Shown in pieces: positions 1 through 64,000 of a stretch of DNA of 64,000 nt. The stretch is from NCBI GenBank assembly GCA_029964075.1, contig CM057149.1, positions 10,240,465 through 10,304,464 of the forward strand, written 5' to 3'. Source of the stretch: Patiria pectinifera (Eukaryota; Echinodermata; Asteroidea; Valvatida; Asterinidae). The notes under the pieces were generated by a model, which did not search any database, was not told the DNA's origin, and saw nothing but the letters and a program-made list of their open reading frames with translations. Numbering within the stretch: the first letter of the stretch is position 1; each line of letters opens with the position of its first letter. The translations under genes and the position numbers were made by a program.

Positions 1-3000
1 ACAAAAAGTCTGGAAATATCGCTGAAAGAAAAGTCACAAAATTGGAGCATTTTAAGTGTTTATTTCGTTCAAAAAAAACACATTCTGGCTCGGTCCATTA
101 ACAGCGGCCATCCCTTAACCCGGTCATTATCACGCAGTGAAGACTGGGTCCTCACACTGTTATTCCCTAATTATAAATCTTGGAAGAATGGTCGTGTTTG
201 TCTTCAGGAAAAGGACTGCATGTAGTTTTAAGAGAAACAAAAACCTGACGAATAAGGGAAAAATAATGAAAAGCATACATAACTGTTTTAAATAATATTT
301 TTAAGGAAGAACTATTTGTCCTAAGTATATGCACATACATGTAGCTAACTAGAGGAATATTATTTACATTGGATATTACTCGTCCTACAACATGTACATA
401 TTGCTTGACTATTTTACATTACTCATCAGCACACAACATTAGACCGTAGAAACTCTCTTGACCTCATTTTATTTTCCTCTTGTGTTAGTATAAACACACT
501 CATTTTCTGGCCGTCTACATTGATGCAGTGAATCTGGTTTGAGGTAGCCACTCCTGAGGGAGAAAGACAAGATCTCGTTACGCCTAATGTAAACCTCCGT
601 CTAAGTAATGGGAAGACAGCACAGCCTAATCTCTGTAGAATTGGCCTGCTGAAGAGCTCAGCATTCTGATTTGGTCTTCTTGGTTCATTGTTGGTTTGCT
701 TGACATTAAAGGGAGTCAGTTGGGATCATTGCCAAATACTTGTCATTGGATCAAAGACGATTCAAGAGGATTCTTGGAAAATGAGACTGTTGTTTGAAAT
801 TCCTCTTATATAAATGAAACATAACTGTGGTGTGTGGAGAAATAAATTGCTAGCATTGTCATGTTTCTTGAGACAATTTGTGAAAGTAATTCCATTTTTA
901 CTTTTATTTGCCTTGGAATCTCAAGATTTTCATGATTTCTTTTGTTGTGATACTCTTTCAGTTCTGCTCTTCAGCAGCAGTCAAACCTCACATGTCACAC
1001 TGATATATATTCTCCATATTCTCTCCTAATGTACCTTGTATCTGTAGAATCACACTACAGCAGTTTGGTGAATTGACGGCCGTAGACAACAGCCTACTCG
1101 CTTGGTTTGATGCTCTAGGGACGGTCTTCTAGTCACCTTACCCTGCATGTATATTGAAGGTAAGATATTCCTTACAATATGGTGAGTTATTCATACCGTG
1201 TGCAAGATTGATGCCTTCGTTGGTGTGATGTCATTTTTTTTGGTGCCTAGATGAGGAGTCGGGAGGGTTAGGGTGTTTCTTAATGTCACTAGATCAAACC
1301 TGTTGGGAACACGTCTCCTAGTTTGGAGAATGAGAGAGAAATTGTGGATGCTGTTTGTAGCATAATTTGTCCTTAAGTTGTCCATTTGTTATCGGTCTCC
1401 TGATTTTCAGCTGTGTGATTCATCGTTTGTACACATTTCTTTGTCTGAAGTGTTGGGGAAGGTGAAGGGAATACTGGAGCCATTTTGGGTTTTTTTCTTC
1501 TAAATGAAACAACTGGCTGAGCAGTGTGTGTGGGTAAAAGGACTTTGAGACATTGATAGGAAGCCATGCAACATAGTGTTTGACATACTCCAAGTTAAGA
1601 TGGTAGAGCACAACAAGTGCAGACCTGTTGTGCCATTGTGTTGCACAAGTACTTTTTCTTCTCTTACACGTTGCAACAACAGCCAGTGAACAAAGTGTGC
1701 TTAATTCACTAATACGTACGAGGTCTTATTGAGGTCACTAAACAAATTAATAACCTTTTAAGTATGGAAGTAAGAAAGAAATGAGTTTATTTGAAGATTA
1801 TTGGCGAGGAAAGGGTGTCCCTACTTTCTCTTAATTTTCTTCCACCTGCTCCAATTTGTTTATTGCTTTATCATTACATGTGCAATCTCTCTCTAGAGGT
1901 TGCATTTAGGACTACAGTCTGTGTAATTGAAGAATTCCAATTCCAGTTGTCACTGCTTCGGCCTGAAGATACATTGTACATGCACATTGTACATACAGTA
2001 GGACAAGGTCCCCAAGGATTCGCAATGGCAATTTCTAATTTTTTTTGCAGCGCTGCATAATACGTACTGTATTTTTCTTTTCTTTAAAAGCAAATGTACA
2101 TGCACACACTTGATGTACAGAATAATTTGTTGTACTTAACCAATTCTCTATATTTCCTTGGTTTTTCTGGCAAGACCTTGGATAGCTTAGTGTTCTTTAT
2201 ACTTAATGGTTCATTTTCTGTTAAACATCTTGGCAAAAAAAACATTCACAGTCCTTAATTTGGATAACTCAGAAACAAAGCCGTATCTTCAGGAACACAA
2301 CATCATTTTTTCCCTGATGAAATGAACAGCTGCCTTAACGTGCTTAATTGATGTCCTCACCTGTACATGTCAGTCTGTTAAGAGATGCAGTCCCTGTATC
2401 TGAATCATGAGGGAGTCGTTCATATAATCTGTCTCTGCTCTGTCTATAAACTATCTTGATGATGAGACCTAGCCCACCAAACCCAATTAAGGCCTGATCA
2501 CATGGCTACAGCTGGCAGTCACATACGTGTCTATGGGAAATGAGTGGATAATAGTGGTTTCCAAATGCCACATATTTTACTGGCCATAGCCAAGTTATTC
2601 CGATGTGGCGTTAGTCTGAATTAGATCTCATAAGGCTGTGTGGGGATGAGACGATAGTCACACAGGCAGAGACAAACTGATCAAATTTAATGTCTCTCAG
2701 TGGAGTTACATAAATAGTGATAGGACAAACTAGCTACCCCCTACATAGGACATGTACATGACGTACTATACATTGTCAAAACGGAGATGTGTATGTGAAT
2801 AGGTTTATTCAACAACATTACAGGATGAACATTTTGTTTATGAAGTCCTAAAGGAATAAATATGAGAAAATCAAAAGAAAAGAATTTTGTTGTATGTTGA
2901 ACATATATGTACTTCTTTATTTGTATATTTATCCAGCCCCCTTTTCAAACATGAATCATATTTATTGCTACATACGATGTGGTGAATTTAAAATCCAAAA

Positions 3001-6000
3001 AGAAATTTCTGTAAAAATGTGCTCTGTGTGGATTTTTTTTAAAAAGGAGAAAACATTATATTTTTCAACTTCAAAAAGGTTTAAAAAAAATTAAAAAAAA
3101 TTATAACAAACAATGGAAATAAAATGAAAGGAAAACAAACATAAAGTCTTAAAAATGCCCTCCAGTGGCAAGTGCATAGCTAACTGTGATAATCAAATGA
3201 ATGAACATAGGTAATGAATAAATAAAGTCAAGGACTTAGGTGCAGACTGCAGAACGGAAAATAGACTCTGGTAATCCTGGTAATCAAGACGCGTAACGGC
3301 TAAACACAGTTGAGAAGACACAAACACATTGAGTTGTACAGGGCTCTGCATATCAGGATGGGCATGCTACATGTATACATTATGTTGCCGATGACATCAC
3401 GGCCAGCAAGGGGTATTTTGGGTAGGTGGGGGGGGGGGGAACAAGGAATGTTTTGAGAACTGCTTTAGGTGTTGATAAATTACTGCAACACAAAATCCTA
3501 TAAACTCATATTTTCTCATGTACTGGTAGTCATCATTGTTTCAGTAACATTGTAGATTTTTTTTCCCATTTCTAACCACGAGTGTTCCTCCCCGGGCAAT
3601 GCATGTTGTCAGCCGTAATTTGGATATGACCATACACTCCTTTAAATGAATGTCCATGTTTATACTTAGGGCCTATAGCTACGGTAATAATGGGAGTTTC
3701 TGATGTTCTACCGTCCTCAATTGCAGACTTTTCCCGTGGCATTTGTCTGTATGTGTTTGTCCTTGTGTGGTTGACTGGGCTTTGGCTTCATCCATTATTG
3801 ACCACATTTTCCCTTTAGCTTTTCATGATACCGCAGCCAGCTGTGTCTAGTCAGTGTGTCACCAGATATGACAGCATACAATAGATTAGCAATATTAGGG
3901 TTATCACATGTGCCTCAGTTGGCACAATTAATGTGACAGAGTAACGTGGATCACAGTCTGTGTTGAAAAATATGGAATACCGGTTTATACGTGTAATTGA
4001 TTCAAATTTAATGAAAGTGACAAATCCTTATGTGTATAATTAGTGGTAAGGGATACATCAGATTCCAGATAATGCATTGATAAATTCCTAAAGCGAGCAG
4101 TTTTATTTTGGGGATTTTTAGAAAGTGGCTATATAAAGCTTATGTCATGTACAAATGTAGTTGCATGTTCTGTATTTTTTTTTTTTTACTGTTTAGCGTT
4201 AATCTCTAATACATGTACCGGTAATTATCGCTTTCCAGTTTATTTTTTTTAACTTGAGGCTTGAAGTAAACTTTTTTTCACTCCGTGCGGGTAACACTTT
4301 TTCTTGTATCAAACAAATGAAATGCTTTACATGTTGTAAGCATATCCTTCGTAATTTTAACTCATTTCAAGCTTTGACTCAAGAGTTTAATTAACACAGA
4401 ATATGTTATTCGTAATGCATGGCTGTGACTACCTGTGTATACCGGGGCTAGTTAGTCAATTTGGTTTAATCATGGTGCTGTATAGATACATAGTTTGACT
4501 AACATGCCATGTAATCATTTTCACATCAGAAGTTACCGGTGCATGCATGTGCACCTATGCCAGTATGCCGACGGTACATGTATGGCTGTGACTATTATGG
4601 CAAACTGTTAACCAACCCTAACATGCTGTTAACCCGCTCTGTTTATGGCTATGACTTTGGCTAGCTATTCAGAGCAGCTTGACTAACTTCACTTTATTAA
4701 GTAACCATTTTACATGTAAGTGGCTCATTTATTTTCATGCATACACTGTATGGGTCATTCTACCAATTTGGGGTCCACCTTTTTTCTGTCCCTATTACCA
4801 GGTATATCAGACATCTGTGATTTCATCACTCTCCTTGATGCACTCCTTAATGCAGTCATTAACCCTAACCGCCCTGAATCCTTCAAAATCCTCTTTGCCA
4901 AAGTGGAAGAATTTGGAGGATTGAAGTTACATGGCAAAAGTGCGTTACTGATTTCGTAGGATGCACTTTGTCAAGGTCTTGAGCCAGACCTTGTGTTGTT
5001 TTTGCTCCGCCATGCACAAATATAGGCCTGGATTATGCTTGAAATCCTCCGTATTGCTCCAGGATGTCACTGGCCAAGCCTCAACATATTGACAGTCACT
5101 GCTGCAGGATTTTGCAGGATTCAGGCAGTGCATGGTCACCACTCCACGGACCATATTCAAGAAATAATGTGTTGCAACATCGCAGAAAATGGCTGCTTCT
5201 GGATTTGTCTATACTTTTCTACAGCTACCTGTACACGCGAAGCTTAATGCAAAGTTCTTTTTTTTTCTCAATTGTTCCATTTCATTTCATTAATCCATTG
5301 TTTATCATTTCATTATTTAAATTAACCTATTCAAATTCATAATTTTTACAATTGCTAATTTTGTTTGTTTTATTCACCAGGATTAATACCAGTCGCTAAG
5401 GACATGCATGCCGTTACCATGGAAAGTCTTCAAAAATGACATATTGAACTAATATGACAAATCGACAATATGTAATCTTTTATTAATATTTGAATAAATA
5501 TTATGTGTATGTACGATTATTTTGAAATTGCATGCATTGATATCATTTTTTTTTCATAAAAATAAACGTAAGGTACCGGTACATTTACCGGTACATAGCA
5601 TGTAACTGTGAATACATCTACACATGTACCGGTTCATTGAATTTTTCGTGTTTTTATTTTAAGACTTCACCAATTCGAATAAGGCCACATAAAATGAAGA
5701 ACATTTAATGCGAGTCCACCATGCAAACGTCTGAAATATTTTTGAACGTCTGATACTTTAAGAAGAACAGTTATTTGTTAGCTGTTAGCCACGTACCTGC
5801 ATAGTGTACATATATGTTCAAGCATGTTGTGCTTTATAGTCTAGGTGATATTTCCAAAAAAGGGCCCATTAGGGCAAGAAGAGACATTTTTAAGTAGAAT
5901 CACCAAAATAAACCTAAAAAAAAATACAATAATAACAAATATACCCAAATATGGGAACAAATATATTACAAGACAGGTATTGAAGATTTATGCAAATTAG

Positions 6001-6657
6001 GTATATTTCCACTAAAAATCCAGCTTGGTTACCATCATTTTCGGATTCAGCATCCCGAAATTAGGTAAAATAGCTACATGTATGTTACCAACTTCTAATC
6101 GAAAATGCCTCTTCATGTAACAATTTTTGAAATATCGCCTAGTCTTTTACAGACGATCACTCGCCAGGCCCCCTTCAATGGAGAAACCATTGTGCACACT
6201 ATTGTACAAAGCAACAGCCCATGATGGATTATCTGAACAATTGTTAGCACAATGCTTGTGCCATTGAACAGGGCCTTTGTGCTAGGATTGTTAGCGTGCC
6301 TGGATATGCAAAACACAAAGCAATTAAGGTCTCTTTGTCTCTTCCTTGTTATAATGATAAGGTTCAAGGTACTCAGCGATAACAATTTAATCAATAAAAC
6401 TAATGCAGGTGGGGAAGAAAAATTAACAGTTGTATATTATAATGCTTTTGTTGTAATTAATTTGTATGCAAACATTTGAATGTTCTTTTACTGAACAGTA
6501 GCACATTGTACTACTGATACTGTGCAATATAAAAATCCCCCCCCCCTTTTTAAAGAAACTTGATGCAAATAAACGTAGCCATTTTATATTGTTATTGTGG
6601 ACTGCCAATGATGATGCCCTTTGGCACACATTGCAGTCTTCAGTTACATAATTGTGA
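1..6657. other. Noncoding AT-rich flank, no gene recognised
   Basis: I see no gene here. The open frames are short (under 95 codons), overlap on both strands and match no family I know. The stretch holds poly-A/poly-T runs, a poly-G run near 3429, and several copies of the words TACCGGTAC and ACATGTAC (for example near 4216, 5571 and 5625). A dispersed repeat fragment at about 4752-4870 matches the element at 9057. The region is upstream of the synapsin coding start and could be intergenic or part of an upstream 5' UTR intron. Confidence 0.6.
4752..4870 (+). repeat. Fragment of a dispersed TIR element (same family as 9057-9482)
   Basis: It begins GGGTCATTCTACCAATTTGG and continues through an ACATCTGTGATTTCATCAC segment into CTTAATGCAGTCAT. 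The same order of words appears at 9057-9115 and 9305-9345, where a SINE interrupts it. The right-hand terminal inverted repeat (TAGAATGACCC) is not seen nearby, so this copy is truncated or decayed. Confidence 0.5.
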
Positions 6658-6665
6658 GTGTGGGA

Positions 6666-6805
6666 CAGGTGCGTAGCCAGGGTTCTCATCCTAGGGGGCG
6701 TGGGGGGGGGGGCGCCCAAAAAAATCATCTGTGCTGAAAGGTAGAAGGTTTTTTCACCGGACCCCAGACCTCCGTAAGATACGCCCGCCCGTAGCTACGC
6801 TGCTG
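6666..6805. mobile_element. Short hAT-like non-autonomous element (MITE), 140 bp
   Basis: The element starts CAGGTGCGTAGCCAGGG and ends CCCGTAGCTACGCTGCTG, which are imperfect inverted repeats of each other. It is flanked by the identical 8-bp word GTGTGGGA at 6658-6665 and 6806-6813. An 8-bp target duplication and termini opening with CAG are hallmarks of the hAT superfamily. The inside has a poly-G run and no coding capacity. Assignment to hAT is inferred from termini and duplication length only. Confidence 0.75.
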
Positions 6806-6813
6806 GTGTGGGA

Positions 6814-9056
6814 GGGGATAGGTGGATTTTGGAGGGGGACAGGTGGATGTTAGAGGGTATGTTGGGGTGTGCTATGGGAAGGAAGACGGTTGGCCTGCAG
6901 CATCATATCCCCCCCCCTGGAAATTATCCTTCAAATGGCCAGTTAAGAATAAGAGCGTGTTAAAGTTATTGAGTGTGTGTGTCAGTATCAACATACACAG
7001 TAATTCAATTTTAACTTCTTTTCTAATAAATACAAATGATTTAAGATATGTACCTCTTCCTTGGATCAGTGTATTTTGTCCTTGTTGGCTTGTTTTATAG
7101 TAAGTGACCAGAAGCCAGAGGCCTATGTATACATGTACATGTGCGGTGTGATGGCGCTTACTGCTTACATGGGCAGTAACTTCAAAACTTGACTGCAGAT
7201 GGAATGGGTCACACAACAATGAACACAACATGGGGAATCAAGGCAAAGATATGATTGTTTCAGTAGTGGAGTCGTGGTGCAACTTTTTAAAATTTATTTA
7301 TTTATTTATTGCAACCATTCCTCGCACATTCAAGACTGGTTGGACATGCAAAGATAAAAGGAGATATAAAGGCCGTAATTTACAAAAGGGCTAAAAGACG
7401 ATTTCAAACATCTAAACAAAAATATAAGAATTAGGATTATTATCAGGATAATTAAAATAAGTAATGTTGATGGGTACACATCCATAAAGTTAAAAAACAA
7501 ATCGAGTAAAATGATAATGAAAAATTACTGGCGATTATACAAACACCAAGGTGTAAAGCTGTTTTTATATCTGTTGGTTTGGCATTGTGGACGCATCTCT
7601 TTACGGTTCCTTAGTGCATACCTCAAATTGTCTTTGAAGTTCTTCATTGATGACTATACCCACTGTATGTACCGGTACATGTATGTATTTCCTTCTCTGA
7701 CCCTTTAGATTTGATGCAAAACCAAGTTGAAAATGTTTTTTTTCATGACCACTTTGCCTTTCATTATTTTGTGTATTCTACATGGGTCATTAATGGAACA
7801 GTCAGTTTTTCTTAGAACGATTCCAGAACTCGGATACGGTGCATTGTGCAGACTGATTACATTTCAAAGTGCATACAAAAATACTGTTCTGAAGTATAAT
7901 AGAAGGTTACATCAATATATTTTCAGCAGTTCATAATAAATAACCTTGGGGATATTCACACCCTCTTTCCTGCCGATATATTGAGCTGCAGCTGAATCTT
8001 AACACATTAAATTACATTTGGAAAGTGACCCATGATTCCATATACTCACAAGCCAAGCAGTACCCACTTGTGAAAAAATCTTAGCCTCATCAGTCTGGGA
8101 TACAGTTTCAATGAGTCACCGGTACCCGGTCATCGATCGGTAACACGTTCACACCTGGCTTTAGGTCTGCTTCAAAGGATGCAAAGAACTAAGGGGAAGT
8201 CAGACTCAGAGTACATAAGGTGTCTGCTGCATTTCTCAGACAACTCGGCATGTTATCACAATGACAGTGGAAGATTTCAAATCACTTTTCTGTTTTTGGT
8301 CTATAATAAATTGAAAAGTTCCAAATTTCAGTCCACAACAATAAGTGTAATTTCTAAAAAAAAAAACCACCAAGAATATGCAGTTTCATTGGATTAGGAT
8401 AAGCAGAGAACGTTGCACTTTCTGTATCTTTTTTTTTTCTTCAAAATAAACACTGAACTTGAAAGAATGTTAAGAAAAATAGTTTCTTACTGTACCGTAT
8501 TAAGCATCAGTTGTTTGTTTTCACTTCACTTAATAAATTGTTAACACTGCATTGTCTTGAACTTGCATACAAAAACCAATGAGTGTGTGCTCCCCTTCTT
8601 GATATTCCTCATCAGGGCACCTGTAAGATGCAGTGACAGGTGTCTATTTGAATACCAAACCCCCCACATCTGATCTAGATGCATCCATTGACAGCTTGCT
8701 TGAGTATGCATCTCCCATAGCTTGTAGCTTGATGTGGAACACACACAGGATACAATATCAGCCTTTGGCATGCATACGGTAGCTGGTGAATACTAAGGTG
8801 TGCAGTGTTTGCAGGCCTATGGCATTGATTAGTATACTTGGATAACTAGTATACTGAAGATACACCCTTTTATCTATGCTATCATTGCTGTTCTCTTTGC
8901 GAATGGAGAAATGAGCAGACCTTATGGCTTGGAGTGATACCCAGTACAGATGCAGAACAAGGAGCCAACGGTGTGAAGCTGCTGAGCAAACATGAACTTG
9001 CTCAGCCAAAGAATGTTACCAGCTACCAAAATGATGTCATACAATCTAATCTAATT
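6814..9056. other. Noncoding stretch, no gene recognised
   Basis: The frames here are short, and neither strand shows a recognisable domain. There is an AT-rich TTTATTTATTTATT run near 7290 followed by A-rich sequence, which could be a decayed retroposon tail. Copies of TACCGGTACATGTA lie near 7670, and a related word lies near 8120. Confidence 0.5.
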
Positions 9057-9482
9057 GGGTTATTCTATAATTTGGGTCCACTGTTTTTCCTGTACCTGTA
9101 CTTCTGACATCTATGAAGGGAGTTAGATTGGCACTGGCTACTGTCCTTGCCTTCCACTGTTGTGGCCTGGGTTCGATTCCTGTCGCTGCTGGTCCAATGC
9201 CGGGTTTTCAGTCCCTACCTGATTCCCTGATTCCCCTACCTGAACAATACCTAGAGCGCTTTCAAGGAATCCTTGGTTTCATTACCAGAAATAAATAAAT
9301 AAATGATTTTATTGCACTTCTTAATGCTGCAGTCATCCTCCAAGAATAATCGAATAGCAAACTAACCCCCCCCAAAAAAAGTGTTTGAAGGCATTCTTTA
9401 TCAACAGTAAATTGCAATGTGGCAAAGTAACAGAGACAGAAAAAATGTCATTCTTGGGACCCTAACTTTAATAGAATGACCC
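9057..9482. mobile_element. TIR element (MITE) interrupted by a SINE
   Basis: The left end is GGGTTATTCTATAAT and the right end is AATAGAATGACCC, whose reverse complement is GGGTCATTCTATT, so the two ends form inverted repeats. Removing 9113-9304 gives a unit of roughly 235 bp whose first part matches the copy at 4752. The target-site duplication is not clear, so the superfamily is open. It has no coding capacity. Confidence 0.55.
9113..9304 (+). mobile_element. SINE copy, family 1 (inside the TIR element)
   Basis: The copy contains a tRNA-type B box (GGGTTCGATTCC), then GGGTTTTCAGTCCCTACCTG, and ends AGGAATCCTTGGTTTCATTA with an AAATAAATAAATAAA tail. The same order of blocks recurs at about 20160-20450 and 22640-22905, all on the + strand. 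The insertion falls within the ACATCT-TGATTT stretch that is continuous in the relative at 4752, which defines it as younger than its host element. Confidence 0.65.
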
Positions 9483-11999
9483 GACTGTATTTGACTGTTT
9501 TTTGGTTGATTTTTGCTCAACACATGAACTTGTTAAGGAGTGCAAAGTACTTTTGTTCTTCCACCATTCCATGACGTTAGCCCCTAATGTATTGGCTATA
9601 GCAGGAATGCTTGCTGTTATTAGTAACAGTTTCTCACCTTTTGTTATTCAGTGAAAGAAATCAGGCATTAGTCAACAAGAAAAAAAAAATGTTGCAAAAA
9701 TAATGTAATGGTCAGAGATTTTTACATGTTGTGAAAGGTTCTTGCAATATTCAATGAAACCATGATCCTGTAGCATCGTAATGAGTTCAATCAGCCTGTA
9801 GAAATAATGCAAAATTGTAAATCGCTTTATTTACACATATGCCAATCAATTTAAATTAAAATTTTGAGAGGAAATGTCAAGCTCAACAAAAGCCCACTTG
9901 ACAATTGCTCCCCCTTCAAGTGTTCTATCTCATACACTTGAGATGCCAGGTAAGGAACGTCTGACTAGATTAATGGCAGATTGTGCATTGGTGCATGCAG
10001 GGACCAACTACAAAACTTCAGTTCATGAAAATTACATTAGACTGAGGGATGATTGTAAGGGATTGTATTCATGGGCAGTCAGAGCATTCCAAATGAATCA
10101 TTTACTGTTCCATTGATATTGACATAGGTTTAATTGCATTATACAAACACTTTTCGTTCAAGGATACTTGCAAATGGCAAAGCAAGTCTCCCACTTAATT
10201 GAAATTTGACTGTGGTGAAGCACGTTTTTATACTCTTCAGTTGTTAGAGTGAAGGATACCTTAGTGGAGCAGACAATATCAAATGGTGCAGGTAAATATA
10301 CATGTACTAGACAAGAATTTGAACAAAATACCGTACCTGTCTATATAGTATAGGCCCCTCCCAGTGAGCATAACTGCAACTCTCAAATGCCTGACTGCAT
10401 AGTCTAGTGAGTGCAGGCATTTCGGACGTTATTCATGAATGCATGTCGAATATCAATCATTGATGTGATTGGTCAAGACATTGTTGGGCGGGGCTTAGTG
10501 GAGCAGTCTATTTATAATTCACTAAGATGGCGTGTCTTGAAACATAGCATTCCAGAGCTTTTAACGGGGCGCCAGATATACATGTACCCAACATGTAAGT
10601 ATTTTATTCTCTCCCCCCCCCCCCTCACCTCCCCCTTCTACTCATCCCCCTAGGCCACGCTTCCCCCCTCCCCCATTGTTCCACATTCACAGGCCATTCA
10701 TACAGATAAAATGGTCTGTCAGAAGGGCAAATTGAAACACTCATGAACAATATCATTATTGACTCAGCTCTTGTAGGCCTATAATTTCTCTTGGACGTGG
10801 CTTGAATTTTGACACATTTGAACACACGGTGAGTGATAGTGCTAAACACCTTCCAATTAACTGTAAACCTATACCATTCATGTAGAATCAAATGTCCATA
10901 TTTGATAGCAAATGACCAGTTTGTTTCTTTAATACTGGCTGGGAGCCTTTGAACATGAACCCTCCATTAAATTGAACTTTCCCATTTACACGTACACATG
11001 TAAGCCATAGATACTCCCCTAAGTGTAAGATTGCTGTCCTAGATTATCAGATGACAATGATGGATAAAAGTGTGAAGTAGAATCTGAATGCCATGGGTTA
11101 GAAGTATTGAGTTTGGCTATTACTGTGATGTGTGAACAGGTGAAAGAAGTCGAGCAGAATATGCTGGAGTCAAGTGCTTATCCTGCAGGCATTAAACACT
11201 TATTACTCAGTGCACAGCTTATTACCAATAATGTGTCGATTCCTGAGGGGAAAACAGTGTGTGTTGCTGACACCACTTTCCTTTTACAGGCCCACAGTTT
11301 TATGTAAAATGTAAGCAATCTTTCAGTTATCATTTTGAGGTTTTATGAACTTTTAAGATTCAAAAGAGACCAGAATATTTGAATTGATGAGCGGACTTAT
11401 GTCTACTTTTTTCCATACAGGTACATTGTACACCTCTTACAATGCTGTCAATATGTACCATAATGACTCTGTGACACTCCAGTATATAAACAAAGCTGTT
11501 TTACTGTAGGGGATTTCCCTGCCTGATGAATAAAAACTACCAGCTTAACATTCTGCTGCTTAATAATGATTGACAGGAATGACCAACATTGGTTGTGCTT
11601 TGCATCTGACTATGTACTATCAGTATCATAGAGATTCACTTCAACCTTCCTCCTGATAAAAGAAGACGATATATTTTTTTGGATAAAAAAAAAATGATTT
11701 TGCTGTTATTTATTTTTATGAAATGTTTCTAACAAGTAACAAATAATTTTTGAAAAAAATGGATTTGTTTGTAAACCCAAATTTCAATAGCATATCATTT
11801 TGCTTCTAGTTTTTAAGATGTCCTTAAGTTAAACTTCCATATTAGAACCACCTCATTTGTTACAGATAGATTGAAAAATATCATTATTGAAGTTGAACTT
11901 AATCAGGAAATGAATTTTTGAGTATTTGGCACCTGTGTATCACCTGATTAATTACCTGACCTATTTAATAATGAGAACCAAAATCATTCATGCCCCAGG

Positions 12000-12200
12000 T
12001 ACATGAATCTAGCCCCACCGCCTATTGGCTGGTGTAGCGGTAGGTTTACCCACCCCTTGGTTTATTGGATGACTAAGCAACGTACGCCTCAGAGTTGCCT
12101 CCGAGAGGCAACTGATGAAAAGAGCATTAAGAGAAGCAAGACGGTATAGGACTAGCGTTGAACGTATTGATTCACTAATTACAATGTAGCTACGTAGGAT
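12000..12200. promoter_or_regulatory. Candidate promoter-like or enhancer-like patch
   Basis: This short stretch is clearly more GC-rich than its surroundings. It has two ATTGG boxes (CCTATTGGCTGG and TTTATTGGATG, inverted CCAAT type) 47-48 bp apart, a perfect hairpin and several CpGs. About 12 kb downstream is the synapsin coding start, so an upstream promoter or enhancer of that gene is possible. This is a composition and motif argument only. Confidence 0.2.
12094..12112. repeat. Perfect 8-bp stem hairpin
   Basis: GTTGCCTC at 12094-12101 is followed by the 3-base loop CGA and then by GAGGCAAC at 12105-12112, its exact reverse complement. No poly-T or other terminator signature follows. Its role is unknown. 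Confidence 0.6.
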
Positions 12201-15200
12201 TCTATCTGCACATGTGCATAGGCAGGTAGAGGCTGACTGGAATCAACTGTGACAATTTCACTGCGCGTGGTGTGTAATATACGTGCATTATTGGATGAAC
12301 CGGTATGCTCCTGATGTTCACATCTTAAGGAATTGGGAATATATCTGTTCAGATGGTCTTGTGAATTTTGTCACTGGATTCTGTTGTTTCTTCCAGACAG
12401 TCGTGCTGGGTAAGAATTGAGAATTTTTTTTGTTCTGTCCTCTGATTGTGTTTAATTCATTCATTGGATCACGTCAGGCGTGTCGATAGTGTCGGCTCAA
12501 TAGGAACGTACTGTGCACGTGTACTGTGGTGTATATGGTATGGTTTGTTGTGATGTAGGAAGCTCCATTACATTCAGGGGTTCTTAGAAGTCAAACATTT
12601 AAGGTACGTTGCAAGGTAAGTGATATACATGTTTCATTTGAAATCTTGTTTTATTTTGAAGAATGATGTTTCTTGAGGTATTTGTTTAGATGACATTTCT
12701 TATTGTCATGTGCACTTCCAGGCAATGTGTATTTTTTTACACATATGTTTCAAATAAGGAATGGGGAAAAACCCACATCTTTCATATGTTATTGTCAATA
12801 AAACGATCAATTATTAATTTTATTATGTTAAAGTGGTTTCAAAATACATGTACTGTATCTTTGATTAAGAAACTATAATCCTTTTTCGACAAATAGATTT
12901 AATTTTATGCCTTTAGTCATTTGTACTAGGTTTAAGAGATGCACAAAAATACACTGAAGCCTGAGAGATCTAGCTGTCCAGCAGCTAAATTTAGTTTGGC
13001 ATTGAAATTAGGATTGTCAAGGTGACATGAATATAGGCCTATGCATGTCTTTCTTTGCTTGTTTCAGGGGTTTAACCACTAAAAATGCCAAGTGCTCCTT
13101 GTCTGTTTTAATCTGATAACCTTACCCTTTCAATCCTGCACATGGTCAGAAGCATTGTCATAATATTTATTGCTATGGACGCATTTACAATTACAATCAT
13201 TTCAGTTTGCTGTTAAATTGGTAAAGAAAATACATACATTTCAATGTGAATATTTCAGACATTAAAAATGCATCCCACTCCCAAAAATTAAGTGAGAAAA
13301 AAAATATTGGTGGTTTTTATAATACAGTATATTTTAATTTCATATTTTATTCTTTTTAATAGAAAAGTAACATGGATCTTGCTTTTCAGGTCAATAGATT
13401 TGCATAATTTAAGCCTCCTGTATGGCTTTATAATGATAACCTTCATTAATAAGAACTATTGATCTTCAAATATTGAGGTTGATTGATCGCAAGTGAATTG
13501 AAGGTCAAGGCTAATTTGAATAAAGGTCACATGAATCACTTGTACACTCGCACACTCACTCGGGCAGCTTTATAATTTACTTGTCGTTTTCCTTTGTGCA
13601 TGTACATGTAGGTACTCATGCTGTAATGCTTTTTAAAAGTAAATGTAAATGCACACAATGCAAAATGCAAAACTAAAACCTGGGTATATCCAAATTAACG
13701 AGCACATTTCTAGACTTCAGTTTGCTCAGAAAACATCTAAGTGTTTTACAGATTTTTGTTTTTAGGGGGGGGGGGGAGATGGGTTTCAAGCATTAGTCAT
13801 CATCCTGAATGCTTCAAGTGGAACAATATGTAAAAGCAATTGATCATGGTTCATTGGCTTCGCACTCGCAAGTCATGTGACCAGGAGAAGTCCAGACATT
13901 TCATCCATTAGATTCTGCTGTATTTAACAACAAATGATGGTGTTTGCCAGGTCATTGCTTTATCAGGGTATGGTTCAGTCATGGTTGTACTAAGCACAGC
14001 TCCATGGTTCAGTCAAGTATTCTGAGTGTCTTTTGGACACCATAGATTGATTTTGGACAGTTTTAGATTCCATCTTGTGTGGGTGTGTGTTTATCTTATA
14101 GCTCATTTATGTACATGTAGCAAAACATTTTTTTCAGGAAAAGTGACCATGTGCATTACATTAGGGTGACAATGACAAGAAAGGGATGTTTTGTTAACAT
14201 TTATCGATTAAGTTAAGAAAAAATTAGTCACAGAACATTGTAAAGGTTTTGTTTCAAAAGTTTAAAGGATTGGCTAAAGAAAATTTTAAATCTGTGTGCA
14301 AACACATGCACGTGTCTGGTATTGGCAATTTGTAAACACTTTCACCTTTTAGCAGTTTTTGACTCTCAGGATTAGAATCCTGGCAACAACATTGCTACTG
14401 AGAAGTTAGTGCCTTAATCTAAAAAAGTTAAATCTGTAATTCTGTGAATCATACGTGTACACCCTTGGGCTGAATTCAGACTTTCATTCTCGCGTCTCCA
14501 AATGAAATACAGTACATGTGCTACCAAATATAAGGGGAAAAAATGGGATAGTACAGATGTAGGAGGCAGCAAGAAATCGAAGACTGACTCGTCATATGAT
14601 GCCATGTAATATTCAATAACTCACTGCAGAATTGCATATACTACAACCGCTCTGCTGGTCTGTGGAGAAAAAAAAAATCAATATCACAAAGAGCCCCTTG
14701 GCTCGTGGCGTTCCCCATCTTCTTCTTTTCCGGCTTTCCTTTTTTTGTTTTGATAATCGAAAGGACTGGATATTATTGCCTGCCTTCAGGATGTTACAAA
14801 AATAACATCATTTTGCTTCTTGAAAATGTACTCTATAAGAATAAACAGCTCAATATTAGATGGGATTTAGCCAGCCTTCAATAATGTAGCCAGGTATATG
14901 TGCACTACAAATATTAAACTATACCATGCATAGACATTGCTTATGCTGATGGGTTTCAAAAATTGCGTCAAGTGTCATTTGAAGAATTGTTGGAGATGGT
15001 GAGGCGTAAGTTTGAGAGATTCCTTTCAATTTCCTTTTAGATTCTATCAGCTTACTTTCTTGTAACCTCAAGACAGGTATATTTCATTGTGTTGGTTTTC
15101 CTTTGCATTTATGAAAAACAAATTAAAACGTATTAAAAACCAAAAAAGTCTACAAAAAATGTATGTTCAAATTTTTTTAACCTAGAGGTGATTGAAAAAA

Positions 15201-15424
15201 TGTGACAGACAGGACAAAAATACTTAACAAATGGGTAAAATGTGACAGACGGGACAGAGTTTGAGATGAAATATCAGATCAACTATACATCAAAGGATAT
15301 TTTTATTTTACTTTCTAGGTGAGGTCACCTTGATAGAAGGTAGGAATTCAAGTTTGACCCAAAAAGATCTTTTCATATAAATAATACACCAACTTGTTCA
15401 TGTTTTTTTGTGACAGATGGGACA
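15201..15424 (+). repeat. Three spaced TGTGACAGA-YGGGACA words
   Basis: The words TGTGACAGACAGGACA (15201), TGTGACAGACGGGACA (15241) and TGTGACAGATGGGACA (15409) lie within 225 bp in the same direction. The sequence between them does not repeat, so this is not a simple tandem array. It may be a relic of a mobile element or a clustered binding site. No function can be assigned. Confidence 0.5.
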
Positions 15425-18400
15425 TTGGAACGTCGTTTTTTCAAAATGGTGCAAGACTGTGATGTTTCATCTTTTGGCAAAAAAATTCTAAAGTGATGGA
15501 TAAGGACGGCATCAGACTTCATAGTCGACCAAAAACAACATCTTTGAAGCTTAGGAACTGTAACAGAGGGGAACTCAAATTGCCATCACAAAATAGAGGA
15601 AAACGCTACTTCTGTTTCTCGAAACTTCAATCCTTGATAAAAATAAATCCGAGTGAAGTAAAAGAAAAGCAAAAACTGTTTCCAAAAGCTTGGTTTGTCT
15701 TCTCTCCAAGAAAAAATGATTTACTTGTAGAAAATGCACTATAAAAAAATTCATGAGTTTGCAACTCTTATCTGGAATTAACAGCAGTTGATTGGTTGTT
15801 GCTTCAAAGTCAAAGTACAATGTCCAGTAAACACATACTCATGATCCGTGCACAAACAATAGATGGTGTGCTTTCTGAGTACTTGCAAAAGCCCAGTAGA
15901 CAGGATACACTGCGTGTACATGTATGTACTGGTTCGTGTGCGCATGGCGCAAAGTAGCACAACTATTTTTTCTCTGATTTTACTCAGTGGGAGTGCATTT
16001 GAATGTCCCTTCAAGTGGTCCTCCGGGGGTTACCTGTGCTTGTCTATGGCGTCCATTACGCAGGCCATTGTACCATGCAAGTTTACAAAGTTTTCCACTA
16101 CGGTTGCTACAGTACATTTATTCTGTTCACTTGCATTGCATGACAAAATTCGGCAGTGTGCTTACAGTTGGCAATTGCTCACTATTGGATCATTTCCATG
16201 CAAAGCACGAGTTTGGAGTGTGTGAATTTTTGTCTGCCATCTGCCTCACTTAACAATCTTGGCGGGAAGCATGGCTGCGTCAGACTGTACTTGGCTGCGG
16301 CCGGCAATCACACATGCGCCTATGGGAGTAGCCAAATCCAAATCCACTTGCAAGTCGTAGCCAAGTAATTGGGATGTACCGTACATTGTAGCCCAGGCCA
16401 TGCACTGTACATCATGGCCCACAGCTGAGCAGCCCTTCAATGCAGAACCATTTGTAAGCTGGGTCAACATACCGTACATACTGGTAGGGCTGCATTGTCA
16501 TTCTAAAGAGTGAGACAGTTCATGTTTTTGAAAAGCTGTGTGTTTTTTTTTTAAAGCATTCCACTTTTAGATTTAAACATTGCCTTATTTACAACGAGAC
16601 TGTTAATCAATTTACAGTATATTAGTTTTGACCCCCAGACAAGAGACATTGGAGGAGAAGCTTTTCATTTTTTGACAATTCTTTGGTAGACTACACTTTG
16701 CATGTCTTGATCCATAGATTGATTCATTAAGCGCTACCCACTGTTCTTCTTCAATGCCATGGCCATGCTGCATGTTCAAACACACATGTCATGCAGGTGC
16801 ACGGCTGTGATTTGTCAATACAGCAAAGGGTGGAGCTCAGTCTATTGTTGATGCGATTCACTAAATCAAGGCTCGATCGTGTGCAATTTACCTGCGAACA
16901 AATTTGGCCTTAAATATACATGTTGTATAAATTGAGTTGCATATTGTGAAGCAGCCGTTATAAGTAGGGAATATATTCTCCCAAGATTTAGGTTCCTGAA
17001 CATACATGTACATATTGTACATGTAGCTGAATTTTGATTGGGGGGGGGGGGGTAGGAAATCACATTCAGATAACTATAGGCTGTATTCATGAGTAAACCA
17101 GGGCTCTGTAATGATGGCATTTTTTGGTACAAACAGCCGCATATCCCAGGTTATTGGCGTAATTTTATATGTTTCTATTTAAATCAAAACTTAGAATTCC
17201 ACAATCTTAAATTTTTATATATTGAGGTAAAGTTACATAACTGCTCCAATAAAATTAATATGATATATCTACCTTATTGACACCCAGAAAAGGGCTTCTT
17301 CACAGCGCCCTCATTGCTAAAAACAATATGGCCAGTATGTGAGTAGGAGTCCTTAAAAAATTTCTTGCTCTACGGTAATTCAGGTCCCCCAAATTATCTT
17401 GGCACAAATTGTCAAGTCTTATTTACAGACGTATTTGATTGTACATGATCAAGCATTGCTGAATATAACAATACCTTTGTGATTGGGTTCGTGTATGACC
17501 CGTGGTTCTGACAGAAATAAATGCTTTCGGCCTCACTCGTGACACTCTGGATGGCCGTCTGCATGATTTTAGGCTGGTGGAATTGTAAATCTGACAACCT
17601 TACACACTTCACAGTGCTGTACATTTCTGATATATTTTCATACAGTGCAGCTTTATCTTTGACAATATTCCATCTGATAAATTGGAAAGTCTCCTGGCAG
17701 AGATCCAAGCCAGTTTCCTGGCCTCAGCAGGGACGTGTTTAAGGCGCGCAATCCTTCATGTGTCTAGTGTTGACATTAGGTTTCATTTTACCTATTGCTT
17801 GATTCAGAAATGTCTTGTGTTCCAATCTCATTGATTGTCATTTGAAGATTAATTTACTGATGGCGACTGGGTAAGGGACAAACGAACTCTTCTGCAGTGA
17901 ACATGATGATTATCAGATTTCTGAAATAGCATTGTAATATTGTTTCATTCTCATGGCCAGATTTTTTATTGTAAGCGTGTTTATAATACAGGGAATGCTC
18001 TGAGATTTCTAGGTGGGTTTTTTATCTAGTTGTTTTCCCGTGACAGACAATTTGCATTTAGGCCTACATGTAGTTGTCTAAAATGAAAGAAATGTGAAAG
18101 AAAAATCTCCAAAAATTTAGAATATATATGTTCTCTACTGAAAATAGTATTCATAAATAACTAAGACAGCTTACCCATCCCTATTGGTCGAGAGCCCGTC
18201 ACATGGGTGGTTTTAAACGGTTGATAAAACACAGGCTGGCTGGTTTTGAACACTTTTCCATGTAATGTTTATCACATGAATATTCATGAAATGTCACATG
18301 ACATTTGGACTAAAACCTTCCTTTTACCCTATTATTGGTTGAACATTCACAGTCTCCACTTAAGCATGCACAATACTACATGTACCATTGAGTTTGTATT

Positions 18401-20159
18401 TCATAAGAGTCCTAAATTCACACTGCACGGCACCGCCACATCGCGCAGGATGCACCATGCGGCATGCGCACCATCCTCCATATAAGGAGATGTTTAGGAC
18501 TACCGTACTCACGAGAGGCACTTACATAAATGTACATACTACATACATCATAGCTAAAGGGGTGGTTTAGAAAACATGAAGGAACAATGTTGAACAATAT
18601 CGTTGCAAATTTATAATTTTTGACTTGTTTTGACTTTTTTACTCAAAAGTATTTATCTTAAATAAATATTAAACAGGTAAGTTTAAAACCGGCTCATGGG
18701 CCTGGTTGCCAATAATTCCCCTTGTTTTCAGCTTGGGCCATTATCAGTGTCCAGGCCCCTGATGAGCCAGCCAAGCACATATTTATTCCCTTGATTAAAC
18801 TTACAATGTTAATAACTCAAATCAACCTTTAGGTCAGAAAGAAGATCCTGAATTCCTGAAAAATGGCATTCAGCTGGCGGCATCGTTCAGGTGTCAGTCA
18901 GCAATATATGGCTTGGACTGTTTTGCCTGATTTCCATATTACCGGTAGGTTTTGGCCAAATGTGAATATGGCCAGAGAATTGCTACACGTACACGTTATG
19001 TAAGCCTACACTCCAGTCCATAATGAATTGGATTGCTTCATTTGCACAGGTGTAACTCCTCAAGATTTATAGCAAGAATTTTTTATGTTGTCTTTTCTTA
19101 ACTTTTTTCCTTGGGTTTTGAAACAAAAAAGATTGACTGGTCAACTACTCTGTCTCTTACATTTTTACATGTTATGCCTCTGGTGTCTGAAACCCAAGGT
19201 AATTTCATTATCATCTTTGTTCTTATTATTATGTGAATTGATGTTTTTTTTATGAAAATAGGAAATCTTAGAATTACATGAGCCTTTTGAAAAGAAAAAA
19301 AGAAAGATTTGTAAGCTGTAAGACATAAGTCAGATTATATTGCCATCGCATAAGTCAAAAAATTCTTACAGTTTATTTGCACAAATTGGAAGACCTACAA
19401 GTTTAAAATGCAGCGTTAGTCCAGACATGTTACAACGTGTTTTTCAGCTGCAATTGCAAACACAGCCTCCAGGGAAGATTGTGCCAGTAATGATGATCAA
19501 GTACTTAGACTAGATCAAATAGCAGATGAGTAATATATACCAGTGCATCATGTTAAACATGATAAATTGAATTGATTAACTTCATGCATACCCACTAGTT
19601 AAACATTCCTTTAAGTTTAACATCTTCAAAGTGGGAGTGATGTAAGATTTCAACAGTCTCTGGATGACTGAGGATGGTGACACTGATCTGTGTCTCTCTG
19701 GGGGACAGAAACACTCTCTCTGATCAGTTCTGGCGTTTGTCACGATCGTTCATGTTGGGTGTGATGCATATTCTCCCTTGGCTCGATACAGTTTGTATCT
19801 TCGTTTCTTTGGACTGTCAATTTCTCTTCCTTTCATCTTCTGACTTCTCGTCTTGGTTTTCAGTTCCTACTTTGTTTGCATTGCTCTTGGTATTTCAAAT
19901 ATGGGATTGACACATCCCCTTGGGTTTCTGACATCCAGTAGAGTGTTGCTTTTTTCTCCAACGGCCTGAAAACTAAATACAAGTTTGGCATATGAAGGGT
20001 TTTGGTCATGTGAACCCTCTGAACCGAACTTATATCATTGGTACCGGTACATGTGCACATGCATTGCTTTACTTTGTATTCTAGTACAGTATGTCTTATA
20101 ATATTGCTGTACTGATGCATTGAGACAAAGGTAGGCCTACTCCTTTGAAAGGTTAATTT

Positions 20160-20450
20160 GTCCTGTGCTCAGGTTGGTGTAGCAGTACCGGTACTTTCCT
20201 TGCCTTCCTTCGCTGTGACCCGGGTTCAATTCCTGCCTCGGCCAATATGTGGATTGGGTTTTCAGTCCCTACCTGATTCCATGGGTTTTCCTCAGAATAT
20301 TTTTCTGGGGTTTTTCCTCCCAAATCTAAAACTGTAATTTCCTCACATTGTCTTCTCTTTACTGGGCAGAATGGGAAACCAGTGGAATCTTGGCTACCCA
20401 GTTAAAATAAGAAATAAATAAATAACTAAATAAATGAATAAATAAATTTA
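20160..20450 (+). mobile_element. SINE copy, family 1
   Basis: The copy has the head GGTTGGTGTAGCAGT, the B box CGGGTTCAATTCC, the block GGATTGGGTTTTCAGTCCC, then CTGGGGTTTTTCCTCCCAAA and TGTAATTTCCTCACATTGTC. It ends in an AAATAAATAAATAA-rich tail. The blocks match the copies at 9113 and 22640 in the same order. A tRNA origin is inferred from the A-box and B-box like words. Exact ends are not certain. Confidence 0.65.
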
Positions 20451-21429
20451 AAAATTGTTGTGTTTCTCTGATTGTATAATGTTGAGTATGATTATTTACT
20501 GGCGGCTGTTGTAAACAATTCTTAAAGCATTCAATACTGCACCATAACCCCGTACTGCACACTGTCAGTTTGAATTGAAAACCATCTTTTTTGCAAAATT
20601 TATTTTTCATCTCAGTTGTATGAAATTGAGTTATATTGTGTTTGTGACAGGACAAATGTTGTGTGCGTGTTTTCTTGTAAATTGATTTTGCACCTGGTCG
20701 GAAGCCTTATCTTTAGAAGCCCATCCTTTCTGATCATGATTGTTCAGGGTTTGGGATATGATGGATACAAGTAATTTGCATCTGTGGCTAGGGATATGGA
20801 CTAATCCATTAGCCACAATGAGAAGCCATTATTGAGGTTGCACCTTGCTCAAACACTTGCCATACACTTTTGTCTAATAGGCATTTGCTATTTGCCACAC
20901 TGCATGCTCATTTCAAATTTGAGAAGGCATGTGACATGCACTTGACCATCTCTCAAGGCTTCTTAGTTTGTAAATACTGTTGGATTAGTCTGCAAGGTAC
21001 TGTGAAGTGACCTTTCTGAATGACTGAATTGGATCATCATTTATGTGGCTTTGAAAGATCAGGATTATTACTAAAATTGGGGCAAATGAAATTACACTTG
21101 GGCATTAAGATGATAATATCTGTGATTGGCATTGATAATGAATGCTCGGTGTTGATTCCTGGAGGTACCGTACATGTAGATCTGGAGTTTGGTAAAAATA
21201 TCACACATTCACTTGAATTGCCCTGGAACATGCATGCACAAATAATAAATAAATACATAAATAAATAAATAAAAAAAATAAAAAATAAACCAAAATTACA
21301 TACTTTTGTCTGTAAATTTGTGGCATTTTTGCTTTTTGAATTTGGAGGTGGGGTTGTGGTGGTAGTTACATACCATTACCCCGGTATGTGCCGTGCTTTT
21401 TGCTTGGTTCAAAGCACAGAGTGCACAGT

Positions 21430-21549
21430 CCTTTAATACACGTAGTTCATCACACTTTGGTTTTCTGATTAGCATGTAGATTACATATCCCTTTAATACA
21501 CGTAGTTCATCACACTTTGGTTCTCTGATTAGCATGTGGATTACATGTA
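21430..21549. repeat. 60-bp tandem duplication, two copies
   Basis: The unit beginning CCTTTAATACACGTAGTTCA occurs at 21430-21489 and again, head to tail, at 21490-21549. The two copies differ at only a handful of positions (such as GTTTTC/GTTCTC and GTAGA/GTGGA). The unit length is exactly 60, so reading frames are preserved across it, but no known protein is encoded. Confidence 0.85.
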
Positions 21550-21956
21550 CATGTCCTTGAGGAGAAAAGGGGATTGTAAAAGAATCATAAAATGTGCCTT
21601 TAAGCCTCCAATGGCAGAATTACCCCTGGAGATCCTATTTCACGTTAAAAGCTGACAAACTTCCCAAATCCTGCGAGAGTGATTCCACATACAGCCAGAT
21701 GTCATTAACAAGCCTCACTGCAATCTGGCTACATGTACTCAAAGAGTTTCTGTTCCTTCTCATTCTTGGCAGTTCATCTAGACATAATGATCAGCATCAT
21801 CCAGGGATATAGTTGCAGTTATATAAAGCTGTGAAATTGAGCAGGGATACAGCCAGACTTTCAGCTATGAATCGTTGAAAATTAATTGTCTCCTTAGGTT
21901 GCATTAGTTGTGAGTAAGGAATGGTGACCAATCACTATTATACCAGCTGACCTGAG

Positions 21957-22115
21957 AAGCTTGGTGGTCAAGTGGTTGAGGCATCCACAATGAAAGCAGG
22001 AGGTCCTGGGTTCAAGTCCCACTGAGCAAACTCTTCAAAAACTCACAGACTGCAGTATTTGCTCATAAAAGTACCGGTACGTTTGTGAAAAGAAAAGCCC
22101 TAAATTAAAATGTAC
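21957..22115 (+). mobile_element. tRNA-derived SINE copy, family 2
   Basis: The head has an A-box like word (TGGTCAAGTGG) and a B box (GGGTTCAAGTCCC), followed by CACTGAGCAAACTCTTC and a body ending GCCCTAAATTAAAATG. The block order is repeated at 59995-60155. A minus-strand relative of the tRNA-like head is at 56670-56735. It is not a functional tRNA gene because no acceptor stem closes. Confidence 0.55.
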
Positions 22116-22639
22116 TGATGCAAATAACACAAGCCTGCAATTTTTTATCAAGAGTAAGATTGTGCGATGTGGGGATAAATTAGCAATCCAATTGATGCAT
22201 GCATGCATCTTAGCGCTTTATATTTAACCTTGAGGATTTACCAGGGCTTCCATTGCTTACGTACACAGTTTGCTGATGATGAATAGAGGTGAATAAGTTG
22301 TGCAGTGTACTGTGAAGTACAAGCTAAATATTAGGAACAGTCATATTGGATGTGCGCATGGACTGTAGAGGGAGGTGTGTCACCTATAAATAAACCATTC
22401 CAGATTTGGCCAGATTTGTGTCTCCCCCATTTAGAATATTGTAACATTAATGTCTATGATGCCACACTGTATGTTTCTGCTGCAGGTGCTGTCCTTTAAA
22501 AGTGAAGTGCAAACATTTCAGATTTGTATCAGTCATTTGGTTGCACAGTTGATGGCTGTGATTGGTCAAAACATCATGGGGCAGGGCTTTATGATTGGTT
22601 AAAACCAAAGTCAGGGCACTCACATCTATCATGGAATCA

Positions 22640-22905
22640 CAGTGGTCCTTTCCTCGCCTTCCACGTCCATGGCATGGGTTCAATTCTTGCCCTGGTCCAC
22701 GTGTGGATTGGGTTTTCAGTCCCAACCTGATTTTGCAGGCTTCCCCAGAATATTCTTCTGGGGTTTTCCTCCCACAAACCTGTAATTTCTTCTCATTGTC
22801 TTCTCTCTACAGTTTCTTCAGGCTTCTGAGCTTCAGTGCCTAGCAGTGCATGTTGGGTGCTTAAAATTGAGGAATCCTTGGTTTCATTAATAAAGAAAAC
22901 TAATA
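22640..22905 (+). mobile_element. SINE copy, family 1
   Basis: B-box like word GGGTTCAATTCTTG, then GTGGATTGGGTTTTCAGTCC, TCTGGGGTTTTCCTCCCACA, CTGTAATTTCTTCTCATTGT and GAGGAATCCTTGGTTTCATT with an A-rich tail. It matches the copies at 9113 and 20160 block by block. It has no coding content of its own. Confidence 0.65.
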
Positions 22906-24038
22906 ATAAGAAAAGCTGCGGTAGAGTGTGACTTTTGCCAAGGATCATGAAACCATGACAGTTAAAATGACGGCATAAGTGTTTTTTACAAGTACGGTGA
23001 TGCAACATTACGTTGCTATGTGCTTGTCTGCAGTCTGTCCTGTCACAGGTGGCCTATTCAATTTAGTCATGCCAGCGCTCAGCGTTGGAATGATTTGGTG
23101 GTTAAGAATCTACCTCCAAGTCCAGCCACTCTTTGATTCCATTTGCATGTAATCAGACAGAGATCGTAGGACATGGTTCCAAGCATTCATGCCAATCCAC
23201 ATATCCAACTTGATTCTATTTGTAACTCTCTTGCAGTTGCACTTTTCATCAGCGTCCACTACCGGTACATACGTCAGTATGCCATTTACTATTCCCATCC
23301 CGCTGTGATGCCAATTATTCATTTCCCTGCTGCATCTTTGAGCCAGAATTGCTATTTCATTGAGGTGTTATTTCACTCACTCGTTACTGCTCACTACAAA
23401 GTACAGTGATCTATGGCTCAGGTTGCTGATATTTATTTCCCATGTCATTGTCTGCTGAGATTCGTTTTAGCTTTACCTGTCCGCCTACTTCAATTAAGCC
23501 TTGATGCAGGTTGAGAGTGTTGTTGTCAGGGTTTGATAATAGAATGTCAACATTGCATTTGCAAAATAACAAGCCAAGGCATTATAAACTGAATAAAAAT
23601 GTGCAATACAAACCCGAAATTTGACATTTTCCCTTTAAACAGAGGAATAATTGCTTTTTTCCTTCTGGTTGATTGTATTTGTCATTAGCCATGTTGTTGT
23701 GGTTTGATTGCTCAAGTAATTGAAGAGTGACAATTGATGGAGTGTCCCGTTCACTTGATAATTATGAGCGAGTGAGCTGTCAAGTTTGTACACACACTCT
23801 GATTTTACCATAACCAGATGACATGCATTCTTTTTAGCCTATCTGTGGTGTTAATTTTGAGCTGTGTGCTTAAATTATTTTTTGAATGAGGTGAATGTTT
23901 AATCAGATTTGTCAGAAAACAGCCTTTAAGTTAGATGATAATTCCTAGAAACGACAACTTTTGTTGTGATACATTGACACATTATGTAACATTTCTCCAA
24001 TGTAATTTTCTGTATTTCTTGTTTTTTTTCCCCCTCAG

Positions 24039-24228
24039 ATTAGCTGGACAGATCTTGTACAAGGAAAAGGATAGCAGTCACAACCACACACCCGCATCCC
24101 TCAGCTAACCGTCACATCAGAAGAGTGCTACTTAAACATTTAGTGAATCTCTACATTGGATCACCGACCCACCTTTCAGTCTAGTATCGGGAGCATTCGA
24201 GTGAGCACGTTTACAAGAAACGAGCACA
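24039..24228 (+). other. Candidate synapsin 5' UTR exon
   Basis: A strong polypyrimidine tract and acceptor (TTTTTTTTCCCCCTCAG) end at 24038. A plausible donor (CACA|GTAAGTA) lies at 24229. The interval has no long frame and precedes the synapsin coding start by about 670 bases. A second acceptor (GCGTTTTGCCCAG) ends at 24873, 25 bases before the ATG. A spliced 5' UTR of 24039-24228 joined to 24874 is therefore possible. It is inferred only from splice-site consensus, with no transcript evidence. Confidence 0.3.
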
Positions 24229-24898
24229 GTAAGTACCCTGGATCCCTATCAAGAACACAAGTCTAGCTTTAAAGGCCCCAGCATTTTGGAATTGACCATG
24301 TGTGATGATGGATCTAGATTCTAGAGTGTGTCTGATGCGCTACATTGCCTAAGTAGCTCCTCATGGATTATTCCCGTTGGTGTCCTCACAAGGAATCTGC
24401 AGCTTTGTGTGAGACAACATACTTTCTCTTGATGAGTGGAAATCACACAAGCTACTGTATTGATTACTGATGCTTTTAAGGTATGCTTTACAGGCTCCTG
24501 TCAAATGCAAGGAAATAGTTGCAAATTGATGTAAATTGAAGTTCCTCATGGAAATATTTGTCTCGCAATTCTCTACTTCAAAGGATTGTGTTGTGCTGTG
24601 TCACATCTTGTTTGCCGGAGGTGATATTTTGTGAATTATCGTCCAGCTTCTGGATATCACCATTTTCTATGAGATACTTTTCCCTGGCGATTCATAACCA
24701 ATCGTTCTAATCATCAAAACGAGCGTGAAGTGTAGTAGCCGTCTGGTTTCCCCCGCGAGGTATCTTCCTACGATTGATGATCCCTAACACACTCTGAGAA
24801 TAATTCCATACTTCGCTTCACCAGAGCATAATTGGATCACCTTATCTCGTATTAGTGTCTGCGTTTTGCCCAGAACACCACAGCATTTTTCGGCCACC

Positions 24899-25125
24899 AT
24901 GAATTTCCTTCGGCGACGTTTTTCAGACCCAAACTCGCTGGGCAATGTCCCCAATGGATATTTTCAGAATATCGGATCTGATGATACCAGAGAAAAGACT
25001 CTGGCAGCTGCATCTGTTCCTCCTAAGAGAGATCTTGGCTTCTTGAGTTCATTAACGACAGGCAAACAGCAGGAGAGAACCAAGTGTAAGACGTTACTGG
25101 TCATTGATGACCAACACACAGACTG
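24899..25125 (+). CDS. SYN: Synapsin, first coding exon (domain A to start of domain C)
   Basis: Synapsins are neuronal phosphoproteins that tether synaptic vesicles and regulate their release. The exon opens with MNFLRRRFSD, the family's domain A signature, with the conserved kinase site RRxS at Ser9 (PKA/CaMKI target in vertebrates). NVPNGYF follows at residues 17-23. The exon then runs through a short unconserved linker (about residues 25-60), much shorter than vertebrate domain B, into KTLLVIDDQHTDW (residues 63-75), the first strand of the ATP-grasp-like domain C. The ATG at 24899 has an ideal context (GCCACCATG); an in-frame upstream stretch has no other ATG. The donor TG|GTGAGT at 25126 leaves phase 2. 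The end point (HTDW) matches, to my knowledge, the first coding exon of vertebrate synapsins. The rest of the gene is not seen in this window. Confidence 0.93.
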
Positions 25126-26732
25126 GTGAGTTGTTTATTAGGGGCTATTGTTTCTTCTTTAGTTTGTTGATTGGTTATTTTCATATGGATTTAGAGTGAA
25201 ATTACTGTCCAGGCAAACGCTTTTTAGTTACTCCTTGAAAAAGTTTATTTTATTTGCCACAAGGGATTTTTTCTTTTAAAATTCCGATGTGGTAAAATCA
25301 GCATTTGTATTAGATCCGTTTAGCTTTTGGCCAGGCTGTAACCCTTTTACTGCAAGTCAAGTTGGATAAGATGATTCATGCACAATCCCACTAACACCTC
25401 TTAGTTAAATACTAAACATTATCAATAATTGAAAATCCACTTCCAGTGAGGCCTAAATGTTTTGTTTCATTGCGGCCAAAAGCCATGTACATGTGACAGA
25501 CAAGCACTATACCGATCAATCTTTTTGGTCTAACAAAATCTATTCTGTCTCCAATCTGTGATAGCACATGAATGCGATAAGATCTGAATGATTCACATCT
25601 ATTTGGTCTAGCACTCACTGTTAGCACTCACTGTTAGCACATGATTGCAATACTTGAATGATTCACATACGGTAGCTGTTTGGTGTAGCACCTTCTGTTA
25701 TTGGATTTCAATGGCTTGACCTATTTTCCTCCTCTTAACTGGAGTAATGATGCCTACGGTAGATCAAGAAGCTAATGCACCCTGTGCACTCGATATCAGC
25801 TTAATGCTCCAGTTGAGTTTGTAATACACGCACTACTGAATGGATGATAAATCAAACTTTCTGCCAAGAACTTCCATAATCTACAACGGACCTGAAGAAA
25901 ACTCAAGGGGTCCACACAGCCGTTCTGCTATGGGGCATTTTGTTAATGTATACGCTACTTTGAGGGGTCAACAAAGATTACAAAACAACAGTCTCAACAG
26001 CATTTTCCATTCAAGGTTGGGGAAATTCAAACTAGTGACTTTCGATGCAGTTAAAACAAAGTTTTTGCATGATGATGTACCGGTACATGTGTGTATGATA
26101 CATGTGCAACATTTTTTTAAACACATCAGTGTTGGCCGGGGGAACAGCATGTTTTCTTCCCATAAAAGCATGTACATTACAACGCCGCATCTACCGGTAG
26201 CAGCATCTTAATTTTTGTTCTTCATAACGTAAAATTTAAAACATAGTTTTGTTTCAGGAAATTTTTCTTTCTGTGAAATATGCCCTGGGATTGATCTAGA
26301 ATTTTTTATTCTTAAAAAACAATTAATTTTACTTGCACGAGTGTTCCAAAATGCCACTCATATCATAATCCTCTCGCGTAAGTCCCCTTCACTAAAAAGA
26401 TCACTACATGTATGGTACATTTACTTTTACAGTAAACATCATAGCAATGAATATGTAGCCCATGTTTTTTTATAAAATAGTTGTGAACTAGAGAGTGGGA
26501 GGGGTGGGGCATATGTAGGGCAGGAACGGGGGAGGTTAGTGAGGGTTTGCTGTAACACCATGTGGAAGAATCTCTTTTGAGAAGATGTGTGGTTCTGAAA
26601 GGAACCGGTTGGTTGCGAAACTCAACGTTATGATCAATATATGTCTTCAGGAGGAAAAAAGGGGGAGGTGTTGTTAGATGCATGGCAAACAAGTGCAGCT
26701 ACCAGTACATTTGCACAAAGTTTCCCTCTGAG

Positions 26733-27232
26733 NNNNNNNNNNNNNNNNNNNNNNNNNNNNNNNNNNNNNNNNNNNNNNNNNNNNNNNNNNNNNNNNNNNN
26801 NNNNNNNNNNNNNNNNNNNNNNNNNNNNNNNNNNNNNNNNNNNNNNNNNNNNNNNNNNNNNNNNNNNNNNNNNNNNNNNNNNNNNNNNNNNNNNNNNNNN
26901 NNNNNNNNNNNNNNNNNNNNNNNNNNNNNNNNNNNNNNNNNNNNNNNNNNNNNNNNNNNNNNNNNNNNNNNNNNNNNNNNNNNNNNNNNNNNNNNNNNNN
27001 NNNNNNNNNNNNNNNNNNNNNNNNNNNNNNNNNNNNNNNNNNNNNNNNNNNNNNNNNNNNNNNNNNNNNNNNNNNNNNNNNNNNNNNNNNNNNNNNNNNN
27101 NNNNNNNNNNNNNNNNNNNNNNNNNNNNNNNNNNNNNNNNNNNNNNNNNNNNNNNNNNNNNNNNNNNNNNNNNNNNNNNNNNNNNNNNNNNNNNNNNNNN
27201 NNNNNNNNNNNNNNNNNNNNNNNNNNNNNNNN
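26733..27232. other. Assembly gap of exactly 500 N
   Basis: Five hundred consecutive N bases. The round number suggests a placeholder of unknown true length. Frames reported across it are artefacts. It lies between synapsin exon 1 and the first TIMP gene, where a small synapsin exon could be missing. Confidence 0.98.
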
Positions 27233-27928
27233 TAGTCACTCAAATCCCAACCCTACAGGCATCTCCATCAAATCCTACCAACGTTATTATTTCCACATAC
27301 TTTTTCACACCTCACTGTCACTTTTACCAGGTACGTGCAAATAACGCTGAGCATGGAATGAATAGTCACAGGTTGGGGTAATATGGAGTGCTTCTTTCCC
27401 TTGTCCAACTCATTCAGGGATGGTGTTGGGTAAATATAGTTTGATCTTTAAAACAAACTTCACCGTTTCATCATAAAAAGACTGCAGCCACAGAGGGTCA
27501 TCCATGAAGCGTTTTAGCAAACAGTTGTCTGATAACCAAACTGCTACTGTGTACAGCTTCTTTTGAATCCAGAGTGTACAACCTGCTAATTATCCACTCA
27601 AGCAGGAGGAGATATAACATAGTGTTAAACTAAGACATGTTACTTAAGGAAATCTGAACCATGGTGATTGTTTTCTGGAAAGCAACTAGATGGACACATA
27701 TTGTTCTATAAGTACACTAAAACACTATATGCAGAGCATCTTTTTAAGAACAGAAAACTTGTGAAAAATAGGTGATCATTTATCTTGAATCGTTTTCAAT
27801 TTCAAATGCACACAATATTGCAAACAAAATAGAGAAGGAAATAACTGTTGGAAATCTTTAGAAAATTTTTAAAGTCTTTAAAAGCCTACTGAGTATCCAT
27901 AAAAACGTAGCCAAAGGAAAGTCTGCAT

Positions 27929-28582
27929 CAGAGTTGCAATGACTCGAGTCAATGACTCAACTCGAGTCCGACTCAAGTCACAATTTTTGGTGACTCGACT
28001 CGACTCTAGTCCCTGAGGGCAAGCGACTTGACTCGACTCGAGTCACTGTGAGCAAATGACTCGACTTGACTGAGTTCCTCATCAGAATGACTCGACTCGA
28101 CTCGAGGAAGGCAAATAAGACTTGAGTCCCAAAACTAAAAGTAGAACTTTGCGAAAAATATTTGCAATAACTTACGCCCGTGCCGGTTTTTGTTCACGTC
28201 ACGGTAGAATGTTCAGGAATAGGAATAATGTATACATACATGGTTTGATCATTGTCCCCATTAGTAGAATGGCAATCCGCTGGCACCCCCTTTTTATTTT
28301 CATTAAGAGTCAAATGTGGTGTCTCCACATGTAGTAGCCCGAATGTAACATTAAAAAAGCCCAAAAAAATGACTTTCTCTCTTGTGTTTATTTACTGTAC
28401 AGTGTTCAAATATTTGTGACTCGAGCTAAATACTTGACTCGACTCGACTCGACTACACACTGTGGCTCGACGTGACTCGACTCGACCTTCTTGACCTAAT
28501 GACTCAACTCTACTCGAGTCACTTCTTTAAAATGACTCGACTCGACTTGAGTTACAAAAATCAGTGACTCGTTACAACTCTG
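27929..28582. mobile_element. hAT-like non-autonomous element with GACTCGAGTC arrays, 654 bp
   Basis: The left end is CAGAGTTGCAATGACTC and the right end is GACTCGTTACAACTCTG; they are inverted repeats with few mismatches. The 8-bp word GTCTGCAT flanks both sides exactly (27921-27928 and 28583-28590), the duplication length expected of hAT transposases. Both subterminal regions (about 27940-28120 and 28410-28570) are packed with GACTCGACTCGAGTC-like words in both orientations, able to pair as a large foldback. The centre encodes nothing recognisable. Confidence 0.85.
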
Positions 28583-30516
28583 GTCTGCATACAGTACAAA
28601 TAACCCTCAATATGCTCAGGAAAAAAAAGAAAGATTGCAGATGGCTAGACGGAATAAAATAAGTTTCTGCAGACTGGCTCCAGTATCTCATCCATCACTC
28701 TGTCTGCATCTCACCTCAACTAGCTCCAGATTGTCTTGATCTGAAGAGTAGAGCAATGATCTGAGAGACAAGACATACTCTAAGAATCAATGAAGACAGC
28801 AAGCTATCCCCAACTATAATAGTCAATCTCCTTGCATCTCATTCATTCTAGATCTCCTCAAGGCACTGACAAAAGAGATCGCGTGTCCTCTGCATTCCTG
28901 ACTGACTCTTGTCTAAGTAGAAGGCATTCCTTGCTTTCTTTAAGTCTCTCAAGAGTATATCCCTTAGTACAATCAAGGTGCCAGCCATTGTAGTCCCTCT
29001 CTGAATACTTCACCTGTTTTCGCTTGTTGATGCTGTTGTTGTTCTGATCATCCTACCTCCATGTTCTGTGAAGTGCCCAGAAATCACTGATGGGTGTGTA
29101 GTGCCAAACACATTCCGCAAGGATTGAATTTCTGTAATCAGATTTAATTAAATCCCACTTTTTTTAAGTGACCTGACTGCATGCATATTTCAACTGGATA
29201 ATCCTGGTCTGATCTCAGGTAAGCTGGGGCTGAGGCTCTTTTAGGGAGGTGTCATCTTTTACACGATGTTGTCACCAACTCTTCTGCTTATTTGGCACAC
29301 AAGCAAAGCCTGAAAATAGGAGAACCTTAACACAATGAAAAATCACAGGTTGGAGGATTTGCAATGGCAACGCAGCAAAATTACTCCTCCAGGCTTGACG
29401 GAATCTTGAATACATGTATTTTAAAATTCACTGGATATTCCAAAAGTTCAATGAGCGTGCCTCAATTGATTCAATGGAATAATGTTAACACTTTCTTTTT
29501 TTCAATGAAATAAGAGATTTGGACTGAATTGCCAAGCCATTCTTTGGTGGAAAGATTAACCTGCACATTAAGTGCTTGTTATTTATACAGACATCTAAGG
29601 TTTCAAAACATTTTGAGAATGATACAGAACAGGAGTGACTTGTTCATAAACCTGCTTGATTTTTGTACTTCTATACAATAATCTGATGATATCTATCATT
29701 TATATCAAGTAAACATCAAGCTAAAGTTTCAGACCTATACCTTTCCAAACTACTGAATTCACAGTGCCTTGCATACTTGCACATATTTGCTATTAAACCA
29801 ATTGAACTCAACACAGAGAGGCTGGGTTTAGTTTTCATCCATAAAAGCTGATTTATGAACTTCTTGAGCAGATGTGTCTGTGACTGAGTCAAATGTTCCG
29901 ATTATGACAAGTGAGGTGTGTTTGAGAGGACCTATTACAAAATGTTAGATCAAGATAATAAATTCACCTGACATGCTAAATCCAGTGGCTTTACACAGAT
30001 AAATACATGCAGAAATAAGTACATGCAGAAATCACAGAATAACTTCATCATTGCTCTATGATTTCACCTTGCAGCATAAAAACCCGTCCTTGTCCCACGA
30101 AACAGATGAATTTTCTGCATACTTGGAATTCTTGCTTTTGTGGAAGTATCTTTGGTTGTTAATACTTGTTCACCTGGACAGCCAGTGTTTGGAAGCTTGT
30201 ACCTGTAAGCTTTCCATTGTAGTATTGTTAGTAGGACTATACACTACCCCTTTTGACTGATCTGCCCTATACACCTAACTCACTGAGCTGGTATAGCCAC
30301 TGGTAGTCCATTCTTCATGTGAAGGATGTATGCTACTTTACTGCAGCTTTGCAAGAATAAAGACTGTTGTTTGGCAAAGTTTGAACATTTTTGGCATATT
30401 TTGCATTCCTTTCCAGGAGTTCCACAGGAAAGCATCAGGTGATTTTTTTTTATACATTGTATGATTATAAAATAAAGCAGCTACTCTGAATCTCTGAAGG
30501 TTTTATGGGTGGAGGT

Positions 30517-30530
30517 GGGGGGGGGGGGGG
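30517..30530 (+). repeat. Poly-G tract, 14 bases
   Basis: Fourteen uninterrupted G. Comparable homopolymers occur near 17040 (13 G), 44600 (G), 10612 and 36135 (C), and 63492 (19 C). They are typical polymorphic tracts and are prone to sequencing error. Confidence 0.9.
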
Positions 30531-30614
30531 CCAAGGGGACCTAATAGCAATAGTCCTGCTCTCCCACCTCATTCAGTACAGTGTACACAGTTCCTTTTCA
30601 TACAGAAAGATGCA

Positions 30615-32352
30615 ATGCCTCTAAAAGTCACCCACATCCTGGGGTGGCAGGATTGCATGAAATGCCAGGGAAATCTCCAATTTCTTCCATTTATCTCATG
30701 GTACAGTTCTTTTCCTAAAACTAGTCAGAAGGGGTTCATTCATAGATGTGTCAAGGACTTTATGTCAAGGAAACTGGAACTTGGAATTTTACAGTTGGAA
30801 AGAAAACGTTTCGTGAGTCATGTAGGAAGTCAATCATAATTATGGGTGGGGAAAAATACGATTCTTATCTGTCAGTCTCAAAGCCTTCTCAAAAAAGTAT
30901 CAAAGCTGGGGTCCTTTTTGCTTTCAATAATCCAACCTACGTCAAAGTCAGGATAGACTGATGATAGCAATTTGTCCAAATTGTCAGAAATTGTGTTTGA
31001 GAGTTATGACCAGTATGCGTATGCCAGCGGCAAAACAGAAGACAGGAATGTGGGCTGCAAACACGCAATACAACAGGTTGCATGTAAATCATCTGGGGAC
31101 TTGAGAACAAAAATTCCTGAAATTACAGAACTATATCCCTCCTTACAACTTAGATATGTGGTGGAATTAAATACCTCAGACATTATTCAACCACCAAAAT
31201 ATTCAGGGCTTTCTAAATTCTAGGGATGTTTATCACCCGATACATTTCAATGGGTTGAGAAATGGAGGCTAATGTCAGTAGTATTGTAATATTGATGTAA
31301 GCGTTGGCAACGAGCTAATAATTGGGGAAATTTAGAGTCATGACTAATAGACAGACTTTTGAAGAAGACATCATCTGAAGGTTTCTACTCTGCTGAAGGA
31401 CACAGTTACAAGTACAGTAAATCCTTGAAACTTCAAGAGTGGTATCAGTTTCAAGTTTTTAACTCAAGAGTTAGTAAAAGGTCAAGTTGTAATTCAGACC
31501 TGAGGTTTGTGAACACAGACTACTTGAAATATTCAGATGAGTCCACCATTCAATAAGAGCTCAAGGATGATTAAGGAAGGAGTCAGTCGTCATTATTTTC
31601 AAAACTTCAAACTTTAATTAACTCTAGGCTCTGCATTCCTTTTCCAAAATTCTCTCAAAAGTTCTAATTATTTGCCTATGTTAGTGAAAGTAGTATTTTC
31701 AGTGCCTCAGTACAGCTGCCTTGAAAGACTGCGTTTTGAAAACAAGCTTATGTAGACTGCCAGAAACCTACCATTTGAATAAAGCCTATTCAGTCATTTT
31801 CATATTGATGAAAGGCATTAATCACCACACAAATGTTTGACAACCAAACAAGAATCCTTGCAAAGTGGCAAAGTAGAGTAAATGTGAATGTCCTTGAATG
31901 CATTGGGTAATCTAGGCTTCTGCCTCACCAAGGGTAAGGAGCAAGCAACCATTAAGTAAACAACATATCACTATCACAAATAAGTCAGAGCTATACCCAC
32001 TCTGAATTTGATTGGTCTATAACTTGTACACCCACCTACCATAGCCAGTCCCTTGATCTATTAGGCCACGACCACACTGTTATTGGCAGATCAATTGCTC
32101 CAGTAACCACAGGCCAAAGGGGTGACTCATGCAGAGGGAGCAGGCATACTACATAGAATAGCCAGTGACTCCTGTAAGGATAAATACAGGCAGCATGGCA
32201 GGGTAGTCTTCAGTTTGTCATCCAATGCTCCACGTGTTCACAACGTTCACAACAAACTTGAGAAAACACTCCATGATATCTTAGTGTTCTATGGTTACTT
32301 ACATGGATGCTCCAGAGAAAACGTCTCATTAAAGCACAGAGCAAGCTGGTGA
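30615..32352 (+). other. Cluster of unrecognised + strand open frames
   Basis: Five + strand frames follow one another (30615-30839, 30746-30961, 30972-31223, 31359-31556, 32122-32352) in a stretch with almost no minus-strand frames. None has a domain I recognise. They are separated by stops and frameshifts, and no single splice model is obvious. They lie just upstream of TIMP-A. They could be a decayed gene, a transposon remnant, or chance in a locally stop-poor composition. Confidence 0.2.
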
Positions 32353-32424
32353 ATTTGCCATTGGACAACTTGAATATATCAAGCTAATTGATTTTCCAGA
32401 CAAGTCTCTTGATTCTATCATAAG

Positions 32425-32551
32425 ATGGATTTCTCATCATTAAGTTTGATTTTCCTCCTCTTCCTGGCATATCTTGAGACAACCCAGATGGTCTTAGGAT
32501 GTCAATGTGCTCACAGACATCCACAGCAACACTTCTGCCAGGCTGAATTTG
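32425..32551 (+). CDS. TIMP-A exon 1: signal peptide and Cys1-Cys13 segment
   Basis: Encodes MDFSSLSLIF through QAEF plus one base. The hydrophobic signal (LSLIFLLFLAYL) ends at Gly25, so processing would expose Cys26 as the new N-terminus, as TIMP inhibition requires. Residue 2 of the mature protein is Gln, where vertebrate TIMPs have Thr or Ser; this side chain enters the protease S1' pocket, so specificity may differ. Donor G|GTAAGT at 32552, phase 1. Confidence 0.92.
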
Positions 32552-35500
32552 GTAAGTTATTCCTGGACAATATTGTATGTCATTAGCCTAAATGATGTGT
32601 CAAGTTTTTAGAAATTATTTCTACAATACATGTCTATATAACACTTCACATCTGATTACAAAACTGGATATTGTGATACCAACTTTATCAGCAAACTTAA
32701 GTATCTCTCTTGAAATATGGTAGTCTTGGTCAAGACGTTCAGTTCGGCAGTAGTAACTGATGATCATACACAGCAGACACACACTTTGCACTCACACGTA
32801 CGTAAACTACGACCTCAAACGGCTAGGCTACAATAGGCAAATCAGGTGAGGCTGAATATTTTGCAGACAGTTTTTGTTATTTTGTTGCTGAATTTATATG
32901 GAGTTATATTTGCAGACTCCTCACTTATGTCCATGTAAAATATGAGCCTCCACGACCAAGTACTGAATAATAATCTCATAATCATTGGCACATGAGGTCA
33001 TTGCTGGAATCCAGTAAAACCCAATGGATATCCATGTTCCCAGGCGTTCATTCAGCCCACCCGATTTGCATATCTTAGCCCCGTGAGGTTTCTGTTTGCG
33101 CTTCACACAGTATGTGTGAGTGCATTTTTTTTCGCAGCCAACCTTTGATCATCAGTTTCTATCGTCAAATGCCTTGACCAAGGCTGGAATAGAAACATGG
33201 GTGTTTCCTACTTTCATGCTTTAAGAGTGGACTGAAAATGAGATAGATGCTAAGGTGTTTGTTTTGCCTGTTGGTTGCATGATCTATCAGCTCCCAGTTT
33301 TTTTTCTCCATATTTTTGCAAAACAATTCAGCATTTGATTTTGCTCAATTGCATGATTGCACCTGGCCAATCGTGCACAACAGAGTTTTTTAAAAATTTG
33401 TACGAAGTTTGTTTCATGCCTAGGAAGCAAATCGCCCTCAACAGTCCTTGCTATCATTTGATCATGCTCAAACTCTTGATGAAACAAACCTCTGCAGTTC
33501 TCTAGTCAAACAACAAAAGTGCAAAGTACTGAAGCTCAATAACACTGCACATTCCCTTAGGCAATGGGCAGTGCTTGGTAAATTCCAACCCTCAATCCAC
33601 CCAATCATCAATTCTCACACCTGACCATTATGAAGAGTGTTGACAAAATACTGCCACTTGTATTACAGCTATATCCCTCCAACTTGCAAGACAGTTAACC
33701 TCCTGGCAACTTGTTGATTAGTTGACCATTGGTTGATGGTTGTCCAGACATGCAAGGGTATCTGGTTTATGGGAAGGAACCCCAAACCAAAGTACATGAA
33801 CTAGTAGTCTAGTCCTACATGTACGTGAGCTTGGACCCTTGATGCAGGAGTCCCTGTATGTATTTAGTGACCCCATTCCACTTGGAGTTACACCCGAACA
33901 GTACATTAACAACTTATTGTCAGGTTAGACAATAGGAGAGTTACTGAACAGAGTCAGTTTAAACTCCAATTCTGACAGTACAACTAAAATATTTTTAAAG
34001 ACACAAGTGTTTCTTGGTGTCAGTAATCAGCTTGTATTTCAGGACAACTTGAAAACAAAGTTTTTAAATTCCCTAATGGTAAGAACTACTCAGAGGCAAA
34101 CCACGATACATTGGCCACTTGCACAGCCAGTATTATGAACAAGAGATTGAAACTACTCTAAGATTTTAATTTATGAAATAAGTTAAAATTGCAATAAACA
34201 ACAGAATACTCCTAAATTGAAGCACTTTGTTTTGAGCAAAGCCAGAAACCTTTCTGGATAAATCAACAATCACCAAGGAAGAGACCTCAGAGGATTGGTC
34301 CCTAGGCACGGGTCAAAAACAAACGGACTCTCTATGGATACTAGTTGAGAAAAGAATATATTACTGTAGTTGAGTAAACAAAAGGCATACATCTCTCTCC
34401 AGCTACTTAAAGTAAACACAGAAGGGGAAAAGTGCATTGTATTGAAGCACAGCTACGAAACTGAAGTGGAATTCCTCTTGCCTAGGGATCAACAGAAACT
34501 GTTGCATGTTTGTCTGGTAAATCCATCATAGATTTCATATATTTGCAGCATTTGAAAGTTGTATAAGTTTTTGTTTGTTCCTCCAAATTTACCTGACACC
34601 CTGAAATGTACTCCCTCCCGGCACACCCAAGGAAAATCAGCTTAAATTGTCAATCCCCAGTTGGATTATGAAATTGACAACTTCCCAAGGCAGTTGTTGA
34701 AAACAGCAGCTATAAAAACACTCTACTCCCCTTGAATTTCTTAAAAGTCAAGTCAACTTCAAATTATGTGATCCAAAAATATAGAAACATGATTTGCAAA
34801 ATCAAAATTATTGCTAAGACAATAAGGTTGTCACTTTTCTAGTTTAGTGTTGAAATTCTTACTTTTTTGCATGTTCGCAAAAAGACGGAAAGAACTCATT
34901 CATTGATTTTTTGGTCACATTTTATAACAAAATTCCCTTGAACCAAGTACAAGAAGCTGACAATTTCTGACCCAATATGACCAGAGTGTGTTTCCAAGGT
35001 CAGACAACTTTCACTTTGTGCTCACAATCACCACAAAAAAATCAAACATTTGTTGAGGTTGTAACTCTCAATATCGCCTCATTACTGGCATTAGGCAAGA
35101 GATCTATTTTGGTTTCTCTGATTTAACTAACAAGCTATCACATACAACAGCCTGATTATTGTTGGCTTAAGATGATCTATAAATAGCTACTGAGATGTAA
35201 CGATGTCTTTTTTTCAAGCGTAATGAGGCATAATTCTTTCTCCTTCAAAATTGTAAAGCTGCCCCTATTCATAGACAGTTCTTTTTTTTCAAACCATAGC
35301 TGTAGCTCTATGTTCAGACACAGTCTGCCATAAAGCCAAGGAATATTCACTGTACAGCAGAAAATATGTTCATTGTTATTTCCAGACACAAAATGGGGCA
35401 GGCCACACACTTTAACAAAATCAACATGCCATTCAACCACAATGTAACCGCAATGCAAGGATAATTTGGTAGTAGAGGGTTTATTTTGGGATGTGTCCCT

Positions 35501-36997
35501 CAAAATCTGTCCTGTGCACATTCATTTGATTGACTGTGTACAAAGCCTTAGAAAATAACGAAGGGGTTGATGTGAAGAAACGCAAACCGCAAACTCCACA
35601 CACAAGAGCAAACAGTACGAAATGATCCTGAAATAGAATCAGACTTTAGGATTTGGCTGTGGTGTTAAAACCAAGCAACCACACAGTGATCCCTCAAATG
35701 GCTCAAACTGTCCTTGATTTATAAAACAGCCAACATTCCAAGCATGGATGGCCTTTCATTTCAAGTAAAGGTCACAAACACCAAAGTGTTGATCCCCTAA
35801 GCAATACTCTTATTATTGCCAACAATCATTCACCAGTCACAATCAACAAATAATTACTGGATTTACCTAACAATGCAGCTGGAATCCAAGGCCTGATGAT
35901 AAACACTAAACAAGGTCTCCAACCAACAATAAGCACACAGAGACCTTAGGCCCATGTCACTGTTCCCTCAACAATTGATTTCTCAATGCAGTTTCTATTG
36001 GCAATTGTTCAACACTTTAAGACAGCGAAGTACAACCAGAAGGTTTTTTTAGACAAATATTTAATGATAAAATCTTTTTAAAAAGTTGGAAAGTCAACCA
36101 TTTAAACCCCAATTCTGGTTTTTCCCAAAGTTACCCCCCCCCCCTTTTGGAGGGTTAACAATATTCCTCAGATGAATTAAGTGGCTCCTGATGATAATAA
36201 TTTGATGAGTTTGTGAGACTAGCACATTTTTTGGCAATATACCGGTACATACAACTCTGTTGTATACCATGGCATGTTTTTGAAACTGAATACCCTACAC
36301 GACACAATCATCTACAGTCAAATGTCATTCCGAGAAAACATTGATAGCTATTACTGTTTGTCAATGGATAAACGTACAACACTGAATACTAGGCATACAT
36401 ATTACCACAAATACAAACAAAATCCTGTTTAACAAACTAAACAAACTTTGCAGAGGTATAATTTCAAGACCTGTTGTGCGGGGTACAGGGCAGTAATTGT
36501 CTCATTACCAGGAATACAGATTAGCTCAATTTACTGCCAGCTTCTCAAACAAATTCAGTTCCATTGTTATACTGCAGCTCTGAGAGTGGTTGTGAATAGG
36601 AATCAAAAAAGAGCATTCTCCTTTGTTCAATGGTATGGCTGATCCTGCATGAAACCTAAGGAGTTAACTTTAGCTGGCATTGAGTCCAGCATTCATCAGG
36701 CTTGAGTGACTGTAACTGACACACCGTCTTCTTCAAGGAACCATCCTTCCTGATATAATCCCACAGTCGACCAGGAACCAGGAAGCCTCATTAGCTCATA
36801 GGAACACATCTAGGGTAGCTGATACATGGGGGCACACAACCACAAAAGGGGGAGCATACCCCCCCCCCTCCCCCCAGTTCTTTCAAAGTATCCTTCAGTA
36901 GGTTAGAAGATAAGGTAATCATCAATTCAACTATTCAGGATTATCAAGTCATTCAAATAATTTGATAACTGATTCCATATTCTTCTTTTCAAAACAG

Positions 36998-37339
36998 TTA
37001 TTCGTGCCAAGGTCATGAGTAAAACCTTTGAGCCGATCATGCCATCTCAATCCCTAGCCACTACCCCTCAACCTACAACCAAACCCCCATGGAGATTCCC
37101 TGCAGTCAGCAAACTGAGGATGGCCAAACCTCCCAAGACACTTCGGCCCTTGTCTGAAGGAGAGATGGAATCTTGGAATACCTGGGCAATGAGACTGAGG
37201 TACATGGTGCAGGTGGAGAAGGTCTACAAAGGAGAGGAGACGATACTAGCAAGAAGCAAGATTGAGATTATTAGTCCTGCAGATAGTGGCATGTGCGGTG
37301 TGACGATGCTGGAGGAAGGACAGAAATACTTGCTGACAG
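36998..37339 (+). CDS. TIMP-A exon 2: beta strands A-B with enlarged AB loop
   Basis: The acceptor TTTTCAAAACAG precedes the exon. It encodes VIRAKVMSK (strand A), about 56 residues rich in Pro, Thr and Lys in place of the short AB loop, then RYMVQVEKVYKGEE (strand B) and GMCGV...KYLLTG. Vertebrate TIMP genes have an intron after the YKG segment; here that intron is absent. Donor ACAG|GTGAGG at 37340, phase 1. Confidence 0.9.
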
Positions 37340-38196
37340 GTGAGGACAATCATTACAATAGCCCTTTGCACTAAGCGGCCATCTTTGAGGGTTTTGTTAA
37401 AGTAGGTTGAAAAGTAAAAATGAATACACAAGAGGCCTGCTCCAAAATAAAGTACCTCATCAATGATGCCTGCAAAGCAAAGGACCTTTATGAATAATGG
37501 TCCAAACCCAGGTTATTTATTAAATAATTACTACAGACTTAACATGGATGTTTCCAAATGGAAGTATTCTTCATTTTAGGTGTGGGGCTGGGTTGAGGCA
37601 CAAAAGGTTGAGACTTTTCAAGTTGTGTTCATGTAGAAGGCATCCTCCACACACATCATAACTCGCCATATAAGTTTGATGGTGCAGAAACCCATGGGAA
37701 TGAATGCAGTTAAAGTGTGTCTGGTTTCCAAAAGACCTGTTTCCCTTCAAACTTAGAACAGGATATGTGATTGGGCGGATGATAGCAGACTTTTTTTTGC
37801 TGTCAGAGGTCAACTGTGAAATAGGTGGAATTAACGCCTTGAAAGTGTCCTGTAAAAAGTGAAAGAATGTTATCTTTGGAGAGATACAAGTACATGTACT
37901 CAAAGATTGAACATACTTAACTACTGTATGATTTCCATCTTTCCTAACTGATATAACCAAAGCACACTGACATCTAAAACTTCTTTGAACTACTTACAGG
38001 ATATGAAAACACAGACAATCATGCTTGAAATGTGATTTTTTTTTTTTACCATCTATATGGAAGTTACGCATTGTGCAATTTTTGGCACAGTTAGCAGGAC
38101 ATTCCAAGGGGCATTCTAAATTTCCTTCCCCTGATAATATGAACGTCCTCACGGCAATTATATTCAGACAACTTTTTTTTCTTGACTTCTTTACAG

Positions 38197-38321
38197 GAAG
38201 CTTCTCTGAGAAAGGGCCGACAATTCACCTCTGTGACTGGGTGGTTGAGTCACATCTTGTGACCAAAACACAGAGACAAGGACTCAAGTATGTCTACAAG
38301 AAATACTGCGATGAGTGCATT
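38197..38321 (+). CDS. TIMP-A exon 3: Cys99 to Cys124/127 segment
   Basis: Exon of 125 bases, identical in length to the equivalent TIMP-B exon. It encodes GSFSEKGPTIHLCDW, the QRQGLKYVY stretch (compare QRRGF-type in human) and KYCDECI. The acceptor TTGACTTCTTTACAG and donor ATT|GTAAGT fit consensus; the exon starts in phase 1 and ends in phase 0, matching vertebrate TIMP exon 4. Confidence 0.92.
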
Positions 38322-39029
38322 GTAAGTCAACTTCTTTACGAAATATTCCTAACTGTGTATTGCGCTTTAGCTTATAGTTGAAGGCCAAAGCTTGGTCGAA
38401 GGCTAAAATGATTTGAAGAAACTGATGCCATTGAGGAGGCTACAACCTCATGTATTGAAACAAAACACAATGGCTGTAGGCAGATAAATAAACAGTCACT
38501 CACAGCAAATAGCTCATCAACATCTTATAATTAGGTACCTTCATGATATGACCTCATAAACAATTTATGAATATAGCTGCAACAACATTGGTAAAGACAC
38601 CTGCTAGACTGTAGTTTGTCACCTGCTAGGCCAATCAATTACTAGGCTCTTGTAATAGATTTATCAATAAACCACTAACTCTATTAACTGATGTTTACTA
38701 ACAGAGTGAAGGGTTTGCAGGATAATCAATACTGACTGGCCTCGCAAACAGTTTGCAATAACAAACAAAATAAGGAGCTACATCTTGTTGATGTCTCTGA
38801 ACAAAATACTCACTTTAGAAGGCTGAGGATCCACCCATCTAGTGAACAGAATTACAAATTTCTTTTCAGTCTGTCAAATATGGTATCAAAAAGTTATGCG
38901 TCATGTTTCAAGTCTGTTTTACATTTATATGCAGCAAGTATTGGGTAATGAAAACCAGCTGAAGCAAAACCATGGATAGTTCAGACATATCTTGAATTGA
39001 TTAAGACATCCTTTTCCCTCTCATTTCAG

Positions 39030-39263
39030 ATCAAGCCTGGTGTCATATACTGGCCTCCAGAAGCAAAGGAAAAAGATGTCTGCGCTTACAATCCCTACTT
39101 GTTCCATGAGAATGACTGTGCTGCTTTGTATTCTGCTTGTGTACGCAGGCCAAGTGGTATTTGTGAATGGCAAGTTACAAATAAAATGAAAAGATGTCAG
39201 AAGGGGGGTGGCATGAAATTGAGATCAGGGGGAAGACATGCAAAGAGACATAGTGTCTCATGA
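39030..39263 (+). CDS. TIMP-A exon 4: C-terminal subdomain and stop
   Basis: The acceptor CCCTCTCATTTCAG precedes IKPGVIYWPPEAK. Five cysteines follow in DVCAYNP, NDCAALYSAC, GICEW and KMKRC; GICEW corresponds to the conserved GLCTW of human TIMP1. The tail (KGGGMKLRSGGRHAKRHSVS) is strongly basic, which could favour binding to sulphated glycans in the matrix; that is inference. The stop TGA ends at 39263. Confidence 0.9.
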   Translation: MKPGVIYWPPEAKEKDVCAYNPYLFHENDCAALYSACVRRPSGICEWQVTNKMKRCQKGGGMKLRSGGRHAKRHSVS

Positions 39264-40218
39264 GCTACACGTACATTTATGAAGAAAAAAACCCAATCAG
39301 TATGTATGTGACAATCACACATTATTAGTGTGCTTCTAAATACTTGTACTGTAATTGTCTGAGATCATAAACCTGCTCATGAGACCTAGCAAATGTGGAT
39401 TTTTTGACAACCCTTTTGGGAGCAGAACGGAATGAAATTTCTGTATGAGACAAACCTGTCGAGTTATCTGTGAGAACAGTGATAATTAAATGCACCTGTC
39501 ATTTGTAAGTGTACATCATGTCCTTCATGGATGTGACATAGGGATGCGTCGAGTCAATTTGTGGGGTTTGTCATTGTTCCTCAGTAGATGCATCACAATA
39601 TGTGAAAGGCGGGTCAAATAACGTCAAATGTATGCATTGGTGCGTCACTGACAAAGTGTAGATTCAACAAAAGGATGTTAAACAATGACACACCATTCCA
39701 AGGGGTCATGGGTGCGTCATACAATTGATAGGTGCATAATAAAGGTCTCGATAAGACATATATGAATGGTCGAACTGAATGTTGACAATGAACAGAAATG
39801 GCTCAAATTAAATTTGCTAAATGTTCAAATTAATCACACATGCTTGTTATTGAACTGTAAATAGAATGCATAGGAACAAAATGGATCAGGCAAAACTATT
39901 TTTCATTGACCATTTTTGTTGTTCGGCTTCAATGTTTTGATTCCAACAGAAAAAAAAAATCCTGTATGTTTGACCAAATTTAAACATTTACAAAGAAGAT
40001 TATTTAATGTTTATTTGACACTTTTGTGAAAATCAACCCTGTAAATTATTGGATGCTAAGTTATATATTGCTCTGTAAATACACCCTTTGTATAAATTGC
40101 TGACAAATGTTTGTGGACATACTATTATATTTGTAACTTATATCCAATATGCATCATACTGTTCTGATGATTGCTGTTTCGCTGTATGGCCGATACCTGA
40201 AATCATTCTTACAAACAG

Positions 40219-40413
40219 GTGTCTAAAAAGTTCATAAATACAGGGGAGGGGAACCATGTAGCTCCATCTGATCTAATAAGAGAAGTTCAAGGCAAAACTG
40301 GCCCTGATAACTGCTGGAATGAATGTTTTCAAATCCAAAAACTGGGTCTGTGTCAATTCAAGAAAATGAATGATTTAAGAAAGTCGAACTTTGTTATTAG
40401 CACAGTGGAATGA
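40219..40413 (+). CDS. Candidate alternative TIMP last exon (or relic exon 4)
   Basis: An acceptor (CATTCTTACAAACAG) ends at 40218, and the frame that follows is open in phase 0 from its first base to TGA at 40413 (64 codons). Phase 0 is what a TIMP last exon needs. The peptide has NCWNEC and GLCQFKKM, resembling NDC...SAC and GICEW...KM of TIMP-A exon 4 and GLCTW of human TIMP1. It lies 956 bases after the TIMP-A stop and could be a mutually exclusive last exon of TIMP-A or the survivor of another gene copy. Against it: a weak polypyrimidine tract and fewer cysteines. Confidence 0.4.
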   Translation: MSKKFINTGEGNHVAPSDLIREVQGKTGPDNCWNECFQIQKLGLCQFKKMNDLRKSNFVISTVE

Positions 40414-43400
40414 ATCACCTGGGATATTATTACACAAGACCACATTTCTTTGTCCTTATTACTGGCGTGAAGGTAATATACTTGTGACATATATACTGCT
40501 GTGATGTTGTATTGGTTATGGACTTGTCACCCTAACGCAAGACATTGTTTTGATAAAGGTTATTTCCTGAGTGAGGAGTGAGGAGCGTATGAGTCAGATT
40601 TACAGGTTTGCACATTCATCAAGAGGAAATGTAAAACTTAACGTTGGTTAGCAGGAATGAAATCACAGCTTGGGCACTATCTTTTAGAAAAACCTTGCAT
40701 TACATGGAAATGTCTAGAGGTCTTATCTTGATGTAAAACTTCTCACAAGTTTGTTTCCTATGATAGACATGCAAATGATGCAAATAAGACAACACTGTGT
40801 TTCTTTAGATTAAGCACCTGTCAATGACTCCACCCATCGCCTGCACAGTGACAAAACCCCTCACCTGTTAATGACCACACCCACCTGTGACCACCCCCTT
40901 CACCTGCAAGTGACCCCAACTACATTTAAGTAGCCCCACCCATCTGCAGGATGGTTAATGCCTAACTTGGAACACTGCCCATATTCTTATTAGGGACAGG
41001 ATTTGCTGTACTATTAACTTCTTGGCTATTTATTCTGAATACCATATTAAGATTCAACCTAAGAATAATCCAACATGTGGAGAATTTAACCAACAGATAG
41101 ATTTGATGAGAAGTCTTGGATGGGTAGAACGATTAACAGTTGTAGGCACTGTCTTTGTTTATGCAATTTGTGATTACTATGTGTACCTGCTGAGGTCCTA
41201 CACATTGTGATGATTTTTCCACAGTTTCTGTTGTTTGAAACAACCTGTAAGAAAATGAAGCATTTTTATTTCACTTAACACAGTCTATTGTAATTTTAAA
41301 GAACCACTGAACTTGTTAACTTGACCAAAAACAGAATATTTTCCCTCCCTTATCTCGGTTGAAGTGAGGGTACCGGTATAATTTTTATGAACATATATTG
41401 ACGGGTACTGGATACAGCACAGGTATTGATATGTACATTATGTAAATATACGACAAGAACATGTATGTATGGTGCTATATCATATAGCTTCTTTAAGAAG
41501 CACCTGTAAGATAATGTAAAGAAAGTATTCATTCTTCTCTATTTTTTACTAATTATTCATAATAGAATTTTATTGTTCTGACTTTTTGTGTATAAAAACT
41601 GAAATACATCAGCATACATGTATATATCCATTATTTTTACTTACTATCTGTTATCAAACAATTCATGTTGAATTTGCTTTGCAGATCAAAATGTTGATAA
41701 AATTATTTTGAACAATATTGCCACAAGTCAAGAAACTTACCTTTCCTTCTCAAAACAAACACTCTTTCAAGAGCTTTAACTTCAAGATGTACATGTATCT
41801 TTATAGTGGTAACATTGAAAGGAATTAATGACAATGGCAGACAAGTAAGCCTTCTGAATAATTTTTCACCACAACATCCCAGACTATAATTTCAACTTGA
41901 AGGTCACTGCCGCTGTTGTTGCTGACACAATGTCATCACTCCATCTTGACTTAATAGCTTGAGGCATGATTATGAATTTCCTGCTCGGACATTGGTTAAT
42001 TACAGACTCCTGCTGCCTGACCACTAAGGCTGGGCTGTTCTCACGGAATCTCTATTGACCAGAAGCAAAATTTACTCCACTTTCTCAGCACTTTCTGAAC
42101 TGTCCTTAAAAACTAATAAGGAAAAGAGTAACAGGACATTGACACTGATGCGAGTGGAAATACAATTACACTGTACGGAACTCTACAATTTATAAAAGTG
42201 TTTTAATTTGCTGATTCCTGATTTCCTGGTAGTTTTACTGACATTTCCTGTAAAATGATATGTAATTTGCAAAAAGTACAGTCAACTGTTTACAGGTGTT
42301 TTGAACAAGTAACGTTGTAATAAACATACTCATACACATATATCAGATACACAGTTGTGCTTGTTTTGAATCTATTGTTATTTTAATGAATCTGGTTTTA
42401 TCATTCTTCAAACTTTAAATTAAACAAGAAAGTTCAATTCATATATTTTAAGCTTAAAAAATTGCAGAGGTTTTGGAAAAGGAAATTTACGTACGTCAAT
42501 GGATTTAGCAGAGTGACAGTCTTGAGATTGAGCAAACTTCAAAGTTCAAGAGGAAGAGTTGTAGTGTGTTGCTTTCCTGTGACCATGACACCTACATCTA
42601 TGTAGGTTTAGTTGGGTGTGGCTTTAGTAAACTCTCACTTCCACCTTTGAGAAAAATCCTGCTGCGATTGAAACATCAGGCTCTCTATCTTTCTTTATAT
42701 ATATATTAGATGATAAGTCAAGAGCACTTCCATTCAATTTTGGGTACAACTAGAAGTGGTAACTTTTTTTTTTTTTATATTTTCAATTAATTTTGAAATT
42801 GTTCATCTGTCGAAAAAGGTGATTGTAGATGGAGTTTTCCCCAGCATTAACAACTCATCGCATTAGCACCTACACGGGGTGGTACATTGAATTATATCTA
42901 TACCAAAACAAATCTGATAATTGCAATCTGATAACCACATTGGGGGCAGCATAGGTATTTGTGGAAGACCGACTTTAAATCAATTATTTGTAACAACTGG
43001 GACTTTACACTGAATGCTCCTGAAATGCAGACAAGTGCATACTAAGAAGATCCTTCCTCATGATATACTGCAGGTCTCGAACATCTATTGACATTATTCC
43101 TAGACTAATGTAACAGCTTTTATGGTGCATGTAGGATCTGTAATCAGAAGCAACAAGACGAGCAAGGGAACATCTCATGCAAGTCAAAATGATGTAACAT
43201 TTGGAACGCTTACCGACAGAAAAACCATCTGTACAATGCAGTAATCACACAACCAAATATGGCTTAGATAATAAAAACAAGGTAGTGAATTTCAGTTAAA
43301 ATTCAGTTGTTGGAGGACGTCTTTCAGATTATTCAACTGGGGTTTGTCTACAGCTTCCAACGACCCAACATGTATGATGCAATATGATATCACGACCATA

Positions 43401-44849
43401 GCAACAATAAAATGAAGAAAAAAAAGAGAAATGATTTCATCTTCACCAATCAGCAGGCCCAGGAACGCCTCTAGCTAGGCATTCAGGGATCCAGGGAAAT
43501 TTCTCTTTAAATAAAAAGCTTCCCTGTGGTTGGCTAAAACACAACATATAGACACAGAGAAATAAAGAATACAGAAATAGAAAAACAAATTAGTCTAAAA
43601 TAAACTAGAAAAAAAATGTGTTTCCTCCATCCATGATATCGATTCACTGTGATGTTTGTGTTTTATATTATGTTATTTACCAGTACATCGTCAAGTACCT
43701 TTAACAAAGTTTTTCCTGCTCTGTCCAGGACGGTCTGAGAGTACATAGGGTAATCATTGTCCATTCACTCATCACTTTCACGGTGTGAGATCTTGTTGGA
43801 CTATTTATTAAATTTTATTTCATTCTGAAATCCATTGTAAGGATGAAAACAGAATAATGGCATCCTGTGATTCTCCTATGTTTCCCAGCAGCATCAAAGA
43901 ATTACTATTGTTTGAAGGACGACCGCAAGGCTGGAGAGATGGGAGTTTAGAAATGTAAACAGGGGGCTTGTAGGCATAAACGTGACAAATCAGACAACGA
44001 ATCAGGTGCCTTCCATATCAGACAGCTTGAACTTGAGTAATGATCATGGGAGAGGAGCAATGACTAAAATATTCAAAAATAAATAATTTAGTTCCAGTTT
44101 GAGACTTAGTAGTGGGATAACTTCAATCATGTTAAGGAAACAAACCATTGACTTATTGCAACAGATTCCCTCATTCACCCATGCTGCTTATTTCATTTTA
44201 ATCCAACAACCAATAGAAACCATAATGTAGATCAACACATTGTCACTTAGGAACAAGCAGTTTAGTCCAGAACAGATGGCTATCTCATTGCCAAGAGTGA
44301 TATTATTACATTTTTCCTTTGAAGTAGCAATGTTGCGCTTACAAGTGACTGAAAAAGGAATGCAATTACACGCTAAGATAACAATAAGAGAGCAATCTTC
44401 TTACAGATGGTCCAACGATTAGGGACTGGTTTCATTAAGAGATTCTCAGTTTAATTCCAACCTGTTCTGAAGGATGGATTAACTCTTGCTGACCATATTT
44501 ATGCAATTGCAAGGACCCCTGGTTACATCAGAACATTCATTCTCATATCAGGACATTCATCCAGATGGTTTACACTGTCTCAAGTCATCTTATTTTTTAT
44601 GGGGGGGGGGGGAGACAACTGATTGTGCTGAGTGACGAGTTACAGATCTCCACATCTCCTAAAAGTACTTCCTCCGTTACTTCTAAAATATCTAAAGGTC
44701 ATTTCTGTTTTAGCCTCTGAAGAAGAACTTGCTAAGTTCCCAACGTCAGGCCACATTAATTTTAAGACTTCTAAAATAAGACTAAACATGACATTTAGCT
44801 CAATTTAAACAATTATTATATCAAGATCCAACTACTCCTTCCTTTTGTC
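40414..44849. other. Intergenic or intronic stretch within the TIMP array
   Basis: No convincing exon. A degenerate CACCTGYRAATGACC-like repeat lies at about 40815-40945. The frame at 41022-41210 (+) contains EYHIKIQPKN and TCGEF, only faintly TIMP-like, and I do not call it. Poly-T (42762-42776) and poly-G (near 44600) runs occur. No exon 1 with a PQQHFC-like motif was found. Confidence 0.5.
40815..40945 (+). repeat. Degenerate minisatellite of CACCTG-ATGACCCCACC units
   Basis: Successive imperfect units of about 20-28 bases, each with a CACCTG or CATCTG and a TGACC or AGCCCC stretch followed by a CACCCA-like stretch. No coding meaning is visible. Confidence 0.5.
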
Positions 44850-45035
44850 CCATAGCATTACGGCCGTAGAGGCGACGTTATGATATCATTAGTCACACAA
44901 TTCCTCCATTTGTTTCGGTCTTCTGCTGTTCTGAGAAGTTAAATGCCAAGTTAAGACCAGTCCCATCCTTGATGTTGTCTGCCCACATTTTCTGCTGTCT
45001 TCCCCTTTTGCGGCTACCATGCATCTACCGGTACT
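44850..45035 (-). mobile_element. Non-LTR retrotransposon 3' end fragment
   Basis: Read on the minus strand, the segment encodes HGSRKRGRQQKMWADNIKDG and continues to NGGIV and a stop. The basic RKRGRQQ-MWADNIK pattern is typical of the extreme C-terminus of LINE reverse transcriptase ORFs. It is about 300 bases from the larger LINE fossil on the same strand but ends differently, so it is probably a second insertion. It is 5'-truncated and inactive. Confidence 0.7.
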
Positions 45036-45334
45036 AACAAAATATTAATGTAAATAAAAATACAATTGAGATTAGAATCAATGTCATTTGCGATTTGAGG
45101 CAGTACAGGCCAGAAAATTTATTCAGTGATCCCCTTCTTTCTATGTACCCGGTACATTGTAAGTACTAAAAGGTGAAATTATCTGACTAAAATATCCAGA
45201 AGGGAGTTCCATACAAACTCACATGATTCAAAGTAAATTGGTTAATCAAGTCACGTACAGATCAAGTGTAGCATAGCATGTATCACGTACCTGGTCCCTT
45301 GTGCCACATGGCATGATGTACAGGGGATTCATCA

Positions 45335-47045
45335 TCATCATCATCCTTCGGCTGGGGAGCAGGCGACTATAAGCTTCTTCCATTTACTGCAATCTTGGGC
45401 AAGTGTTGCGATTTGGTCTGGTTGCAGCATGCCATCACTATCTCCAAGCAGGCGTTGAACATACGTTAGAAATGATGTGCGTTGTCTTCCTGGTCTCTTT
45501 TTTTCCCATAGGGTGGTGTATAGAGGGCATATAATTTTGTGGGTTGATCGTCGGACATGCGGAGTATGTGCCCAAGGAAATTAAGCTGCCCAGACACACT
45601 CCACAAGTGGGTTTAAGTTGGTCATAGTGTAGATGGTGGCATTGGGAACATTTGATGCTCAGCATAATGCGCTAGCTAGAGGTGGCAAAAGCCTTTGTTT
45701 GTTTGTTTTCTGTGTCTTTGGAGATGACCCATGCCTCACATCCATAGATGAGAACTGTTACACATGTTGTGTTGAACAACCTCATTTTGGTGGTAATTGG
45801 TAAAGAGGGGCTTCTCCACAGCTGTTCCAGCTTCCAAAAAGTCATCCAGGCCAGTGCCTTGCATCTTTTGAGGTCGGTTTCGACAACTATGATGAACACA
45901 AAAGGAGCAAGTACATCCCCTTTCAGAACTCCAGTGGATACATCAAAAGGCTCAGAGATACTTCCAGCCACCATGACAGCACTTCGATAGTTAACATACA
46001 TGGCTTGAATGGTGCTGACCACTGCCATAGTGGTGTAATATATAAAACATGACTCTGTTGACGGAATCAAAGGCTTTCCTGAAGTCAATAAAAGTAACAG
46101 CAAGAGGAAGTTGGTGGTTTTAAAACCTTCCATTACCCTATACGAAGGACATGAATCTGCTGAGCACAAATGTGTCCCGGATGGAAGCCAGCTTGGTTGC
46201 TCCTCAGTATTGGATCAACGGAGGGGCAAATTCTGTTGAGCAGAATTTTGATGAAAACTTTCGCAGCTACTAATGTGAGAGTGATCCCACGGTAGTTAGA
46301 TCCCCTTTCTTGGGCACGGGTACGATGACATTTGTGGCACACTGATGTGGTGATTATGTTGTATACACCTCAGAAACCATGGATTACATCTATAGACCCA
46401 CTGCCTTGTTGGTTCCGCAATAGCTTTAATGGCTTTGGCTGTCTCATACCGTGAAAGGACAGTGTGATGGGCAAGTCCTTTACATCAGGTGGAGGCAGCT
46501 CAGTTAGGTGGGCCATTTTCATTGTTGAGTAAGGAGCTGAAATATTTGCCCCACTCTGAAAGCAGTTCTGTGTCACTAGCAAGGACTGTTCCATCTCTTT
46601 TTGACTTTGACACTGTTTCTCTTGTCCTTCCCCGAGAGGTCATGGATAATTTTCCAGGTTGTGGTGTAGTCTCCCAATTCATCAGCTAGTTTAAGATCAT
46701 CAATCTTTTTGTTGAGTGAGGCAGTATCATCCTTATGATTTACTGAGACAGGTATTGAGTTTTCTCCATTCCTCCCCGGATTTTTGTGATTTTGATATTG
46801 AGTACCTCTTTTTGGCCTCATCCCTGTCATCTTTAAGTTTCATGGCCTTATCTGACACCAAGCTTGGCATTCCACGTATTTCCCAACCACATTCTCAACC
46901 ACCTCCTTTACAATTACAGTGGTTTCGAAGCTGTCATACTGGTCAGAAATTGTTGAAGTGATGTCATTCTGGAGTGCTTCGAATCTATTGGTAAGCTCAA
47001 GTTGAAACTTCTCCTTGGGTATTAACAAATACTTAAAAAAATACA
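45335..47045 (-). pseudogene. Decayed non-LTR retrotransposon (LINE) reverse transcriptase
   Basis: Minus-strand frames in 5' to 3' order give a linker with KEKFQLELTNRFEALQND, WKIIHDLSGKDKR and EWGKYFSSLLNNE. The RT start is NYRGITLTLVAAKVF...SNQAGFHPG (46342-46133), followed by FDVSTGVLKGDVLAPFVFII. The C-terminal LIYGCEAWVISKD comes next, then a GHILRMSDD/RPGRQRTSFLTYV/DCSKWKKL-type end (45660-45340). The frames are shifted against one another and the catalytic YxDD segment is missing: the sequence passes from VFIIVVETD straight into the thumb region. The element is dead. The endonuclease domain is absent (5' truncation near 47045). The clade was not determined. Confidence 0.85.
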
Positions 47046-47528
47046 ATTTTAAGTGAACAAAGTAATAATAATGTAAAGGAGTAATAATAATGTAACACGC
47101 TTTGATCTTAGTTAAAAGCCCTATATAAGAACCTGCTATTGTTATTTTATTATTAGTAACTACAATGATATTGTGCCTCTACTTATGAACCAGTGAGCCC
47201 TCTATTGACAACCTTATTTTTTTTCTCCAAGGCACAGCTTGTAGCTCCAGTTGTTTGTATTTACTCTGACACCTTTCAGCAGTCTCACTTAACATCCCTT
47301 TTTGCACAATTTCCCAAGTGAAAAACACATACTTCTGAGAACAGACCAGCTACATTAAGGGTATGTTCATACATGTACGGAGGGCGGAGAGCTAGTCTGA
47401 TAGACAAGGCTAAGTCTGTTTGAAAAACATCCAATCTGATAACACTCAACCTATGGGCAGCATGATATACATAGGTCAGTTGTGTGGGAGTTAGGTTGTA
47501 AAAAGAAGCCCCGCTGAGCTGCAAGTGC

Positions 47529-47779
47529 AGCTAGCCCCACAATTTTTCCGGGTTAGAATTCGGGTAGCTCCAGTCCAGAGCTACAATCCTGGCCAATTCT
47601 TGCTGCCCCCCCCCCCACCCCCACTCAATGTTGTATTTCATTGCGCGGTGTGTGCTCCAAAAGCTTGAGAGAACAACATTGACCGTGAAGAGCAGGGGGA
47701 GTGGGTGATCATGGGAGGCTAAGGAAGTGTCCCAACCATTTTTGCGTTCCAACAACAACTACTTTGGGTGGGGCTAGCT
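47529..47779. mobile_element. Possible short TIR element
   Basis: A perfect 12-bp inverted repeat, AGCTAGCCCCAC at 47529-47540 and GTGGGGCTAGCT at 47768-47779, bounds 251 bp. Inside is a second inverted pair (CAATGTTGT / ACAACATTG) and a poly-C run. No target-site duplication is evident, so its nature as a transposon is uncertain. Confidence 0.4.
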
Positions 47780-48443
47780 AGCTATCTCCGCAGAAGGCCC
47801 CCTGTCTGAATGACCCATTGTAAAAGATCAGGCATTAAGGGGAAGTGGGTTGCTGGTTTGCGAGTTTGGTTTGTTATGTAGGGTAAAATTTGTCTGGACA
47901 GACGTCAATTTGTGTGCAATGAGGCGCAGGTTATCTTGTGTGTGTCTGGAGTTAAAATTAACATAAGCCCAGCAACAGTATAACCACTCTGAAAAAGTTT
48001 ATGTGGAAGGGAGGGGGGCAACAGACACTATGCTGTAGCACAGGGTTCAAAAGTGAATGATGAGTGAGTAGAAACACTCAAAATGTGACAAAAAGGGGGG
48101 GGGGGGCAATGTGTACCCAAGCATGAAACTTTGCTCTTACTTCAAAATTCATTCAATTCGCGTGAAATTCACTGAAACTATATGGACAAAACAATTTAAA
48201 TGAAATTCATTAAATCAAATTCATCATCTTTTAAGTCAAGTTTCCACTGGAGTTTCAAAGTTTAAACCTAAAATAAATTTCCCATGTGATTTTCACTGTA
48301 AATCTTTTGGTCCCTTGTTGCAATCTTTGGAAATCAGAGAGTATCGTCAATTTCACTGTAAGAGATGGGGAGAAGGTAGTAGGGCTATAATTTTGCTTTG
48401 CATACAATCACGGCACATTATATCTTTTGTTGGCCATTTTTAG

Positions 48444-48529
48444 GGACGAGGTACATCACTACATGTGGCATGACTCTAAGTAAATCATTTACCAATAATG
48501 TCTACAAACGAGGAGAGCGCACAAAGGAT
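48444..48529 (+). pseudogene. TIMP-like exon 3 relic
   Basis: Bounded by an acceptor (GGCCATTTTTAG) and a donor (GAT|GTAAGC), it starts in phase 1 and ends in phase 0, exactly like the 125-base exon 3 of TIMP-A and TIMP-B, but it is 86 bases long. The peptide GTRYITTCGM keeps one Cys in the Cys99 position, and its last ten residues, VYKRGERTKD, align without gaps to VYSRHCNTCN of TIMP-B with both cysteines replaced. This suggests a decayed or strongly diverged TIMP copy between A and B. The match is short, so chance cannot be excluded. Confidence 0.35.
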
Positions 48530-49163
48530 GTAAGCAGTTGCAATCACCTTGCAATGAACACACAGCCTAAGGGAAGGGCGGAAACCAGAGCAAAAAATCA
48601 GGAAGGCTCAGAATTAGACGTGGAAGGAAGCTGGAGTGTGTGCTCACACTCAGACATTACATGGCAGAAAATACAGTACCACGGTCTAAACGCTGATATC
48701 ACTAACAGCTGCACAAATTCAAACATTATATTAAACTTAATTCATAGGAAAACACTTAATCACTTACTAATCATCATCTGCTGTTGTTAATTTGTTCAAT
48801 ATGGGCTCTTTGCATTAACTGGGCACTGTTCTACGCAACTTTGAACTTTTGTCTTCTTGGTTCGAGACAATAACCTTATCTGAAGTTCAAACATTCTGAA
48901 CAAGTCATCGTTGAATTCCCCCTTTTCCAGATAAGTTAAAAAATGCTCCTTGAAATACATGATTCACCCGACATCAGTTTTACTGGCATTTATAACATAA
49001 ACAAAACTTTCCTTTTACTTAGCACTGGCAACAGAGGGCGCTGTTACAGCAATCCTTCAGTAATAAAGCTGTATGAGATGAGGAATACAATATCAAATTA
49101 TATTAAATTACACCTACATTGTACCGATATCTTCCTTTAGATGAAGGCTGACCTGATCATTTC

Positions 49164-49802
49164 CAGTGTTGTAGTCGAGTCCTCCTCATCCGAGTCCGAG
49201 TCCGAGTCCGAGTCCGAGTCCGAGTCCTTGTCAATTTTTGATGTCCGAGTCCGAGTCCGAGTCCGAGTCCGAGTCCGAGTCCTTGAAAAAAGGACTTGAG
49301 TCCGAGTCCGAGTCCTTTATCAATCAAAGTCGTAGTTCACAACTATATATATTAATTCAAAAAAATGTCACTATCAAATTTTGGGTGGTTTTTTTAAACA
49401 AAACCCCCAAAAGTTGTATGTATATATACATGCGCAAATGGCACGTTATTGATCATATTATTGATCATAAAGCAACCAAAAAGCTGCGCTAAATGGGTAA
49501 TGGGAGCCCAATTGTATGGCGTTGATTCCATGCGGCTGAGATAGCTCCTTGTCATTGTGTCAACCATGTTAGTAATATTGAACAAAAAGTCCAACACATC
49601 GGCAAGCAACTGAATAACTGATGAATCGATTTATTTGGTGGGCAATTGGCTAGGTTAGGTTGGAATGAATCAATTGATCATTGATCAATCGGCAAGTTAT
49701 TTTTGCTGCGGCAGAGACTGCGCGTCGGTTCCACAGCAAAACCAAATCAAGGTGAAAGACATAAAATAATTGAAATAAAACACCTAAAATCCTACAACAC
49801 TG
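49164..49802. mobile_element. hAT-like non-autonomous element with CCGAGT arrays, 639 bp
   Basis: Left end CAGTGTTGTAG, right end CTACAACACTG: a perfect 11-bp inverted repeat. The word ATCATTTC flanks it exactly on both sides (49156-49163 and 49803-49810), an 8-bp target duplication as for hAT. Near the left end is an array of the hexamer CCGAGT (about 49191-49320), which in one frame spells a Ser-Glu repeat. It resembles the element at 27929, whose ends also carry GAGTC arrays. It lies between two TIMP-like relic exons. Confidence 0.88.
49191..49320 (+). repeat. Hexanucleotide (CCGAGT)n microsatellite
   Basis: Two blocks of uninterrupted CCGAGT units separated by a CCTTGTCAATTTTTGATG spacer, followed by a third short block. 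It is internal to the hAT-like element. The open frame MMSESESESES at 49238 is a product of this repeat, not a gene. Confidence 0.9.
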
Positions 49803-50489
49803 ATCATTTCATCATGAAACATTCTTATCAATCTAACAAATCAACAAAATCATTTTCCTCTGAAGTTTCGACCTTTGACTAAGCATTTCAGGACTGACTG
49901 TCCTCCCTCTCTCGCTAGCTCTTTTGGGATACGTTCATATTACCAACAAAAAACCAAATCCCACAACTCATGCAATTTGCAGCGACTAAAACAAACAAGC
50001 TGAATCACAAAAACTGATAACTAGTTAAAGAGATAATAAAAACAAAAACAAAACAAAAATCTGAAATGATATACTCAACCAAAAGGCCCCAAAATGCTTA
50101 GCTTTTGTTTTGCCAAACAAAAAACTAGGCCCCCCCCCCTTTGGGTTGGCCAGAAACATTGTTGTCATAAATCACTATACACAACAGTTCTTTTGTTTAA
50201 AAAAAACATGAAAATACTTTTGCATTACTTTTGTTAGGAAATCCACCTGATATCCTTAAGTCACACCTTAGAGTTAGACAAAGCTACAATGCAAAACTTA
50301 AAAAGAAGCTAAAACTCAAGACATTAACTAAACAAACCAAATAAAATATAAAACAAATACCCACTAGAAATCTGTACACAATTTCTAAGCTAAGAATTTC
50401 AACAACAACAAATCTTGGAAAAGTGTAAGAAATAAGGTTTAATTGGAAGAAATAGGGAAAATCCCCTAAAAGTTTAGATTACACACCAG

Positions 50490-50795
50490 GATACAGAAGT
50501 AAAACTTTCTTGGAAAATACCTGACAAACAAAAACACCCAAATACATGTAAGTTCAATACATCGGCCCCTGGGGAGCTAAAATGCAAGATATGCAATTCA
50601 AACTGGATGAATTCTAAAGAACGTGAGGTTAAATTGAGTGAGTGCAAGTTGCCAGCAAGTGATGACATTCAGACCACTGTAGAGTCATGGTATCCGGGTA
50701 CTGCAAGTGTAGAACTGGTATCTATGCCAACTGCTTCAACATCAGGTCTGAACAAAAGGCCTAGTAAAACAGTTTTTGAACAGTTTTATCAATAG
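50490..50795 (+). pseudogene. TIMP-like last exon, probable relic
   Basis: After an acceptor (TTAGATTACACACCAG) ending at 50489, the frame is open in phase 0 for 101 codons to TAG. It contains NTCKFNTSA..ELKC, which parallels TQCVYNPSF..LQDC of TIMP-B exon 4 (Cys-x-aromatic-Asn, then Cys). It then has KCKICNSNWMN and KLSEC, comparable to GTCSW and KMREC. The cysteine spacing is compressed and the GxCxW motif is lost. Together with 48444-48529 it would form the 3' half of a TIMP gene whose exons 1 and 2 I could not find, so I treat it as a relic. A diverged functional exon is possible. Confidence 0.4.
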
Positions 50796-51411
50796 ACTTA
50801 CTCAGCGTCTGTGAATTGAATGCTTATTTGTGCAGAATAGAGTCTACAATATCCTTGTACACGTGTTGCACACACCTGGATCATAATTTGCATGTAAAGG
50901 ACCGATTACAGTACTGAAAGAACAAATAGCAACAGTCAACAGCTCTTCATATTTGGATTTCACACAATTGTACGTCACAAGTAATATCTCTTTCCATTGT
51001 TGGCCAAACCATCAAGAACCTGAACTTGTCAACTTCGCAGCTCTATCAGTTAAAGAATAAAGTCCATCGATGCTTCTAAAACTCAAATCCTATTCAAACA
51101 CCTGCTCACTTTGACTCTTTAGAAGGGCAAATCTCTTTGATTAATAAATAATTAGAATAATAAGTTCCAACTTAATTCTGGGGTATCCCACCCCAGTACA
51201 AAAGATAAAGCTGATAACGAGAAAGAACAATGGAATTTCGGAATGCTTGAATCAGGTGTTCAACTTCCATATTTGTCAAGTGCGGTCTATATCTTACATA
51301 TATATTTGCCTAAGATAAAGTTTTTGACAGCAGTGGTAGATCTTCAGGAAACTTCAGTCACTTCACAAGGGAATCGCTTAGAAGTCAGACGGGACCACGG
51401 CACAAGGAACA

Positions 51412-51553
51412 ATGAAAATGCAAGGATCTCCAGGAGTAGTTCTGCTGTTTATGTTCCTTGCAAGGGTTTGCCTTGGTCACATTGAGGAACCAACAACATG
51501 GCAAAGTTGCACACCACGACACCCACAACAACATTTCTGCCACTCAGACTTTG
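51412..51553 (+). CDS. TIMP-B exon 1: signal peptide, Cys1 lost
   Basis: ATG at 51412, with a second in-frame ATG at 51418 that could also be used. The hydrophobic core VVLLFMFLA leads to a likely cut after Gly22, leaving HIEEPTTWQ ahead of the Cys3 equivalent. The PRHPQQHFC stretch is otherwise nearly the same as in TIMP-A. Donor TTTG|GTAAGT, phase 1. Confidence 0.88.
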
Positions 51554-51947
51554 GTAAGTGTTTAAAACTTAATAATAGCGTATTCTTTGTTTCTTATTCT
51601 ATGGTACTGTGCTTTTTTTCCAAGGAATTTAACATAAATTGAACTGTTACTTGCATCTAATGCTATTTTGTAGTGCTACAGATTTTGTTGAAATTTTGTA
51701 GAAATTTCAGATTGATTCCAACAAATATTGAATTCCAAAACTTTATGTTTTCAAAGGTGAAATTAATTTGAGGGCTTAAAAAAATCTGAGTTTTCTACAC
51801 GTACATTGTGAATCCAGCAGTAGTATACTGCCAAACTGAATCAAACATGACAAAACGTATCCAAATATTTACATGTACATAGCCAGAGATATCGTGAATT
51901 GAATGTAAACTCACAGAATTGTTTTGTTTTTACACATGTATTTCCAG

Positions 51948-52418
51948 TTATCCTGGGTAAGGTTTTGAGCAAAGAAAATATAAATGTACCAGAGAAAGAT
52001 CCCACAGTAGAAAAGGAAGCGGCAGCAACAGCAGCAGCGGCATCTGTTGTCATAGCAGCAACAGCTATTGCAGCATCAACTACCATAGCAACAAGCACCA
52101 TGGAAATGAATGCAGCTCCAGCTAGAGATCTACTCACAACAAATGGAACACCAAAACAAGAAGCATCCTTGGTTTTAACCCCTGACGAAAATATATCACC
52201 TAGGCAACAGATGCCAGCAGTTGCATCATCGGATGAAGACATGACAGAAGAACAAATATCACTTGGCCACATCATCAAATACAGAGTGAAAATCAACAAG
52301 ATTTACAAAGGATCACTGTCGATGGCTGCTGGTAATACTGTTATCATTCATTCTGAGTCAGAAAAACCATCCTGTCAAGGGAAATGTCTCCAACTACATG
52401 AGGAATATATACTCAGTG
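51948..52418 (+). CDS. TIMP-B exon 2: Ala-rich AB-loop insertion
   Basis: After the acceptor GTATTTCCAG the exon gives VILGKVLSK, then a stretch in which residues about 70-100 are mostly Ala, Thr, Ile and Val (possible helix), then an acidic segment (SSDEDMTEEQ). Next come KYRVKINKIYKG, PSCQGKC and EEYILSG. The first Cys of SCQGKC is eleven residues before the Tyr, exactly as MCGV is in TIMP-A. Donor AGTG|GTACGT, phase 1. Confidence 0.85.
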
Positions 52419-53542
52419 GTACGTAGCAATGCAAAAAAAATTAAACACTAAGAAATTATAAATAACATTCACTATTACAATGTTATCAATCAATGTACAT
52501 TGCAAGTGAGGCTGTTGAAAAGATGCCCATAATACTAATATGAGAACAGTGTAGTAGGTTTCACTGCATGATTCAATTTTTGTTATTACGTTCAAATGTT
52601 CTTTTCGAAATTCAATCCGACTTAACTGATTTGCTGTTCACTTTATCTCCTTCATGAATTAGTCGGATGTGGAGTGTAACTAAAAGTTAATATAAAAGCT
52701 GTTCAACCCAGTCAATTAGCACTCAGCTTCAGCTTATTATAGCTTGCTAAGTTTATTCAACTCAGTCCACTGATCTACAAAAGTGATTTCTACAATATCT
52801 GTATCCAGGGATATGTATTTACAATCAACATGTTTTTAGGTTACGTAGAACTCCCTGGGGAAATGTTAATTGTTTTCAGGGAGGGTGGAAGATTGGAATT
52901 TTTTGAGGCATAATCAAGAGATTACAGATTGATAAAAGGTCACACATTTTATCAATTGAAGGAAATGATTGAAAACACAAACAATGTAAAATCTAGGTGA
53001 AATATCTACCCTTGACATTTGCAACGTTTGGTGGTCTTGCGGATTGACACCACAAACACAAAACTCTTGATATGAAAAGATGAAGCAAGATAAGTCTCTG
53101 AACAAGAAGAAAGCAAACAAATGTAAACTGGTTTGCAATTCTTAAAACGTGTACAGTTGGATTATCTGCAAGAGCATAGATGTAACTAGAGCCCCTTTTT
53201 CAATTCTTCCCTCTGAGGGTCTCAGACAATTCTCCCGTGACATCAGTTTCTATTTGCAGACTTCGTGCACCTGTAACAGTTTTCTAAATTCATTAGATTG
53301 ATGGTAAAAAAACTTCCTTAAGTACACATTTTTCTAACTGAGCTCTCATACCTTGACATTTAACATTTAAAGGTGATAATATTGACTTATTTCATCTTGG
53401 TAGCAAGAAAATGAGGCAGTCAGACGGTAGATGTTTCATGGATTCATATCTTAAAAATGTCTTTGTTACAATATTGAACTGGATAAATTCAACAGGCTTG
53501 GGTTGCAGTAATGCAAGACTAATGTTGATTATTTTGTTACAG

Positions 53543-53667
53543 GGACTATTTCTGGAGGTGACTTTTTTCATCATCAATGTGACTGGAGAATCTCTTGTCA
53601 TCAGATGACAGCTACTTTACAGCAGCAACTCAGACGTGTGTATTCAAGACACTGCAACACATGCAAT
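53543..53667 (+). CDS. TIMP-B exon 3: Cys99 to Cys124/127 segment
   Basis: Exon of 125 bases, the same length as in TIMP-A, giving GTISGGDFFHHQCDW, an extra Cys in RISCHQ, then LQQQLRRVYSRHCNTCN. The extra Cys here and the extra Cys in SCQGKC of exon 2 could pair with each other; that is inference. The acceptor TTTTGTTACAG and donor AAT|GTAAGG fit consensus. Confidence 0.88.
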
Positions 53668-54920
53668 GTAAGGATCATTTCATTGTCTCATTATTTAATG
53701 CAGAATATGCTAATGACATCTTTCCCTCTCCAAAAACATGTGCTAAATGTCTACCCAGACCGTTATGTGCATCCCTTTAGACAACTTTATGAATCCTTTT
53801 TCCAATTCTATGTTCTGTTTTGAGATTTAAACCAGACATATTGCTTTCTAGGGTTTTCAACTCTATTTCCATTAAATTGCATCTCCTACTTAATCAAAAA
53901 CTGAGACTGAACAACATCAAAACTGAGACCGAACAGCAAGGATCTTCTCCAATACAGGCTTTGAGAATTAAAACACATTCAACATTTAAAGTCTGAAGAA
54001 CTCATGAAAACCAATCTGAACTTACATGTAACATCACGTCTTTGTCATTGCAAATATTTCAAAGTGCATTTTCAAAGAGCAAGGACTAGACTAATCTTCC
54101 TGATAAAACAATCAAAACGTGTCTGACTGTTGGAATCATGGACCCACTCATGGAGAATGAGTGTGACTTATCGTAGAACATTAATGTGATATCAATCTGT
54201 TTCCATTTTGTTGGCCAAGTACTCTACCATACCGATTTACATCTGCCTACGTGTTCACTCCGTTGTTGGACTTTTGAAAAAAATAGAAAGGATTGAATAT
54301 CCAAAAAATATTGTCAATGCAGTGTAAAAGCATACATGATAATCTGATTAAATTACACTTTGTGGTTGAACTCTACACTGAAGCAAGTTGAATACTAGTC
54401 CTGCAGCCCTGGGATTACTTTAAGGCAAGTGATGAGGGGCTGGACAAGGGAAGGAAACAGATTTGCCTCCTTGCATATTCGTTTCATGGTACCTCAACCT
54501 TGCCAAATCAAAGTTTTACAGAACTGCCCTCATAAATTCTCACTCAGAGGAAAATGCTAGAAGTAAAAGGGAAATTCATGACTTATCAGAAAGGAAACGG
54601 TAAAAAAGCCAGGAACATCAATTACCTCTTCAGTGACCTATATACGGCCTTTGGGTAAAGCTTCAATTTTAACATGTAGTGAACATTTCAGTTTTAACAT
54701 CATTTTTCAATTTTTTTTTTTTTTTAATCACATCCTTGCACTGAATCTATTTTTGTGACTCTTTTTTTTTTACCGGTATATCTGTCTCTATGTGATTCAA
54801 ATGGGAGTGGTACTCCTTCGTTTTTTTTCTTCTGCTGTACTGAGGATAGTGATACACTTCAAATTGTTACTCTTCATTATCAAAAATTTTTAACTTCACA
54901 ATCCTTTATTCCTGCAACAG

Positions 54921-56216
54921 ATCAAGACGGCCCAACAAGCACGCGAGTCACTGAACCTCCAGCCATCCCCAGCAGATTCCACACAATGTGTCTACAACCC
55001 CAGCTTCTACACTGACAGAGGATTGCAGGATTGTGAGGGGCTGTACTCTGCATGTCAGAAAACTTCGCAAGGCACATGCTCCTGGTCTACACATCAAAAG
55101 ATGAGAGAATGTGATAGCATGAGAAAGAAATCCTTGAACTATCCATCACCAAATGTTAATCTTCCTTGTACACAAACAGTCATCTCAACTCCAAGTTCTA
55201 AGAGAACCGGCAAAGATGATAAAGCATCTTCAAACAAACAAACATCCCCTGACCTCAGTCCCTCTCAAATCATGCCAAAGAAGGAACAGAAGAGAAAACG
55301 AACTACTGACACACTTTCTGTGCAACCTGCTGACAAGAAACTGAATATCTCAGATGAAGAAATGAAACAAGAACCTACTCCAATCTCTACTGATGCATTG
55401 CCGGGTGTCAACCAAGATCCTCCTGCTGTAGATCTATCCTCCACTTCTGATCAAGATATCACCAAACAAGGAACTGCTCCAATCTTCACTGACCAGATAA
55501 AACAAAAAGATTTGCCACATGAACACCAAGATCCCTACATGTCTGACCAAGCTTCAAGAGATACCAACCCTTTCTTCAGTTCTCATCATGTTCACATGCC
55601 GCATCATGCCATGGGTTTACCTCCACCACCAGTAGCAGGCCAGGAAGCATCAGATATCTTAGACAAGATTACACAACAACATCTCCAGAAGCAGAGAGAT
55701 GAGGATACACATATGGCAACATCAACCTTGTCACCTCGTCAAAATGAACAACAGCCCAACCCTGGCGACTTTAACACATCAAATGCTATGCCAGTTGATT
55801 TCAAGACAAATGTATCATTACAGTTTGAAGAAATTACAGAATCTTCTAAGAATTCTTCTTTACCATTCAGTAACTACACAAATAAACAAATTACAATCCA
55901 ACCAACAAGTAAACCAAATAAATCAAAGGTGACATTATTTTCAACTACAATGCATCCTCAATTTCAGCCAAGTGAAAGTTCAGACAGTAAAGATTATGCT
56001 TCAGACTTTTTTAAGCCTCAGTTTCCTTTATCAGGGGATGATCCAATGGCAGTACATGAGGATGAGTTTAGTAGAAACCCTTTTGATTCCAAGAATCCTT
56101 CCTCTATCTCTGACATGGCAGATGCATTCCCTTATCCACCTGTTGACAGTCAGGAAGCCAAAGGAATCTTGGAAAAGATTACAAACCATTACAGGGAGCA
56201 GAGGACAAAATCATAG
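54921..56216 (+). CDS. TIMP-B exon 4: C-subdomain plus long disordered tail
   Basis: The acceptor TATTCCTGCAACAG precedes IKTAQQARESLN. The C-terminal subdomain ends near Cys310 (KMREC). The remaining 367 residues are rich in Ser, Thr, Pro, Gln, Lys and Asp, with a basic patch KKEQKRKR (about 366-373) and one further Cys (329). A motif of about 27 residues appears twice: PPPPVAGQEASDILDKITQQ (from about 479) and YPPVDSQEAKGILEKITNHY (from 651 to the C-terminus). Each is preceded by an NPF-containing segment. No known domain is recognised in the tail. TAG ends at 56216. Confidence 0.9.
   Translation: MKTAQQARESLNLQPSPADSTQCVYNPSFYTDRGLQDCEGLYSACQKTSQGTCSWSTHQKMRECDSMRKKSLNYPSPNVNLPCTQTVISTPSSKRTGKDDKASSNKQTSPDLSPSQIMPKKEQKRKRTTDTLSVQPADKKLNISDEEMKQEPTPISTDALPGVNQDPPAVDLSSTSDQDITKQGTAPIFTDQIKQKDLPHEHQDPYMSDQASRDTNPFFSSHHVHMPHHAMGLPPPPVAGQEASDILDKITQQHLQKQRDEDTHMATSTLSPRQNEQQPNPGDFNTSNAMPVDFKTNVSLQFEEITESSKNSSLPFSNYTNKQITIQPTSKPNKSKVTLFSTTMHPQFQPSESSDSKDYASDFFKPQFPLSGDDPMAVHEDEFSRNPFDSKNPSSISDMADAFPYPPVDSQEAKGILEKITNHYREQRTKS
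55617..55700 (+). repeat. Coding repeat copy 1 in TIMP-B tail
   Basis: Encodes LPPPPVAGQEASDILDKITQ and the following QHLQKQRDE. Copy 2 lies at 56133-56213. The shared core is QEA-x-x-IL-[DE]-KIT followed by a basic/Gln-rich helix end. Confidence 0.8.
56133..56213 (+). repeat. Coding repeat copy 2 at the TIMP-B C-terminus
   Basis: Encodes YPPVDSQEAKGILEKITNHY then REQRTKS, the last residues of the protein. Similarity to copy 1 is at the protein level, with clear nucleotide drift, so the duplication is old or under selection. Confidence 0.8.
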
Positions 56217-56667
56217 TATGACTTGCCCAAAAAAAATTTGGGAAAGGATAATTTTAACCAACCACAACTTGCCTTTAAGTTATAGTTCATAGCACATGAG
56301 TTGAAATGCAGTATGTCGAAATCTTTTGGACTCTCATCCTAAGGTAATTTGAACCTGTTTTGAATTATTAGTCATTTAATCAACTAATGTAAAAGAAATT
56401 GTACATGTACCGGTAGTCCTTAACTGCTTCATGAAGTGACTAAATACGGCGCACAAATTTAAACTCTTCTTCTTTAACGTTGTTTTTAAACAAGTGTGCA
56501 AACATTTATTTTAATTAAGAAAGTTAAAACAGCAGATTATTTTTATAAATAACAGTAAAATTCTAAGAATTATCAATTGGGTTCTGTCGGCTTAATTTCA
56601 TTAACATTGAATACTCACAGTTTTAATGAAATTATGTAAATTAGAGAAAAACAATTCAGAAGTTTAC

Positions 56668-56738
56668 TTAGGAGGGACTCGAACCCACAACCTCCTGCAT
56701 GTCTTACCACTTTACTACAGAGCTCACTGGGGCAGCTG
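56668..56738 (-). mobile_element. tRNA-like SINE head, minus strand
   Basis: On the minus strand it reads AGCTCTGTAGTAAAGTGGTA, then GGAGGTTGTGGGTTCGAGTCCCTCC, with A-box and B-box like words. An exact tRNA cloverleaf was not formed, so it is called a SINE or tRNA pseudogene. Confidence 0.45.
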
Positions 56739-59700
56739 GATTGTTCAAATCCAATCACTTTCTGTTTGATGAAATTCTTTTTTGAAGGGCAAAATCCAAT
56801 ATTTAATTTACATCTTACCAATCGCCCCCCCTCGCCAAAAAACACACCTAACAATCATCTTTTGTATTTGTCACAACATGCTGTTGACTTATTTATATCA
56901 AGAGAAACTGTAAATACTTGTTAGAGTAATGGAATTATTTTATGTTCCTCTCTAATTCCTATCTGCAGTCAATGAACATATATTTCCATATCTATATAGT
57001 ATGCACATTGTACTTCTTTCTGACCCAGTTCTCTAGCCCTGATGAGAAGACCATTAACCTTCACCTATATTTGTTCATCCAGATTGTCAATGCCAAGGCC
57101 TTGAATGCATACATGTACATCTCATGGGTGGTCTAATCAATTAACCTTTTTGGTTATTAGTATGCATCTAGATAAATGAACCTGTTGCAGATGAGTTATC
57201 ACACAAGTGGGTGCACTAGTTGGCTGTTTCGTCACATTGCCAAAACAGCCAATCAGGGATCAGGACCAGCTGTATAAGAGGAACAAAAATCAAAACAAGT
57301 CTAGAAACCAAGACTATGAGACGACATCTACATGTATGTAAGTCATGCCTGTCTGAAAGAACAAGCAGAAACCTTTCAACATTTGTGCTATAACTTTGGA
57401 AATAGGTACAAATATAATATTTGATATTCTTCAAAAATGTCACCCGCAAATCATGTATTTATTCACAGATAATTACACTGTAAACTTGTAAGACTCTTTC
57501 ATCACCAATTGGTTCATGATAGAAAAAGTAGTTTCTCGACCCCTATATCTTTATAACCCCCAAGCTCGATCAAAATTTTAGAAAGAGAAACATTTTCTTG
57601 GCATTGTTTTTTTTTTCTTTAATTGTATAAATTATTGAAAATTAGATTATGGAAATTCTGTAATATTCAAAACTAAGATCAGCGTCATAAAGTTGAGAAA
57701 GTTAAAAAAGTCACCAAAGTTTGTAAAGTCATATATGGACCAAAATCAGAATAATCAGTTACTATTCCTGCAGACAAGATACGACTTAGTACCGCATTAA
57801 GTTGATAAGAAAACCACAAACGAGGTTTATCAGAGCTGGGGAACTCTCTGTCAAAAATAAATCTGGTATTATAAATGTCAAGTGACTCAACTCAAAATAT
57901 ATAGTAGTCAAATCCGTGAATGATAAGATTAAATAAAGTGATCTTTGTAACCAATTTGCATGGTGTGATTTCTGTCAACTAAAAAAAGTTCAAATATATA
58001 CAGAAATAAGGGTCATATACCCCGGTACGTTTCCACTTTTCAACCTGGATCTTCAGCTGAATAGTTGGAAAGCTGGTCTGAGGTTGGTTGTTCAATATAG
58101 CTGATTGCTAAATTGTAATCTAAGCTTAATGCAATTTGAGGTTGAATGCTCAAATTAGAAGGGTATTTAGGAACTTTATATCTGGCAAGCTGCATTATCA
58201 GCAATGGGCCTATATGCACAGGAGGGATGAACTCTTACTAATAAACGTATACGATTTTCATACAGCAGCCATCAGGGAATATTCATCCTAACTGACTTTT
58301 TGGGGATTAACATAATTGTATAACTAACAAACTGAGAACCCAGCAAATATATTCAAATTTTGAAAGAAACCAAAAAAAAAACTGTCAACATTTTAAAAGA
58401 ACCCCCACCCACCCACACCCCTAAAAAAAAGTCTAAAGTTCTTCTAAACCATTTTACATAAGTTAACGCTTATAATATTATTCTCTAAATTTTTTCAAAC
58501 GAGATTAAAAAGCTAAAAGAGACAATGACCATCCACTGGGTCTGTGCAAGAACTAAAGTCTGCCCTCTATATACAGCCTACTGATGTTAAAATTTGGTGT
58601 CTGAAGTGGAAAGACATGTGAATCACAAGCCTACCGGTACCACACTCCAGGGCAACACAAACCGAAACCAGAGGAAATTGGACAGAGATAACTGGTAGCC
58701 AATTTCCAGATTTCGTTGTCAGCTTTTAACGTGTACGGTCAAAAGTTGGTTCAAAGTCTGTCAAACTTGTCTACATGTGTTCTTCTTTTATCTCTAATTT
58801 TTTTCCCGAACACAAATTCAGGAACTGGTTTTAGCCAGTATCAAGTTATGTTTAAATTGTAGATTAACACAATAGGTTTTTTTTTAAACGGTGGAAAGTT
58901 TATTGGAATTTGTTAAAACACATATGGAGTGGGATTGAGCAAAAGACAAAATTTATCTGCTACATGTATAAAAATAGAGACCATAAGCCTTCTGCTTTTT
59001 CTTATACAATTTCACATATTTTGAACTGCTTTTCACGTGTAATTTCATACACTTGTCAGTTTAAAAGAGGAACAATACTTTGGATTTTTAGGAAGATTGA
59101 AACATTTCAGGGTTTTATTTTGAATTTGATTTTTTTTTTTTAAGTTTCCCTTAAAAGGGATTTAAGGCAGAGAACATTAGTGCTTCAAAACACACACAAA
59201 CATGTTTATTGTGAAACTGTCATAACAATGTTGTTTGACACTGTTCCAGTAATAATTTAGAATAAAGACAACATGAAACCAGTATGTTTCCTCAATGGAT
59301 CATGTGTAAATGTACTTTTCTGGGCATGTTGTCCTTATAACGAGTAAATGTAAATAACCGTCAGAACATTTTGAATGAAAAGAGTTACTTAAAGAAAGGA
59401 AACAGTATAATGATTCAATCAAGCAACCATATCAAACATCCATGTGCAACATTTTTTGTATGCAATGTTTGGTGAAAATAACATCATTGTTTGGCCACTT
59501 CCGAGCAGACCACACATTTCTGCCAACTTTCATCCCCCAGTGGGCCTTGGATATTTAACACATGTTGTCGTCTAGCCACCATGGTCTTTTTCTACTCTGC
59601 ATGCGATAGAACATTTAAAGAGCATGGCAGAAAACAATAGGGCAGGCAGAAAGAAAATGCAATACAGGACTTTGTGTGCTATCCTCTGTAATTCAAACAC

Positions 59701-59994
59701 AGTACTTCTTGTTTAGTAAAATATGTACACGTACACGTAAAATATGTAAAAAAGATTTGAATGTCGAAACTTTCTTTCACATACAAGCATCTTTGTTCAT
59801 TACATAAAACCATGGAGCTATTGACAGGATTTCCTAGAGGTTCTTTATTTTGAGTTCACCAGCTTCATCGCAAATTTTAAATGCAGAAAGTTTTCATACA
59901 GAAACTGATTTTGCAATACATCAAGAAAAATTGATTGAGGTCTCCTTTGCTTTACCACATTTAACTGACTCAACAAAACCCCAGCAATTAAGCT

Positions 59995-60155
59995 GAGGGG
60001 TAGAGTTGTAAGACATCTGTGCTAATAAGCAGGACATCTTGAGTTTGAATCCCACCGAGCAAGCTGGGACTGTTTTCTTTCAAACTCTCGGACAGCACTG
60101 TGCATGCAGTGCTTTAATAACTTACGTTGTTGAAGAGTAAAACATAAATTAAAAG
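59995..60155 (+). mobile_element. tRNA-derived SINE copy, family 2
   Basis: The head GGGTAGAGTTGTAAGACATC, a diverged B box GAGTTTGAATCCCACC, then GAGCAAGCTGG...CAAACTCTCGGACAG and a body ending AACATAAATTAAAAG parallel the copy at 21957 in the same order. It is more diverged than that copy. Confidence 0.5.
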
Positions 60156-60949
60156 ATATTTAAATGTATCTGGGATTGATGAAAAAAATGTTAACATCTT
60201 TGGCTGAATTAATGGGGTGACTATAAGTGCAAGTAAATTAGCATGGTCCACTCCCTGTATCTGATGTATAACTTTCCCGTGATTGTACAATGTACATCCC
60301 ACAATTTTTGCTTAGCGCGTCAACATCTACTATTCTAGTCAACACTTTTTGGGGCCTAGTCTTCAGGTGTTCATGATTGAATTCAGTGCACTTGACCTTA
60401 GGTCACATAAACACTGTGATCTACCACATGAGCACAGAATTAGTGCAATCTCTATGGCGACCAATCCCACAGGGAGTAACACCAGTCGATGTAACTGTCA
60501 TGAGAATGGCAATCTACCTGTAGCTTCCTGAGTCTAGTATTATATCTGATTAAGCAACAAGTTGGACAGGACACCATACCTTGGAATGGTACATGTATGT
60601 ACATCCTGCAGTGGACAGTCAGTGCTCAATGCACACCAAATCATCCTCATTTAAATTCAAGTCAAAATTCCACCATTCTTCAACAAAAAAAAATCTGTGA
60701 AATTAAGATCTAGATCATCAGACACTTAAAGCTGACAAGTGTCAAACCAACCTGTCCTGTGAAATGTACTGAACTCATGTAAACTGCTTCTTTCCAAACT
60801 ATAGCTGTTTCACGACTGAATAAAAAGTGAAAAATTCAGTGTTTCCATTTTCTGCTTATCAATAAAACACAAAAAAAAAAAAAGGGAAAAGTTACAAAAG
60901 TGACACCAGATATCGCCAGAGAAGACAACAACCTGGAGCCAATGTCAAG

Positions 60950-61085
60950 ATGTGTAGCATTGCTGCTGGAATCAAGATACTGGCAGTAGCTGCGACTATT
61001 GTATCCTTCCAAACTGTGGAGAGTACATCGAGTTGTAACTGCACAAGAATTCATCCACAGCAACACTTCTGTACAGCAAACTATG
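60950..61085 (+). CDS. TIMP-C exon 1: signal peptide and Cys1-Cys13 segment
   Basis: MCSIAAGIKILAVAATIVSF is a hydrophobic leader; cleavage before Cys29 (TSS|CNC) would give a Cys N-terminus. The ATG at 60950 is the only in-frame start close by; another ATG nine bases upstream is out of frame. Donor TATG|GTAAGG, phase 1, at the same site as in TIMP-A and B. Confidence 0.9.
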
Positions 61086-62436
61086 GTAAGGACTAATTGA
61101 TTAAGTTTTCATTGTAAAATCTGTAGGATCATGTACCATATCGGTAACTAGTGATTTAGCTTTTCATGTACAGGACGGTCTGCATTATGTGTCTATTCAC
61201 CATCCATCCTTTTCAATAAACATGGTGAGTCAAAAAAAAGTGGAATCCAACCCCAAAATTTATATTTCATATTTAAAAAAATAGGCAGCACCAAAAATAA
61301 TGATGACTGGAAAGCCAATTTCATAAGCTATTACTGAAATTGCTCAATGTGTTCAAAGAATGTCACCATTTAAACCCAATGACCCTAGAACATCTTTCCT
61401 TCAAAAATGCGGTTTCAAGAATGGCCGTCACAATTGTCTTCAAACATCACTGGTGATAAAACCCATGTCTAAAAGTTAAAAATATTCAACAAAGTCCTTT
61501 TGAAGGCCTGTCTTTTTCTGACTCACCCTGTATTTGGGATTTTATGAGAAATTGTAAATCTTGCCATTTTGGACCTATAGAATCATTTAAATTTTGAGTT
61601 GAAGATATAGGGCAGTAGTGTGATTTAGGTTACTCAGGGTCCTTTGTTACTAGATAAGTATGGCAGTGATGTTAATTCAAACAACAAATCTGAAACAGCA
61701 TTGACAACAATTACAACCAGCAACTCTATTTCATCAAAGCTGATTGGACCAAACTAGGTAATGAGGACAATAAATCTGTTGCCAAGATTTCAGAAATCTT
61801 CAGAACTGTTCACATTTTCTTTTACTTTTTCAAAAGACCAATCATTTTGTTTGATTAAAAAAAAAAAATTTCTCTTTATATAATCATCCAAGCGCTAGTA
61901 CGATTGATAGGGCTAATCCTTTCCACTGCAAAACAAGAATTTCAATTATCAACATTACAGACTCAATAAATAAACATGTCACCTTCACTTAAAGTTTAGG
62001 GAACCATGGAGTATACACAGCATGATTTATACAGCTTTGTTTGGAAGGAATTCAGATTGTTTATTAATTCTACATGATCTTTCACCATTGCCATAGTAAC
62101 ACCCCACGGTAACAGCACTTCCTTGTTACAGTCTACTCAGGAACGGAAAGTCTGAATTTTATTTAAATGTAACTTGAATGCTTTTGCACGATAACTTAAT
62201 TTCAAAATAATGATAAAATAAATATGTCCTCTAACTAATTTGTCATGTAACTGATAAAATCACTGAACCAACTTAGTTTATGCATATGGAAAGGTTGGTA
62301 TTAAACAACAAATCTCCCAAAATGGAAGACAGTTGCTTTAAGTTACAAATTGTTTGGTAAAATTGAGATCTTCGTTTAACCTTATAAACATTTTACTTAT
62401 ACATAAACAAATATCTTTTGATATCATTTTTCTCAG

Positions 62437-62634
62437 TGATTCGCGGTCGAGTGGTTTTGATACAATGGCAGCTCATTCCAGACTTGGACACAGAGTCAAC
62501 TACAGTGACAGAAACCCTGACAAACCCTACATCATACATGACAGCAAATCCCCTCACACAGGGGCCTGAAGCAACAGGCAAAGAGGTTGAAAAGTCAACA
62601 GCACTCCCATCATCCCAGGACCAGGACCAAAATG
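62437..62634 (+). CDS. TIMP-C exon 2: strand A and Thr-rich insertion, first half
   Basis: The acceptor ATCATTTTTCTCAG precedes VIRGRVVLIQWQLI. The rest (TESTTVTETLTNPTSYMTAN and onwards) is Thr, Ser, Pro and Gln rich, a candidate O-glycosylated linker. Donor AATG|GTATGA is weaker than the others but keeps phase 1. The exon is an exact multiple of three (198 bases), so skipping it would not shift the frame. Confidence 0.82.
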
Positions 62635-63491
62635 GTATGATAATATTTTTAAATTACATAGTATTATTCCTGGAGGAAACAAAACATATTTGCATACAAG
62701 GATTACTGCGGATAGCTTTGAGTATCCAAAGAGGGTTTATTCAGAATACTATCCAATTATTTAAAGGTAATATATACAACATTTCCTATTGCTGTTATTT
62801 TCAGAAATGGATGGATTTGGGGGTTTGTATTTTACAGCAAATGTTGTTACACTGACCTTTTCAAAGTTTTGTGTTCGTATGCTGGAAAAACCAAGAAAAA
62901 AATGTTGCTTTTGTAGTTGGTTTCCCTGACCCTACTTCAGATGAAACGGAGCAATTTATATGCAGGGGAATTGTCAGGTCAGGGAATCATCAGCTTGCTT
63001 GCACCCATTCACGGATGTGTAACCAATTTTAAACAAAATGTGGACAAAATAAATTTGGTAAATTTTGTTTTAATTTTGAAAAAAATTAACTGAATTTGAA
63101 AATGACAGCACACCAGGAGCTACGATTTCACAGGATTTCACAGTCAAGTAAGGCATTTCGTACTAATTTGGTAGTTTGTTTGTTGATGTTTGCAAGTGTT
63201 GCATATTACCTTTACTAGGATCCAAAAGGGTTTCAAAAAAGCAACCTTTCCATTTCATCCTTCAGGGGGGTCTGTGATCAAGGAGATTTTCAAAACTGTT
63301 TAATTTATTCTATTGTTTTCTCATTCCTTCCCTTCTTATGGATGTTTTTCCAATATTTATAGAAACACCCAATGAAAAATTTTACATACCGGTACCAGAA
63401 CTGTCCTTTACTATAAAAAAAACAAGTTATTTAGTATTGAAGTCTTATTGACTATCAATCAAGGTTAATTCTTAATCTTTAGACAAGAGCA

Positions 63492-63518
63492 CCCCCCCCC
63501 CCCCCCCCCCAAAAAAAA
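63492..63518 (+). repeat. Poly-C (19) followed by poly-A (8)
   Basis: An uninterrupted C run followed by eight A, inside the intron 35 bases before the TIMP-C exon 3 acceptor. Length variation here could alter the effective branch-point/pyrimidine region; that is inference. Confidence 0.9.
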
Positions 63519-63553
63519 GCTGATCTAATCCCAATCTAATATTTAACCTGCAG

Positions 63554-63814
63554 AATTCATTGACGCGATGCCAGCCCATAGACACAACAATCAAAGAGCC
63601 AACAGAAGGGACAAACGACTGCTAAAGAATCGCATCATCAACCAAGAACCATGGAACTATGAGATCATCTATATCATCACGATCCAGACTGTGTATAAGA
63701 ATGTGGGCGGAGATTCACTGATTGAGGGGGAGGAGCTGGAACTTAAGAGTCCATATCCAGGCATGGGATTCTGTGGTGTGGAACTCAGAGCAGGCAGATC
63801 TTACCTCCTAGCAG
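63554..63814 (+). CDS. TIMP-C exon 3: basic loop segment, strand B, Cys70
   Basis: The acceptor TTAACCTGCAG precedes EFIDAMPAHRHNNQRANRRD and KRLLKNR, a strongly basic stretch. It continues with WNYEIIYIITIQTVYKN, a Gly/Glu-rich turn, GFCGVELRAGRSYLLAG. The CGV and YLLAG words match TIMP-A (CGV, YLLTG) and human FLIAG. Donor GCAG|GTAGGC, phase 1. A run of 19 C (63492-63510) lies just upstream of the acceptor. Confidence 0.9.
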
Positions 63815-64000
63815 GTAGGCTGTGACATTCGAATCACAATGCTAAGAAAGATTATCAAGTCTGGCACTGATAAACTCTCTGACACTGATAAACTCTCTTC
63901 TCTGGTAACAGAATTTGCAATCAGGCATTCAGGCTTTGACATGGAAACCTTGTTCACAGTGGCTTCTCATAGGAAAGATGTGTGATTCTGAAATTAACAC

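Follow-up and report, generated by a model that had tools for sequence, protein, structure and literature searches.

The window analysed here, a 64-kb stretch (64,000 nucleotides) of the Patiria pectinifera genome, contains the first coding exon of a synapsin gene and, further along the same strand, genes for protease inhibitors of the TIMP type. The synapsin exon (24899–25125, + strand) matches Pfam Synapsin_N (PF10581, domain A) with an E-value of 2.4e-16, above the cut-off, as well as rat synapsin I (E = 4.9e-06), whose segment NYLRRRLSDSN is paired with NFLRRRFSDPN in the alignment. It extends from domain A (MNFLRRRFSDPN...) into the beginning of domain C (...KTLLVIDDQHTD), and a tryptophan codon is split at its 3′ end by a splice donor, CTG/GTGAGT, in phase 2. 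Domain C is represented in the window by its first 13 residues only (KTLLVIDDQHTDW; PF02078, E = 0.011, below the cut-off). The exon ends at the HTDW point of this domain, which is also where exon 1 of human synapsin stops.

Three TIMP genes are arranged head to tail on the + strand. TIMP-A (32425–39263) is complete, and its spliced protein matches Pfam TIMP (PF00965) at E = 9.7e-31, above the cut-off. Its exon 1 (32425–32551) encodes a signal-like start, the C-x-C motif and HPQ, and exon 2 (36998–37339; Pfam TIMP, E = 1.9e-07) encodes VIRAK, a 62-residue loop and the NTR strands; exon 3 (38197–38321) and exon 4 (39030–39263, stop codon included) follow. TIMP-B (51412–56216) is likewise complete (PF00965, E = 2.1e-23 for the spliced protein, above the cut-off), with a signal-like start and HPQ in exon 1 (51412–51553), a 105-residue loop in exon 2 (51948–52418; E = 0.0022 for Pfam TIMP as a single exon, below the cut-off), a third exon at 53543–53667, and a fourth (54921–56216, stop included) that encodes the C-terminal domain and a Ser/Pro-rich tail of 367 residues. 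TIMP-C starts at 60950 and continues past the end of the window; the fragment matches PF00965 at E = 2.3e-09, above the cut-off. Its exon 1 (60950–61085) encodes a signal-like start, C-x-C and HPQ, exon 2 (62437–62634) the first part of the loop, and exon 3 (63554–63814; Pfam NTR, E = 0.001, below the cut-off) the remaining loop and the NTR strands.

The N-terminal C-x-C that follows the hydrophobic start, with signal cleavage judged by eye, is CQC in TIMP-A and CNC in TIMP-C. TIMP-B has QSC in its place and, with Cys1 absent, is best described as TIMP-like. TIMP-A has exactly 12 cysteines, matching the conserved TIMP count of 12; the TIMP-B preprotein, Cys1 missing, has 15, one of which lies in the signal-like start and one in the tail. 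The products of TIMP-A and TIMP-C are predicted to be secreted metalloproteinase inhibitors, and that of TIMP-B a secreted TIMP-like protein in which the cysteine needed for inhibition is missing from the first position. GT and AG ends are found in all eight modelled introns, whose boundaries were placed by eye to suit the reading frame and the splice consensus. With their own starts and splice sites, the three genes appear to be independent transcription units. A profile made from these genes and two human TIMPs recovered its 11 exon ORFs by construction and detected no extra TIMP copies in the window, the next ORF scoring E = 0.6. Downstream of TIMP-A there are potential poly(A) signals at 39485 (ATTAAA), 39738 (AATAAA) and 39807 (ATTAAA); neither hexamer occurs in the 1.5 kb scanned after TIMP-B.

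A first-pass annotation of this DNA had described a synapsin first exon followed on the same strand by at least three TIMP genes, with no other gene between. The exon is borne out by Pfam, by rat synapsin I and by the splice donor with its phase, and the TIMP genes by the Pfam matches of all three. The statement that nothing else intervenes holds in so far as none of the 13 ORFs searched in Pfam (out of 15 non-TIMP ORFs of at least 90 amino acids to the right of the synapsin exon's own contig) reached the cut-off, and it is qualified by an ORF on the − strand at 45672–46214, which matches DUF6451 just below it (E = 9.7e-06). On the synapsin side, 19 of the 24 non-synapsin, N-free ORFs of at least 90 amino acids were searched together with a shorter one at 5026–5244, and none of these 20 reached the Pfam cut-off. 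Weak matches below the cut-off (E = 0.035 and 0.026) were seen among the ORFs of that side. No RNA family was matched at its gathering score.

Between the synapsin exon and all of the TIMP genes stands an assembly gap of exactly 500 N (26733–27232), the sole N run in the window, so the relative order and direction of synapsin and the TIMP genes depend on scaffolding: "synapsin, then TIMPs" is true of the scaffold and not of contiguous sequence. Hi-C-ordered contigs joined with 500-N gaps are described in one paper (PMC10421919). Hi-C scaffolders can mis-orient contigs, and the local orientation error cited for 3D-DNA with short-read contigs is 4.3% in human and 11.7% in worm (PMC7672694). The contigs on the two sides of the gap are alike in GC content (0.380 and 0.377) and in tetramer make-up (r = 0.967, against 0.966 and 0.971 between the halves of a single contig), and a blastn comparison of left against right for overlap or duplication across the gap gave no match at E 1e-3.

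No synapsin exon 2 or later exon was recognized before 32425 or elsewhere in the window, on either strand. An exon 2 before 32425, which the first-pass annotation had considered as a way for the TIMP genes to lie outside synapsin, is accordingly not seen, within a search whose power is limited for a 19-residue exon: pieces of that length exceeded 10.5 bits in 44% of simulations, while at 60% identity pieces of 30 and 45 residues did so in 96.5% and 99.5% (200 simulations each), and these figures are optimistic because the simulated pieces come from a profile member. A very short exon 2 could have been missed. The best false match of the synapsin profile is the 73-residue ORF at 5026–5244 (10.5 bits, E = 0.038). 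Within it, the segment 5113–5169 (+) scored 51.0 in an ungapped scan, compared with 41.0 for the reversed window and a null maximum of 38.3 ± 3.4 (30 nulls, the highest at 49.0). We considered it as a decayed synapsin exon and set that reading aside: the segment is only some 20 residues long and is separated from exon 1, which lies downstream, by 20 kb; Pfam gave no match, and no plausible pair of splice sites was found for it on reading the sequence.

Nesting of TIMP genes in synapsin genes is known from sea anemone to human and is among the oldest host-guest pairs described (PMC2825198). The nesting site is a conserved place in the synapsin protein, normally an intron within domain C, and the nested TIMPs run opposite to synapsin in all the species compared apart from C. 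elegans, where no TIMP is nested (PMC2825198). The vertebrate pairs SYN1-TIMP1, SYN2-TIMP4 and SYN3-TIMP3 resemble the Patiria locus in associating TIMP with synapsin and differ in having one TIMP per synapsin, in reverse orientation and in intron 5, the intron given for human (PMC2825198, PMC1867822). Expansion of TIMPs at synapsin is not new. Ciona intestinalis also has more than one TIMP with synapsin, in its case two copies in one intron in reverse orientation (PMC2825198), and in Strongylocentrotus purpuratus, where synapsin is likewise a single gene accompanied by several TIMPs, one of its introns houses ten of them (Candiani et al. 2010, PMC2825198). The sea urchin genes are reported as reversed, whereas in Patiria at least three appear on the same strand as synapsin, with a 500-N gap in between and the later synapsin exons unseen.

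We favour, with some but not strong confidence, the interpretation that this locus is a conserved synapsin-TIMP nest in which the TIMPs have multiplied and in which, probably, the right contig is mis-oriented or synapsin exons are missing at the gap. The guest gene would have multiplied into a head-to-tail array, as in sea urchin; the array would sit in a synapsin intron, as the linkage and the published cases suggest; and the apparent co-orientation would most likely arise from placement of the TIMP contig in the wrong direction. With the contig flipped in the scaffold, the true arrangement is probably the customary antisense nest, and synapsin exons 2–5 would fall beyond position 64000 on the − strand. 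A synapsin exon is seen on one side of the array only, with the gap between them. Against a flipped contig, the published orientation-error rates are low and were obtained with short-read contigs, and the origin of the gap is deduced from its length alone. Of the view put forward in the first-pass annotation, that an ancient nesting is kept with a TIMP array expanded and running parallel to synapsin, the linkage and the tandem expansion are supported; the parallel run is not, given the gap join, the published antisense rule and the absence from the sequence of the synapsin exons expected before the array. A misjoin or an inverted array, which the annotation had itself named as refutations, may apply here. 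The unusual shared direction depends on the assembly gap and is not established.

Base composition bears on the same point. The (G+T−A−C) skew is +0.039 to the left and −0.030 to the right. The optimal point of change, 27000, falls within the gap, and 7 of 2000 block permutations gave as strong a switch; of 64 one-kb windows, this test left out one that consisted largely of masked exon. In the 1.6 kb just before the gap, which is certain to be synapsin intron, the skew is +0.044, only 1.75 standard errors from zero and opposite in sign to the right contig. The change point is broad, positions between 24 and 31 kb being nearly as good; the 24 kb upstream of synapsin are likewise G+T rich (+0.039), and the + strand TIMP introns depart from the expected sign (five of eight negative, −0.036 when pooled). 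That the switch peaks there is weak evidence for a reversed right contig. The hexamer AATAAA occurs 41 times on the + and 25 times on the − strand of the right contig, compared with 41 and 39 on the left; the + strand excess on the right is due at least partly to the A excess of that contig.

A genuine co-orientation, in which the array came to lie in sense inside synapsin after being inverted or relocated to intron 1, seems to us unlikely, though not remote. Synapsin and the TIMPs are both on the + strand in the scaffold as given, and the agreement of the two contigs in GC content and tetramers fits a single genome. The arrangement nevertheless depends on the scaffold join, runs contrary to the antisense rule (PMC2825198), has a right-contig skew opposite to that of the certain synapsin intron (a weak point), and requires exons hidden in the gap or an array in intron 1, exons 2–5 being unfound before TIMP-A. 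We give a low probability to the TIMP contig lying outside synapsin, whether through wrong order and direction at the gap or as an array beside the gene: the right contig has no recognized synapsin exon in the window and shares no blastn match with the left, but for a scaffolding error to have brought together a pair of genes known to be nested elsewhere among animals would be an unlikely coincidence. Sense-strand fusion, with synapsin exon 1 spliced onto TIMP exons to give chimeric proteins, has the apparent co-orientation as its sole support and we judge it exceedingly improbable. The internal TIMP exons need phases 1, 1 and 0 in TIMP-A and TIMP-B, and 1 and 1 in the part of TIMP-C seen, so that all eight junctions with synapsin exon 1 are out of frame; seven reach a stop after 75–83 residues, with between 0 and 8 codons read beyond the one at the junction, and the junction to TIMP-C exon 2 does so after 119 residues. 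The first-pass annotation had raised the question of read-through or fusion transcripts; fusion proteins are for this reason unlikely even if the co-orientation is real. Splicing from one TIMP to another, phase 1 onto phase 1, would keep the frame.

Were the co-orientation real, a single intron of a neuronal host gene would hold at least three sense genes whose splice sites are strong, the host pre-mRNA would have to skip at least 11 TIMP exons and ignore internal poly(A) signals, and the locus would break with the antisense nesting described in the papers cited here. A direction switch, if confirmed, would provide a test of whether antisense orientation matters for keeping synapsin and TIMP together; for now, what the case chiefly illustrates is how a scaffold join can mimic such a switch. 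The locus also adds divergent TIMPs, with a 367-residue tail, long loops and a lost Cys1, that are relevant to TIMP diversity. Echinoderm TIMP-like proteins without the N-terminal C-x-C have been described (Dolmatov et al. 2021, PMC8467561), and a Synapta TIMP is described with a C-terminal chain of more than 100 residues (PMC4807446). Compared with these descriptions, TIMP-B resembles the former in lacking the first Cys of C-x-C and the latter in its long C-terminal tail, and differs from both in the HPQ that it keeps and in the size of its tail and of its 105-residue loop.

The first coding exon of synapsin in the window (24899–25125, + strand) is genuine. The open reading frame around it matches Pfam Synapsin_N (E = 2.4e-16) and rat synapsin I (E = 4.9e-06), and its peptide, which starts with MNFLRRRFSDPN and ends with ...KTLLVIDDQHTDW, is followed by a phase 2 donor, CTG|GTGAGT. 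Three TIMP genes are encoded on the + strand: TIMP-A (32425–39263) and TIMP-B (51412–56216), each with four exons, and TIMP-C, which begins at 60950 and leaves the window after its third exon. Exon boundaries were set by eye to suit frame and consensus, and all eight modelled TIMP introns have GT and AG ends. Pfam TIMP is matched by spliced TIMP-A (E = 9.7e-31), spliced TIMP-B (E = 2.1e-23) and the TIMP-C fragment (E = 2.3e-09). A profile of these three genes and two human TIMPs, which by construction recovers the 11 exon ORFs of the three genes, revealed no fourth TIMP copy in the window, its next-best ORF having an E value of 0.6. The copies are divergent, with 61 of 168 aligned core residues common to TIMP-A and TIMP-B. 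A four-exon structure is common among echinoderm TIMPs, being present in 25 of 41 sequences (PMC10755359).

Both the synapsin exon and the TIMP genes are genuine, and their locus belongs to a known type. According to Candiani et al. (2010), the TIMPs within one synapsin intron number two in Ciona and ten in S. purpuratus (PMC2825198), and multiplied TIMPs are well known from echinoderms (PMC4807446, PMC8467561, PMC10755359), so the expanded TIMP side that the first-pass annotation had recognised, although borne out by three genes, is not new. In contrast to the TIMPs of S. purpuratus and Ciona, which are reverse to synapsin, those of the window lie on the synapsin strand in the scaffold as given. 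TIMP was in reverse orientation in all species examined save C. elegans (PMC2825198), and no sense-oriented synapsin-TIMP case was found among the titles, abstract openings and passages of open-access papers that were consulted.

The same-strand succession of synapsin exon 1 and TIMPs proposed in the first-pass annotation holds for the scaffold as given but not for contiguous sequence, as it spans a gap of exactly 500 N (26733–27232), the sole N run in the window, which separates synapsin exon 1 from all TIMP genes. Gaps of such round length are what scaffolders insert where the size of a join is unknown. From the gap length we infer a Hi-C origin of the join. In one assembly paper, 500 N were set between Hi-C-ordered contigs (PMC10421919), and local orientation errors of 3D-DNA with short-read contigs amounted to 4.3% in human and 11.7% in worm (PMC7672694). 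Because the gap lies between exon 1 and every TIMP and contig direction is fallible, the claim of an array parallel to synapsin rests on this join and, with published TIMPs being reverse-oriented, is unproven. The apparent co-orientation is more likely an error in the direction of the contig that carries the TIMPs.

The position of published nested TIMPs is conserved relative to the synapsin protein (PMC2825198) and in human corresponds to intron 5 (PMC1867822); the latter paper assigns this nesting to all four TIMPs, whereas the former calls TIMP2 independent. Exon 1 should therefore be separated from the array by several exons of synapsin domain C. None was recognised on either strand of the window by a profile built from synapsins I, II and III, and an ungapped scan of the window yielded none except a stretch of ~20 residues at 5113–5169. 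In power simulations (200 trials each, with optimistic figures, as the pieces were taken from a profile member), the score of this best false hit was exceeded in 96.5% of trials by 30-residue exons and in 99.5% by 45-residue exons, both at 60% identity, and in 44% by 19-residue pieces. Given these negatives and detection rates, most of synapsin exons 2–5 are probably absent from the window sequence and lie in the gap or beyond 64000. Were the TIMP contig flipped, they would be expected beyond 64000 on the - strand. The stretch at 5113–5169 (+) comprises 19 residues resembling domain C (CRIQAVHGHHSTDHIQEIM vs CAVEALHGKDGRDHIIEVV) and outscores all 30 random sequences tried; located 20 kb upstream of synapsin exon 1 and lacking plausible splice sites, it is either a decayed fragment or a chance resemblance.

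Base composition was compared across the gap in 63 one-kb windows after masking of exons, tandem arrays and homopolymers. The skew (G+T minus A+C) is +0.039 on the left and -0.030 on the right. The best single change point, 27000, falls on the gap, and equally strong ones arose anywhere in 7 of 2000 block permutations; change points at 24–31 kb are nearly equal to the best. On the sense strand of human and mouse introns, T exceeds A and G exceeds C (PMC10030826). Between synapsin exon 1 and the gap, the 1.6 kb that is certainly synapsin intron has a skew of +0.044, 1.75 standard errors from zero, and the skew of the TIMP contig is opposite in sign, as expected of a flip. The region upstream of synapsin is likewise G+T rich, and the introns of the + strand TIMPs mostly have negative skew (five of eight, pooled -0.036). 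The composition switch lends weak support to a flipped TIMP contig.

Fusion transcripts from synapsin exon 1, also envisaged in the first-pass annotation, find no support in the reading frames. Internal TIMP exons need phases 1, 1 and 0 in TIMP-A and TIMP-B and 1 and 1 in the visible part of TIMP-C; all eight junctions with the phase 2 synapsin exon are out of frame, seven reaching a stop after 75–83 residues and the eighth after 119. Chimeric synapsin-TIMP proteins formed by splicing of exon 1 are unlikely even given true co-orientation. Neighbouring TIMPs would stay in frame if they exchanged exons from phase 1 to phase 1.

TIMP-A begins with a hydrophobic stretch that by eye resembles a signal peptide, carries CQC, HPQ and VIRAK motifs and exactly 12 cysteines, and probably acts as a conventional secreted metalloproteinase inhibitor; TIMP-C, with CNC and HPQ, probably has a similar role. 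TIMP-B retains HPQ in its exon at 51412–51553 (+) but has QSC in place of CxC. Since the N-terminal CxC touches the protease (PMC8467561), absence of its first cysteine suggests that the usual inhibitory contact is lost, and TIMP-B is unlikely to act as a typical inhibitor. Echinoderm TIMP-like proteins devoid of CxC are known (PMC8467561). In all three proteins, the loop that links the VIRAK-like stretch to the following NTR strand is enlarged (within 36998–37339, 51948–52418 and 62437–63814, +), with 62 residues in TIMP-A, 105 in TIMP-B (after VILGK) and 99 in TIMP-C, where the loop is split by an intron, as opposed to 21 in human TIMP-2. TIMP-B also has a Ser/Pro-rich tail of 367 residues (within 54921–56216, +), compared with a C-terminal chain of >100 residues in a Synapta TIMP (PMC4807446). 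All eight N-glycosylation sequons of TIMP-B are outside the NTR core, two in the loop and six in the tail. Two motifs of the tail, PPPPVAGQEASDILDKIT and YPPVDSQEAKGILEKIT, appear similar by eye, a likeness that blastp self-comparison of TIMP-B did not report.

Tandem repeats in the window include a (TCCGAG)n hexamer array (49189–49282), two GACTCGACT-type minisatellites (27992–28106 and 28418–28482) and two copies of a 60-bp unit with 96% matches (21430–21546). An ORF at 45672–46214 (-) matches DUF6451 slightly below the cut-off (E = 9.7e-06) and resembles the C-terminal portion of a reverse transcriptase of the LINE type.
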